Assembly: GCA_910574455.1 (NCBI GenBank)
Contig: CAJSYZ010000003.1
Span: forward strand, 4,897,250-4,961,249
Reading direction: 5' to 3'
DNA from: Trichaptum fuscoviolaceum
Lineage: Eukaryota; Basidiomycota; Agaricomycetes; Hymenochaetales; Trichaptaceae
DNA length: 64,000 bases
The position numbers and the translations under genes were made by a program. The notes beneath the pieces were generated by a model. It was not told the DNA's origin. It ran no database searches and saw only the letters and a list, made by a program, of their open reading frames with translations. The stretch's first letter is position 1, and every line of letters starts with the position of its first letter. Positions 1 to 64,000 of the stretch are shown piece after piece.

Positions 1-182
1 CTTTCTTTCAGCTATGTATGGCAAGACTTGACTCATTGGCCGTCTTTCTGGTGTGTCCGAAAAGATTTGACTCATTTAGGGTTAAGAATGAGCATCGTTG
101 TTATGTCCATGCTCAGTTGAAGTCACACATATAGGAGCGGATTCGTACAACTTTCACTGTAAACCACTGTCCATTCTTCTCA

Positions 183-858
183 ATGCCCTCGAACGCTGCC
201 TCTGCTTCATCTGTCTCTTCAACCTCTTCGTCAGAAGATTGGGAGAAACTGCTACGACAGCATGAGGAGTATTATATCACAAGCGGCGATGTTGTCTTCC
301 GCGTGCGCAGTGGTTTGCTGCATACTTTGACACAGGAAACTCACTCAGACGTCTTCACAGGTTGAGACTACACTATTTCGCGTTCATCGGTCCTTTTTCC
401 TCCGAAACTCGCCGTGCGACATGTTCTCATTGCCTACCGCTCCCGAATCTGGGGCGAATGTGGAGGGTACTTCAGACGAGCATCCCATTTTCTTGCCGCA
501 AGTAACAATCAAAGAGTTCACTCAGTTTCTCTGGGTATTCTACAATCTGTATGTCAGCTACTTCATTTTGTCCTTCTCATTGCTGAAAGTGTGCAGAAAA
601 TCCTTTGAAAACAAGACAAGTGCCGAGAGGTGGAAGACATTTCGGCTCGCTCACATGTCGCAATGTGACGCGATACGAGAACGTGCATTTCACAGGCTTG
701 ATTGTCTACCCATCTCTCTCGTAGGGCGTGCTGTCCTGACTACATTGCACGATGCCAGTGCAGAATTGCTTGAAAAGGCGCTCGTGCAACTTAGCGCACG
801 ATCGCAACCATTGACTATCGATCAAGGCCGCCAACTAGCCATTGAGTTTACTGTATAG
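183..858 (+). CDS. BTB/POZ domain protein, C-terminus cut by a stop (left copy)
   Basis: Three exons: 183-302, 361-548 and 597-858, giving 189 aa. The introns are 58 and 48 nt; the second is open in frame. The spliced product reads GDVVFRVETTLFRVHRSFF, then DMFSLPT and FTQFLWVFYN. This is the pattern of basidiomycete BTB/POZ proteins (a disc domain followed by an FLWVFYN block and a helical tail). Such domains mediate dimerisation and can bind cullin-3, but no partner is visible here. The reading frame stops at TAG (856-858). The mirror copy at 48.1-48.5 kb has CAG at this codon and runs on for about 40 residues, so this copy appears truncated by a C-to-T change. The N-terminal start at 183 is the first ATG in frame with the BTB core. 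Confidence 0.7.
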
Positions 859-1188
859 GTGGTGGAGCTACGCGAACGTATCATTAAGGACTGCAGTCCA
901 CAACACGAAGCTCTTGATAATCAGTGTACATGAGGCTGGAGTGTAGCTAAACGTCCAGGACATGAGGACCATATTTGGTACTGTTTGTACCCCGATGCGC
1001 GAAACGTGACGCGTCGCAGTGGCCAAACACGACCAAGCGCGTCTGGTTGTTGTGCATTTCATTTATAAACCCTCCTCACCTCTCCCGCTCCTCCATCACA
1101 TCTTGCCCTTGTACCTCGACCATCTCATATACATACCTCGTGCGATAAACACCCCTCTGTCTTATACATATACCGTCTGACTTCTTCA
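859..1188 (+). promoter_or_regulatory. Upstream region with TATA-like box at 1062-1069
   Basis: Intergenic stretch before the gene starting at 1189. TTTATAAA at 1062-1069 lies about 120 nt before the ATG and is followed by a CT-rich strand. The mirrored copy keeps the same box at the same distance (47732-47739 against ATG 47611), which supports function. An ACGCGTCGC motif lies further upstream in both copies. Confidence 0.5.
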
Positions 1189-4165
1189 ATGATGTTGGAC
1201 ACTCACCCAATCCTCATGCTTACGAGCATCTTAACGCACGCGCAGCCGTGCAACGACCCTACTACAATGCGAATCCTTCAGGAGCTAGCTAGGAAGCCAG
1301 AGGTCGATTTCTGGACTCTCTTGGACACCTGTGAGGTCCCTCTACTCTCTCCGACATTGGCTGCTCTCCAAACCCAGTGTTCTCTCTTCGATAAACCTGC
1401 TCGCCGTGTGGCATCGACTCTTACCTGTCTCAAGGGTGACATCGTACCTCCCGACAATAGTTCGACCCTTCTTAGTTGTCCTCTCCTCGACAATGACTTC
1501 AGCTCTTCATATCTTGGTGGCTCAAATAACTTTGTGGCACATCAGACCAGTGGCACTCTGTCTGGCTTCGACACTCTCCTCCCGGTTTTCTTGTTCTGTC
1601 TTCTTGCGTACTCGTTCAGGCCTTCGACTGGTAAGCTCCATGCCATGAAGGAAGGAGCTCTCACAGCTGCGAAGAAGGTGGCTATGGTGGCATACGACAT
1701 GGTCTTTGTTCTCTTCATGTGGTTTACACTCTTCGTAAGTGGCATTTATCTAGACGTTAGACTCGTACCTAATGCGATCTCAACAAGGTGGTTGACCTGG
1801 CTTCGGTTACACTCGGTTCTGGTACCCTGGATTCTCGGATTGTATTCTCGGCGACTGTGCAGTTTGAAGGACAAGAACTGATCGTTCTCGTCCTCGGGCT
1901 GCCCTTCAACAGACTCGACTTCAGCTTCAAGACGGCTAGAAGACTTCAAATATTAAGCATCATCAATCGGACTCGACACATTCTCTTATACATAGGACAC
2001 ACAGCATCACGTCAATTCAAAATGAACGGCATGGAGGCGATGTTACCCAGCGAACAGGTAAGTTTCCTTGTCATCGTGTAAGCTTCTGCCACTCACTGTG
2101 CACAGATCTATCAGGCTCAGTGGCTCATAGACGCCTTAACCCTGATGCCTATCGACGATTATCTGTTTGCGCTTGTTCATGGTAACTTGGCCGATGTTTC
2201 ATACTGTCCTGTGACTGCGAATGCGACACTCTCTGTCGATCCCTCTGCTATTGCTTTACCTGAAGTCTCTGCTGATGAAGAACTTGCTCTTTCTGAAGTC
2301 TCGTCGCCAACGTTCCTTGAAGAGGAGCCGACGATATCAACTATCCGATATACCTTGAACCAAACTGTAGATCCTGTAACCGATACCCCAGTCAACCCGA
2401 GTGACGACAACCATCGTGCCTCTCTGACCAGATCTATGCCCTCGACTGCCTGTGCTGAGAAACTAGAGTACAGCGTCGACCCTTGCAACATACCTTTGCC
2501 TGAAGATGGAGATAGCGATTTGACGCCTCTGTCAGTCGCTGTAACACCAAGTATGCCTTTTGTAGGACCTTTATCTACCGAAGACGATGGAGTGGACCCG
2601 CTCTCTGTGCTGGTTCACTCTGTCCCTGAACTCGAGAACACGGCTGCGGCAATACAACCTGCGTTGTCGCTTGCCATTAGAGAACTAGGACCTCTGACCG
2701 TGGATGCAATGACTATCTGTACTATAGCTGATCCTCCGTCGGGGCCTGAAGAAGCGGATACACTGAGATGCTCAGACCTTGACATCACTTTTGCGGACGC
2801 TCCTGTCAGTTTCAATGCCTCTCAGAATGCGTTAGACTTAGAACGCAAGATAGTGGCCCCGTCTGACAGTCACTCTCACTCCGAACTTGACCTCTCGGAC
2901 CTTTGCTTACCTGGCCAGCCCTCATCGGTCTCACAGATCAAGAAACCGAGTCGCCCTGCTCGCATTCGAAGCCTGCTGGGTGTAGCTGTTGGCGGCATTA
3001 AGAAGCAGAACACCTCATTACGAAAGCTACCTGACCCGTCGGAAACTTCACTGTTATCCGACACAAGTACCCTCGTCGACATTGAGGTACTCATACCGGA
3101 AGACGTAAAGAAGGGCTTCCTGGATAAGATCGTTGACAAAGCAAGTGCGGTTGGCGACAGAGTAAAGAAGAGGGCCATTCGTCAGGAGGACGACGCTACT
3201 CTTCCTAAGAACGCCTATGGCGAGAACAAGCATCGGGACTCAGTTACAATTGGTAAGACGATTCACCTCTTGTAGAAGCTACGTATACTTACGATGCAAT
3301 AGATGACGACTCCAGTTCACCCGCTACAAAAACGAGAGACTTTCTGGACAAGACCGCCGACAAAGCAACCGCGGTCGGTGGCAAGTTCAAGAAGAAGGCC
3401 ATTTCTCAAGAAGGATGCTCCTCAACGTCTTCGGACGCTACTCATGTATTAGATGCTTCGGACTTAGACACGGACGGTAAGGCAATTTATCCTGGGGAGA
3501 AATATTTAAATCTAACGACAAAACAGACGTTGTTTACAACCATGACCCATTCTCAGCACCATGGGCAAGGAAGAAGAGGACAGCAATGAGTACTAACTGG
3601 AATTACGCACGACACGGTACTCGGATCGAAGAACATAATTCGAGTGACGAAGAAGTGGTATGTTTTCAATTATTCTTCGTGATATGCTGCGTGCTCACTA
3701 GTCTTTCCGTCTTGTAGCGCGCCAGCGTAGTGCCTCCCCACGTGGAATCCGGTGGGCCTGATACTCCACTGAACGGACTATTGAACACATCCTCTGCTCT
3801 TGATTCCCGGTCGACATGCCCTTCTGAAAGCTCTCTGTTGTCTCGACTCTCTGACGATTGTACTCTCGTGGACGCCGAAGGTGCCTTGACTCTACCCCAT
3901 AAGGATGCGAACGAGAGGAGTTTACTCGACAGGATGTCCGGTACGGTCAAGAAGGTCGGTGGCAAACTGAGGAAAAGATCGAAGAGGAAGCACCCAGCTC
4001 AGGAAATGGGATCGATACCAGCTGCGAAAGTGAAGACACTACTGCCAGTGAGCTCGGAAGCGACTGGTAAGTCTTGCTTGTACGCGTTAGCATATAATCT
4101 AAAGCTGACTAGATCCTGCAGTATCGACAAACCCGAACGATGATCGCTCAGTGCAATTCAATTAG
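1189..4165 (+). CDS. Large membrane-anchored, Ser-rich protein of unknown function (left copy)
   Basis: Not recognised. Seven exons: 1189-1734, 1788-2057, 2106-3252, 3303-3476, 3527-3657, 3718-4066 and 4122-4165, giving 886 aa. Every junction keeps phase and matches the mirror copy exon for exon. Residues about 127-144 and 167-182 are hydrophobic and likely membrane segments; exon 2 adds weaker hydrophobic stretches. From about residue 300 the protein is Ser/Pro/Asp-rich and probably disordered. It carries repeated basic motifs of the type LDK..DKA.AVG...KK: KGFLDKIVDKASAVGDRVKK, DFLDKTADKATAVGGKFKKK and SLLDRMSGTVKKVGGKLRKR. A Ser-rich SLLS...LVD block precedes the first and third. The copy in the right arm is also open, so both may be expressed. 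Confidence 0.75.
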
Positions 4166-4640
4166 ATGCCCTCGGGCTCTAAGAAGGCAGCGTAGAAGAA
4201 GCTGCTCGACCCGAACTCTATCACTGTCAATGACTCTGAGGGCAACCAACTGGGGATCGATCGCAACTGGCGTCGGAAGTCAGGACTTTGGGATGGTGCA
4301 TTCACAAAAGCCTGAGCGCTCGGCTTTTTGTGAGTGCAACTAACCAAGGGCTGAAGCTTCCTTCCCAGTGTCCCGCAGCCTTTTTCGGAGGTCAGACTAC
4401 GACTCCGAGAAGCAAGGGGGCTGTTCATCAACGCTCACTGCAAAAGGGCATGCGTCGGTCGATGAACCCGCATCTCGAGGCCACCGCTCGAGTACAGACA
4501 GAAACCCCAGTCCGTTCACGCCAGAAATTCTTTGTTCTACACCTACAAAAGGCTACCGTGCCGCATGTACCAGAACTCGTCGAGTCCGTCCTGGCGACCA
4601 CATTCGTATGAGTTATCCGGACGCCGGATATTATCCACAC
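4166..4640 (+). other. Coding-like 3' flank after the stop, probable decayed exons
   Basis: Directly after the TAG (4163-4165) the same frame reads MPSGSKKAA, a TAG, then KKLLDPNSITVNDSEGNQL, ending with a TGA near 4310. Further on, a plausible intron (GTGAGT from about 4331, CTAAC branch site, CCCAG near 4370) is followed by a Ser-rich open stretch (SRSLFRRSDYDSEKQG). The mirror copy at 44.33-44.69 kb conserves this sequence. It may be a decayed C-terminal part of the gene, a readthrough extension, or a 3' UTR. Confidence 0.35.
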
Positions 4641-5230
4641 AAGCTATGTCTTGCTTTTCTCCTTTCTTTCCTTATCTCTGTTTCGCGTTTCTCGTCTCTC
4701 TAATTTCTTTCTTTATCTTCAAGTCGTTGTCTCTAGTTTTTCGTGTCTTTCATGTCTCCTTATTTCATTATCAGATTCATCGCATCCGATCTTGTCTCAT
4801 AATTTGGCTTCATCTTCTTTCTTTGACCATTGGTCCATATACCCTTCATTGTCTCCATTCCTTCTTGTTTCCTATCGTTTTTTTGCCTCCATTACCTACG
4901 CTTCTCTTCCGAATTGCCCATATCATTAACCCCCGCAACTATCCCTATCTCTATGACTTTCATTTCACTCATTTCTTTACACCCGCGCATCCTATTTCTG
5001 TTGATGGCCTCACCCTCCACGCTATTCCCTTCTTTCAACTACGTATTTTACACATTTCTTATTTACCATACTTGGACCAAAGAACACTTCCTAGTTTATA
5101 GCCCATGTTCACATGTTTATTGTTCTACGCTTCCTTCACCTCCGAATCATATGTCTATCCACATTTCACTCATTTCTTTACTTGTATGCTTCCTATCTCT
5201 AGTAGCTATTCCCCTTATTCCTTTCTAGAT
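4640..5230. repeat. Pyrimidine-rich strand tract, low complexity
   Basis: The plus strand is strongly biased to C and T with scattered TTTC/CTTT runs and degenerate internal repeats (for example ACTCATTTCTTTAC at two sites). All three plus frames stay open for long stretches because stop codons need purines, so these ORFs are not counted as genes. A diverged copy lies on the minus strand at about 43.37-44.24 kb. Confidence 0.6.
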
Positions 5231-5927
5231 ATTCACACATCTATCGTATAGCCCACTTCCTATTTCATTATCAGTATTTACACGTACATTTTGTCTCCTA
5301 ATGTATTGAGTACTATAAATATAATGTGTCGAGATCGAATAACAAAATAGAGCTGAACAGTTGTGAACGGGAGGAGTGGCATATCCTGAAGAAATTTCTT
5401 TTTCCACTGCCAGTGAACAAGAAGTCATCACCTAGATACTTTATTTAGTACGGCAAGTAGGGGCAAGTCCTGAAGTCCCTTAGACGGTGCAAATCTGCCA
5501 GACTGCCATTGATGGGTTAGCAAAACACCGGCATCCCTAAACAACGCCTTCGTAACTTCCCCCTAGTTTATATAATCCTCCTGCCCATGATCAAGTCCTC
5601 GGCAATGTTGTATATCCAATGCATTTGACCGTATCTTTTTCTCTTCAGATCGTGAGGCTAGCCCCTCGAATGATTTGACGTCTAAGCATTCAAATCTACT
5701 TGATCGTACTTGAAGGCGCCGAAGAGTACTGTGTCCCGATCGGCACACAGCATTATTGCACGTGCTATATCGAACTTTGGTGCTGCAGCAGTCATTGAAT
5801 GAAGCATGACAAGCCGCAACTCCGGCCTATCGATAGGTTCAATACTTTTGCTGGTAATCTGGTTTAGAAAGAGGTTGGTACGTTAACTATATACTAGTAG
5901 AATCATGCGATAAGGGAGAAAAATGAT
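5231..5927. other. Intergenic, conserved 3' flank of F-box gene B
   Basis: No complete gene seen. Minus-strand sequence at about 5680-5810 is well conserved at 43085-43215 in the other arm and contains a coding-like block (KFDIARAIMLCADRD here, KFEIIRAIMLCSDRD there). The upstream frame differs between copies by small indels. It could be a lost last exon or conserved 3' UTR. Confidence 0.3.
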
Positions 5928-7457
5928 TTACTTACTAATTTTGTCTCCATATAACTCATCTGCTTTGCCGAAAAGCGCATTAGTTGCAGCACTGGATATC
6001 TCCAACCGTCTGAAACTATCCCATTTGCCTTGCTCTTTCAATGCATTCTTTAAATCCCGAAGCATATTCAAATGACTTTCGCCACAGTTTGACAATTGCA
6101 GCGTGTGCAGTGCCGGTACAAATCCATCGTCTCCGTCGGCGTCAATAATGTAGGGAGCGAGATTCGGCGAGTCCACAGACAAAGAGCGTAAACCCCGTAA
6201 CTTTCCGAAGGGTATAAAAAATTGTGTGTATTCTCTGTCTGTCATTGTCAACGTCAGACTTTCCACGGAAGAATAGTCCTCGTGGGGAAAGAGATCTTCC
6301 AACGTCCGAAAGTCTTCGTCGTCAGACACAGGAGCTAACATGTCGATCTTCAACTTGCGGAGTTTGGGAGCTCGTAGTGCGACCATGAACGAACTAATTC
6401 CACGTGTATCGCTTTCCGGCGACCCGATAGATAAATGTTTCAGATTCGGCATCTCTATCAGTTGAGCTTGTTGACAGAGATGCACGCCACGCCCAATAAG
6501 TTCGAGGTCGAGTTCCTCCAAACCAGAAAACGCGGATAGGAGTTCTCGGAGACGGTCGCTTTTCGCCGCATTTCCTTCATAAATAAAAACGTCCCGTAAA
6601 CACATGGAAGAGAGTTTTGGGGCTTCGAATAATTTCGGGATTCTGTCAATATCCAAGGAACGGAGGTTTGGTACTTCCCAAGTGCTGTAGAAATGTGCAG
6701 TGTCATCTCCCCAATCTCCGGAACTAAAGGACGTCAGACAGAGCGAATGTAAAGAGGGAAGGCGTAGATTTGAGAGGAACGGAAAGATCCTTGTTGAATA
6801 AGTCGCTTTTCCAAAACACGCTTGAAAGTCTTCCCATCTCGTGGAATGAGGTACGACCGCTGCTACGAATGATAATGCGTTTTGAAATTCAGCATCCGTG
6901 TACAGATATAGACCAATTGATAAGCCAACGGTTTTGCTTCTCTGTAAGCATGCGCGTACGTATGGCATTTTATTATAAGAGCTGATATGGGACCATAGGC
7001 GGGGCGTATTGACAGCCACTCGTCTAAATTGCCGGCAAACAAGAGATAAATTGCCTTTTGCGTGATTCCCTTCCAAGTGCTCAAATATCAGAGAAAGTAT
7101 TTCGTCAGGAGTCGAAGCCAAGCTCCTTCCGAGCTCGAAGGGAAGTATGTGTTTCTTGATATCCATGACTGTTTTCTCTAGAGAAGCCGAGAGACCTTCC
7201 AGTAAAAGCTTAGCACCTTCAAGGTCGCGCAGAGTTAACCGTGCCTCCGACACAGTCTTGGGACAATTCGACCAGTAATCAAGGTTCTTGAGACTAAATA
7301 AAGTTGAGCGTAACTCAGCGAGTACTCGAAAGGTAGCGTACCTATCAATGGTCCCATCTTCCCAGACTTTCTCGTATCCACCGTAAGTATCTCCATCACT
7401 GTTATTCAATGATTTCAAGGCGCTGATGAGCCGCGATACCGCTGCAATGTCAACCAT
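5928..7457 (-). CDS. F-box/LRR protein B (left copy)
   Basis: Two exons, 7457-7342 and 7293-5928, giving 493 aa. The 48-nt intron is open in frame, so an unspliced product of 509 aa is also possible. Order: N-terminal module (AAVSRLISALKSL, GGYEKVWEDGTIDR), a helical segment (LEGAKLLLEGLSASLEKTV), the F-box (LASTPDEILSLIFEH, then LSLVCRQFRRVAVNTPRLW), then about ten leucine-rich units such as LPSLHSLCLTSF and MPNLKHLSI. In the F-box family the box binds Skp1 within an SCF ubiquitin ligase and the repeats hold the substrate; both roles are inferred here. The mirror copy is at 41359-42933. The start is the ATG before the conserved module. Confidence 0.8.
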   Translation of the reverse strand: MVDIAAVSRLISALKSLNNSDGDTYGGYEKVWEDGTIDRYATFRVLAELRSTLFSLKNLDYWSNCPKTVSEARLTLRDLEGAKLLLEGLSASLEKTVMDIKKHILPFELGRSLASTPDEILSLIFEHLEGNHAKGNLSLVCRQFRRVAVNTPRLWSHISSYNKMPYVRACLQRSKTVGLSIGLYLYTDAEFQNALSFVAAVVPHSTRWEDFQACFGKATYSTRIFPFLSNLRLPSLHSLCLTSFSSGDWGDDTAHFYSTWEVPNLRSLDIDRIPKLFEAPKLSSMCLRDVFIYEGNAAKSDRLRELLSAFSGLEELDLELIGRGVHLCQQAQLIEMPNLKHLSIGSPESDTRGISSFMVALRAPKLRKLKIDMLAPVSDDEDFRTLEDLFPHEDYSSVESLTLTMTDREYTQFFIPFGKLRGLRSLSVDSPNLAPYIIDADGDDGFVPALHTLQLSNCGESHLNMLRDLKNALKEQGKWDSFRRLEISSAATNALFGKADELYGDKISK

Positions 7458-7559
7458 GGACTACTCAGATACCCTACAAAGTTGGTTCAGCCTCTTTCGA
7501 CAGCGGATGTGCAGTATTACTCACCGGTAATATACGCTATAGTTTCCAGTGAGCTAGCG

Positions 7560-7765
7560 CAGGATCAGAAGTTGACCTTATAATTGCTTCAAGTTCTGCC
7601 TTGCTCTGGAAAGAGTAGTCCTGGTGGGAGTCGCAGTGAAAACTTTGAAAGCAGGATCTTACTAAAAAGGAAGTAGCTTCGGAGTCCGAGTCGGGATGAC
7701 TCGGACTTAGGACTTGACTCAGTGAGCCGGTTAAGTACTACATCTGCAGAGTTAAACTCAGCCAA
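7560..7765. repeat. Shared upstream block of F-box gene B, end of inverted-repeat block 1
   Basis: Sequence matching 41035-41280 in inverted orientation, including TCCGAGTCGGGATGACTCGG-like palindromic stretches and a CTTTCCAGAGCA box. Homology between the arms stops near 7765 and 41035. It has some look of a solo LTR remnant, but no clean TG..CA ends or target duplication were found. Confidence 0.4.
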
Positions 7766-7827
7766 GGGAAGACCATCCTTAGACTCGCCGAGTCGCAAGC
7801 CAGTCGTTATTGTACATGTAGAGTCTA

Positions 7828-8246
7828 AATTTCCCCGTCGGTCTCCATCGCTTGCTCGATTACCATTGCCAGTAGCTCGTCAGGTACTAGTAGCGAAGAC
7901 AGCCTTTTAACCTGTGCAACCGGACGTACATTCGGATTGAGCTCGATTTTTGCTGCATCGATGGATGTTGCAAGGCCCGAAAGAACGAGTCTGATGTTTT
8001 CCAGTGCGCACAAGGTTGACCTTGCTTCCTTAACATTTCCCGACACGATGGTCCAAATTCCAGGGCTCTGCGTTTGCTGAGAGTTGCAGAAAACAAACAC
8101 CGAAACGTAAATCGCGCAGACATACCCATCGAGCGCCCTTTCTCCTATAGATGTTCACGTACAGTGTCATCGTCCTTCAACTTCAGCAAAGCAACGATTA
8201 ATTGAGATACAGCCAATTGGTCAGCTCTGATGCTTTCTTCGTCCAT
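7828..8246 (-). pseudogene. F-box gene 5' fragment
   Basis: The minus strand from ATG 8246 reads MDEESIRADQLAVSQLIVAL, then LKDDDTVREHL and an in-frame TAG, a plausible intron, then SPGIWTIVSGNVKEARSTL and LLVPDELLAMVIEQAMETDG before it stops. This matches the first 100 or so residues of the gene at 16531-18125. The rest of the F-box and all leucine-rich repeats are missing, and the break lies beside the end of inverted-repeat block 1. Confidence 0.7.
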
Positions 8247-8249
8247 CTT

Positions 8250-8712
8250 GCAAAGGGGGAACGTCTGGCAAATGTTTGATGAGGGAGTACGAAGTTGGAA
8301 GTCGAGTGGGAACTTAGCAGCACTGTGAGGCACCCACGCGCCTTTGTTCTTCAACTCATTCTACTTGAGCCATCAAATTCTTCTATCAAGCCTCAGGCCC
8401 GGAGTCAACGAGAAGGACATGAAGTCCTAAAGAAGTAGGGTGGTCCACCTTCATCTCAGAGGCTAGAAGGCTCATTCGCATTTCGTGATGGCTTTAACTA
8501 GAGGTCAACTTCGAGCAGCTACATCCTGAGCGCGTGGAGGCAGACAGTGAACTGGCATGTAAACTTGCAGAAAGTCGAGGTCGACAAAGTGAGAGTTTAC
8601 TGGGTTGGATGTAGCTCAACGTTTTGCAGAAGTGCGTTGTTTGTTGTATTCTCATCTGACATACCTGACCATTTACCCTCCCTCATTCTCTTCATATCGA
8701 CTGTGACAATGC
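8250..8712. other. Intergenic, no gene seen
   Basis: Short frames only. It likely holds the upstream region of the F-box fragment and, towards 8712, an intron 3' end (CACCTAG) leading into the coiled-coil reading frame that follows. Confidence 0.4.
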
Positions 8713-11325
8713 GTTCACCTAGACGCTAACGTTGCGAAGGAAGAGGCGAAGGAGAACTCAGTCTCCGAACGAAATGAGATTAGAAGATTGTCACTTCGAA
8801 TTCATTCCTTGGAGAAGGAGAAAAGGGCAGCAGAACAGCGTGCCAAGCGCAACCGGACGCTTTCGGCATTACACTCGACAGAGAGAAAGCGGCTTCAGAC
8901 AACACTTGAGGCACGCCAGTGCTCAGCGACAGCATCTCGTCGACGAATGGAAGCACAGCTAGCGAGAGTGACGAAGAGGGCGAACGACTTGGACGCGGGG
9001 GGAAGGGCGTTGCGGGAGAAACTCAGGGAGCAGGTGAAGTTGTCTTTCAAGTTGAGGTTTCAGCAGAATTTAGACAGGAATCGGAGTACGGGAGTACGGT
9101 GGGGAGCAATCAACCGATGACCCTCCCCGCGAAGACCTTAGAAATCGCAAAGACCGAAGACGTACAAAGACAACACATTCGGAGCAACCGGAGCAACTGT
9201 CAACTTATGGTCAGTATTGTTCTCTCACTGAGTTTCTGCTTGTTAGTTGATGTTGAATTGGTGTAGCTCCGACGCCTGACACGATCAGTCTGTGCGAGTC
9301 ACCTCTGCTGTCTATGTTCGAGACGAGAGGCGACTTGGGTGACATTCTAGACAGGACACACGCTACTCTTGGCGGAGACGAGTCCTTAGTTTGCCTTCCC
9401 CACGCTAGCGACGATCCGCTCCTTGGACCGGCTCTGGTCCCGACGTTCGAGAGGCACTGCAAGATGCGACGGGCCCTGTTCCCTTGGGCTTGCTCTCGGA
9501 CACAAACTCGGACGTGGATCTGCCTTCTCTACCTGAGATGCCGACTTGCACCACGGTGTCGACGATCTTCTACGTAGTCGATATGGGGAGGAGCTGTGCA
9601 ACGATACCTGACACTTCGACATAGTCTGCAGCGCCAAATCTGCTGAGCCCTCCTTCGCAGTCACTGCCAGTTGCGGTCGTTAGAGAGTATGGCCCCCACC
9701 TGCCTGACCGTTTGCCGCCTCCAGATGACGCAGAACCTTCAGGACTTCCTGATCTTCCGGAGATGCCATCTTTCAGCTATACTCAGAGTTTCACGACCCT
9801 GGAGATCATACCGGCATGGTCACCAGGAGAAGTCGGTGACCCCGAAGCTCAGCTGAGCGTGGCGGAGGCATCTGAATCTGTGGTTCTCTTATCTGGTTCT
9901 GATCTGCCTGATCTCCCGTCTTTCCCTTCTGGATCTGTCTCATGGTCGAGATCGCTTTCTCGACATGACGCGGTGCCCTCTGAATGTGCTGAAGTACAAG
10001 AAAATGGCACTTCTGAGGCGTCTGAATCTATTCTGTCTGATCTACCGTCCCCTTCTGGTTTTGAGATACGGTTAAAGTCGCTTTCGGGTTCTGGATTGGC
10101 TGCGACTGGTATAGCTCGATCTACCGACTCTCTGATCCTGACGCGTGTGCGAGCGGCTCCAGAGCAAGCACTGTCACCGCCTTCGATTGTATGCTCGGAA
10201 TCTTTGGCCTCGGACTTGGGCGACGTCGTGACCGAAGCATGTTCTGGTCCGATCATCTATGACATCCCTGATGCGTCGAACACATCTATGTCTGCTCTTC
10301 CAGCTAGTTCTCCCCGCCAGTTGCTTGCGGATCCAGCTGTGGCGACTCGAGCGAAGAAGGAGGCGATGCTGCGCGCTCGGAGGCGAGAGCAGCAGCATTG
10401 TCTATCCCCTACGCCGGCGTCACGCGCTGTGCCACTGGAAAATAACGCAGAGGAGAGTGTACTCATAGCTCGGCCAGCTGTCAGTGTTGACCATTCGGAA
10501 GCAAAGTCGTGTGTGCCAAGCGAATCGCGGTCACAAGCGGATTCCGGGCTGGGCCTCATGGAATTGTTCGACTCAACGTCTAGTGTTTCGACCTCGACTC
10601 ACCGGAAGGACTCTGATACCTGTGGTCTCGATCAGATGTCTCTAGCTGAATCAAGACGCTATGGGAAGCAGGAGGAAGTTGAAGCACCTTCGAAGTCGAC
10701 TGGATCTTTGGTTCTGACTTTGTCCACTGGGCCAGTACCTGTCCTTTCAGAGATGGACGCATTCCTACCGGAAGACCTAGTCCTGCCATCGGAGTCTGTC
10801 TAACCGATGGCGTTAGAGGAGTCGGGCTCAGGTCTGGTATTGGTTCCTTGTCATCATGTTGAAGGTGAGTCTTATGATTTATTGCTCAGTATTCAGGGGT
10901 CTGACATCAATGCAGTCTCACCGGAAGCTGTTCCCGTCCCACAGACAAGTGCCACCTCTCCTGAGTTGTCATGTCTGGAAGACGAGGCTTCTGTTGCACC
11001 GTCCTTGACCAAGTCGCCCGCGCCGCTGAGATCTGTCTGCGAGAATATGCCTTCAAGCAGTAGGGGAAGTTCGGACACCCTCGAGCAGACACCGTCCTTG
11101 TTCTCGGCGACATCGGTACAGACCCCAGAAGCGGCACTCGCGTCTGTGCTTATGGTTCATATGACGGCGAAAAGAGGTGGATCGGGAAGCAATGATGATG
11201 AGATGGATTGCGAGGGCCGTATACAAGATGCTCGAACGCTCAGGTTCAGAAAGCGGTCGTTAGAGGCTTTGCAGAAAAAACGTCTTGTCAGCCATTGCTT
11301 AGGTTCTCGTATACCAGGTCAGTAG
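8713..11325 (+). pseudogene. Coiled-coil and Ser-rich gene, apparently decaying
   Basis: Not recognised. From the splice-like CCTAG at about 8712 the frame reads a charged coiled coil (ERNEIRRLSLRIHSLEKEKR ... RKRLQTTLEARQ), then shifts frame. Later parts are Ser/Pro/Asp-rich: LCESPLLSMFETRGDLGDIL, then SGLPDLPEMPSFSYTQS, in one open frame at 9712-10803. A TAA at 10801-10803 interrupts the frame, which resumes at 10807. A likely 51-nt intron opens with GTGAGT near 10865, and the C-terminus ends KKRLVSHCLGSRIPGQ at 11325. Frame changes near 9450 and a stop near 9625 cannot all be explained by clean introns, so I call it a decaying gene, but a spliced functional form is not excluded. Its last exon recurs at 53.24-53.55 kb. 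Confidence 0.5.
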
Positions 11326-11652
11326 CGTAGTGACTGTAGTGTTGTGCAGGATAGTTAATTTATTACATTAATTTAAGTAGTATAATCAATGGAATATTAA
11401 TTTATGTTAATACGAAGGAGCAATCTCAATTTCGTGCGTAATCTGAGAATGCGTAATCTTGTAGTGGCACGACTTCATCAATATGGGAGAATGCGAAGGG
11501 GTTCCGACTAGTCATTAAACATATGTAAGTATACTGAACATGCACCGTTTAAATTGACGTGATCATCATCAAATAAGTAGCTTGTCAAAGTCGCTTTGTA
11601 TGTTCCGGATTCCAGTCCGTTCCTCTGACCTCCGTCACGTTCTAGCTATGTA
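11326..11652. other. AT-rich intergenic, shared 3' flank
   Basis: The first 100 nt or so match, inverted, the flank at 53.1-53.24 kb (TAGTGACTG..., AGGATAGTTAATTTATTA). No gene seen. Confidence 0.5.
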
Positions 11653-13285
11653 CTAATAGTTGTACAAGTCGCTCCAGTATGACTCTTCATTGTCGTACTC
11701 GCTGTGACTTGACTCTTCCTCGTCAGACTCGCTGTGACTTGATTCTTCCTCGTCAATAACGTTGTCAACTAAATCTGCATCGTCAAACTCGCTGCTAGAT
11801 TGCTTTTCGTCGTCATATTCGAAGCAATTTATGATCCCCACGTCATCCAACTTTATCCCATATTTCTTGATTAGTGAATCGAAGTCGTAAAAAAACTTGG
11901 GAACCAAATGATTGCAGTTGTCAAATACGATAGTACGAAGCCTTCCACAAGGAACAACGTCAGGTATGAGTCCATCATAGGCGCGCAAATAAATGTCTTC
12001 AAACGTCAAGGTAAGGTCCTGTAGACTGTCCGGGAGTTCCTCGAGGATGTCGTGGAGAATGAAAACGAAATGTTCATCGTTTCCCTCCCCGCATCCAACA
12101 TGGAACAGTGCCTTTTTCAGGTCTGGATATCTTGACTTCATTCCGCAAAGGAGCGCCCAGAAGCATTCAACCGCCGCTGTGTCGTCGTGGATTTGTCCCG
12201 AGAAACATTGAGCTCGGAAAGATGTGATGTTAGGAAACAGTAGGGTCCGAAATAGGACTTCTACGACGCCAGTTTCCACGTCGTCCGAGATAAGCGCAAA
12301 ATGCTTGAGAGCAGATAGTGAAGTTTCGAGGGGCGTGTCCCCATCACCGCCATCCTCAACGGACCTCAGAGTGATAGTCAACATTTCGAGGGAAGGGCAT
12401 GCAGCCAGGCAAAGTGCAAGTCGGTCGATAGATAGGTAGTTGCTGAACTGGAGAGAGCATTCCGACATAACAGATAACCGGATCCCAAATGGCATAACTT
12501 GGACACATTTGAGTGTTTTCAGGGATGGTAGAGACCAGCTGCTGTCGAGTAGCATAAGGCTGTCGTTTGAACCTGTTATGGACATCTTTTCGATACCAGC
12601 AAGTCTCGTACATGGCACGCTTGCTTGGAAACGCATTAAGTCAAACTCGGTGAATCTTCGAAGAGCGAGGTCGGACCACCTTTCGCAGTCACGGAGCATC
12701 GTTTGGTTTGGGCCAGGAAAGGAGATGAATGAGGCTTGGAGTCCAAGACCACGGCTCCGTCTAGCGATAGCATCTATGGTGTACGAAGACAGCTTAGGGC
12801 TCATTGTTTGTCGAGCCCATAGGCATGGAGAGGATAGAGCTATCTGCCTACATTTCTTAGAAATTAGCAACAGATGCCGAAGATCGCGTAGGTTGGGTTC
12901 GGAAAGGTCGAAAATGAGAACGATAAGCTCGTCGGGGAGGTCGGTGATGGTTCGTTTAGGCATGCAGGTACGCAATTTCGAAACACGCTCATTGAAGGAG
13001 GAAGCAAGAAAGGAAACAATTTCGAGCAAATGTTCTTCCAGCCTCAGTATCGATTTCGCTAGGGATATTCTGTCGCATATGTTATTATCGGCTGGATCAC
13101 TATGTATTACGGTAAGAAAACATTTTGTTAGGAGATAGATATTAAGCACACCGTTCAGCACCTTCATCACACCACATCTCCCTAGGACTTATCCTGCCAT
13201 CGTTCTCCAGCACTTTCGTCAGCATCAGCTGAAGCTTTCGAATAGCGTCGAGTGACGCGTCAAATGAGTTTTCTGCGTTGTCCAT
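11653..13285 (-). CDS. Divergent F-box/LRR protein with acidic repeat tail
   Basis: Exons 13285-13152 and 13099-11653 (52-nt intron), giving 526 aa. The start MDNAENSFDASLDAIRKLQL replaces the usual N-terminal module. The F-box region reads ITDLPDELIVLIFDL, then LRHLLLISKKCRQIALSSPC. Leucine-rich units follow (LPSLKTLKCVQV, CPSLEMLTITL, FPNITSF). The last 50 residues are acidic with an imperfect repeat EEESSHSESDEEESSHSEYD. It is the most divergent clan member in the window. A related first exon survives alone at 24.27-24.37 kb. An SCF substrate-receptor role is inferred from the domain order only. Confidence 0.7.
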
Positions 13286-14037
13286 ACTGGCCTTTCTCTG
13301 TGCTTGAAAATAGGGGTGAGATACTCAATTGAAGCAAGGCAGAGAGGTATATCTTGAGTTGAGAGATGAAGATGTTAGGAAGATCTGTCAAGCTTACTAG
13401 TAGTACTAGCGCGTCAGCAATACCGTGACAGTGATCGCGTTATGTCACGCGTTTGTCAGTGGGCGGAAAAACTGTCACACGCATACATACTAGTAAGTCC
13501 GAGCGGACAGGCCAAAAACTCCTCTGTCTTCTAAGTTCTCTGCACCTCTGATCCAGGACTTCTGGCTCACGCAGTTGATTTATTACTCTTGCTCTTATGT
13601 TGTACTTGAAGTGTTGACGATGACATGTCATACTTGTCAATTAATCTGTGCCGTGGAACTACGGACATTAACGGAATGGGAGGAGCCATGGTCACGGTAT
13701 CTGGAGGATGGCAGGGGACATGTTACGGCGTAAGCACTATGTGGAGTTTCAGAGAATGAGCAGTATGTACGCAGTGTCTGGCATGATTGCTTTGATTCTT
13801 TTGGCTCGACTTTGAGATTGACTTTTCAGTAATTCTGACTTAATCCACGTCTGAATATATGTAACGAACGAGCGAGATAAGCTTATATGTTGCGCGAGTA
13901 CATAATATAGTGGTGATATGAAAATATGATCAAGCGTGTTCTCGCGCAATGAAATCCGAAGAAAATTGAGTTCCTTGGATATACTTTACAATAAATTGAC
14001 AATATCTAATAAATGAGAAGATGGGTGTTTAATAAAG
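13286..14037. other. Intergenic, no gene seen
   Basis: AT-leaning sequence between two minus-strand F-box genes. It holds the promoter of the upstream gene and the 3' flank of the next; no convincing element or RNA gene was seen. Confidence 0.4.
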
Positions 14038-15668
14038 CTATCGTAGATTTATTCTGTCTTTCCAAACGACATCTTTATCCTTGCCTCCAAAGACCGTATT
14101 TATTTCCCGCACGGATGAAAAGTTTAATGCGCTGGAGATCTCTAGCCGCTTGAAACCAGCCCAGTGCTTTTGTTGTAACAATAATGTCTGCGTATGCGTC
14201 AGCCAAGCAAGGTGCTTATTGTCACAATTTGCTATCGCTAGCGTGTGCAGTGCTGGGATGTGTTCTTCATCCTTAATGTAGTAGAGAAGACGAGGAACAA
14301 GACGCGGTGTGTCCAGGGACAAAGAGCGCAGTCCAGGGAATCTTTTAGTGGGCAAATTAAGGGTGCGAGGGGGGAAGATAGTTGCGAGCACTTCGATCGA
14401 TAGGTCTCGTAAGGCTGGATAGTTGACGTGTGGGAAGAAGTCATCTAGAGCTTCTTCGAGTTCGCGATCGTTCCGAGGAACGGACATCCCAATCGACACC
14501 TTGCGCAGCACGGGAGTTCGGAATGCCCGCATAAACGAGCGGACGTCAGTGCGCGGGTAATTATCATACGATTGGATGTGCAAAACCCTCAGATGGGGCA
14601 TATTAATGGTAGAAGCCTCAGAAGCCTGCTCAGAGCCTTGTCCGCCACTTGACGTGCCACCTGAAGTGAGATTGACATCGAGCTCCTGCAAAGTAGGGAA
14701 AGAAGCGATGAAACTTCGCAGTCGGACTTTATCTGATGGGGGTAGATCTCGGAAGTTTCCAGATAGACGGAAAGAAGACAGCTTCGGGGCAATGATAGGT
14801 TTTGGAACTATGCTGATTTCGAGAAACCGAAGATTTGGCATGTCCCAGTTCTGGTAAAAATGCCTGGTATTATCGTCGGAAGCGCCCGAAAAGAAGTTTG
14901 GGTTCATATCCAGGCGGAGCGAACACAACGATGGAAGGTGCAAATCTGAGGAGATTATTGACCGGATACCGCTCGTCGTCTTAGTTAAACCAATATACAC
15001 ATCAAGGTGTTCCCATCTCGATGAGTGAGGTATAGCTTCGGCAAAATGCGAGAGTAAACGATCCAATTTCCTCTCGTCATTTTGGCCGATGGATAGTTTG
15101 ATCGACAAACCAGCGGATCTACTTCTTTTTAAGCAAGTGCGCACGTAACGCATTTCACGCAAGCTATCGATATGGGACCACAGGCGGGGAGTTTTCAGAA
15201 CTATTCGCCTGAATCGTCGACAGACAAGCGACAATTTCTCTTTCGTAGTGATCCTTACATGTATTAAGTTCTCTTCCGCGTGTTCAAATATCTTTGATAG
15301 TATTTCGTCAGGAATGGAAGCCAAGCCCTTTCCGCGTTCGAAGGGGTGGATGTACTCCTCGATACCCATGATTGTCTCATTAAGAGACGACGAGAGGGAA
15401 GCTAGCACGTTCTTGACATTCTTGAGGTTACGCAATGTTGAGCGTGCCTCCAAGACGACCTCGGGAGATTCGAACCAGTAGTCAGTTCTCGAGACTGCGT
15501 AGAAGAGGTTAGCAATGACTTGTGGAGATACACCATAAAAACGCACCTTTCCAAGGCCCCATTTGCCCATATTTTATCATATCCACTTGAGCCGGCCTTA
15601 CTACTGTCCCTCAGTGTTTTCAAAGCTCTCATGAGCCGCGATATCGCAGCTTTATCAACTTGAACCAT
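14038..15668 (-). CDS. F-box/LRR protein with shifted first acceptor site
   Basis: Exon 1 (15668-15547) encodes MVQVDKAAISRLMRALKTL and SSGYDKIWANGALER. At the usual acceptor the copy lacks 2 nt relative to its paralogues, so normal splicing hits a stop after four codons. An AG six nt further on (CTCGAG/AACTGAC) restores the frame to read ERTDYWFESPEVV, and the rest is open to 14038 (about 500 aa). The F-box reads LASIPDEILSKIFEHAEEN, then LSLVCRRFRRIVLKTPRLW, followed by leucine-rich units (LPSLCSLRLDM, MPHLRVLHI, FPGLRSLSLDTPRL). It is either a working gene with a moved splice site or a very young pseudogene. An in-frame ATG also lies nine codons upstream. Confidence 0.6.
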
Positions 15669-15984
15669 AAGGTGATGCTGATGGTCAAAATGCATGTTCA
15701 GTGCATCATCAGTGCATTGGCAGTGTAGTGAGTACTTACGTTAAACCCACTGTTGGTAAATAATAAAGATAGGTGAAATTGTGCAAGCTCTGTCGCAACC
15801 TAGAAAACGTTGTGGTCCAAGTCGAGGTTGTCGCGGAAGGCAAAAGAGTGCATCTGACTCGGATTAAAACGGAAATAGCTTCGGGAGTAACCGGTTATTT
15901 TGCATATAACGAGTTCCTGAGTGTTTCTGATCAGCAAGGGCACAAGCATTGTATGTGAGTACCAGTCTCCCGTTCCATTCACTT

Positions 15985-16340
15985 GATTTGCACCCCTCCT
16001 ATTCCCTTAAAATTCACGTCCGTACACATTGCGGAGCCGGAAAGGATGCGCTTGATATTCTTTAGATTACAACTTGAACATGATGAATTCGCTTCCTTCA
16101 ACTTGAAAGTGTACAGCGTAGTGTTTCCAGAAATCTGGAGTTTTGTTTCTAACACCTGTCGATTATTTCTAACGAAGCTCAGAATTGGAGGTGCATTAGA
16201 GTAATTATAGACAAACCGATTGACAATGCAATTTATCCTAACTACTACCGTAGATCATGTCAGTTTTCCACCCTCAGCAATATCTTGTTGAGCTGAGATA
16301 GCGCAGTTTTCACAGACAGAATGTCAACCATCATCATTTC
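15985..16340 (-). pseudogene. F-box gene 5' remnant, degenerate
   Basis: The minus strand reads MVDILSVKTALSQLNKILL near 16335-16275, resembling the N-terminal module (MVDIAAVSRLISALKSL) of the clan. Further down comes NLKNIKRILSGSAMCTD, resembling NLENIKHLLSGLTGSID of the next gene. Stops and frame changes separate the pieces and no F-box follows. Confidence 0.4.
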
Positions 16341-16530
16341 GTGAGAGGCAGACACGGGGATTTTGTTAAGCTAGACATCCACATGTCTTTCACCCGTGTC
16401 CCGTGGGCTTTCTAACAAAATCCCGGTAAGCATACATACAACCGTCGCATTCCCGGAAACATATATGCTCGTGATCACCATCCATGGCAAATGAGTAAGT
16501 GGGATTACATCCACTCCGCTGCATTCATCC

Positions 16531-18125
16531 TTAATAGAACTCCCTGTCAACATGTGCTTCGTCTATCTCATTCATGGTGGTAATAGGTATTTTACATCCT
16601 ATTTCCAAGACCTCGAGTCCTTTCCAGACATCTTTCCCGAACGACCATCGTAGGTCCGAGAGCCATTCTCGTGCGACGCTGTTCAGCTTGAGTTTGCGCA
16701 ATGTCGAGGGTGGTTCAAAGACGGGAACAAAGTGTACCAGGTTTGGCGCATCAATGGTGAGGGAGCGTAGGCCCTGAAGCTTTTCGAAAGGCACCGCAAT
16801 GCGAGGCCCCCGTGGGTCTTTCGCGCGTCTTATCATCCTGCAAGTCAAATCCTCCAGAGCTGGATAGTCGTCCTGTGGAAAGAAGTCCAAAATCCGGTCG
16901 TCATATCCGTTGCTCTCAAATGTTATGAATTCCAGTTTCCGTAACATAGGTGCATAAAGTTTGGCCATAAATAGGCCGGCTGTCGTAGGCAAGCAGTTGT
17001 ATGCTTCGACACGGAGGGATCGCAATTGAGAAAGGCTTAGAGAAGGCATTTGCAGTAGTCCGCGTCTGTCCCAAGGACTTAATGCGACATCAAGCTCCAA
17101 TAAGGTGGGGAAAGCGGAGAGGAAGGGTCGCAGGCGCTGAATTCTTGAAGACGCATTTTGCTCATTGTCTGGGTTGGGATCAGGGCCCCAGGGAGGAACT
17201 AAATAGCGTACTGACGTAACTGCAGGAGCAACAAATTTTCTCGGGACCTTATTAATTTCCAACCGTTGCAAGCTAGGCATATCCCAAGATTCGTAAAAGT
17301 GATAGATATCACCTTCTACGTTTCCAGCATCGACCAGCAGGCATAAAGATCGCAGAGAAGGAAGGTACAGATTTTGAAGGCCTTCTGATAGACAGAAGGA
17401 TTCTGTTCGTGTGTATGGATGGCCCTCATTGAATGAGATTGTCAGGTTTTCCCATCGCGCTGAATGAGGTGATATGGTAGCGAGCATTTGCAGTGCGTCT
17501 GCATTGTTATCCCCAGTGATCGTGAAGAAAACCGACAACCCTACGGATCCGCTTCTCGCCAGGCATGTACGCACAAACTGCATATCGTTGTTGTTGTCAA
17601 TATAGGACCATGTACAAGGGCTTTGCTTGAGTATGCGTCGGAATCGCTGACAAACTAGAGATAATGTCTGTATCGTGTAACGTCGACGGATTCTGACCGC
17701 AGTGCCAGTCTCCAGAGCGTATTCGAGGATCATCGCCAATAGCTCGTCAGGAAGAGATGACAGGCTCTTAATGCGCACAATGAAAGGTGCCTTTGCTTTG
17801 AGACCCGTGATAGCCGTATCGATAGACCCTGTTAAGCCTGAAAGAAGGTGCTTGATATTCTCCAGGTTGCCCAACAATGCCTTCGCTTCTTTCGCCTCTC
17901 CTTGCACAATGGACCAAAATCTCAGATCCTTGCGTCTACCGAGGTTTGCAATGATTGTCAGAAACGAATTGACGAAGAACAAATCTCATAAACATACTTG
18001 TCGAGGGTTCCCTTCTCCCGCGGATGTTCATACACGGTGTCGTCGTCCTTCAAATTCAACAAAGCAGAGATGAGTTGAGATATAGCCGTTTGATTGCCAG
18101 TGGTTTTTATGATTCGTTTATCCAT
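16531..18125 (-). CDS. F-box/LRR protein
   Basis: Exons 18125-17998 and 17935-16531 (62-nt intron), giving 510 aa. Order: N-terminal module (NQTAISQLISALLNLKDDD), helical segment (LGNLENIKHLLSGLTGSID), F-box (LSSLPDELLAMILEYALE, then LSLVCQRFRRILKQSPCTW), then leucine-rich units (LPSLRSLCLLV, MPSLQRLEINKV, YPALEDLTCRM, LQGLRSLTIDAPNL). The phase-2 first intron matches the rest of the clan. It sits between two other minus-strand F-box genes. It resembles the fragment at 7.8-8.2 kb more than other copies. Confidence 0.8.
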
Positions 18126-18777
18126 CTTGCAAGAGATTGATGTCTAGTAACCGTATGATGATAGGATGTAAACTGAACGAAGTGCATTACTTGAAGTTCC
18201 GAGTCAAGATGACAGACTCGGAAAGAGTGTGCACTGGCAGTCACACTGGCAGCCTGAGTGGCATCATCATGATAGCACGTGCCGTGACAAACCGCGTTAA
18301 GTCGCGTCGCGTCGCGTTTCTTCGTTTGACAACGATGGGAGCGCAGCACCGAGTCCGACGCGAAATATATATCACGAGATCGCCGCTGGTCCTCGCACGT
18401 TGCTGTTCCTATATACTCCTATGAAAACCACATTGTCATTGTCATCTCATCACCCATCTCTCCCCTGCCATTGATTCGGCTTCACATAATACTAACCTTC
18501 GTATCCCGGAAGCGCGAATGAATACTAGGTTTCAGTGGGACGCACACTTGTATTCCATTCATAGACAAGGAAATCGGTAAACTTGAAATTGTGTATCACA
18601 ATCGTGGATAACGTTAGCCCGCAAAGTCCTACTTTCGGCTGTACGGAGGTGGCCGTTAGCCCGATAGTACAGTTGGTACAGTTCACATTCCGGGAAGTGT
18701 GAAAACAACTACGAGTGTCATTGGCGATCATAGAGTAAGGAATGAGTTTCTGGGAAATATACGAAAAAGACGGGTGT
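18126..18777. other. Intergenic, inverted-repeat block 2 begins
   Basis: From about 18137 the sequence matches 40740-40060 inverted, including a triplicated GTCGC run (AAGTCGCGTCGCGTCGCG near 18299) and the 3' flank of F-box gene D. No gene seen. Confidence 0.5.
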
Positions 18778-20368
18778 CTACGTGTAATCATTTTTCCAAA
18801 GAACTGCTTTACCTTCTTCACCATAAAGCGTATTTATCTGACGCACTGATGAAGAAGATAGGGCACTGGAAACCTCCAGTTCTTTGAAACCAGCCCAAAG
18901 GTCTTTCTCTATCATTGCTTCCCGCATACTGTCCAAAAAATAAAGGAACGAATCGTCGCATCTGGTCACCTTTATCTTGCGCAGTGGTGGTATGAACCTA
19001 TCCTCGTTGTCTATATCCATGAAGGGAATGTAGGAAGCAAGACTCGACGTGTCCAAAGATAAAGATTGCAATCCACGAAACCTTTCGAACGGCACCCGAA
19101 GTATTGTGGATGTATCAACTAACATTTTCAACGACAGGTCTTCCAGGGCAGGATAGTCGTCATGAGGAAAGAAGTCATCTAGTGCTGAATAGCAATCGGT
19201 TTCTCCCTCAGGAGCTGGTATCAATATCTCCAACTTGCGCAGTGCGGGAGCTCGTAACGCGCCCATGAAGGAGAGGATGCCAGAGTCCTTGCGTCTATAC
19301 GTCATGATGCTCAACGCCGTCAAATTGGGCATTTCTATCTCGAAAGTGTGCCCAAAATCTAGTCCATCATCGCTGCTATAGATAACGATGTTGAGCTCTT
19401 GCAAGGCAGGGAAAGCAGTGATAAAGTTTCGCAGGCGATCACCTTTGTCGGCAGATATGCTCAGATAAGAGAGATTCGGGGCGATGATGGATTGAGGGAT
19501 GGAACTCGTTTCAAGAGAACGAAGATTTGGCATCTTCCAGGACTGATAGAAGTGCAGGGTGACATCAAGGGAGGGGCGCCGTGTTCCACAACGAAGAATA
19601 AGCGAGTGTAGGGATGGGAGGTACAGGTTTGAAAAGACGTTTGACTGGAGGAATTTCTCTCGATGGTCGATGCCCAAATTCGCCAGATCAAAATCCACAT
19701 CTAATTGTTCCCATCTCGACGAGTGAGGCTTGACCTCGGCGAGAAACGAGAGATTACGATCCCAAGTGCACTGATCGTCAAACGCTATGCAGATCGATAA
19801 AGCAACGGATTTGCTTCTCTCTAAGCAAGCGCGCACGTAGGGCATCTCATCGGAACTGCGAATACGAGACCACAAGCGGGGAGTATTGATAACTGCTCTT
19901 CTTAATCGGCGGCAAACAAGAGACAAGTCCGCTCTTGTATCTTTCAGCGTGAAAGCGTTTTTACTATAGTATTTCCCTACTGCGTGTTCGACTATCATGG
20001 ATAGCACTTCATCCGGAATTGCAGCTAAGCCCTTTCCGAGTTCGAAGGGAAGGATGTGTTGCTTGATGTCATTGACTGTTTCCTCTAAAGAAGCCGAGAG
20101 GCCTGCGAGAACTCTCCTGACATTCTCGAGATTGCGCAAAGTCGACCGAGCCTCCGACACGACAAAGGGAGCTTCAGACCAGTGGTTAAGGTTCTTCAGA
20201 CTAAAAAAGTTCAGCATAACTCGTAGAGCGGGACTGCTGTAAAGCGACGAACCTATCAACGGTCCCGTTTCCCCATGCTTGCTCGTATCCTCCGGACCCC
20301 CTTCCATCAACGTTTATCAGTGACTGTAAGACGTCGATGAGTTGGGAAACGGCTTCCTGATCTGTCAT
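18778..20368 (-). CDS. F-box/LRR protein D (left copy)
   Basis: Exons 20368-20253 and 20200-18778 (52-nt intron), giving 512 aa, the same length as the mirror copy at 38469-40059. Order: module MTDQEAVSQLIDVLQSL and GGYEQAWGNGTVDR; helix LENVRRVLAGLSASLEETV; F-box LAAIPDEVLSMIVEHAVG, then LSLVCRRLRRAVINTPRLW; leucine-rich units LPSLHSLILR, MPNLRSLETSSIPQ, FPALQELNIV, APALRKLEIL, YPALEDLSLKM and FRGLQSLSLDTSSL. The start is the ATG opening the conserved module. TATAAAG on the minus strand lies 150 nt upstream. It is likely an SCF substrate receptor by family; its substrate is unknown. Confidence 0.82.
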
Positions 20369-20517
20369 AGCCACTAAAGATGCAAAGTAAATTGAGTTGT
20401 TTGTCAAAGGCATTACTAGTAGCTGTGAGGTCGTACCTATTATCAACAGAGAACTAGATAGCGTGCGATGAGTTTTTCTTTCGAATGAGTTCAAGGTCGA
20501 GCTTGCGGCGGAAACTC

Positions 20518-20524
20518 CTTTATA
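20518..20524 (-). promoter_or_regulatory. TATA box of F-box gene D (left)
   Basis: TATAAAG on the minus strand, 150 nt upstream of ATG 20368. The same box is at the same distance in the right copy (38313-38319, ATG 38469), inside a stretch nearly identical between arms. Confidence 0.55.
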
Positions 20525-20639
20525 GCACGGGCTGCCTGGGGGCTCAAACGTCGGTTATGTTGTCCTTTCTCTTTGTCTTTTCATCCATGATGATACTTGT
20601 TTCTGTCAAAGCGCAAAGACTTCACTGTCAACGCGCAAA

Positions 20640-21650
20640 TTGCATATGTTCATGACTTACGATCCGACGTACATTGTTGACGTCGGTGAAGAAAAGCGCA
20701 AGTATTGGTTATTGTCAATTCGCGTCGACATCAAGCAGCCCTGGGCCACGCGCACATTGCTGCTCATTGAATGCTTCTTCACATGCAAAACGGGTGGGTG
20801 GCACTGGGTGGTGGATTGGCTTTGGCTGTTCTGGGAGGCTGGTGGTGGTGGAAGGAAGCAGAGATGGTGCGCCAGTCTTCGGCTCATTGTTGCGGAATTT
20901 GTGCGTCACTTTCAACATTATCTGGCTTCTACTTCTCTCTAACCCACATCGACGACCAGTGACCAGATCTAATGATGACGGTCCTGCTCATTTTGTGCAA
21001 ATGAATTGACAAAATGGCAATGGATTGGCTTCCGGACGTCGTTGAGGACGACGATGGCCAGCTGGTGCTCATCCCCGTCTCGCATCAACGAAGGAACATC
21101 ATCATTCTCTCAGAGACGAAATATACGTGCCATTCTTGTCTCTCGAGTTAGACAGACAAGAGTGTGGCGCCGTCTAGGTCACAACGCATCATGAATCCAG
21201 AAATGCCATGATATCCCTTTCAAGTTATCACCTCTCACTGAACGGATATGGAATGCAACGACATGGGATGGTCTTCAGACCACTCAACTGCCCTCTTCAT
21301 TGACTACTTTTTACAAACAAAATCTGCAACCATGCACCTGCCTTCCACCCCTCCCCGGCGTCGTTTCATCCATAAAGTACTCATTCTGTGCTTGGCGTTG
21401 TCGTCGTCAGTTCCATCCATTACTGCACTGATCTTACGGAGGATACGAGCGCGATATTTCTTGGGAAGTACGACTTTTCGAGCGGCGTGGCGAAGACACC
21501 ATTGATGACCGTCGCAGGTGCAGCTTCAACCAGCTGCACGCTCCTTCCTCAAATATAGCACCGCAACTTTTCACTCTCATCGTTTTCCGTGCATGGCATT
21601 GCTTGCTTCACCCTTGCATTGGTGGGGCTCGCAGACGACGCAGCATGGTC
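20640..21650 (+). pseudogene. Relic of the transporter gene 5' region
   Basis: At 21014 the plus strand reads MAMDWLPDVVEDDDGQLVLI, continuing PVSHQRRN. This parallels the start of the transporter at 29153 (WTLPDAVDDGG..., QLLHIPVSHERDN). The upstream part also resembles the sequence before the transporter (GGLALAVLGGWWWWKEA against GGLALAIRGNWKREA at about 28.92 kb). The frame stops near 21150. Weaker similarity continues, including CTCGCAGACGACG near 21630, as in transporter exon 1 at about 29.53 kb. No membrane domain is encoded. Confidence 0.6.
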
Positions 21651-22005
21651 CATGACCAACGCATGCCCCCCCACACCGGTAGCGAGCCGTGACCTTCATC
21701 TCGAGTGTACAGGTCTTTGCGAGCTGTGCTCAGTGAGCACTGCTCACACTGTTAGCCTTTGTAGTCGGTACTCTTAAATACCAGCACGTTTACTCTCGAG
21801 TAAAGTGCTTTTTGCTACAATACATGCTACGTCTATGTCTTACAGTTTTTCCTTAATCGTCACGTTCGGCTGCTATCCTACACGACGACGTATACCGAGG
21901 AGTTGGACAGAATTCATTATCAAAATTTAGTACAAGATCTGCAGCATGATCGTCTACAGCTAGCAGTCACATTTCCCCCTACATATGTCTAGTAATCAAT
22001 TTCCC
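21651..22005. other. Intergenic, no gene seen
   Basis: Unremarkable sequence between the transporter relic and an F-box pseudogene; short frames only. Confidence 0.4.
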
Positions 22006-23138
22006 CTATATCAGAAATTCCTTGACGATAATCTTGTTCTCTTCACCAAGGCGTTCATTTATCACCTCTATGTCTCCAGAGTCAAAGGTGCTGGAGACCT
22101 CTGTTTCTTTAAGATCTTCCCATAGGCCTCGCTCCTTTGTTATGTCTAGCATACGGTCTATCCAGCCAAGGTGCGAACCGGTGCACTCTGCTATCTTAAG
22201 GGAACGCAATGGTGGTAAGCGAGAAAGGTCGAATGGAATGGAGGGGACAAGAAGCGGAGTATCCAATAACAAAGAGCGTAAACCAGGAATTTTATCGAAA
22301 GTCAGATCATATTCGTCTTTCTCACCTGACATCGTTCTTAATGTTAGGTCTTCCAAGGTAGGATAAACTTCATGCGGTAAGAAGTCATCCAGAATTTTAT
22401 CCTTGTCGTCTTTAGTCATCATGGAAATTGTCGTTTCGATATACAGTTTTCGCAATTTCGGAATTCGAAGCGCATCCATGATTGGGCGGACGTCACAGGA
22501 GTCGCATCCGTATGCATCTATTCCCAAAGATGTCAAGTTGGGCAAATGCACCAGATGAGAACTTGGGTAGCTTTGTGCGCCGCTGTGAGTAAAGTCGAGG
22601 TGGAGATTTTCCAACCCCGCGCACGTATGGCATCTTGTCGGATTTGCTGATGCGAGACCAAAGGCGAGGAGTATTAAGAGCTACTCGCCTAAATCGTCGG
22701 CAAACGAGCGACAATGTGCCCGTCGTTTTAGATGTGGAAACGATATCATTTAGTTCCAGTTCGTATTCGAAAATCTCCGACAGTATTTCATCAGGAATCG
22801 AAGCCAAGCCCATTCCGTGCACGAGGGGGTGGATGCGTTTCTTCATGTCCACGATAGTCGCTTCAAGAGAAGCCAAAAGGCCTGCAAGAACTATCCTTAC
22901 ATCTTCAAGGTCGTGTAAAGTTGTCTGAGCCTCCCTAACAATCCCGGGAGAGGTAGACCAGTGGTCAAGGGATCTGAGACTAAGTAGTAAGAAATCAGTG
23001 AGGCTCGTTAGAATACACCAAAATAGATGACCTCTCAATGGTCTCATTTGACCAGACCTGCTCATATCCGCCATCCTTTGTCTTGAGCGTTTGAAAGGCG
23101 CTGATGAGCCGCCGCAATACCGCAGCCTGGTCGACCAT
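22006..23138 (-). pseudogene. F-box/LRR gene with internal deletion
   Basis: Exon 1 is 23138-23032 (MVDQAAVLRRLISAFQTL, GGYEQVWSNETIER), followed by a 52-nt intron. Exon 2 starts at 22979 with LRSLDHWSTSPGIVREA and a full F-box (LASIPDEILSEIFEY, LSLVCRRFRRVALNTPRLW, KMPYVR). There the reading frame jumps: CGCGGGGTTGGAAAATCTCC joins PYVR to ENLHLDFTHSG of a late leucine-rich unit in another frame. About 130-150 residues are missing. The 3' half stays open to 22006. A short protein with the F-box and about 35 out-of-frame residues could still be made. Confidence 0.75.
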
Positions 23139-24269
23139 TCAAAGTAATTCAGCTCTTGCAACGGCAGAGCGGTGGTACCTAATAGTGAACGATAAGAGAA
23201 AATTTATCGAGCGATCGATGCTATTCTCTCTTGCTCTAAAAGAGTTGAAGGTTGAGGTTGCAGTAGTAGGAAGCAAACAACACTTTGTCCTTTGTCAGGA
23301 AGTTATAAATAGCGGAGTTTGAACTTAAATCAATGGCCTGGTATTAGATCAATCATCTACAACTTCACGTCGGTAGCACCCCAGCCCCCGGGATGTGCTG
23401 CATTTATTGTGCGTAGAATATTTCAGAGTTGGAATAACAGCATATAACGAGGAGCTAGACCGAGCACGGTCCAGTGCGGTGCGCAGCAAGCACATCAACT
23501 CCCGCACCCGCGCCTCTTTCGCTCTTACCGGCAGACCTGAATCCGAGCTCACAATCGCGAGCGCCCTGACAGATTTGTAGAGGTTAAGCAGGTGAGGCAC
23601 CGGGAAGTTCGCTACCTGCTGCACGGAAGCCCTGCGCTCTGCGCTACCCGGTTGACCCATTCGCGGTAGGGCACGAGCGGGAGGTTGTCCGGCTCCTAGA
23701 GAATGTACCACACAACCGGGTGCGTAAACGAGAGATGCAGGAGGCAGTGTGTACCTCGCAGACGACGCGGGCGGCGATGTTGAAGGGTATACATGATACA
23801 TCCTACCATGAGCGTGGCGCAAAGTAGCAACAATATCCGAGTCAGTCACAAAAGACAACTCAAGGTCAGCCTAGAACATCGAGCACAAATAGTGATTAAT
23901 ACGCACGTTATTGATAGACGACAGACACCCAAGCTAGACACTGGCCTTGAGCAGCGCAGGGACCCATTCCTTTGTGTTCCAACACCCAGCCTATGCCTTT
24001 CATCCCGCACATATGGACCCCGCGCACCACCGTCGTCTTCAGTGCCGGTTCGACGGAGGACGCGGCGTTCAGCATGTTCAACTTGCAGACCCTATTCGAC
24101 TAAGGATGATCCACGCCCATGGTGCACTGAACGTCTCGTCTGACGATAGATATGTAGAACGGTAACGTATTTAATGTTAGCCACCCCAAAACAGACGTTT
24201 CACCTCATCCGATGCTGTTTCGTATACACCGAAGCGTTCGACAGTCAAGTCACATTTATCAGGACGCAT
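23139..24269 (-). other. Degenerate region, possible relic of an NRPS-like reductase
   Basis: No intact gene. The minus strand at about 23.6-23.7 kb reads NLPLVPYREWVNRVAQSAG in one frame. The adjacent frame reads VPHLLNLYKSVRALAI. The first motif recalls the C-terminal part of fungal adenylating reductases (LVPYREW), but the frames are broken and no adenylation or carrier domain is present. I hold this identification weakly. Confidence 0.2.
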
Positions 24270-24366
24270 TTATCGTACGCCGCGTCTTCACCACCTTGGA
24301 GATGAGCAGCTGTAGCTTGTGAACAGCGTCCGGCGTCGCCTGAAAAACGTGTTCCGTACTGGACAT
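24270..24366 (-). pseudogene. Isolated first exon of a divergent F-box gene
   Basis: The minus strand from ATG 24366 reads MSSTEHVFQATPDAVHKLQL and LISKVVKT, matching the first exon of the gene at 11653-13285 (MDNAENSFDASLDAIRKLQL, MLTKVL). Nothing after it continues the gene. Confidence 0.5.
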
Positions 24367-24369
24367 GCT

Positions 24370-25000
24370 AACTTAGACGATGTCACTGGGAGGTGTGAAC
24401 TGTGCGGTTAAGAAAGGGGAATCGGCACTGCCAGTAACTTGAGATGACTGGGCACCTAAGGTGACCATCGATTCATTTTGGAGAAAGAAGATGAACCTTA
24501 AATCCAATGGTACTGTGACCTATTCTATTGGAAGTGTATATGATGGAATGTTTCTCGGTCGTCGTTGAGAGAAAAAAACCATCATGAAAGATACGTGGCT
24601 GCAACTTGACTATATATATAACAAACTTCAACAGATTCGCTTAGTCAGCATCGTTCCTCCCCGACTCGCAGGCTTGCTGGCAGCTGCACGACGTGCAGCA
24701 AGATCCTTCTATATTTACTTCTCTACCATGCGCACCAAAAAGAGCCGCGTACGTTAGCTCTTAGATACACATGTCTCTGATAAATCTTAAATCATCGTCG
24801 TGACCAGCCGAAGCAGAGGTTTCGGTGGCAGGCTGGCGGCCGATAGGGAAGAGAAAAAGCCTGTAAAGTTCTTGAAGGAACGGACTTCTACTTTACTTTT
24901 ATGATTATGAACGGAAAATTCGATTTTGTAGGTACTTATGAGCGAAGTGAAGGATTATCAACTGCTCTAGTCAAGAACTCACGAATGATTGCCCTTCGAC
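24370..25000. other. Intergenic with small shared repeat
   Basis: No gene seen. A stretch near 24800-24850 containing GGCGGCCGATAGGGAAG recurs near 28685-28725, upstream of the transporter. TATATATATA lies near 24610. Confidence 0.35.
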
Positions 25001-26600
25001 TCAGACACAAAACTGGCATCTCCCAATGACAACCCTATTGTCTCCACCATAGAGCTCTTTGATATCATCCATGGCACTAAAGACCTCCAGACTTTCGAAA
25101 CCTTCCCAATGGTTCTGTTTCTTCATCGATGTCTGTAACTCCGCCAGCCATTCTATGTGCTTGTGTACTTCACGACTGCCTACAATCAGCTCTAGATCTT
25201 GTAATGGCGGGATGGCACCAGTGTGTGTCATGCTGAAGGGGACAAGAGCCGCTGGTGTGTTGATAGTCAAAGAGCGTAATTGAGGACAGGACTCAAAGGG
25301 CAAAAAGAAGACAGGTTGTTCCATCGGGGCCAGTATGAGCAACGAAAGCCGCTTTAGCATGGGAAATCCCACCGGTGGAAAAAAGTTATACAAAAGATCT
25401 TCGCGCTCCGTCTCAGCCTCCGGGTCTTTCGTTGTGATTGTCAATGAACGTAGCTTAGGAGCTCGAAAGACACCGATGACCGGACACACATGCGAAGGAT
25501 CGCACTCTCTTGCGTTGATGATTAGAACCTCCAAGTTCGGCATCTCTATCAGTGGCAGTTTGTCATATTCTTCGTCCAGAACCATGCGGTGCCCGGGCGC
25601 AAACCCGATGGTGAGTACTTCCAAGCCAGGGAACGTCGTAAGGAGTTCTCGGAGTCGGTCCCTTTCTGCAGGACCTTTAGCCATGTCAATACGGTCTACG
25701 TCCAAGATAGTGAGGTTTGGAGCGGCGAACGACGATCTCGGCATTATGTCCACTTCGAACGAACAAAGATTGGGCATTGTCCAGGACTTGTAGAATGGCT
25801 TGCTATCGGAAACAGGGGGTGGGAATGACCATTGAAAGAAATCCTCGTAGAACAGGGTGAAAGTACGCAACAACGGGAGGTGCAAATACATGAGTCTCTC
25901 CATGATATGGTGTCGACCCTCGACCTTTTTTTTGATGTTCAATATCACCGTAAGGCTTTTCCACCTCGGCGCATGGGGTTTAACTGCAGCAAGAAATGCT
26001 AGCATTTGCATCTTGTCTTCCACGGATAGCCTGATCGACAGGCCACAGACGCCACTTCTCTGCAAGCAAGCGCGCACGAATGGCATGTTGTCTGCACTGC
26101 GGATAGAAGTCCAAATGTGGGGAGTGTTGAGGACTACGTGTCTGAATTGTCGACAGACTAAAGACAAAGTCTCTTTCGTAGTGGTATTGTGATTCCGGCT
26201 TCTCTCCTCCGCGTATTGAAATATTTCTGATAGCACCTCAAAAGGGAACGAACATGAGACGCGGACGAGGCTAATGTGTTTCTTGATGTCCGTGATGGCG
26301 CCTTCGAGAGAAGTCGAGAGGCCTTCTAGTACGCTTCTCACATTCTCTAGATCATGCAGACTTGATCGCGCGTTCGAGACGACTTCCCGGGATTCGTAGT
26401 TGACACTCTTAAGACTAGAGAGGTTAAGCATGAGTTGAAGAAGCCCACCGAAGTGATGTGACAAACCTATCAATGATATCATTGCCCCAGGCTTTCTCAT
26501 AACCACCAGAACTTTGCCCATCACTGTCTTTCAACAACTGTAAGGCGCTGATGAGCCGCGACACTGCGTCCTGATCGACTTTCACCGTAGTATCGACCAT
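25001..26600 (-). CDS. F-box/LRR protein
   Basis: Exons 26600-26467 and 26414-25001 (52-nt intron), giving 515 aa. Order: MVDTTVKVDQDAVSRLISAL, GGYEKAWGNDIIDR; helix LENVRSVLEGLSTSLEGAI; F-box, which here lacks the usual LASIPDEIL lead and reads VSCSFPFEVLSEIFQYAEER, then LSLVCRQFRHVVLNTPHIW; leucine-rich units MPNLCSFEVDIMPR, MPNLEVLIINA, APKLRSLTITT and CPQLRSLTINT. The proline and aspartate of the box are altered, so Skp1 binding may be weaker. It is the only complete F-box gene in the centre between the two arms. Confidence 0.75.
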
Positions 26601-26968
26601 AGACGGTGCTGTAGAGTCACAAAGTACATTTAGCTCATTGTCGAAAGTATTGACGGCGGAATCGGTACTTACACGTAGTCTACTCTGTATTCAATGAAAT
26701 AGCAGAGGAGTAGAAGGTGGGCGAGTCGCGATCCTGTAATGTTGGCAAAAAAAGGGAGGCCACAGCCCGTGAGGCGAATAGACAAGTCCTAGTAGCGCTC
26801 AGGCTGGAACTTGAAACGAATTTGACGTAAAAGACTGATGCGCCCACTGAGCTGTAAATTTTCTTCTGAGTATTCAAGCTTCCGAAGTCGATAAAATGTC
26901 CTAATTCTGTCATAATTAAGCACCTTACCGACTAATGCACCATGAATTTATGGAGTACATACTTCATC
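26601..26968. other. Intergenic, no gene seen
   Basis: Upstream region of the F-box gene and left flank of the inverted-repeat element that follows. Confidence 0.4.
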
Positions 26969-28056
26969 ATGATCTAGCCTCGTAACCAGGCCAAGCTACT
27001 TTCTTTATACGGCTTGCGGAGCAAGCACAGCGTAGCTGGCCTGGTTTCCAAGGTTTTCGATTACAAGACTTTGTCGCTGAGTTTGAAATTAATCTTAATG
27101 TAGTAGCTTGTTTGTTTGTTTGTTTGTTTGTTTATTCCATTATAGTGACTGCAGGCCCTCTAGGGCCTATGGCGCACTTAAAGTACAGAGTAATCTACCA
27201 AAGTGAATGAAGAGGTACTGGAGCTACAAATGAATGCTGAGTGAAGTAAGTTTCAAGGAAAAGAGGTGAAAGAAAGGTATGATCTATAGAGGTATCAAGA
27301 GCAAAGGTATAACGTATTGCGTGAGTCGCTGGGGAAAATGGGGCGCGCATATAAGTACAGCGTGTGCGGTAAGGAGATTTGGTCGGTTCCCCTGTATTCC
27401 AAAAATAAAGTCTGATGTCGTCATGTGAATGTAATAAAGAATTGAGTTAACATTAGCTAAGTGTCACGGCAGTCGCATACCTAGAACGCGTGTCCCTTGC
27501 CTTCAACGTTACTGGGTGACTTTCTGTATAGGCTTGCGGAATAGAATACAGAACTTTAGATGATTTGAAAGGCAATGAAGGCAGTGTTTATATGTGCCGG
27601 GGTCTTTGGATCCATAAGCAAAGGTCATCACTAAGCACACTTGCGGTGTCAAAAAGGGTCGCATCTAATCTGTAAAAATACAGAAAGTATACGGAAAGTC
27701 ATCCACTCGTCGCACAAATCGGAGGTTTAACAATTGGAATCCATGATAAATTAGAAGTGAAGCGAAAAGATCAACGTAGACGCGCGTTAACTTGAAGCGC
27801 GTCGCGTTGATCGATTACGCAAAGGCACACGATTGCCACAGTGTGACTTCACGTCATGTCAACCAAAAAAGCGTGTGGCATTATTTTAATTCACGTCTTA
27901 GTCATTACATCAACTGGGTCTGCTACTACGTTTGTATTATATTTCAATCTCAGCGACAAGTCCTTTAAATCAAAAGCTTGGAAACCAGACCGGTTACACC
28001 TTCCGAGCAAAGCGACCCATATAAGTAGCCTGGTCTGGTTACGAGACTAATCATGA
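26969..28056. mobile_element. 1.09-kb element with about 75-nt terminal inverted repeats, non-autonomous
   Basis: The left end (CTCGTAACCAGGCCAAGCTA near 26983) and the reverse complement of the right end (CTCGTAACCAGACCAGGCTA near 28048) match. Similarity continues about 75 nt inwards, through a TATA-like spacer to TGGTTTCCAAG on both sides. Each end is itself a short hairpin, because CCAGGCCAAGCTAC returns as GTAGCTGGCCTGG. The interior has no transposase frame. It looks like a MITE-like DNA element. Exact ends and target duplication were not resolved. Confidence 0.6.
27110..27133. repeat. (GTTT)6 microsatellite
   Basis: Six GTTT units inside the 1.09-kb element. On the minus strand it follows a GC-rich block (AGGCCCTAGAGGGCCTGCAG) and an AATAAAC, resembling the tail of a retroposed sequence. 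Confidence 0.8.
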
Positions 28057-29152
28057 TCATGGTTGAACATCCGCGTCATTGCACAAATTCGGGTAAACTT
28101 GGACAATACTGGCCGCACCTGCTGCTATCTCCTTTCTATCTCCTCCCAGCGACCACCAGTATCGGGGACACTGACATATGTAAATACACGCCCCAAGTAG
28201 TATCCGCCATATAGTATCCCGTGGAGGGTCTCAAGTGTAGCTATACGTGTGTAGGTGTTGGGCGTCTGAGCCGAGAGATCGTCGCTTCGGTTCATATTGG
28301 GATTCGGGAGAAATAAGAGGCCAATGATACTGCAAGGCAGATCTCATATTTTTAGTCAGGAGACAGGTCGTGTAGCGAGAGCTCGGAACAGGTGCACATG
28401 AGGTGCTCGTTATCGACAGATATTTTTCAAATGTACAAGTACATGTTGGGAGAGAGGGACATTGATGTCGGAAAGCCATCATGATCATCAGTTCAAGTTG
28501 GCTTAGTCAGCATCTCTATCCTCATCATATATGTACATCGACACGACGTGAAGCGCGACCTCATATACCTGCTCCTCCCACCGCGCGCAATAATTCCAAG
28601 CCGAAGCCGGGCACATTGTCTTTTCAGAGATAGTACCACTTGTTTCTATCAAATTACACAACATCACCTCGTTGGCGATCAACAGATAGCCGAAGAAGAG
28701 GTGGCGGCCGATAGGGAAGTCAAAAGCTCCCACTCGCCGCGCTCTCGCTCTCCTCCAACTTAAGAAGCTACTACTACTACGTATTATCCTCAGACTACGC
28801 ATTGGTTTACGTGGGCGCGCTGTTGAAGTCGTCAACGGAAGTGAAGAATCAAGAAAGACGACCCGGGACGGCGTCGAGCAACCTGCGCGCACATTGAGCG
28901 CTGCTTCGGATACCAAACTGGTGGCTTGGCGTTGGCCATTCGGGGGAACTGGAAGCGGGAGGCGTTAATCGAATTCAAAGAAGAAGAGCATAGTGCGCCT
29001 GTTCGGATGCGAGTCGACGTCCCACAGTGGTGCGTTGCGTGTCATATATTCCCAACATTGCCCATTCTCAGCGTCTCTTTTTCTTTGCTCTTTACTATAT
29101 CTGACACCGACGACAACTTGAAGCAGGCTGAACGACGACCCCCCTGCTCACC
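28057..29152. other. Upstream region of the transporter gene
   Basis: No separate gene supported. The part from about 28.87 kb is the source, or a sister, of the transporter relics elsewhere in the window. Frames such as the minus-strand one at 28.5-28.9 kb lack any recognisable feature. Confidence 0.4.
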
Positions 29153-30879
29153 ATGCGCCAATCGTATCGCGATAAATTCGCAGCGGCGTGGACGCTCCCC
29201 GACGCTGTCGACGACGGTGGCAGGTCGGGCAGCCAGCTGCTGCACATCCCCGTCTCGCACGAGCGCGACAACGCACGCACGCCGAGCGCGTCATCCTCAA
29301 AGCTGTCTTTCAAGCCGTCCGAGACAGCAGCGCCGTACCCCCGTCTCTCACCCCGGCATGAAAACCAAATCAACCTCTCAGTGCCCTTGCCTTCACCGTC
29401 GCCCTCCCCTTCCGCAACACGATTCTCGCCCACCCCACTGCACGAGATCCAGAACCGATATCGCATCCCACTATCACCCTCATCGACTTCCAAGCTTTCT
29501 ATCCCTCTGCACTTCCAAGCGAACTGGCGAGACTCGCAGACGACGTGGCTCGTTCTCTACTTCCTGTCCAACCTAAGCCTGACGCTCTACAACAAGGGCG
29601 TGCTCGTGCGCTTCCCCTTCCCGTACACCCTCACGGCGCTGCATGCCCTCTGCGGGAGCATCGGTGGCTACGTCCTTCTAGAACGCGGTGCATTCGAGCC
29701 GCGGTCGCTCTCAGTTCGCGAGAATGTCATTCTGGGTCTGTTTAGTGTGCTGTACACCGTCAATATTGCGGTCAGCAATCTCAGCTTGGGGCTCGTCACT
29801 GTGCCGGTGTGTGTCTTTTTTTTTCTCCCTATCTTTCATGTCCAGAAATCGTTCCCCATCGCTCGCTCCCAGCGCCGGCGCTTTTACTCGCCAAGACAGT
29901 GATAAGCCAAGCGGTATTTTTGGATAGAAATTTGGATGCCGTTACGTGTCAACCCTGATGATGCTTCTTATCCTTGGAGTACCCGAATGGGTTGCGCGAC
30001 GTCACCGAGGAAGATTGTCTCTTGCAATGCGGCTTGCAACTTCCGCTTTTTCTTCTCTTCTTACGCTTCTCCTTCTGTTAGACTTAGCATGCAGTGGACT
30101 GAACGCTTCCTTCGTAGTTCCATCAAGTCGTGCGGTCGACGACACCCATTTTTGTCATGTCAATTTCCGCCATTTTCCTGAAGGCTCGGTATAGCACGAA
30201 GAAGACCATCTCATTATTACCGGTAATTGCCGGGGTTGGCTTTGCGTGAGTTGCTGTTAAAGTTATTTTGATACAGTGTTGCTTATGGGCATACAGGACA
30301 TTCGGAGACTACTATTTCACAGCTTGGGGACTGTTCCTCACTCTCCTCGGCACATTCCTCGCAGCGCTCAAGACCGTATTCACCAACATCCTCCAATCAC
30401 CCGCCCCCTCCACCCAGACCAGCTCATCCTCATCCTCCTCAAACGCCGAATCAACAGCCATCCGGCTGCAGCTGCACCCGCTCGACTTGCTCACGCGCAT
30501 GTCGCCGCTCGCGTTCATCCAATGCGTGTTCTTCGCGCTGCTGACGGGCGAGCTCGAGCGCGTGCGCGCGTACTCCGCGCGGGAGATGAGCGGGCCGCGC
30601 GCGCTCGCGCTCGCGGCGAACGGCCTGCTCGCGTTCGGGCTGAACGTCGTGAGCTTCACCGCGAACAAGAAGGTCGGCGCGCTGAGCATCACGGTTGCGG
30701 CGAACGTGAAGCAGGTCTTGACGATCCTTTTTGCGGTGTCGATGTTCCACCTGACGATCACGCCGGTGAACGCGCTCGGGATCGTGCTGACGCTCCTCGG
30801 CGGCGCGTGGTATGCGAGTGTGGAGTATCGCGAGAAGCAGCAGCGCCAGCGGCGGCGGCAGTCATTACCTTCATCTTAA
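29153..30879 (+). CDS. Triose-phosphate-translocator-family (DMT/SLC35-like) transporter
   Basis: Three exons: 29153-29806, 30118-30245 and 30297-30879, giving 454 aa with intact phases. The introns are 311 and 51 nt. A Ser/Pro-rich cytosolic head (about 120 residues) precedes about ten membrane segments starting at TWLVLYFLSNLSLTLYNKGV. The family signature spans the first splice junction: GLVTVP/FHQVVRSTTPIFV. Later motifs are FATFGDYYFTAWG, LAALKTVFTNIL, TANKKVGALSITVAANVKQV and LTLLGGAWYASVEY. Members move phosphorylated sugars or nucleotide sugars across Golgi, ER or plastid membranes; the substrate here is not readable. GC-rich codon use sets it apart from the F-box genes. Relics of its 5' end occur at four other places in the window. 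Confidence 0.85.
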
Positions 30880-31111
30880 TTTATCCTAAAAACTTTTGTT
30901 ACTCGCTTCTCTTTTCGGTTATAGAATCACTCGCTTTCATCTAGTTTAGACACTGGGAATTGGACACTCGTTTTTGATGATGATATTGCTGTATTTCGTA
31001 CTATGCACTGTATACATACCAAAGTCACACTAATTCGTTTGCAGAAGCTATTATTGTTATTATAGAGAGTTCGTCACTACGTATGTCCGATTGCTAGAGA
31101 AAAATAAGTCC
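30880..31111. other. Short 3' gap between convergent genes
   Basis: AT-rich spacer between the stop codons of the transporter and of the lectin-domain gene. It presumably holds both polyadenylation sites. Confidence 0.5.
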
Positions 31112-32393
31112 TTAGAGAAGAGGAGCAGGGGTGGGTGCGCCGATGAAGCTGGTCTGGACGGCGCGCTTCTTCGCGGCGGCGGCGACGCTGACGGTGGGGA
31201 CGGTGCGGCAGCTGGAGGAGGCAGCGGCAGGGTGCGCGCTGGGGGTGGGCTTGACGCCCTGGTACCAGGTCGAGGTGCCGTACACACCCATCGGCTGGTC
31301 GTCGTTGCCCAGGCAGCTCTCAAACACGCCCGAGTCGTAGTTCGCGGGCATGTTCCAGTAGCAGCCCATCACGTCGTAGATATGGTTGCAGTTCACCGCC
31401 GCGTTCGGGCCGACGCACGCGCGGAAGCAGAACTCGGAGTCCGAGATGAACGACGTCCACTCGTGGTACTGCAGCCCGGTGCCGAATGCGTTCCCGAAGA
31501 CGAGCCCGCCGACGGGGTTGCCGTTGCCGTCCGCGCCGTGCGGGTCGAGCTCGCCGCCCGCGTCGCCCGAGGGCACGTTGATCTTCGTGAAGTCGCCGAC
31601 GCCCGTGACCTGGACGTAGTCCGGCGTCTTGACGAAGTGCACGCCCTTGAGGGTGCCGTTGGGGATGGTGCGCGTGCCGCGCCCGCTCTTCGTGCACCAC
31701 GCGACCTCCTCGCGCTCGGTGTCGCCGATCGTGCCGACGCTCGGGGGCGCCCAGAGGCAGAAGTCGTCGACGTCGTTGATGTACGCGGTCTGGCACATGG
31801 AGCTCTGCGAGGAGGACGTGCCGCAGTTGTTTGTGCCGGTCTGGCCCGACTCCGACTTGGAGGGCAGCGCGGAGAGCGAGTAGCCGGTGTTCCAGACTTG
31901 GTTCGCGTTCTTGGACGTGCAGGTCCAGATCTGGATGCGGTTCCCGTCTGCTTGGGACCCGTCGGTGAGGTCGAGGCACTTGCCGTGGTTCGTCCATGAC
32001 AGTCTGCAGCGCACATGTTAATGGTCCAATCATGCAAGAAACAAGCGGCACGCACCTGTAGTCACCCGTGTAGTAGAACTGCTGGTTCACGTTCCCGTTC
32101 GTGCTGCAGTCCCAGATCTGGAGCTTCGTGCCATCGGCGTTCGTGCCGTCCGTGACGTCGAGGCACTTGGTCTTGCCGAAGAGCTTGACCTGGCCGCCCT
32201 CGAACGTCCACTTCTGCGCGTCGGCGCCGGTGCACGCCTGGATGGTGACGGCCGCGCCGTTCGTGTTGGACGCGGCGGTGAGGCACTTGCCGTTGTTGTT
32301 CCCCGGCTCGAGGAGCACGGGCGAGAGGTACGCCGGCGTTTGGGCGGTGGCGACGAGGAGGAAGGGGAGCAGGAGGAGTGTGGACTTGAACAT
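31112..32393 (-). CDS. Secreted protein: R-type lectin (CBM13-like) domain plus conserved basidiomycete C-terminal domain
   Basis: Exons 32393-32056 and 32003-31112 (52-nt intron), giving 409 aa. A signal peptide (MFKSTLLLLPFLLVATAQ) is followed by a beta-trefoil type lectin domain of about 130 residues with degenerate QxW motifs (DAQKWTF, NQQFYY, NQVWNT). The domain binds sugars in its family. The C-terminal 240 residues carry many cysteines and the blocks SMCQTAYINDVDDFCLW, VAWCTKSGRGTRTIP, KTPDYVQVTGVGDFTKINV, GGELDPHGADGNGNP and DVMGCYWNMPANYDSGVF. I recognise this combination from basidiomycete proteins annotated as macrophage-activating glycoprotein; that name is historical and says little about function. 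Likely secreted or wall-bound. GC-rich codon use. TATAAAT lies 70 nt upstream. Confidence 0.8.
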
Positions 32394-32462
32394 TTTTTTG
32401 CAAAGAAATGAGCGGAAGTGTCTTGAGGACTTGGAGAGAGCGTGAGGCGCTCGTGTGGATTG

Positions 32463-32469
32463 ATTTATA
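32463..32469 (-). promoter_or_regulatory. TATA box of the lectin-domain gene
   Basis: TATAAAT on the minus strand, about 70 nt before ATG 32393. Confidence 0.5.
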
Positions 32470-33147
32470 GGAGGAGAAAACGACGGGGAGGCTAACTCGA
32501 GGCGCGTCGAGGTAAGAAGAGGATGGGGTCGAGTGCCCGCCGCCTTTTATTGGACTCGGTCTAGTTCCCCATTGATCGTCAGATGATCTGCCTGCCACCG
32601 GTCCCGCCGCATGTTGATGACCCTCTCCAGCCTCCGGATCTTGCCGCCCTGCATAACACATTCCATTTTGCATCCTGCATTCAACGTCTGAATTGGAAGA
32701 CGACCCTCTTGGCAGACGGCGATGCGTTTCTGTGAGAGAAGAATGCGTCCATCAATATGTACTTTTCGTCGGGTACACAGAGGGAAATTGACATCTCAAT
32801 TGCGCGCCGCGTCACTGTTCGAAAAGCCGGCCGTGCGCATGACGATGCGGCCAACGTTGACCGTCCGGGGCTATCCTGTTGACTACAAAGATATTTGACC
32901 TCAGACAAATCTAGTACGACAGCCTGAGCGGACTTGAACGGCTTACATTTGCATCTCATCTCGTCCACTGTTCATGATGTGCTTCAGTCTTGTTGACTCT
33001 AAGCCTTTGGACATTTTTCCACTTTCATAGACGATGGATGTTGTCCATGCTGATGCGCAGTTATTGCCAGTGACGCTTCTTGCCGAATTCCATATACTTA
33101 AAGACACCGCTCACAGCTCAAAAATTGATTTCCGCAATGCTTCTTCC
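32470..33147. other. Intergenic, no gene seen
   Basis: Upstream of the secreted protein; only short frames. Confidence 0.4.
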
Positions 33148-33204
33148 CTAGACTTGCAGACCAGTCCTAGACTCGCAAGTCTAACGACTGGTTTACGAGT
33201 CTAG
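33148..33204. repeat. Nested inverted repeat of CTAGACT units
   Basis: Arms 33148-33166 and 33186-33204 pair at 16 of 19 positions. Between them TAGACT-CGCA-AGTCTA forms a second perfect small hairpin. Confidence 0.6.
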
Positions 33205-33524
33205 AACAGTCGGAGCTACTACATAAGATACACGCAACGACTGGAAGTATTAGATTGGCTCACCGACTGCTAAGGCCCTACGATGTACCATGACGCATAT
33301 AGCCACCCTCTTCTGCCAATTAAAAACATACAATCTATACAAAAGAACCTACGAAACAAACCATCGTAAACAGAACCAGTAGACTTTAAGAGCTTAGAGC
33401 GGTAGATGAAGAAAAAAGGTAGTAGACGTTGTTGTAGGAAAAGATGGTGGTGGAAAGAAGGAAGTGAGGACACGCCCGTCGACGCGCCGTGTGAAGCAAG
33501 GTTGACACGTGATCTACTGAGCCT

Positions 33525-34848
33525 GAACTTTCAAGCTCTGTTACCATCACGAGAATCTCTTTTTTAAGATAAGGCCCTTACATGTAGATTACACAGTTGA
33601 AATGCATGATAATGATTGAAATTATTATGCAAAAATTACCATTTGATGATTGTACTTTACCATGACATTACACCGGGTCATAATGGCCTATAATAGACCG
33701 CCATTATTGCGAGCCCTTGCAATGTGCCACCATATTGACCGGTCTTTACAATGTACCATAATATTGCTTCAACAGGTAATAGCTCTAACATGTTACTATT
33801 ACAGTACAATGATCCATATTAAGCTCACTTTGTCACACTTTTGTTCTTCATAAAATATATAATTATTAATAATACATACATACATATATGCATAAATATC
33901 TACTACATATAAAAAAGGCAACTACTTACGTACCTTGGTTTGTGCGTGGTTGCACTCCGCCGCCGCACGAGGTCAGAGGTAGCACGCAAAAAAAAATAAG
34001 CACAAAAACAGCAGCTAGTCCACTAAAGACAGCTCACAACTCATAGAACAGAATCAGCACTCTAGAAGTGGATAGTCCTGCAGCTTTGCAAGCCACTGCC
34101 GCAGAAAGGAGTAACTTCGAGACCCAGAGCACAAGAAAAAAGACAGCAGCCAGGAGCCATAGTCAGAGAGCAAGACCAAGTGGCAAGCAGCACTTTGGAT
34201 AGGCGCAGGACAAAGTTTGCGCGAGAATAGATGTGTACTCACAGCAGAACATAGGGTTCGAGTGGTGCAAGTCGTCGGGACTTCTGCGTCGCCCCCGCTG
34301 GGGTTCGTTGTTCAACAAGAGACCTCAGCCGTGTCCAGACGGAGTGAGAAGAAGGCCATCATCGGGACTGAAAGAAAGTCGACGGAAGAAGTTTGTGAGG
34401 CTTTCATCGCCGTCTAAGCGAGTTTGTGCCATTAACTGTGGGCTTGAGGGCGCGCAGATGGGCAGAAGCAGAGACGGACTTACAGTTGAAAGACGACGAA
34501 GCCTGACTTTTGTGCTCACTGGCAGTGACGTGTCGGTCACATGACTGGCTCCGAGTGTTACAAGTGACCGGCAAGTGCTTGGTAACATGGCATCATATTG
34601 TGGCACATTGCAATTGCATTGTCAGCCTCAGCATCATATGGTGCAAAAATTGACATTCCATTATCAAGCTAGAAAATATTATATGATAGTTACAACTCTT
34701 AGAAAATATGCCAGATTGGTAGAATATGGATTAAACATGGTATTTTCATTATAAGTCAACTATATGCTCAGAGCATACTGTACTCATATTATAAATACCG
34801 GCATACTTTAGAGTTTCTCGTGATGACTCTCAACTTGAAACTTCTCCG
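33525..34848. repeat. Candidate 1.3-kb element with about 35-nt end repeats
   Basis: Outer ends GAACTTTCAAGCTCTGTTAC (33525 on) and, reversed, GAAGTTTCAAGTTGAGAGTC (from 34848) are similar and both lead into ATCACGAGAA..CTC. The interior is AT-rich with tetranucleotide runs and no convincing coding frame. Support is modest. Confidence 0.3.
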
Positions 34849-35151
34849 TTCGCTTGTCATGAGAACGCCTATGTAGAGCACAACAATTATTAACCGCAGT
34901 CCTCTACCTTCTTCCCTGCAAGTACAGCTTACTAGTAATACAAACAAGTATTTCAAACTCGTCCTTTCCGAAATGTCAGCTTGAAATCTAGTCTGGCACG
35001 ATCCAGATGGGACTGCATGCTACCTCAGTTCTATTGCCACAAACTAAGTATCTTTCGTTTAAAATCCACTACCACCGTTAAGTACTAGGAAGAGGTAGCT
35101 ATGGCTTCGCCACTGTTTTCTACAAAGACTGAAAATACTTTGTAACCCCTT
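34849..35151. other. Intergenic, upstream of F-box pseudogene
   Basis: No feature seen beyond a likely promoter remnant. Confidence 0.4.
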
Positions 35152-36301
35152 ATGGTAGACGAGAGTGCGGTATCACGGCTCATCACCGCCTTGCAATCAC
35201 TGCAGACAAGTAACAAGTGCCACTCCGGTAGATATGAGCAGCTCTGGGTAGAATCTTGACGCCGTCGTCCCTCATTCGGCGAGATGGAAGCACCTCCACC
35301 TATCTTTTCACGATTCTGTTTTGAGACTGAAGAATCGGAAAACTATCCTTTCCAACTTGAGCCTTCCATCTTTACACTCGCTCAGTCTCGTATCCTCAAG
35401 CCCCCTCATCTTGGAGGACAACATTGACCATTGCTACCAGACTTGGGAAATGCCAAATCTCCGTTTGCTGGAAGTTAACATGATTCCCAAATCACTCGAC
35501 GCTCCCAAGCTCTCTTCTTTGCGACTATCGTGGAATTTCGACATTGACATTGAAGGAGATGCTGCGACAAGCGAGAGTCTCAGAAGCTTCCTCGCCGCTT
35601 TCCCTGACTTGGAGGAGCTTCGCGTAGAGTTTCAACGGGATGGCGCGCAAGGCTATCAACAAGGCCTCCTGATAGATCTGCCGAACTTGAAGACCTTGCG
35701 AATTGGGGCATTCCGTTGCGACTCCCGAGACGTCCTCCCGTTCATGATCTCACTCCGAGCTGCTAAACTACGGCAGTTGGAGATCAACATGTCAGCCGCG
35801 AATGTCCGAGAAGATCGCGAGCCGGACTTCGACAATTTCCTTCCGTTCAAGGAATATCCTGCCCTTGAAGACCTGAGATTCTCGTTGGGGGTGGCATTAT
35901 ACGAGATAAAAAAAATTCCCCTCCCCCTCGGAAGAACTCCCGGATTGTGCACTCTATCCTTGGACACACCGGGTTTCGTTCCCGTTCCATATTACGATTT
36001 CAATGAGGGAGACACCAGCGAAAGGGTACCGCCACTGCGCACTCTAGAGATGGCAAATTGCAGCGATTTGCAACTTCGCTGGCTGGAGGAATTGCGGGAA
36101 TCAATGAGAAAGCAAGGCCTATGGGCTGGTTTCAATCGCCTAATGGTCACCAGCGCCCTAGACCCTTTATCCGTGCGTCGTATTGATACGCTCTTTGGTG
36201 AAGAGAATAAAGCTGTTGTCTGGGGTCCGGAGAGAGGTGATTGGTTGCTAGACACGGGGAAACATGACCCAGAGGAATCTGACATGGACATGGACTACTA
36301 G
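35152..36301 (+). pseudogene. F-box/LRR gene lacking the F-box
   Basis: Exon 1 from ATG 35152 reads MVDESAVSRLITALQSLQ and RYEQLWVES, then hits TGA. The sequence jumps directly, in another frame, to DAVVPHSARWKHLHL, the region after the F-box. The intron, the F-box and about 150 residues are gone. From there a leucine-rich frame is open to 36301 (LPSLHSLSLVSS, MPNLRLLEVNMIPK, FPDLEELRVEF, YPALEDLRFSL, TPGLCTLSLDTPGF) and ends with an acidic tail. The long open frame suggests the loss is recent. Its 3' part recurs at 48.5-49.0 kb. Confidence 0.7.
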
Positions 36302-37656
36302 TCAGACGTCCAATTCTTTTTTTTTTTGTATCAGTGAAACCTACATTTCTCCACAATCTCGTCGAGATATGTAGCCGGCGGGAATGCAGCCGAATGAGAC
36401 GTTTATGAAGGAACTGTAAGAAAGACGCGGATGTTAAGCAGGCATGCTGAAGATAAAGAACAAGTAGTACTTTACTCAAGGAAGAACGGGCTGGCATTCA
36501 AGAGGACTGACTGAAACCGAGGGCTGAATGCGCACAGCTCGCCACCGCTGGAGGTGCTTTCGACGAAGTTCACGACATTCAGCCCACACACACCTGCAGC
36601 TGACTCGCTACCAGAGTAGGGGACACGCGTAGTGTGAATTTTGGAGGGTAAGTCGAGGTTAAAGCAAGCATGGAAGGACGATGAGAGTGATAAAGGACCG
36701 CGTAGCGGGTCGGTCGCGATGTGCCTGGACAGCATGCTGATATTGCGCTATCGTGATGTATGAAGGGAAGGAATGTGATGCTGCTTGCTACCTGACCTGC
36801 GGATGACGTTAACGGCAGGTCGCTCGAAAAACAGCACTCCCATGAACATTGCGTAAGTATGCTTCGTACGCTGAGCGCTATTGAACGAAACTTGTGACGA
36901 CCACCTCAGGCAATGAATGAGCAGCCTTTTCTGGAAAATGAGGCCCATAGACAAGGCGAGTGGTGGAGGGAGATGGATGGCTATAGGTTTGGTTTGGGAA
37001 GAGTAGTCAATGAGGAGGGTGGTTGGGAGTTTTGAAGACCGACCCACTTTGTAAAATTTCTTCATTCATGGATTGGGCTGCAGCGGGCTTCAGACACGGA
37101 TGGTGAGGAGTTATAAAGGAATGCCATCGCATTTCTGGGGTCGGAAGCATGTCTCGTGGGCAAGGGCCGTCCACTTCGTCTGACTGGCCTCGCGGTGATC
37201 GAGAAACAAGACGGAGACAGTGCGCTTGTCTCTGGGCGGCAGAAAGATAGATACGAATGTCAGACGATTATGTTCGTGTGTTGATACGAGACGGGTACGA
37301 GTACCATAGTACCATCTGGCCACTTTCGTCCTCAACGACGTTCGGTAGCCCACCCCGCTGGGAGCTTGTTGATACATCCGCACTCGAAGAACAGCATTGC
37401 CTTCATTCGATCTAAAAGAGAACGATGTGAGTAAGACACTATGTAGGAGTAAGTTGAAGTTTGTGTTGACGCACAAGTTTTGCAAAAGTCAACCAGCGAC
37501 CACTGGCAGCCCAGGCGCATCTCTTCATGTTCTTCCTCCATTCCGCCACTTGCCACTTCCTGCTACAACTTCCCAGAACAGCCAGTACCAATCCACCATC
37601 CACCAGTTTCGCGTCATACGAAGGAGTGACCAATGTATGGGTAGACTGCTCGACGT
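35757..37656 (+). repeat. Direct repeat DR1 (with DR2 at 48.50-50.34 kb)
   Basis: Sequence from CTAAACTACGGCAGTTGGAG (35762) through TGGGTAGACTGCTCGAC (37656) matches 48496-50339 in the same orientation. It includes the 3' part of the F-box gene, its flank and a transporter relic. The two copies bracket the right arm of the inverted duplication. Confidence 0.7.
36472..37656 (-). pseudogene. Relic of transporter 5' region (copy in DR1)
   Basis: The minus strand near 37370-37290 reads GLPNVVEDESGQMVL in one frame, matching WLPDVVEDDDGQLVL of the relic at 21.0 kb and, more remotely, transporter exon 1. Upstream sequence (37.4-37.6 kb) matches the 38 kb relic. Downstream sequence (36.75-37.06 kb) matches 21.25-21.5 kb. 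Frames are broken. Confidence 0.5.
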
Positions 37657-37739
37657 GGCCCAGACTACGCTAAACACTTCGTCTGATTAACTTCATGGCG
37701 TTGAGAAAAAAGCACGGATATTGTATTCATGAGAGTCGG

Positions 37740-38240
37740 AAAGGTAGGTACGAGGCTGCTCCTTCGTTGTTGCGAGACGGGGATAAGCACCAGCTGGCCA
37801 CCGTCGTCCCCAACGACGTTTGGAAGCCAACCCACTGCCATTTTCAATTCATTCGCACAAAAAGAGCAGAAGCGTCGTCATTAAATCTGGTGGTCGTTGA
37901 TGTGGATTAGAGAGAAGGAGAAGCGAGATAATGTTGAAGGTGACGCACAAATTCCGCAACAGTGAGCTGAAGACCGGCGCACCATCTCTGCTTCCTTCCA
38001 CCACCACCAGCCTCCCAGAACAGCCAAAGCCAATCCACCACCCAGTGCCACCCACCAGTTTTGCTTGTGAAGGAACGTTATATGAGCAACAATGTGTGCG
38101 TGGGTTACTTGATGCCGACCGAGTTGACATCAACCAATACTCCCGCTTTTCTACACCGACGTCAACAATGTCGGATCGTAAATCATGACCATATGCAATT
38201 TGCGCGTTGACAGTGAAGTCTTTGTGCTTTGACAGAAAAA
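37740..38240 (-). pseudogene. Relic of transporter 5' region (right arm)
   Basis: The minus strand from ATG about 37841 reads MAVGWLPNVVGDDGGQLVLI and PVSQQRR, the counterpart of the relic at 21014-21090. Sequence upstream to 38240 mirrors 20640-21000. It ends without membrane segments. Confidence 0.55.
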
Positions 38241-38312
38241 GTATCGTGATGGAAGAAAAGACAAAGAGAAAGGACAACATAACCGACGTTTGAGCCCCCA
38301 GGCAGCCCGTGC

Positions 38313-38319
38313 TATAAAG
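38313..38319 (+). promoter_or_regulatory. TATA box of F-box gene D (right)
   Basis: TATAAAG, 150 nt before ATG 38469, mirrored at 20518-20524. Confidence 0.55.
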
Positions 38320-38468
38320 GAGTTTCCGCCGCAAGCTCGACCTTGAACTCATTCGAAAGAAAAACTCATCGCACGCTATCTAGTTCTCTGTTGATAATAG
38401 GTACGACCTCACTGCTACTAGTAATGCCTTTGACAAACAATTCAATTTACTTTGCATCTTTAGTGTCT

Positions 38469-40059
38469 ATGACAGATCAAGAAGCCGTTTCCCAACTCAT
38501 CGACGTCTTACAGTCACTGAGAAACGTTGATGGAAAGGGGTCCGGAGGATACGAGCAAGCATGGGGAAATGGGACCGTTAATAGGTTCGTCGCTTTACAG
38601 CAGTCTCGCTCTACGAGTTATGCTGAACTTTTTTAGTCTGAAGAACCTTAACCACTGGTCTGAAGCTCCCTTTGTCGTGTCGGGGGCTCGGTCGACTTTG
38701 CGCGATCTCGAGAATGTCAGGAGAGTTCTCGCAGGCCTCTCGGCTTCTTTAGAGGAAACAGTCGATGACATCAAGCAACACATCCTTCCCTTCGAACTCG
38801 GAAAGGGCTTAGCTGCAATTCCGGATGAAGTGCTATCCATGATAGTCGAAGACGCAGGAGAGAGATACTTCCATGTGAACTCTTTCACACTGAAAGATAC
38901 GAGAACGGACTTGTCTCTTGTTTGCCGCCGATTCAGACGAGTAGTTATCAACACTCCCCGCTTGTGGTCTCGCATCGATAGTTCCGATGAAATGCCCTAC
39001 GTGCGCGCTTGCTTAGAGAGGAGCAAATCCGTTGGTTTATCGATCTGCATATCCTTTGGCGCTAAGTGCGCTTGGGATCGTAATCTCTCGTTTCTCGCCG
39101 AGGTTACGCCTCACTCGTCGAGATGGGAACAATTAGATGTGGACTTTAATCTAGCGAAATTGGGCATCGACCATCGAGAGAAATTCCTCCAGTCAAACGT
39201 CTTTTCAAACCTGTACCTCCCATCCCTGCATTCGCTCTCCCTTCGATATGTAACATGGCACCGTAGGGGCCCCTCCCTTGATATCGATGACACCCTACAC
39301 TTCTATCAGTCCTGGATGATGCCAAATCTTCGCTCTCTTGATACGGGATCGATCCCTAAATCCATCATCGCCCCGAACCTCTCTTATCTGAGCTTGTCTG
39401 CCGACAAAGGTGATCGCCTGCGAGATTTTATCACTGCTTTCCCTGCCTTGCAGGAGCTCAATATCGTGATCTCTTGCGACGTTAGACTAGGTTTTGGACA
39501 TATGTTTGCGATAGATATGCCGAATTTGACGGCGTTGAGAATCACGACGCACAAGGACTCTGGCATCCGCTCCTTCATGAGCGCGCTACGAGCTCCCGCA
39601 CTGCGGAAGTTGAAGATCTCGATGCCAGCTCCTGAGGACGAAAACGATTGCTATTCAGCATTGAATGACTTTTTTCCTCATGACGACTATCCTGCCCTGG
39701 AAGACCTGTCATTGGAAATACAAGTTGATACATCCACAATAATTCATGTGCCGTTCGAAAGGCTTCGTGGATTGCGATCTTTGTCTTTGGACACTTCGAG
39801 TCTTGCTTCCTACATTCCCTTCATGGATATAGACTACGAGGACAGGTTCATACCACCACTGCGCAAGATAAAAGTGACCAACTGTGACGACACGTACCTT
39901 GATTGGCTACAAGATGTTCGTGACTGTTTGATAGAGAACAAGTTCTGGGCTGGTTTCCAAGAACTGGAAATTTCCAGCGCACTATCTTCTTCATCAGTGC
40001 GTAAGATAAATACGCTTTATGGTGAAGAAAATAAAACTGTTTCTTGGAAGGAAGAATGA
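38469..40059 (+). CDS. F-box/LRR protein D (right copy)
   Basis: Exons 38469-38584 and 38637-40059 (52-nt intron), giving 512 aa. Same architecture as the left copy: MTDQEAVSQLIDVLQSLRN, GGYEQAWGNGTVNR; LENVRRVLAGLSASLEETV; F-box LAAIPDEVLSMIVEDAGE, then LSLVCRRFRRVVINTPRLW; leucine-rich units LPSLHSLSLRY, MPNLRSLDTGSIPK, MPNLTALRITT, APALRKLKIS, YPALEDLSLEI and LRGLRSLSLDTSSL. The N-terminal 60 residues are almost identical to the left copy. The last 60 differ at many positions, including the end (SWKEE against LWKNDYT). Both look functional. Confidence 0.82.
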
Positions 40060-40770
40060 CTTTTTAAGTAGATGAATATTTCATTCAAGCTTATTTCTTA
40101 CAATGATACGCGTAGTTCTTTTCGCCCTTCTTTTCCATGATGCGAATGTTGTAATGCTGTACTATCAGGCCATCGGCCACTTCAGTAGCACCAAAAGAAG
40201 GACTTTGTGGACCAACGTCAATCTCTGCGACTGTGATACGCAGATTCAAGTTTACCGACGTCCTTGTCGATGAAGAGACTACAGATGTGTATCTCACAAA
40301 AATCTAGTATCTATTCGTGCTTACGGATGCGAAGGGTACGTTTTATGTGAAGCCGAGTCAGGGGGAGAGATGGATGATAAGATGCCAATAAGAAAGAGAT
40401 TCTCATAGTAGGATAAATGCATGGCTACATGCGAGGTCCAGCGGAGATCTCGTGAAATATATCTCTCGTGTCCAAGTAATCTCCGCTGAACGCTGAACAC
40501 CTCAGAACTGTGGTCATGTCGTTGTCAACGGAAACTTGAAGAGACGCGACGCGACGCGACTTAACACTTGCCTGTGCACGTGACCATTTGTAACGTCTGA
40601 GTTGCAGGATGGTGACTCATGGTTTGTTATGAGTCTCTTTTGTCCTTTCGACCTTCACCCAGTTAGTCTGAGCGCAACATAGACTGACCATTATCTGCTT
40701 CGGTGCCATTTCACTGCTAGGCTCTACAACACTCCCAAAAGTTGAACTTTCTTAACACCTTCGTCTCCTG
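40060..40770. other. Intergenic, mirrored 3' flank of gene D
   Basis: Matches 18126-18777 inverted up to about 40740, with the triplicated GACGC run near 40548. Then unmatched sequence leads into the F-box fragment. No gene seen. Confidence 0.5.
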
Positions 40771-41035
40771 ATGGCCGTCAACCAGGCTGCGGTATCTCGG
40801 CTAATCAAGGGCTTGGAGATGTTGAGGGACAATGCCGGAGGCTACTGTGGATATGAAAAGGCCTTGGGAGGACGTGGACATCGACAGGTTCGTCGCTTTT
40901 TGATGGTCATCCTTCTGCTTGTCCTGCTCAATTTCAAATATTAGTCTAAAGAACATTGACTATTGGACAAGGTCGCAAAGCATCATCTCGGAGGCATCGT
41001 CGTCTCTACGCGAACTCGATGACGTTGGTAATGTA
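40771..41035 (+). pseudogene. F-box gene 5' fragment
   Basis: From ATG 40771: MAVNQAAVSRLIKGLEMLRD, GGYCGYEKALGG, a degraded intron, then SLKNIDYWTRSQSIISEASS and LRELDDVGN. It breaks off before the F-box, at the end of inverted-repeat block 1. It occupies the same relative place as the fragment at 7828-8246 in the left arm, but derives from a different clan member. Confidence 0.7.
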
Positions 41036-41358
41036 CATAAACTCTGCAGATGTACTCAACCGGCTCCGAGTCATCCCGACTCCGAGTCCGAGTCGCCGGA
41101 TTCGGAAGCTACTAGTAGTATTAGCTAGTACTTCCTTTTTAGTAGGATCCTGCTTTCAAACTTTTCACTTGCGACTCCCACCAGGACTACTCTTTCCAGA
41201 GCAGGGCAGAACTTGAAGCAATCATTAGGTCAACTTCTGACCTTCCGCTACCTCACAGGACTCACAGGACATTATAGCTTATATTACCGGTGAGTAAGAC
41301 TGCACCTCCGCTGTCGAAAATGGCTGAACCAGTTTTGTAGGGTATCCGTGAGGAGTTC

Positions 41359-42933
41359 ATGGTTGACATTGCAGCGGTATCGCGGCTCATCAGCACCCTG
41401 CAATCATTGTGTGACGGTGATGGAGACAGCTTCGGTGGATACGGGAAAGTCTGGGAAAATGGGACCATTGATAGGTACGCTTCATTCGGTGTACTCATCG
41501 AGTTATGCTCAACCTTATTTAGTCTGAAGAACCTTGATTACTGGTCGGATTCTCCCAAGATTGTATCGGACGCACGGTCAACTCTGCGCGACCTTGACGG
41601 AGCTAAGGTGTTACTGGAAGGACTCTCGGCATCTCTAGAGAAAACAATCATGGACATCAAGAAACACATTGTTCCCTTTGAGCTCGCAAGGGGCTTGGCT
41701 TCGACTCCTGACGAAATACTTTCTCTGATATTCGAACACGCGAAAGGGATACACACCTCTGACGGGTGCATATTCAGAGACACAAAAGAGGAGTTATCTC
41801 TTGTTTGCCGGCGATTCAGACGAGTGGCTGTCAACTCGCCCCGTCTATGGTCTTATATCAGCTCGTCCGCTAAGATGCCATACGTACGCGCATGCTTACA
41901 GAGAAGCAAAACTGTCGGCTTATCAATAAGTCTAAATCTGCACGAGTATGCTGAATTGCAACACGTATCATCATTTTTAGCAGCGGTCGTACCTCATGCA
42001 ACGAGATGGGAGTATTTTGGAGCGTTTTTTGGGAGATTGACTAATTCAACGAGGATCTTGCCGTTCCTCTTGAATCTACGCCTTCCCTCTTTACATTCGC
42101 TCTGTCTGACGTTCTTAGACCGCGCAATATTGAGAGATGACGATGGACATTTCTACCAGTCTTGGGAAGTACCAAACCTCCATTCCTTGGATATCGACAT
42201 TATTCCGAGAATATTCGAAGCCCCAAACCTCTCTTCCGTGTGTTTCCAGGGCGTTTCCATCGATGAAGGTACTGCGGAAAGCGAGCGTCTAAAAGACTTC
42301 CTCTCAGCTTTTCCCAAGTTGGAGGAACTCGACATCGTATTTGATGGGCGTGGCATGCAATACTATCAACAAGCTCAACTGATAGAGATGCCGAATTTGA
42401 AACATCTGTCCATTGGGGCGCTTTATAGCTATACAAAAGAAATCTGCCCGTTCATGGTCGCACTACGAGCTCCCAAACTGCGCAAGTTAGATCTCCACAT
42501 GTCAGCTCCTGTGTCTGATGACAACGGCTTTCGGACACTGGAAGATCTCTTTCCCCACGAGGACTATTCTTCCATGGAAAGTCTGACGTTGACCATGACA
42601 AGCGGAGAATCCACACAATTCTATGTACCCTTCGAAAAGTTGCGCAGTTTGCGCTCTTTGTCTTTGATTTCGCCGAATCTCTTTCCCCAGTTTCCCGACT
42701 ACAACGGCGGTGGCGAGCAAGACTTTGGATTTGTACCGGCACTGCACACGCTGAAAATATCAGACTGTGGCAAGGGTCAAATGCAAATGCTTTCGGATTT
42801 AAAGACAACATTGAAAAGCCAAGGCAAATGGGATAGTTTCAGACAGTTGGAGGTATCCAGCGCTTTGAACATGCGCCAACTAAATGCGCTTTTTGGTGAA
42901 GCAGATAAGAATATTATATGGAGACAAACTTAG
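41359..42933 (+). CDS. F-box/LRR protein B (right copy)
   Basis: Exons 41359-41474 and 41523-42933, giving 508 aa. The 48-nt intron is open in frame as in the left copy. Order: MVDIAAVSRLISTLQSL, GGYGKVWENGTIDR; LDGAKVLLEGLSASLEKTI; F-box LASTPDEILSLIFEHAKG, then LSLVCRRFRRVAVNSPRLW; leucine-rich units LPSLHSLCLTF, VPNLHSLDIDIIPR, FPKLEELDIVF, MPNLKHLSIGA and LRSLRSLSLISPNL. It is 15 residues longer than the left copy, mainly in the loop before LSLVC and near the C-terminus. Probable SCF receptor by family. Confidence 0.8.
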   Translation: MVDIAAVSRLISTLQSLCDGDGDSFGGYGKVWENGTIDRYASFGVLIELCSTLFSLKNLDYWSDSPKIVSDARSTLRDLDGAKVLLEGLSASLEKTIMDIKKHIVPFELARGLASTPDEILSLIFEHAKGIHTSDGCIFRDTKEELSLVCRRFRRVAVNSPRLWSYISSSAKMPYVRACLQRSKTVGLSISLNLHEYAELQHVSSFLAAVVPHATRWEYFGAFFGRLTNSTRILPFLLNLRLPSLHSLCLTFLDRAILRDDDGHFYQSWEVPNLHSLDIDIIPRIFEAPNLSSVCFQGVSIDEGTAESERLKDFLSAFPKLEELDIVFDGRGMQYYQQAQLIEMPNLKHLSIGALYSYTKEICPFMVALRAPKLRKLDLHMSAPVSDDNGFRTLEDLFPHEDYSSMESLTLTMTSGESTQFYVPFEKLRSLRSLSLISPNLFPQFPDYNGGGEQDFGFVPALHTLKISDCGKGQMQMLSDLKTTLKSQGKWDSFRQLEVSSALNMRQLNALFGEADKNIIWRQT

Positions 42934-43370
42934 TATGTAGACCCTTTTTGCTCCTTTATCGCATGACACTCAGATCGACCTCTTTCTGACAGGTTACTAG
43001 TGATCTTGTCTTTACACGTCACACTAATAAATCACTGAACTAATCGCCAGTCTGGAGTTGCGGCTTGTCGGGCTTCATTCAATGATGCAGTAGCTGCACC
43101 AAAGTTCGAAATAATTCGTGCAATAATGCTGTGTTCCGATCGCGATATTCTCTTCGGCGCCTTCAAGTACCTTCAATCAGTCAGATTTGACGAGTGCGAT
43201 CTTAGACATTAAATCATTCGAGGACCAAAGAGAAAATATACGGTAAGATGCCTTGCAAACCCGTCAATAGCAGATTTGCAATGGCAAATATGCAGCGTTT
43301 AATGTACTTCAGGACTTGCCTCTATTTGCCATGCCCACATAGTATATTAGCCTCATGAATTTCTTTTTAG
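42934..43370. other. Intergenic, conserved 3' flank of F-box gene B
   Basis: Mirrors 5440-5927. It includes the coding-like block at 43085-43215 (AAPKFEIIRAIMLCSDRDIL). No full gene. Confidence 0.35.
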
Positions 43371-44240
43371 TGGAAAAAGAAATTTCTAAAACTTGAAGCA
43401 CAGGAGCCAACATGTCGTCGTGTTACGATATGCCCCTCTTCCCGCTCATAATTATTTAGCTTTATGTATTTATTCGATCTCGACACATTATACTTATAGT
43501 ACTTAATAAATACAATACAATATGTACATGTTAATACTGGCAATAGAATAGGAAGTGTTCTATGTTCTGCGTAATGTAAAGGGAAGTTGCTAAACGATAG
43601 ATGTGTAGAATATCTAGGAATGAGGGGAATAATTACTGGAGTTAGGAAGCATGCGAGTAAAGGAACAGAAAAGAGTAAATGTAGTAGGAAAGAACAGTAA
43701 GAATAGAAAGACATATGATTCGGAACTGAAAGAAGCGTAGAACAAGCAACATGTTAACATGGGTGATAAACTAGGAAGTGTTCTGTGGTCTGTGCAACGC
43801 AATAGGACGTATGGCAGATAAGAAATGCGTAAAATATGTAGTAGAAAGAAGGGAATAAATAGGGTGGAAGGTGAGGCCGTTGATAGAGTTAGGCTGCTCA
43901 GGTGCAAAGGATAAAAGATAGGAATAGATGTAGAGGAAAGCGGAATGGGTAAATCGGAAGTGAAGCGTAGCGCTAGAGGTAGATAACGATAGGAAACAAG
44001 AAGGAACGGAGGCGGTAAAGGGCATATGGGCCTATGATCAAGAAAAGAATGAAGATGAAGCCAGAATACGAGACAAAATCGGATGCGAAGAAACTGATAA
44101 TGAGAAAGGAGACATGAAAGACACGAGAAATTAGAGACAAGGAAAGATGACAGGAAGGGAAGAGAGACATTGGAGAGATGAAAGACGCGAAACAGAGATA
44201 AGGAAAGAAAGGAGAAAACAAGACATAGCTTGTGAGGATA
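43371..44240. repeat. Purine-rich plus strand tract (pyrimidine-rich minus strand)
   Basis: Mirror of 4640-5230. GAAAG/GGAAG-rich on the plus strand. Long minus-strand frames here are a composition artefact. Confidence 0.6.
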
Positions 44241-44329
44241 ATAACCGACGACCAGAAAGCTCATACGACCGTGGTCGCCAGGACGGACTCGACGGATTCC
44301 GGTGCGTGCGGCTCAGAAGCCTTTTATAG

Positions 44330-44691
44330 ATGAAGAATAATGAAGTTCTGGCTCGACAGGACGTACTCGGGCGGTGACCTTGAGATGCGGGTTAATTGAC
44401 TGACGGGTACCCTTCCGCAGTGAGCGTCGGTGAAGGACGCCCTTGCTTCTCGGTGTCGTGTTCTGACCACCGAAGAAGGCTGCGGGAGACTGGGAAGGAA
44501 GCTTCAGCCCTTGGTTTGTTGCACTCACAAAAGCCGAGCGCTCAGGCTTTTGTGAATACACCATCCCAAAGGCCTGACTTCCGACGCCAGTTGCGATCGA
44601 TCCCCAGCTGGTTGCCCTCAGAGTCGTTGACAGTGGTAGAGTTCGGGTCGAGCAGCTTCTTCTTCGCCGCCTTCTTAGTGCCCGAGGGTAT
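44330..44691 (-). other. Coding-like 3' flank of the membrane gene (right copy)
   Basis: After the TAG at 44694-44692 the same frame stays open for 47 codons (IPSGTKKAAKKKLLDPNSTT, VNDSEGNQLG, DRNWRRKSGLWDGVFTKA) before TGA. In the left copy the same frame has one more stop. Confidence 0.35.
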
Positions 44692-47611
44692 CTAATTGGA
44701 TTGCACTGAGGGATCATCCTTTGGGGTTGTCGATACTGCAGGATCCAGTCAGCTTTAGATTATATGCTAACGCGCACAAGCAAAGACTTACCAGTCGCTT
44801 CCGAGCTCACTGGCAGTGAGATACTGACTGGTATCGACCCCATTTCCTTAGCTGGGCGCTTCTTCGATCTTTTCTTCAGTTTGCCACCGACTTTCTTGAC
44901 CGTACCGGACATCCTACTGAGTAAGCTCCGCTCGGTCGCATCCTTGTGGGGTAGAGGCAAGGCACCTTCGGTGTCCACGAGAGTACAATTGTCAGAGAGT
45001 CGAGACCACAGAGAGCTTTCAGAGGGGCATGTCGACCGGGAATCAAGAGCAGAGGATGTGTGCAATAGTCCATTCGGTGGAATATTATCTGGCCCACCGG
45101 AGTCCACGTGGGGAAGCACTACGCTGGCGCGCTACAAGACGGAAAGACTAGTGAGCACGCAGCAGATCATGAAGGATGATTGAAAACATACCACTTCTTC
45201 GTCACTCAAATTATGTTCTTCGATCCGAGTACCGTATCGTGCGTTCTTCCAATTAGTACTCATTGCTGTCCTCTTCTTCCTTGCCCATGGTGTTGAGAAT
45301 GGGTCATGGTTGTAAACAACGTCTGTTATGCCGTTAGATTTAAATATTTCTCTTCAGGATTGGTTGCCTTACCGTCCGTGTCTAAGTCCGAAGCATCTAA
45401 TACACGAGTAGCGTCCAAGGACATTGCGGTGCATCCTTCTTGAGAAATGGCCTTCTTTAAATTGCCACCGACCGCAGTTGCTTTGTCGGCGGTCTTGTCC
45501 AGAAGGACCTTCGTTTCTGTCGCGGGTGAATTGGAGTCGACATCTATTACATCGTAAGTATACGTAGCTTCTAAAAGAGGTGAATCGTCTTACCATTTGT
45601 GACTGAGTCCCGAGACGCGTTCTCGCTATAGGCGTTCCCAGGAAGAGTAGTTCTGTCGCCAACCGCACTTGCTTTGTCGACGACCTTGTCCAATGGGCCC
45701 TTCGTTGCGTATTCCGGTACGACTCCCTCAATGTCGACGAGGGTACTTGTGTCGGACAACAGTGAAGTTTCCGACGGGTTAGGTAGCTTTCGTAACGAGG
45801 TGTTCTGCTTCTTGAGACCGCCAACAGCTACACCCAGCAGGCTTCGAATGCGAGCAGGGCGACTGGGCTTCTTGAACTGGGAGACCGATGAGGGCTGGCC
45901 AGGTAAGCAAAGGTCCGAGAGATCGAGTTTGGAGTGAGAGTGACTGTCTGACGGGGCCACTATCTTGTGTACTAGGTCTAACGCATTCTCAGAGGCATCG
46001 TCACCCACAGGAGCTTCTGCATCGAGGTCTGAGCATCTCAGCGTATCTGCTTCTTCCGCGTCCAATGGATTAGCTATAGTACAAATAGTCATTGCATCCA
46101 CGGTCAGAGGTCCTAGTTCTTCGTTGGCAGGCGATAATGCGGGACGTATTACCGCGGCCGTGATCTTGAGTTCAGAGACGGAGCGAACCAGCATAGAGGG
46201 CGGGTCCAATCCGTCGTCTTCGGTAGATAAAGGTCCTACGAAAGGCATACTTGGAGTTACAACGACTGACAGAGGCGTCAAATCGCTATCTCCATCTTCA
46301 GGCAAAGGTATGTTGCAAGGGTCGACTCTGTCCTCTAGTTTCTCAGCACAGGCAGTCGAAGGCATAGATATGGTCAAAGAGACACGATGGTTGTCGTCAC
46401 TCGGGCTGACTGGGGTATCGGTTACAGGATCTACAGTTCGGTTCAAGGCATATTGAATAGTTGTTTTCGGCGGCTCCTCTTCCAGGAACGTTGGCGACGA
46501 GACTTCAGAAAGAGCAAGTTCTTCATCAGCAGAGACTTCAGGTAAAGCAATAGCAGAGGAATCGACAGAGAGTGTCGCATTCGCAGTCACAGGACAGTAT
46601 GAAACATCGGCCAAGTTACCATGAACAAGCGCAAACAGATAATCGTCGATAGGCATCAAGGTTAAGGCGTCTATGAGCCACTGAGCCTGATAGATCTGTG
46701 CACGGTGTGAGTGGCAGATGCGTACACGATGACATGGAAGCTTACCTGTTCGCTGGGTAACGTCACCTCCATGCCGTTCATTTTGAATTGACGTGATGCT
46801 GTGTGTCCTATGTGTATGAGAATGTGTCGAGTCCGATTGATGATGCTTGATATTTGAAGTCTTCTAGCCGTCTTGAAGCTGAAGTCAAGTCTGTTGAAGG
46901 GCAGCCCGAGGACGAGAACGACCGGTTCTTGTCCTTCAAACTGCACAGTCGCCGAGAATACAATCCCAGAATACAGGGTACCAGAACCGAGTGAAACCGA
47001 AGCCAGGTCAACCACCTTGTTGAGATCGCATTAGGTACGAGTCTAACGTCTAGATAAATGCCACTTACGAAGAGTGTAAACCACATGAAGAGAATGAAGA
47101 CCATGTCGTATGCCACCTTAGCCACCTTCTTCGCCGCCGTGAGAGCTCCTTCCATCATAGAATAGAGCTTGCCGGAGGAAGGCCTGAACGAGTACGCAAG
47201 AAGACAGAACAAGAGAACCGGGAGGAGAGTGCCAAAGTACGAGATGCCACTGGCATGATGTGCCACAGAGACATTTGAGCCACCAAGATATGAAGAGCTG
47301 AAGTCATTGTCGAGGAGAGGACAACTAAGAAAAGCCGAGTTATTGTCGGGAGGTACGATGTCACCCATGAGGCAGGTGAGAGTCGATGCCACACGGCGAG
47401 CAGGCTTGTCGAAGAGAGAACACTGGGTTTGGAGAGCAGCCAATGTCGGAGAGAGTAGAGGGACCTCACAGGTATCCAAGAGAGTCCAGAAATCGACCTC
47501 TGGCTTCCTAGCTAGCTCCTGAAGGATTCGCATTGTAGTAGGGTCGTTGCACGGCTGCGCGTGCGTTAAGATGCTCGTAAGCATGAGGATTGGGTGAGTG
47601 TCCAACATCAT
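44692..47611 (-). CDS. Large membrane-anchored, Ser-rich protein of unknown function (right copy)
   Basis: Seven exons: 47611-47069, 47015-46746, 46695-45594, 45543-45373, 45322-45192, 45131-44792 and 44735-44692, giving 866 aa, all in phase and matching the left copy. Hydrophobic segments (FGTLLPVLLFCLLAYSF, VAYDMVFILFMWFTLF) and repeated LDK..DKA.AVG motifs are kept (GPLDKVVDKASAVGDR, LLDKTADKATAVGGNLKK, SLLSRMSGTVKKVGGKLKKR). The main differences are small in-frame indels in exons 3, 4 and 6. One removes the basic KKRAIRQED end of the first repeat. Preservation of the frame in both copies after many substitutions argues that both are under selection. Confidence 0.75.
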
Positions 47612-48099
47612 TGAAGAAGTCAGACTATATATGTATATAACAGAGGGGTGTATATCGCACGAGGTATGTGTATGAGATGGTCGAGGTACGAGGGCAAGAT
47701 GTGATAGTGGAGCGGGACAGGTGAGGAGGTTTTATAAATGAAATTCGCAACAACCAGACGCGCTTGGTCGTGTTTGGCCACTGCGACGCGTCGCGCTTAA
47801 TCACGGTCGTGAGTACAAACAGTACCAAATATGATCCTCATTCTCGACCATATAAGAAACCTGGTCTGATTCGGGACTGATGTTTTGGCCTATTCGTTGT
47901 CCATCACTGCTGAAGGCAGTGTATGAATGGTCAGTAATATGACAAGAATAGTAAGCAAATGAGTGTCCAACTTTAATACTGTACGTCATCGACAGGATTT
48001 TTTTGGTGAGTAAATATAGTGAACTAACGAATACCTGTACCAGTGCTTGATATCAACAAGCACCAATACAGGCGAAGAATGCGAACGCAAAGACTAACA
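47612..48099 (-). promoter_or_regulatory. Upstream region with TATA-like box at 47732-47739
   Basis: Mirror of the region before 1189: TTTATAAA 121 nt upstream of the ATG and a GACGCGTCGCG motif near 47780. The rest is unmatched or diverged intergenic DNA. Confidence 0.45.
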
Positions 48100-48495
48100 T
48101 CACTCGGTCCCCCACTCATTCTCCTCCAAGCTATCCCCAAAACTCATGCACATATATCTCAGAAGGCAAGGCCAAACCATAGAGATGCACATGGACTGAT
48201 CATCATTAGCTTCCTGTTGTAGATTGTGGCGGTTAATGATGCGCTCGCGTAGCTCTGTCACCTGTACAGTAAGCTCGATGCCTAGCTGGCGGCTATCATC
48301 GATAGTCAACGGTTGCGATCGTGCGCTAAGCTGCGCAAGCTCCCTTTCACGCAATTTTGCACTGGCATCGTACCGGGTAGTTAGGACAACACGCTCTACG
48401 AGAGAGATAGAAAGGCGATCGAGCTTTCGTAACATAATTTCTCGTATTTCGTCACATTGCCACATGTGAACGAGCCGAAGGACAGTCTTCCACCT
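48100..48495 (-). pseudogene. BTB gene 3' half, cut at the duplication junction
   Basis: The minus strand reads RWKTVLRLVHMWQCDEIRE and continues to SFGDSLEENEWGTE, open to the stop at 48100. It matches the last exon of the left BTB gene but begins at the junction, so the BTB fold itself (exons 1 and 2) is missing. Its C-terminus shows the intact form of the tail that the left copy has lost to a stop codon. Confidence 0.7.
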
Positions 48496-48997
48496 CCTAA
48501 ACTACGGGAGTTGGAGATCAACATGTCAGCCGCGAATGTCCGAGAAGATTGAGAGCCGGACTTCGACAACTTCCTTCCGTTCAAGGAATATCCTGCCCTT
48601 GAAGACCTGAAATTCTCTTTGAAGGGTGGCCTTATACGAAATGAAAGAATTTCCCCTACCCCTCGGAAGGACTCCTGGATTGCGCACTCTATTTTTGGAC
48701 ACACCAGCTTTTGTTCCCGTTCCATATTACAATTTCAATGAGGAAGACGCCAGCGAAAGGGTACCCACGCTGCGCACTCTAGAGGTGGCAAACTGCAGCG
48801 ACTTGCAACTTCCCTGGCTGGAAGGATTGCGGGAATCAATGAAAAAACAAGTCCTCAGCGCCCAAACCCTTAATCCGTGCGCCGGATTGATACGCTCTAT
48901 GGTGAAGAGGACAAAGCTGTTCTCTGGGGTCCGGAGAGGAAATTGGCTGCTAGACACGGGGAAACATAACCCGGAGGATTCTGACATGGACTACTAG
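48496..48997 (+). pseudogene. F-box/LRR gene 3' fragment (in DR2)
   Basis: Begins in the middle of a leucine-rich unit (KLRELEINMSAANVRED), with TGA where the 35 kb copy has CGC. A frameshift near 48622 follows, then TPGLRTLFLDTPAFVPVPYY and a C-terminus ending DSDMDY. No 5' part exists here. Confidence 0.75.
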
Positions 48998-49149
48998 TCA
49001 GACATTCATTTCCCCCTTTCATTGTATCAGAGGACCCCACATTTTCTCCATTATCTCGTCGAAATATGTAGACGGTGGGAACGTAGCCGAATGAGTCGTT
49101 CATGAAAGAACTGCATGAAAGATGTGGATGTTAAGCAGGTATGCTGAAG

Positions 49150-50339
49150 ATAAAGAACAAGCAGTACTTTAATCGTGGAAGAATGTGCTGGCATCCAAGA
49201 GGACCGACCGAAACTGAGGGCTAATCGAGCACAACTTGCCACCGCCGTGGGCGCTTGCGAACAGAGTTCACAACATTTAGCCCACACACCAGCAGCTGAC
49301 TCACTCCCAGAGCAGGGGACGCGCGTAGTGTGGATTTTGGAGGGTGAGGCGAGGTTAAAGCAAGCATGGAAGGACGATGAGTGATAAAGGACTACCTGCG
49401 TCATGATGTAGCGGTGATGATGAGTGTCGGTCGAAGTGCCTGGACGGCATGCTGCGCTATCATAATCAAATCAATGATGAGATGGAATGTGCGGCTGCTC
49501 TCTACTTGACCTGCGGATGGCGCCCACTCCAGGTCACTCGAACAGTTCGTACGCTTAGTGCACTACTGAATGAAACTGATGATGACCACCTCAGGCGATG
49601 AATGAGCGGCCATGAGACGAAAATGAGGCCCATAGACAAGGGGAGTGGTGGAGGTCGGAGATGGATGGCTATAGGTTTTGTTTGGGAAAAGTAGTCAATG
49701 AGGAGGGCGATTGAGAATTTTGAAGACCGACCCACTTTGTAAAATTTCTTCATTCATGGATTGGGCTGCAGCGGGCTTCAGACACGGATGGTGAGGGGTT
49801 ATAAAGGAATGACATCGCGTTTCTGGAGTCGGCATCACGTCTCGTGGGCAAGTGCCGTCCACTTCGTCTGACTGGCCTCGTGGTGGCCGAGAAATAAGGA
49901 GACAGTACCCTCGTCTCTGGGCGGCATTAAGATAGATACGAATGGCGGAGGATGATGTTCGTATGTTGATACGAGACGGGTACGAGTACCATAGTACTAT
50001 CTAGCCACTTTCGTCCTCAACGACGTTCGGTAGCCCACCCCGCTGGGAGCTTGACGATACATCCGCACTCGAAGAACAACATTGCCTTCACTCGATCTAA
50101 AAGAGAACGATGTGAGTAAGACACTATGAAGGAGTAAATTGAAGTTAGTGTTGACGCACAAGTTTCACAAAAGTCAACCAGCGACCACTGGCAGCCCAGG
50201 CGCATCTCTTCATGTTCTTCCTCCATTCCGCCACTTGCCACTTCCCGCTACAACCTCCCAGGACAGCCAGTACCAATCCACCATCCACCAGTTTCGCGTC
50301 ATTCGAAGGAGTGACCAATGTATGGGTAGACTGCTCGAC
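49150..50339 (-). pseudogene. Relic of transporter 5' region (copy in DR2)
   Basis: Same content as 36472-37656, with small deletions; no open transporter frame. Confidence 0.45.
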
Positions 50340-50990
50340 ACCGTCGTGAGATGACATTATGCGACGTCAACTTGAATACGTGTGGGTTGAAACAAATCTT
50401 TCCCGATCAGACGATCAGAAGAAGCCCGAGTGAATTGGAAGATGGAGGCCCTTGTGCTTCGGCAGAAACAACGTTACTGAATGACTTCCTGCAGGAATTT
50501 AGAACCGGTTTCTAAGTTCTAAACAGTCTGAGGTTCTAAAAAAAGGTTTAGAAACAAGCTCCTAAACCGTAGCTCGGTTTAGGACGTATCATCTAAGCTC
50601 AAGACCTGCGCGAGCTTTCCATGAGATATTTACCCATAATAATAATAAGTAATAATTACAATCGTACTTATGTGAAAAAACCAGCTTCAATGCGTCAAAA
50701 TAGAGTGAGATAGTCTTGCTCGCTGTTGCGCACAGCGAGCACGACTCTTGCTTGCTGCGGACAGTGGCAAGGCTGGACCCTGGGCGTGTGAGGCCTGGCT
50801 CCGAGTCCATACTATGATATTACTATTACTATCACTGACAAGGGTCCTGCCCGGCCTCAGGCTCGCCGGTCACTTCAGTCACCGCGTTCAAGTTCAAGTT
50901 CAAGTTACCGGTGGACACAGGTGGCTACTCGGTCATCCAAGTCATCCACATAAATTAATGCTCGATTTACCGCTAGCTTATAGAAATAGT
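50340..50990. other. Intergenic with short hairpins and a CAAGTT tandem
   Basis: CCTAAACCG/CGGTTTAGG (50561-50569, 50575-50583) is the clearest of several TTTAGA-type inverted repeats at 50.5-50.6 kb. Three CAAGTT units lie near 50890. No gene. Confidence 0.5.
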
Positions 50991-51055
50991 GCCAACTCTA
51001 TCTCTAGGGATAGGCCACTAGGCCCTAGGAGCCTATCCCTAGAGATAGCGTTGGC
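50991..51055. repeat. 65-bp near-perfect palindrome
   Basis: Arms 50991-51015 and 51031-51055 pair at 24 of 25 positions (inner 18 perfect: CTATCTCTAGGGATAGGC), loop 15 nt. The loop is itself partly palindromic (CTAGGCCCTAG). Confidence 0.85.
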
Positions 51056-51620
51056 TGGGCTGAGCAGGTGGACGGACAGCTAGAGATCAGCTTAAAAGTC
51101 ATTGGTTTTACATTGCAATTCATTAGTAACATATGAGATAAGATAACAGGGGTCATAGTAGTAGAACCGTGAAAATCGAAGAAGAAGGAAAGTAATAAAT
51201 AAGAAAAAATAAGAATATATGCAATAGCTACGCTTCGTGTCGGGGATCACTGGCAGAAATTGACGAACTTGAAAATAGTATCTGTTGCCAAATGATTTTT
51301 GTTTGCTCAAGTTTGTCCATCAATTCAAGTTTGTAGTATGTAGTACTATGTACTATCCGACGCCCTCCCACGATACGGCATTTCTCTTCTTTCATCCTCT
51401 CATTTGCTTCAAGATATGCTTCAAATCCAAGAAATACAGCCAAATCGCTTTCTGTGCAGCTTATACAGTGAACAAAAGTTGAATCCATGAACAACCTACT
51501 TATAAAATAAGATGGTGGATTTCTGGAAATGGAGCCGGTTTCAAACTTGAATGACATCAGTGACTTCAGGTCGCAAAGGTTTGAAGTTTGAATGCTCCAT
51601 TTTGTGTTGAATCGCCCATC
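51056..51620. other. Intergenic, upstream of the mitochondrial-type gene
   Basis: AT-rich; no feature seen apart from the upstream region of the next gene. Confidence 0.4.
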
Positions 51621-52625
51621 ATGTCTCACCGAACGTTATTGCGTTTCAACAGCTCGACGCGCGCAATAACTTGCAGTCGTCTTTTCCATACATCGCGCAT
51701 TCTGTTTAAGGACTCGAAGTTTCCACATGAAAAACTCGAGCAAGGCCATACTTCGAAGAAAGCGAGTGGCGTGAAGGACACCCAGGCCGAGTCTGCGAAA
51801 GCGGGCTTCAAGCGGGCGCGAGGTGGAGATGAGAGTGGAATGGATGTTGCATCGGACTCAGCACAGTCGAAGGCGCGTTCGCCATCGAATGGTGGGAATC
51901 CCGAGCAGATTGGCTTCGTAGAGCAAGTTGGTGGTGCCTCGTCGTCGTCCAACAAGTTCGATAACGGAGAGAGTCAGGGTGGCGGAGACAGCAGGTCCGA
52001 AGGCCGCACTGCGCACGGCGACGAGGAGGCACAGGCGCCCGGTTTGCTTTCCAGCTTGAAGCAAGCTATTGGCCTCAAGACAAATAGTGGGGACGTGAAG
52101 CAGAACCGAGGTGGAGGGAGCGGGGTGACTGGCACGGGTACGTTTGGCGACTCGGGTCGGAAGCAGGGCCTGCACACGAGTGCGACTGCAGCTTACCACC
52201 GTATCGTCGAGAAGGATGCGCCCAGTCCAGCCGACTACATGAAGACCGTAGCTCAAGACCTAGTGGAATCCCGTTCCACTTCGCATCGCCAGCACCAGCG
52301 TAATCACAACCTTACCCATCGCCATCGAGAGCTAAGCAAGGACCTTGGGCAAAATAGCGAAGCTTGGGAGCGGGAAGTAATCTCGAAGACGACAACGGTT
52401 TCTACCCCGAAGACACTCCCTGGTGGGCATGCACCGAAGTCCAGCAATCATGTGTCGGGAGAATGGAGTTCGGCTGGCCTCGGCGACAAGCAATACCGCA
52501 ATGTAGGCGTGGAAGAGGAGCCTTATGAGCCCCCGGCCGACGATGAGGATTCGCTTAGCAAGCACGACGCTCGACAGAAGAAGCTTAGATATGGAGGACT
52601 TGCTAAGGATCCAGAACTCGTATGA
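51621..52625 (+). CDS. Probable mitochondrial protein, conserved in agaricomycetes, function unknown
   Basis: Intronless, 334 aa from ATG 51621 (MSHRTLLRFNSSTRAITCSR). An in-frame ATG 33 nt upstream is less likely, because the presequence-like Arg/Ser stretch starts at 51621. The head ends LFHTSRILFKDSKFPHEKL, a typical cleavable targeting region. The body is polar, Gly/Ser/Lys-rich and probably disordered (GGGSGVTGTGTFGDSGRK, KQAIGLKTNSGDVKQNRGGG), with a second HTSATAAYHRI block. It ends DARQKKLRYGGLAKDPEL. Similar low-complexity proteins with a LFHTSR head and a KLRYGG tail are familiar from mushrooms without known role. Identification is from sequence style, not a search. Confidence 0.6.
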   Translation: MSHRTLLRFNSSTRAITCSRLFHTSRILFKDSKFPHEKLEQGHTSKKASGVKDTQAESAKAGFKRARGGDESGMDVASDSAQSKARSPSNGGNPEQIGFVEQVGGASSSSNKFDNGESQGGGDSRSEGRTAHGDEEAQAPGLLSSLKQAIGLKTNSGDVKQNRGGGSGVTGTGTFGDSGRKQGLHTSATAAYHRIVEKDAPSPADYMKTVAQDLVESRSTSHRQHQRNHNLTHRHRELSKDLGQNSEAWEREVISKTTTVSTPKTLPGGHAPKSSNHVSGEWSSAGLGDKQYRNVGVEEEPYEPPADDEDSLSKHDARQKKLRYGGLAKDPELV

Positions 52626-52850
52626 AGCTGAAGTGGTTGAAACGTTTCGTACTGGTTCAGGCGAATCAGGCCACTCGTAAGTTCAAGATGGGGCCTTCTG
52701 TCGGTAAATTGTATTTCTATTCCATAAAAAATGTACTTATACTCGTACGCACGAAATCAACTATCTTGTCAAGCTACTTGCGTCGTTGCACTTCTTTTCT
52801 TTGCATCGTCAGAAAAGTAATTAGAAATCTCGAACAGAATCCATCAGACG

Positions 52851-53085
52851 TCAAGTTTCGGCCTCCTCTACTTCACTAGTATTGTGCGCGTTTGGGAGTT
52901 CCTTCTGAAGTTTTCCCATCATCACTTCACCGGGACAATTTGCCACATATACAATGCCAGAGTCAGGATTTTTATTGAAGTGTGTCGGTGTAACCACAAG
53001 GCTCAGCCTGAACCTCCCCGGTCCAGTCTTGCGTGACATACATCCGGAAGCCTTAGCTGACGATGACAAAAGCACTAAATAATAA
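52851..53085 (-). pseudogene. Orphan last exon of an unknown gene
   Basis: After a splice-like TTTAG (near 53086) the minus strand reads SSSAKASGCMSRKTGPGRF, RLSLVVTPTHFNKN and SGIVYVANCPGEVMMG before TGA. It looks like real coding sequence, but no upstream exon is present. Confidence 0.35.
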
Positions 53086-53235
53086 GGACAGAATTATACT
53101 CCTTGTTAGCAGCTAGTCGCTAGTACCATCCCAGAACGTTCTTTAACCTGCCAGACTTCGCCTAGTTCGTTTGATTATAATATGATAATTTAACATAATA
53201 AATTGACTATCCTACACAAAGCTGCTGTGACTACA
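53086..53235. other. AT-rich flank shared with 11.33-11.43 kb
   Basis: Inverted similarity to the 3' flank of the Ser-rich gene. No gene. Confidence 0.5.
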
Positions 53236-53545
53236 CTACTGACCTGGTATACGAGAACCTAAGCAATGGCTGACGAGACGTTTTTTCTGCAAAGCCTCTA
53301 ACGACCGCTTTCTGAACCTGAGCGTCCGAGCATCTCGTATACGGCCCTCGCAATCCATCTCATCATCATTGCATCCCGATCCATCTCTTTTCGCCGCCAT
53401 ATGAACCATAAGCACAGACGCGAGTGCCGCTTCTGGGGTCTGTACCGATGTCGCAGAGAACAAGGACGGTGTCTGCTCGAGGGTGACCGAACTTCCCCCA
53501 CTACTTCAAGGCATATTCTCGCAGACAGATCTTAGATTAGAACCG
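53236..53545 (-). pseudogene. 3' fragment of the Ser-rich gene of 8.7-11.3 kb
   Basis: The minus strand reads LRSVCENMP, a stop, SSGGSSVTLEQTPSLFSAT, VQTPEAALASVLMVHMAAKR and the end KKRLVSHCLGSRIPGQ. It is nearly identical to 11025-11325. Sequence further upstream (53.55-53.80 kb) is unrelated, so the copy is cut at about 53545. Confidence 0.75.
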
Positions 53546-54389
53546 AAAAATTCACGTCTCCAAGTTCTCATCATCCCATGAAGCTTCCCAATTTCGATAT
53601 AACTTTCGCGCTTTTCACATAGACGCAGTTGCTCAGTTGCATGGTGCATAGAAGAGAATACAACGTTGTCAAAGCAATATAGGGAGTTGTTGAGGTAGCG
53701 TGCAGAGGACATAGAAGGCAGAGGCATATCGGCTACGCTTGGTTCAGAGGGCAGACTCGGATAGTTCCACTGGCAAAGCCGGCTCGACTCGGACTTCATC
53801 AGGGAAACTACTTTCTGCTGAAAGTGACTTAAGCGTTACTTAAACGTCCTGAGTGACTTGAAGTCTAATAAGGCAAACCGCACTTATTCATGCATGTCCT
53901 CCCATTATTCAGGACCAGTTGGCTGAAATAAGGGCGAGTTGGCTGAATCAGTGCTCTAAGTGTTTCAGGCAATCTGTACCCCAGTGCTCCAGTGCTTCAG
54001 TGCTTCATCCTTTAATTACAGCAGGAGACAAGTGTTGTAAGACAAACTGCAGTGCTCAAGAGTTCAAGTGCATAAGAACGATCCAAGTATTTCATTGCAT
54101 CAGAAGTAATATAAGACAACGGTAAGTAGCTATCAGTGCCTCAGCGTTCAAGTACATCAGTCATTTACACAAGACTAAGCATAGCAGTCACTATCATGGA
54201 ACCCGCCACGACACGATTCTGAACCACTGCCACGGGCAGTGGCAGGCCCATTTCGCTACCGTGCCTTCAATTCTGCATGTTCTTTGGCGTGCCAGTAGAA
54301 ACGAAGGCTGCTCTGCGAGTCGATGGTAATAAGTTATTGAGCGACGGACAGAGACGAAACGAAGAGGCTCACCAGTGAACGATTTGCCC
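53546..54389. other. Intergenic, CAGTGCTTC-type repeats
   Basis: Short direct repeats CAGTGCTTCAGTGCTTC near 53990-54005 and related units to 54160. A short hairpin CTGCCACGGGCAG lies near 54225. No gene supported. It may be the outer flank of the element that follows. Confidence 0.4.
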
Positions 54390-57300
54390 TTAGAAGTCTA
54401 CGCAGTCCGTGGCCGAATCCCATTTTGAAGCGTCGTCCTCCTCATTATCGCCATCTCCGCCTGGATCCTTCTCCGCGCCCTCGTCCGCGCCCTCGTCCTC
54501 GTCCTCGTCCGCGCCCGCGCCCTCGTCCGCGCCCTCGTCCTCGTCCGCGCCCTCGTCCTCGCCCTCGCCCTCAATCTTGTCAGCGCCCTCGTACCCGCTC
54601 TCACTCAGGTCGTCATCTCCTTTAGCATCGGCATCCTCGTCCTCTGCATCACCTTCAACATCGCTTCTATGCTCAGCTCCTTCACGCTCGTCGCCCTTAT
54701 CATCGCTCCCGTCTTCCCAATTACCAGCGCCTTCGTCATACGCTTTCTCGCAGGTCGAATCTGCATCTACGATGTCAAAGTACAAGGAAAAGTCCCTGCC
54801 AGTGATACCCGATCCAACAAGTTCGGTGTTCTTTCTCGTATCGATATCTGTACTGGCATCGTAAGCTAGGAGGCGGGATCGAACCTTTTCCCAGTTTGAT
54901 TCAGTGAAGAAAGAGGGATTCGACAACAAGTTAACATAGTCGTCCGTATGAGGCTGCCACAGAGCGCTAGTGAAATACCACTCAGCGCCGCCAAGTTCTT
55001 CTTTGATATTTTGCAACCGAGCCACCTGTTTATCAATGGCAACCTTGACCTATCCATGAGAAGATCAGCGAATAAGGACAATATAAGTACTGAAAAAAAT
55101 AGATACCGCTGTTGCCGCAAGGGCGAGGGCACCGATAGGCTTTCCTATGGTGTTTCTGTCCAGTATTTTATGCCGACCCATGGCCAATACAATGTGTACG
55201 GACAACACTGAGACCACAAGGTCAGAGCAGAACAGTCCTTGCTTCTGTACATTTAGGGTCAATACATGGACACAAAATGCGACAATAAATACTCTTTTAC
55301 TTACCCTCTCCATACTATACCAGCTTTCCCATAGAAACGGTTCGGCTTTCTTCTTATCAACTAGCGTCTGCAACGTCTTCACAATTGCTTCGTTTGCATT
55401 GACTTTGATTGTTCGCTGCTGATAAAACTCGCAACTGAATGCTCAGCTTTCTCAAACAGTTTCTTGCGCCAGCTATCAGAGCATCTCTGGGCCGCCTGAA
55501 ATACAAGGATTGCATCTCAATCTGGTAAAGGTAACTTGAAGATAACTAAGAATGACTCAACTAGAGAACAGATGTCGGCGAACTGTGTTTCGTAACTTAG
55601 TTCCACAGAATCAAACACTTTCCCCCACAGTGTGCTGATGAACTCATTGTCCGGGTTTTGCCATGGCATGATGGACTTTCCCACTGCGCGAAATAGTGAA
55701 GGTAATAAAATATGAGTCCAACCGGCCTGAGTACCGGGAGGGAGACACTGGTTCGTCGCCCTTTTTCTGCCTGGCACGCGAGATCCTTCCTTTCCTTCAT
55801 TTCGGCCCTTGTCCTCCAGCCCCACTGATGTCTGCATATAAGTGAATCAGCAAAAATATGTCATAGAAATGAATTTGATTCGACACACTGAGCTAGTAGT
55901 CCGAGAGACTTTGCGATGACCAGGATAAGCCCCAGTCACTAACACTTCGGGTCCGGGAGTGCAGGATACTCTCGTCATTGCAAGCGACTGTGTTCGGGGT
56001 GCTAACGGCATCTTTCGACCACCGGTCTAATAAGAATAGTGAGTGAATGCTCATATTCAGAGTGTATCAATCGACCCACACTTGCTTCATTATCAGCCAC
56101 CAGCGACTGCCTCTTGCGATGTGAGGTAGCGGATCCAATCTCAGACTGCAACACGTCAGAAAGCTGTTATCCATGGCAAGTGAGCAGCTCGAAAGGAAGC
56201 AATTACCGTCGTGTCGGCCACAGGCCGATAAGGAGTGTCAGAGGGTTTCCTCTTCTTACTCAAGTCCTTTTCGCCCGGTCAGAAACGAACTTAAAATGCC
56301 GGCTACCAAAGAATTGACACTTACTGTGGCACCGACCTGTGTGTCCATGCCAGTCAACAATGACTTCTTGACCTTGACACTCTTACTAGCCTATTGAGAT
56401 GGTGTAAAGTAAGTAAACATAAACATGAAGGAATCCATTACACGTGAAGGTGGAAGAATTACCACATCAACCTGGGAGTCGATGTCCGGTGGCGACTTTC
56501 TCTTTCTGTTTTTTGTGACTATGATGTCCTATTTATAGGCACAAATTAGTGATCAACCCGATGTGAGGAAGGGAACGAACAGTTGCTACAGCGGAAGTGA
56601 GCCTACGGTGCATCGACGCCCACACATACCTGTATACGGGGTTCCAAGGCTAGTGAATGCACCTTACAACCATAAATCAGGGGGAAACGAGAGAAACTGG
56701 ATTAAGATGGGACTTACCGGTGCGCTGAGCTGCGAATTGGCAGTTCTCTTGTTTGCATCCTGTCCAAAGATCAATTCAGCAAGCAATGAAGGAAGGATGT
56801 AGCATGAGGATCACTGTGCTTCACTGTCTGGCACTCACCTGTCCACCTGGTTTTGTCTCGTTGTTCTTATCCTCAAGTACGGAAAGGGATTGGTTAGTAG
56901 ATTGGAAAAGGTAGGAATGATATGACGTCGCTTACCGTTGAAACCTGCGACCCGGAGAGAGTGTCGCGCAGCAACTTCCTTTTCTTTGAGTTCAAGTTGC
57001 TGCTACCTCCATCCTGTTCATTACACGACAGTTGGCAGAAAAATAATAACGAAGGGATATGATCAAACGGTCATGGGGTAACTGACGTGAATCGAACAGT
57101 AATAAGTCACACTCACACTAGCTTGAGCCGGCCTTGTCAGCCTCCTCGGATCGCTTTCGCCCTACAAGCAAGGTATTCAGACTGCATCTGCCATTCTAAT
57201 GTTCCGTCAACTCACAATATTTGTGTCCGAATTGACAAAATGTGCTGTCTGTTGCACGCTGATTGAGCTATTCTTTACACCATGATAGCTTGCGAGGGTT

Positions 57301-58629
57301 ATTGTTTCTCCTTCATCCTCCCAAGGACTTAAGTTTTCATTGTCTTGCAATGAGATGCTGTGTCTAGTGTAGCTTGGCGTCAGCGAAGCTCATAATATGG
57401 TAACAAAGACGAGAGTGTCATCGTTGTAGGTAGAAGGAAATTTGATCCCGTTGTCGGAGCGTCATGATCCGCTTCTTTAGCATGAACATTAGTAATCTAG
57501 TTGCCAGTGGATCAAACTATGAGCTTTAGCTGAGTCTAAATCAAGCTTCACACTTACCATTACATCGTGCATTCCAGAAATTGATCCCGTACGCATTGCA
57601 AGATTTCAAATTTAAACTCACAAATTGATCCCTCTCGAGTCTATCCCAGCCACCTCAAGTCCTCCATCCTCTTCACCAATGAAAGTGGATTCATCTGTGT
57701 TGCGAAGCGCCCTGGCAGGTCGCTTTGTCTTGTCGTCCCGCTTTGACGTAGCGGGCGAGTCTATTATATCCGTTTCTTCACCAGAAAGGCTCTCGTTCTG
57801 TCCGGCAGGTGCGTGAAAGAAAATGTTGCTTGGAGTGGCGGCAGATCTCGACGTCTTTGCGGTCTGCACACGGGTGCGAAATGGAAGTTCACCTTTGGGA
57901 TCTTCTTTCCTAGCCTTTTTTGCAGGCTTTCTGTTTGATGCATCCGTACTCGCCGCTTCATATTGTGAGTCAAAGTAGTCAACCTCCAAGCTTCGAAAAC
58001 ATCTGAAAATGTATAGGCAGTATAACTCACCAATGTCTAAGTCTTCGTTGTATTCAACTTCACAACCCGACACGTCTTTAACATCGTTCTTCGAGCCTGC
58101 TTACGCCAGTTCAAAGCTATGTAATTACTGATCTGAGGTTGAAGACTTACTACTAGCTTCGCCCTTCGGCTTCCTACATCCACGTTTTCCAGCGAGTTTA
58201 GGCACTGTTGAGCCCATCTGGGTGCGTGTCTCAAGAGCCTTCGACAAATTGTTTTTCAATTTCTACGGTCTCTAGCATCGCTGCTTCTTGGTTTTCTGCT
58301 GCAGTCACCTTCTTTCGTACCTTGTCAGCTGCCTCTTGTTCTTTTGCTGCCCGTTTCTGCTCCGCAGCGAGTTTTTTCCTCTCTTTCGCGACCGCGACTT
58401 GCTGGGCCGCAGCTCTGCGGAAAGCTGCCCGTTCTTCCTTCTGTTTTTCCTTCTCCTCCTTCTCCTTCAATGCCTCATCCCGCCTCGCTGCCTGCTGTAC
58501 TTTCCTTTTGTCTTTTTCTTCCTTCTCCCGCAATATCTCCTCCTTTGTTCGTCTTGTTCTGAGTTGGTCAACTACTGCTCCGGGGTGCTGGTTATTGTTC
58601 TTAGCCCTCGTCTGTCTTCGAGTTGACAT
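54390..58629 (-). CDS. Intron-rich companion gene of the Plavaka element, unknown function
   Basis: The start at 58629 reads MSTRRQTRAKNNNQHPGAVV and RTRRTKEEIL, followed by a long Lys/Glu coiled coil to about 58240. Then come many small exons bounded by GTAAG/GTGAG donors, including 58073-57618 (basic, RPARALRNTDESTF). The C-terminal exons include GTQAGWTHILLPSLFRAVG, a KPIGALALAATAV block and EWYFTSALWQPHTDDYVNLL, and end in an acidic repeat (GADEDEGADEGA). NNxHPG plus KRRTK heads with GALALAA..V and a loose NWxx tail are known to me from mushroom proteins next to Plavaka-type transposases. Exon borders between 55.0 and 57.6 kb are not resolved. A one-base frameshift near 58226 may disable it. 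Function unknown. Confidence 0.5.
54430..54600 (-). repeat. Tandem hexamer-like acidic-repeat coding tract
   Basis: Repeated GTCCTC/GTCCGCGCCCTC units encode Glu-Gly-Ala-Asp repeats in the C-terminal tail of the companion gene. Prone to length change. Confidence 0.7.
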
Positions 58630-58679
58630 TTTGTGCAGTGTTTTGAGACTTGGGTGATAATAAGATGGATCGAAGGTGC

Positions 58680-58935
58680 TAGTTCAAGATCAGGGAGGCG
58701 GGGGCGTCTATCTTAGACAAGTTGAAAATTTACGCCCACTCACTCAGGCTGCCACTGGCCAGGCTGCCACAGTGTGTGACTTACTACTACTAGTAGTACT
58801 AGTACTAGTACTCACTGGCACTCAGGCTGGCACTGCACTCAGGCTGGCAGCCTTACCGTACTACCAGTAGTACTAGTAGTACTATGACTAATTTAAACTC
58901 AGGTTCAAGTTCACTCACTGCCAGCCTGCTGGCAC
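58680..58935. repeat. Repeat cluster between divergent genes (left of transposase)
   Basis: Clustered units ACTAGTAGTACTAGTACTAG, CACTGGCACTCAGGCTGGC and GGTTCAAGTTC. Similar units recur right of the transposase. It may be subterminal transposase-binding DNA, the shared promoter of the two genes, or both. Confidence 0.5.
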
Positions 58936-58983
58936 TCAGCTGTGAGTCCCAATCATCGACATGTACTACTGAAGGTTACATTG

Positions 58984-61900
58984 ATGCCAGCGACACGGAA
59001 AAAGCACGATCCCCTTCATTTTCCACCAACTATTCGATGCACCTTGCCCAGCTGTAGTAGGACGTTCAAGAGTCAATCTGGAAGAGCAAGACATGAATAT
59101 TCAGCTCATCCGATGTCATCCGTGGCAAGATCTACTGCCTGTGGTCACGACTACTATGATCCTTCACCTATTCGACCCACACGAGCTCCAACTCCTCAAC
59201 CTCTACCGAGGTCGTCCGAACTTCCAACAGAGGGTCATTTTGAGAGCGGCCCTGACTCCTACGATTACGATATTTCCATGCTTACACAGGATATCTCGAT
59301 GCTCAGTATAGGCCGAGACGAGCTGCTTCAAGACCTAGACAGACCTGATTCTCTGTCCCATTCTGGCACCGGAAGTGACAGTGGCCGTAGTGCATCCTCT
59401 GAAGATTTGGACTTCGACGTTGGAGATCATGAGGAGAGTGATGGTGACCTAAAGGTGTATCACAGATATATGAATGGTGCGCACCAAGTATATTGTCCTC
59501 GGTTTGATAGCACTCTGATGAAAAACATCGTGCAGCCACCCCGTGTGATGCGGAAGGAAACAACTTAGAAAACGACGAACCACCTGTTCCGCGAAATGAA
59601 CCTGCACCAAATGACTGGTCTCCCTATTTGTGCCGAGCAGATTTTGAGCTCGCAGACTTTCTTTATCGCGATGAGCAAATGTCTGCTGGTAATATAACAA
59701 AGCTTCTCGGAATCATGAAGGCTTACCAGCGAATTCAGTCTGTGAAGAACGCGAAATCTGGCGGATATTCTGAGTTGGACGTAACTAAGCCCGACGATGA
59801 CTCAGATCTGGATCCCACTAGTACGCTACTCGATGGAGACGCACAAAAGTTGTACAATGTCATTGACGCTACGAGAGTTGGTGATGTGCCTTGGAAATCC
59901 TTTAGTAACTTCTACACGGACAACAATGGCCAAAAAGCGACAGACGAGAACACCGAGTCATGGAAGAGGAAAGGATATGATGTATGGTATCGGGATCCCT
60001 TGGAAGTGATCCGAAATTTGGTGGATAATACGGCTTTAGAAGGCGAATTCGACTATGTCCCATTTCGTGAATATCAGCCAAAGGAGGAATCTGATGACAT
60101 CAATGACAAAGAACGAGTGTTCAGAAATTACATGTCCGGAAATTTTGCTTGGAAACAGGCTGTAGGTCATGACTCATGAACTCGCAGGAAACATACTGAT
60201 TATCCTTGACTTAGAATAAGATCTACGCCGAAGATAAAGCAGTCCATGGATCTATGTTCGTTCCGGTGATCTTGGGGAGCGACAAGACAACAGTTTCCGT
60301 TGGAACTGGCAACAACGAATATTATCCGTTATATCTCTCAATAGGAAATGTATCAAACAAGGCCCGGCGGTCCCAAAAGTTGAATACAGTCCAGCTTGTA
60401 GCATTTTTAGCAATACCAAAGAGTGTGTGTCAAAAACTGAGCCATTCAATTGTGTTTTGACGCTTTTTTGCAGCTGAGCGACAGTACGAAAAGTCAGATG
60501 ACTTCCGTCGCTTTAGACATCAAATTTTTCATTCATCTATATCGAGAATCTTGAGTTCACTGAAGACCGCCATGTCCATAAACAATGAACAGACCATTCT
60601 CCGGTGCCCTGATGGTCACTTGCGTAGGTCGGTTCTCGGACTCGGCTCGTATATAGCCGATTATCCGGAACAGGTGAGTCTATGCGCAATATGCACTGGA
60701 TGGTGCTGCAAGTAAGTACCATCCTTTCCAAAATCGCATAGGAGTCTGAGGAAATGGCTTACGGTGGCTATATAGATGCACAGCTCCCCACAAGGACCTA
60801 GATAATCCGGAGTTTGCATCAAATCCTCGAACAAAAGAGCTACACGAACGATTGATAGAGCAGGTAAATGACAACAACTTAACCAGAGCAACAATTCGCA
60901 AAGAGTATGGGTTCCACCAAGATATCGTGGTATGTGCTCCAAATTCTCCATTGGATGCGCTTCTAAGAACTATGTTTTCCCGTAGCCCTTCACCAATGAC
61001 TTTCCGCGCGCAGATATATGCGATCTCATTTCTCCGGACCTATTGCACCAAATCATCAAAGGTGTTTTCAAGGATCATCTTGTCGAGTGGATATGCCAGA
61101 GCTTGACCACAACAGAGCTGGATATTGTGGATAAAAGGTGCCATTCTCAAACAATTTGTATAATATAAATACTATCGCTGACCTCCGCGTAGAATCAGAG
61201 TCGCTGCTCCTTTTCCTGGACTACGTAGATTCCCCGAAGGCCGAGGCTTCAAGCAATGGACAGGCAATGATTCAAAGGCACTTATGAAAGTATGTGATTT
61301 TTCCTTCTTGTTCGAGGCGGTCGTTTGCTGATAGGTAGTCGATGTAAACCGCTTAGGTGTATCTTCCGGCTATTGTGGGCATTGTGCAGGATGATATAAT
61401 TCATGCATTGAGTGCATTTCTCGACTTCTGTTATCTTGTGCGTCGGTACACGATTACAGCCTCAACACTTGATCAGATCAAAGCCTCTCTGGATTGCTTT
61501 CATCAATATCGGCAAATATTCATAGCTATGGGTATCCGGGACAACTTCTCACTACCACGACAGCATGCCATGGTCCACTATCCTACAATGATTCCTCTGT
61601 TCGCTGCACCGAGTGGACTATGTTCATTGATCACAGAGAATAAGCACATTTACGCGGTCAAGGAAACATGGCGACGCTCAAACAAAAATGATCCCTTGGG
61701 TCAGATGATCACAGCAAACCAACGACTCAGTAAACTTATTGCATCAAGGGCAGACTTCAAAAGGCGTGGAATGCTGGATGATACGTTAGCCGAGGCTTCG
61801 TGGAGAGCTTTGCGAGATGTTTTGCGCAAGAATATGTCGTCAGAGTCAGAGTCGGATGACGCTGAGAGGGACCCTGATGCCAGTGGGGGAGAGCAGATGC

Positions 61901-62989
61901 AACAACGTGACGTATTAGTAGTAGGTGAAGCTGATGATACAGATGACTTCTTCGATGCCATTGTGGGTATTCAAGAGCTCAACGAAATTGCAGATTTGGA
62001 CGATTCCGAAAGTTTAATAGATGAGCCACAGCGTGGTGCGGTTCATGGCGTAGGAAATGCTGAACGCCAGCTCCGCTTGGGTGGCGGGAATGACCCTTTG
62101 AGCTTTACGTTAATGGCTTCGAAAAAACGTTAGTGAAACATCCTTTTGGTGCTGCAAATCCAACTTGTTTATTGTTATCCTTGCAGAGTCCAGTAAAGTG
62201 TACCCTAAACAGCTCGATGCTCTCGCGGCAATAGAAGGCTATCCAGAACTTCGACAACTCCGACAACTCATCAAGAAACACTTATTCAACAAGTACGAAA
62301 GTTGTAACACCAACTCAAAGTGTTCTGCTACTACTAGTAGTAGCAGGCAAGCCAAATTAAACTACAACGGATTTGAACACTATAAACTGGATATTAGCAA
62401 TGACTTTTCAATTTTCCATTCAGCCACCGCGTTCTTTGCGTATCGTGGTGAATCGATCCCTATAGAACAAGCAATGAGGGAGGTGATCAGGTCCAGTCCC
62501 TCTTGGCGCGGAAAACCTCGACGAGATGCAGTTCTTGTCCGAGGTGGTTACCGCAAACAGGGGTTTGCAGGAATGAGAGTTGCCAGGGTTATACTTTTTT
62601 TCTCATTCACCGTTAAAGTGGAACGTCAGGAATGCGCTCTCGTCCAGTTTTTCAAGCGTGTTGGAGAATCGCCCGACCCGAAAACAAGAATGTGGATAGT
62701 TGAACCAGCATATGAGTTGGAGAGCTCTACCGCCTGTGTCGGACGCTGTCCCGGAGTGAATGACAGTGGCAGACATCACTATCACCGTGACTGCAAGGCT
62801 CCGAAGCTGTCTGTGATAGATATAGGGGACATCTTTCGTTTAGCTCACCTCCTTGGGGTCCCGAAGGGTGACGAATCTCCTCCGAAGTCATTGACACCTG
62901 AGGAATCCCTGGACTTTTACGATAGATTCTACGTTAACAGATTTGCTGACATGCACATGCACGAAACATTGTACGAAACTAGACAATGA
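58984..62989 (+). CDS. Plavaka-type DNA transposase, apparently intact
   Basis: Nine exons, all in phase: 58984-59476, 59536-60161, 60215-60422, 60474-60711, 60776-60929, 60986-61137, 61193-61289, 61357-62128 and 62187-62989, giving 1,180 aa. An N-terminal C2H2 zinc finger (CTLPSCSRTFKSQSGRARH) is followed by an acidic linker, DWSPYLCRADFELADFLY, and the catalytic core. The core has the expected acidic residues in SMFVPVILGSDKTTVSV, FTNDFPRADICDLISPDLL and LITENKHIYAVKETWRR. Other hallmarks are PDGHLRRSVLGLGSYIADYP, PFPGLRRFPEGRGFKQWTG and a C-terminal WRGKPRRDAVLV ... VNRFADMHMHETL. It would cut and paste the element in the nucleus. An ATG at 58942 is an alternative start. No stop or frameshift was found. 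Confidence 0.85.
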
Positions 62990-63438
62990 TTACTACTAAC
63001 TTGAAGTAAAGCTTTTCAATTAGCATACACAACCTTGAATGTACTATATTGAAACTTACGAGTGAGGACTCGGATATGGCAATGAAACAAAAGGATGTAC
63101 TAGACGAAACAGACCTTAGTACTACGTATGTAACGTAGTACTACACTGGCATTGCAGCATTGGCTCTTAAAGACTAGTAGTACCATGACACTGTTTTAAC
63201 TTCAACTTCAAGTTATGGTGTTCTTGGCTTGCTTTCAAGTTGTACAGTATACTACTAGTGGTACACTGGCAATGATATCATGGCAGTAGTATTTCATTCA
63301 GGTTGGTCAAGGCAATGTTATTATCAGCAAATCACAAAGCGACACAAGGAAAAACTGTAGACACTAGCATAGCGCAAAGATTACATGGGAACTCCAAGTC
63401 ATAGCTTCACCTCCGAGTCCAGCTCTGCCCCGCAACAG
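62990..63438. repeat. Repeat cluster right of transposase, with 10-bp hairpin
   Basis: Contains AGTACTACGT-ATGTA-ACGTAGTACT (63118-63142), two CACTGGCA units, TACTACTAGTGGTAC and ACTTCAACTTCAAGTT. The stretch ACTAGTAGTACCATGACACT resembles ACTAGTAGTACTATGACTAA near 58870. True terminal inverted repeats were not pinned down. Confidence 0.5.
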
Positions 63439-64000
63439 CTAGTTGTGGTGACTGTTTCTATTAGAAGACCTTTCTTCCTGCTTGCCATTAGGAAGATACA
63501 TCGGTGTGCAAATATCCTCAGGCTTTCGGTTCATCACTTCGCTTAGATAATCGCGATACTGTGAGTTGTAGATCTCTCCCGGTGATAAACTTGTCCTGGC
63601 AGTCGAAGCCCCGGCCGTAACCCTCGCTCCGGGTGGTATATCGTTACATATCTCGAGCACCGTTGCTATCAGTTGGTCTTGAAATTTATCATAGCGGGTA
63701 CTATTGTGGGTATCCTTCAAGTCTACGTAAGCCGTGAACTTCTCAATAGAGTCAAGGACTGCGTCAGTCCTCTCCTCCCGAGCATGTATGATATCGTTCA
63801 TTACGTGGCGGATTGAACGGGATAGCTGGTTACCCATGACTGTGTGGAAAAGATCCTCGTTGAGGACTATTTGCAACCACCTCTTGACGACTTTAAAACC
63901 ATGTATCAACTCCCGCTGAATCTTTTCCAAACGACGGACATCTCGTAAGTCGAGTTTGTTCAAAAAATCAGCGAAAGAGGGATTAGGCCCCAAGGCCTTC
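63439..64000 (-). CDS. Unknown protein, partial, runs off the window
   Basis: Not recognised. The minus frame is open from the window edge (KALGPNPSFADFLNKLDLRD) to the stop at 63439, at least 186 codons. No intron was seen. Content is mostly helical and charged (VRRLEKIQRELIHGFKVVKR, HVMNDIIHAREERTDAVLD), with a polar end (NGKQEERSSNRNSHHN). The 5' end lies beyond the window. It could belong to the mobile-element neighbourhood or be the next host gene. Confidence 0.5.
   Translation of the reverse strand, partial: KALGPNPSFADFLNKLDLRDVRRLEKIQRELIHGFKVVKRWLQIVLNEDLFHTVMGNQLSRSIRHVMNDIIHAREERTDAVLDSIEKFTAYVDLKDTHNSTRYDKFQDQLIATVLEICNDIPPGARVTAGASTARTSLSPGEIYNSQYRDYLSEVMNRKPEDICTPMYLPNGKQEERSSNRNSHHN

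What the first reader, a model, noticed from the sequence alone, without database searches (positions are those of the whole stretch)
621..48495. Two-block inverted segmental duplication around a 16-kb centre
Gene order, orientation, exon structure and non-coding tracts of 0.6-7.8 and 18.1-21.1 kb return in mirror order at 48.5-41.0 and 40.7-37.8 kb. Both copies of the seven-exon membrane gene and of F-box genes B and D remain open. Duplication of whole blocks followed by parallel retention is unusual in an accessory region full of decay.
Basis: seen in the sequence. Interest (0 to 1): 0.75.

Follow-up and report, generated by a model that had tools for sequence, protein, structure and literature searches.

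The report
Mirror-image gene duplication in fungal cluster
A stretch of a fungal chromosome carries an old mirror-image copy of a group of genes; it is real and the copies still look functional, but it is one of several such copies in a fast-evolving gene cluster, so the kind of event is known.

Summary
Window 627-7753 and 18358-21098 return inverted at 48496-41040 and 40469-37757 at 79-86% identity. The genome is a 59-Mb, 12-contig fungal assembly; the window lies 0.58 Mb from one end of C3.

It is not an isolated two-block event. The seven-exon gene has five open copies in 182 kb of C3. Each lies on the strand opposite to the F-box neighbours found. A1 shares a longer outer flank, including an F-box gene, with a third copy, A3, than with A2.

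The right arm is probably the derived copy. It sits between two direct repeats (35760-37654 and 48494-50339), and both joins look sharp. I read this as break-induced copying of the left arm with template switches (inferred), followed by patchy gene conversion and weak purifying selection.

Public proteins about 98% identical match B1 and B2 separately, which argues against a haplotype misjoin.

At least 34 fragments of the same gene lie elsewhere in the genome. Those inspected look like Helitron2-type captures.

Verdict: a real, old inverted duplication in a birth-and-death F-box cluster.

The parts
962..5385 (+). Left-arm unit A1: seven-exon orphan gene, start codon at 1189, stop near 4166 (886 aa), with flanks
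43427..47841 (-). Right-arm unit A2: the same gene, exons 47611-47069, 47015-46746, 46695-45594, 45543-45373, 45322-45192, 45131-44792, 44735-44692 (866 aa)
5931..7460 (-). F-box gene B1, open frame 510 aa
   Evidence: 98.0% match to public protein P0005
41341..42930 (+). F-box gene B2, open frame 530 aa
   Evidence: 97.9% match to P0004
18781..20313 (-). F-box gene D1, open frame 511 aa
38521..40056 (+). F-box gene D2, open frame 512 aa
   Evidence: 97.7% match to P0001 over 355 aa; LRR F-box fold hits
35760..37654 (+). Direct repeat X1: C-terminal part and 3' flank of F-box gene C2; its right end is the join to the right arm
48494..50339 (+). Direct repeat X2: truncated C2 copy (fragment 48481-48991) and flank; its left end is the join to A2's 5' flank
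35252..36298 (+). F-box gene C2 (partial, open 349 aa), the gene whose 3' part is copied in X2
7754..18357 (.). Left-arm-only segment: F-box genes at 11656-13188, 14041-15573 and 16534-17985 (-), plus a dispersed repeat
46009..47010 (-). Part of A2 (exon 2 to mid exon 3) that recurs, whole or in part, in 34 scored places outside the cluster; fetched examples have Helitron2-like ends

Best explanation
This is an old inverted segmental duplication inside a large F-box/LRR gene array, kept by ordinary birth-and-death evolution.

Shown: the right arm (about 37655-48493) is an inverted, internally shortened counterpart of the left arm (about 21180 down to 627), and it sits between two direct copies of X. 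Inferred: the right arm is the younger copy. A broken end in the 3' flank of F-box gene C2 (X1) switched onto the left arm, where D1 lies beside a diverged X-like flank. It copied D, B and A leftwards, then switched back into the C2 gene. That second switch duplicated X and left the truncated C2 fragment at 48481-48991.

The three extra F-box genes of the left arm were either skipped, lost later from the right, or gained later on the left; I cannot tell which.

Shown afterwards: a patchwork consistent with gene conversion among the five copies of the seven-exon gene, and weak purifying selection. Inferred functions: the F-box proteins are substrate receptors of SCF ubiquitin ligases; the seven-exon protein is a lineage-restricted, probably membrane-anchored protein of unknown role.
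For: Mirror pairs and direct repeats. X occurs only at these two places at length; the 3 other matches of 5 are short (77-253 bases) and 70-77% identical. Joins: X1 and X2 are 96% identical over the last 95 aligned bases up to w37654, where they part and left-arm similarity begins (74% over the first 132 columns); X1-like sequence starts at 48494 directly after A2's flank. Left arm ancestral on its outer side: homology between A1 and A3 runs past w627 without a break, to w316. Diverged X-like pieces beside D1 (21264-21492 and 21027-21103). Five open copies. Orientation opposite to the F-box neighbours found in 5 of 5. Patchwork ancestry: with flanks, 103 adjacent informative sites share a partition against 38.5 +/- 5.6 in shuffles, 0 of 5000 as high; within the gene alone 47 against 16.0 +/- 3.6, 0 of 5000. 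Selection: dN/dS 0.55 (A1-A2), 0.63 (B), 0.46 (D); at most 1 of 1000 neutral simulations per pair as conserved. F-box and LRR.
Against: Identities differ between parts of the arms: X 87-89%, D inner flank 93%, D outer flank 75%, B flanks 77-83%, A 3' flank 81%, A promoter 90%. One event of one age predicts similar values; conversion must be invoked for the rest. The neighbouring A1-A3 pair was not checked for bracketing repeats. Overlap at the second join is about 0-3 bases and was judged by eye, so microhomology is not shown; the first join was also placed by eye, as BLAST similarity to the left arm starts only at 37757. In exons 2-3, A2 groups with A5, not A1 (89/97). The fold of D2 is only moderate (pLDDT 73.6), with TM-scores of 0.21-0.27 to the plant F-box hits.
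Confidence: 0.6

Rival explanations
1. Stepwise array evolution: the mirrored order arose through several separate tandem duplications, inversions and losses in the F-box array, not by one copying event; X1 and X2 are an independent tandem duplication.
For: Identities of the parts differ. The left arm has three extra F-box genes and the right arm has F-box fragments at 40777-41035. The array also holds other fragments, such as a B-like one with stops at C3:4891616-4892927.
Against: The ends of X1 and X2 coincide with both ends of the right arm, which independent events would not predict. B1-B2 and D1-D2 are nearest relatives among the 11 window and neighbour F-box proteins in the tree.
Confidence: 0.27
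2. Assembly artefact: two haplotypes or nuclei of a dikaryon wrongly joined in inverted order.
For: No reads were available, so physical linkage is untested here.
Against: 79-86% identity; five copies with different flanks; distinct public proteins 98.0% and 97.9% identical to B1 and B2, while B1 and B2 are 69% identical.
Confidence: 0.03
3. Transposition: the right arm moved as one mobile element, with X1 and X2 as its terminal repeats.
For: The arm is bracketed by direct repeats, and Helitrons carry part of the same gene.
Against: X has no other full copy in the genome. A 12-base Helitron-end pattern with up to one mismatch hits the window once, at 51234, not at the joins. The D block has only one other long copy in the genome, D1's.
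Confidence: 0.04
4. The second part of the seven-exon gene came from a Helitron (exon donation), rather than the Helitron having captured it from the gene.
For: The shared part begins 5 bases inside exon 2. The Helitron and cluster copies are each one side of the unrooted tree (100/100), so the tree does not give direction. Some Helitron copies have no stop over the part matched.
Against: Only the five cluster copies were found with all seven exons. Many Helitron copies have stops. Intron 2 appears kept in L020, judged from the collinear alignment and the frame that reads through it. The Helitron-end pattern was not found in the cluster genes of the window.
Confidence: 0.1

Closest known systems
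'Flowers' of the human genome (PMC3388347: clusters of large repeats holding multigene families)
   Same: Several duplicated units in adjacent regions (mean about four per Flower), gene families, frequent gene conversion that covers coding genes, minimum identities down to 78% (abstract and Discussion read).
   Different: Flowers were defined for repeats over 50 kb in human DNA; here units are about 4-11 kb, in a fungus, and none of the cluster copies compared is near 100% identical.
Replicative template-switch rearrangements (FoSTeS / MMBIR, PMC2621351)
   Different: Junction microhomology is not demonstrated here, the event is old, and the mechanism is inferred from anatomy only.
F-box/LRR proteins of SCF ubiquitin ligases (Pfam F-box-like PF12937; plant D3/MAX2, COI1)
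   Same: F-box-like domain and LRR-type fold; the six best solved-structure hits are plant LRR F-box proteins.
   Different: About 12-13% sequence identity and low TM-scores; further hits are other LRR proteins (NLRPs and the like); Skp1 binding untested.
Helitron2 with asymmetric terminal inverted repeats (Fusarium, PMC5148889) and gene-carrying Helitrons of Pleurotus (PMC4289320)
   Same: Starts with TC, 13-base inverted repeat whose 3' copy lies about 30 bases from the end, insertion between A and T, tail-to-head copies in some loci, a Rep gene downstream in two elements.
   Different: The captured host gene still exists as five full copies in one cluster; [quoted passage not shown]

Membership tests
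Inverted segmental duplication | Long mirror copies including non-coding sequence, same gene order | tested here: met
Inverted segmental duplication | Both copies on one molecule, shown by reads | not testable with these tools
   No reads; indirect support from separate public proteins
Template-switch (MMBIR-type) rearrangement | Inverted copy bracketed by a direct duplication, sharp joins | tested here: met
   join positions read by eye on the alignments
Template-switch (MMBIR-type) rearrangement | Microhomology of a few bases at joins | tested here: inconclusive
   About 0-3 bases at the second join, judged by eye on a diverged alignment
'Flower'-type multigene cluster | Several duplication units with gene conversion among them | tested here: met
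   Five units; patchwork sites
'Flower'-type multigene cluster | Repeats over 50 kb | tested here: not met
   Units of about 4-11 kb; hence 'works like', not a member
F-box/LRR substrate receptor | F-box-like domain | tested here: met
   PF12937 over cut-off in B1 (35.3 against 24.3 bits); B2, D1 and D2 just below it (21.1, 23.8, 23.0)
F-box/LRR substrate receptor | LRR-like C-terminal fold | tested here: met
   Foldseek best hits are LRR F-box proteins, E 1.7e-6, but TM about 0.25
F-box/LRR substrate receptor | Binding to Skp1 and a substrate | not testable with these tools
   Needs experiment
Helitron2 (dispersed fragments) | A/T insertion site, TC start, asymmetric inverted repeat | tested here: met
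   Among 13 fetched loci, 4 of them near-identical: A before 4 of 4 intact 5' ends found, T after 11 of 11 3' ends found (one of these inside a tail-to-head pair); 60 genome sites of the 21-base start with up to one mismatch against 0 for the reversed pattern
Helitron2 (dispersed fragments) | Rep/helicase partner with the same ends | tested here: met
   2 of 27 Helitron Rep matches lie 3684 and 3685 bases downstream of such a start; the helicase part and the 3' ends of those elements were not checked

The most novel reading that the evidence does not exclude
The F-box array grows as a ladder of alternating mirror blocks: homologous F-box flanks repeatedly seed break-induced copying in inverted orientation, gene conversion through the inverted copies keeps an orphan seven-exon gene alive in five copies, and Helitron2 elements harvest and scatter fragments of that same gene. 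Such a self-reinforcing fungal counterpart of human 'Flowers' would make diversification of mushroom F-box receptors directly testable.
Probability: 0.25. Interest if true: 0.5.

Novelty: new member of a known kind. Interest (0 to 1): 0.3.

Why it matters
It gives a clear anatomy (inverted copy, bracketing direct repeat, truncated gene at the second join) for how a large fungal F-box family may grow. Of wider use is the link between an intact orphan gene family in one cluster and many Helitron-borne fragments of it.

Tried and rejected
- Haplotype misjoin: rejected as unlikely.
- A right arm moved as a transposon with X as its ends: X is not a dispersed repeat.
- Symmetry extending inwards into F-box genes C1 and C2: they share only 38% identity over the C-terminal part, so they are older paralogues.
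- Naming the seven-exon protein: no Pfam match up to E 0.1 for six open frames over its exons, three from each arm. No relative at E <= 0.001 among the 7993 or 7994 scored candidates for the whole protein or for a five-row exon-1 alignment. That search takes only candidates of similar length sharing short words, so a split or distant relative could be missed.
- 'Membrane' by hydropathy: two stretches in all five copies, but 133-156 of 200 shuffles reach the threshold, so the support is weak.
- Longest-shared-run test with flanks: one significant pair (A1-A4) rests on a flank where A2 and A5 do not align, so I repeated both tests inside the gene. Four of ten pairs then have P at or below 0.002; A1-A4 does not (0.061).
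- Naming the organism: not achieved. The only named relative was a weak Schizopora paradoxa match (26% identity); with the Plavaka transposase it suggests, by recall, a mushroom-forming basidiomycete.
- Paper searches: only the top 8 to 15 rows of 16 to 411 were seen; none of those titles describes this locus. Searches listed mostly plant F-box or unrelated papers.
Full report
WHAT WAS CHECKED. The window is C3:4897250-4961249 of a 59,093,390-base, 12-contig genome; C3 is 5,542,395 bases long. Self-BLAST confirms the mirror: 962-5385 with 47841-43427 (86.2%), 5664-7753 with 43223-41040 (79.0%), 18358-21098 with 40469-37757 (85.9%), and an outer piece 627-925 with 48496-48195 (79.1%) (ungapped pieces). 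These values far exceed chance (E = 0 for the three long pairs).

WHAT IS IN THE ARMS. The block-A gene has seven exons and codes for 866 aa in the right arm and 886 aa in the left. B and D are single-frame F-box genes of 510 and 530 aa, and 511 and 512 aa. Pfam F-box-like scores are over the cut-off in B1 and just below it in B2, D1 and D2. A 21-row fold of D2 (mean pLDDT 73.6) has six plant LRR F-box proteins as its best solved matches (best E 1.7e-6, TM-scores 0.21-0.27), followed by other LRR proteins. I take these genes as F-box/LRR genes.

THE SURROUNDINGS CHANGE THE PICTURE. The seven-exon gene has three further copies on C3, at 4762920-4766799, 4833408-4837231 and 4850208-4855026. All five are open over seven exons; one acceptor site (exon 2 of A4) looked shifted in the alignment. 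In 5 of 5 cases the gene lies on the strand opposite to the F-box genes found next to it. A protein search with D1 gave 84 matches in the genome; 13 of the best 14, D1 itself included, lie on C3 between 4.857 and 5.025 Mb. A1's outer side is shared with A3, not A2: 4893893-4902382 returns inverted at 4858641-4850208 in pieces of 71-88%, including an F-box gene pair E1/E3 (85.5%).

HOW THE RIGHT ARM GOT THERE. The right arm is bracketed by direct repeats X1 (35760-37654) and X2 (48494-50339), 83.7% by BLAST. X has no other full copy: 5 matches in the genome, of which 3 are short and 70-77% identical. X1 and X2 are 96% identical over the last 95 aligned bases before w37654 and then part; similarity to the left arm begins there, at first 74%. 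A2's 5' flank stops and X1-like sequence starts at 48494, inside gene C2. Both positions were read by eye. The left arm looks ancestral on its outer side, because A1 and A3 share sequence past the point (w627) where A2 stops. D1 also lies next to diverged X-like pieces (21027-21103 and 21264-21492). The simplest reading is a copying event that ran from X1 into the left arm in inverted orientation and switched back inside C2. Against a single clean event: identities of the parts range from 75% to 93%, and D is 96-100% identical over 38255-38854 while its far flank is 68-78%. I attribute this to later gene conversion.

CONVERSION AND SELECTION. Of 276 two-against-three sites among the five copies of the seven-exon gene and flanks, no partition dominates (57, 52, 46, 39, 24 and fewer), and neighbouring sites share a partition 103 times against 38.5 +/- 5.6 in 5000 shuffles, none as high. 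Inside the gene alone (125 sites; 27, 26, 13, 12, 12 and fewer) it is 47 against 16.0 +/- 3.6, again 0 of 5000. The longest shared run is unusual (P at or below 0.002) for 4 of 10 pairs inside the gene. Shuffles do not keep differences in rate along the gene, so this shows patchwork, not its cause. dN/dS is 0.55 for A1-A2, 0.63 for B1-B2, 0.46 for D1-D2 and 0.51 for E1-E3. In 1000 neutral simulations per pair (five pairs), 0 or 1 had as few amino-acid changes as seen, and 0 to 10 had no stop. Constraint is therefore real but weak. dS is lower for the seven-exon gene (0.13) than for B (0.28) and D (0.21), as conversion would give.

INDEPENDENT SUPPORT FOR TWO LOCI. Of 17 public proteins found with D2, P0005 is 98.0% identical to B1, P0004 97.9% to B2, P0001 97.7% to D2 (355 aa), P0003 97.5% to the gene at 14041-15573 and P0012 98.0% to that at 16534-17985. 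B1 and B2 are 69% identical. No such match to D1 was returned. These records are short contigs with the source label 'lgn' (I take this to be a read-archive assembly; recalled), so they show separate genes, not linkage.

HELITRONS. Part of the gene (46009-47010 and neighbours) recurs in 34 places outside the cluster, with 40 of 83 candidates scored; the protein search adds ten more. Thirteen loci were read: 12 of the 34 and one of the ten; four of these are over 99% identical to one another. Elements start with TCCCCGCCACGAAGCG and carry the inverse of that start about 30 bases from their end. A precedes 4 of 4 intact starts found and T follows 11 of 11 ends found. The 21-base start occurs 60 times in the genome with up to one mismatch, against 0 for the reversed pattern. 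Two of 27 Helitron Rep matches lie 3684 and 3685 bases downstream of such a start. The five cluster copies and the 13 Helitron rows are each one side of the tree (100/100). Many Helitron copies contain stops, some do not over the part matched. The likely direction is capture from the gene, though the tree is unrooted. These features fit Helitron2 as described for Fusarium (passages of PMC5148889).

COMPARISON WITH THE KNOWN. In behaviour the region resembles human 'Flowers': several units, gene families, conversion (abstract and Discussion of PMC3388347), but it fails their size definition. The joins resemble template-switch rearrangements (abstract and passages of PMC2621351). Large F-box families are known in mushrooms: 210 F-box genes in Flammulina filiformis, 80 of them developmentally expressed (passages of PMC7567395). 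I therefore file the finding as a new member of a known kind.

LIMITS. No reads or related strains could be compared. Only 60 kb near the window and about 21 kb of dispersed loci were fetched with the fetch from genomes; other loci came as short stretches around matches. The 4.77-4.83 Mb and 4.87-4.89 Mb parts of the array were seen only through matches.

Noticed in passing
8711-11389: A dispersed repeat inside the left-arm-only segment; two copies of about 2.7 kb lie at C3:5028371-5031049 and C3:4973913-4976609 (90-92%), and shorter pieces in many places; one piece is at 53171-53535.
   Followed up: partly
51227-51246: A lone, slightly changed Helitron start (TCCCCGACACGAAGCGTAGC, preceded by A) on the minus strand, 0.9 kb beyond X2; no clear partner end recognised in the window.
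   Followed up: partly
31323-32546: Ricin-type beta-trefoil lectin domain frame (PF00652, E 1.1e-14) in the GC-richer centre between the arms.
   Followed up: no
59511-60176: Plavaka transposase fragment (PF18759, E 9.8e-23).
   Followed up: no
33545-34825: A 1.28-kb stretch is 99% identical to C2:5725776-5727057, so a recent copy or mobile element.
   Followed up: no
50672-51070: A dispersed repeat of about 0.4 kb with an 89% palindrome at 50991-51055, shared with several other chromosomes.
   Followed up: no
L016-L019: Four stretches of about 4.4 kb toward contig ends (three within 0.28 Mb of the end of C3, one near the start of C2) are 99.5-99.9% identical, a recent duplication or transposition that includes the Helitron-borne gene fragment.
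   Followed up: partly
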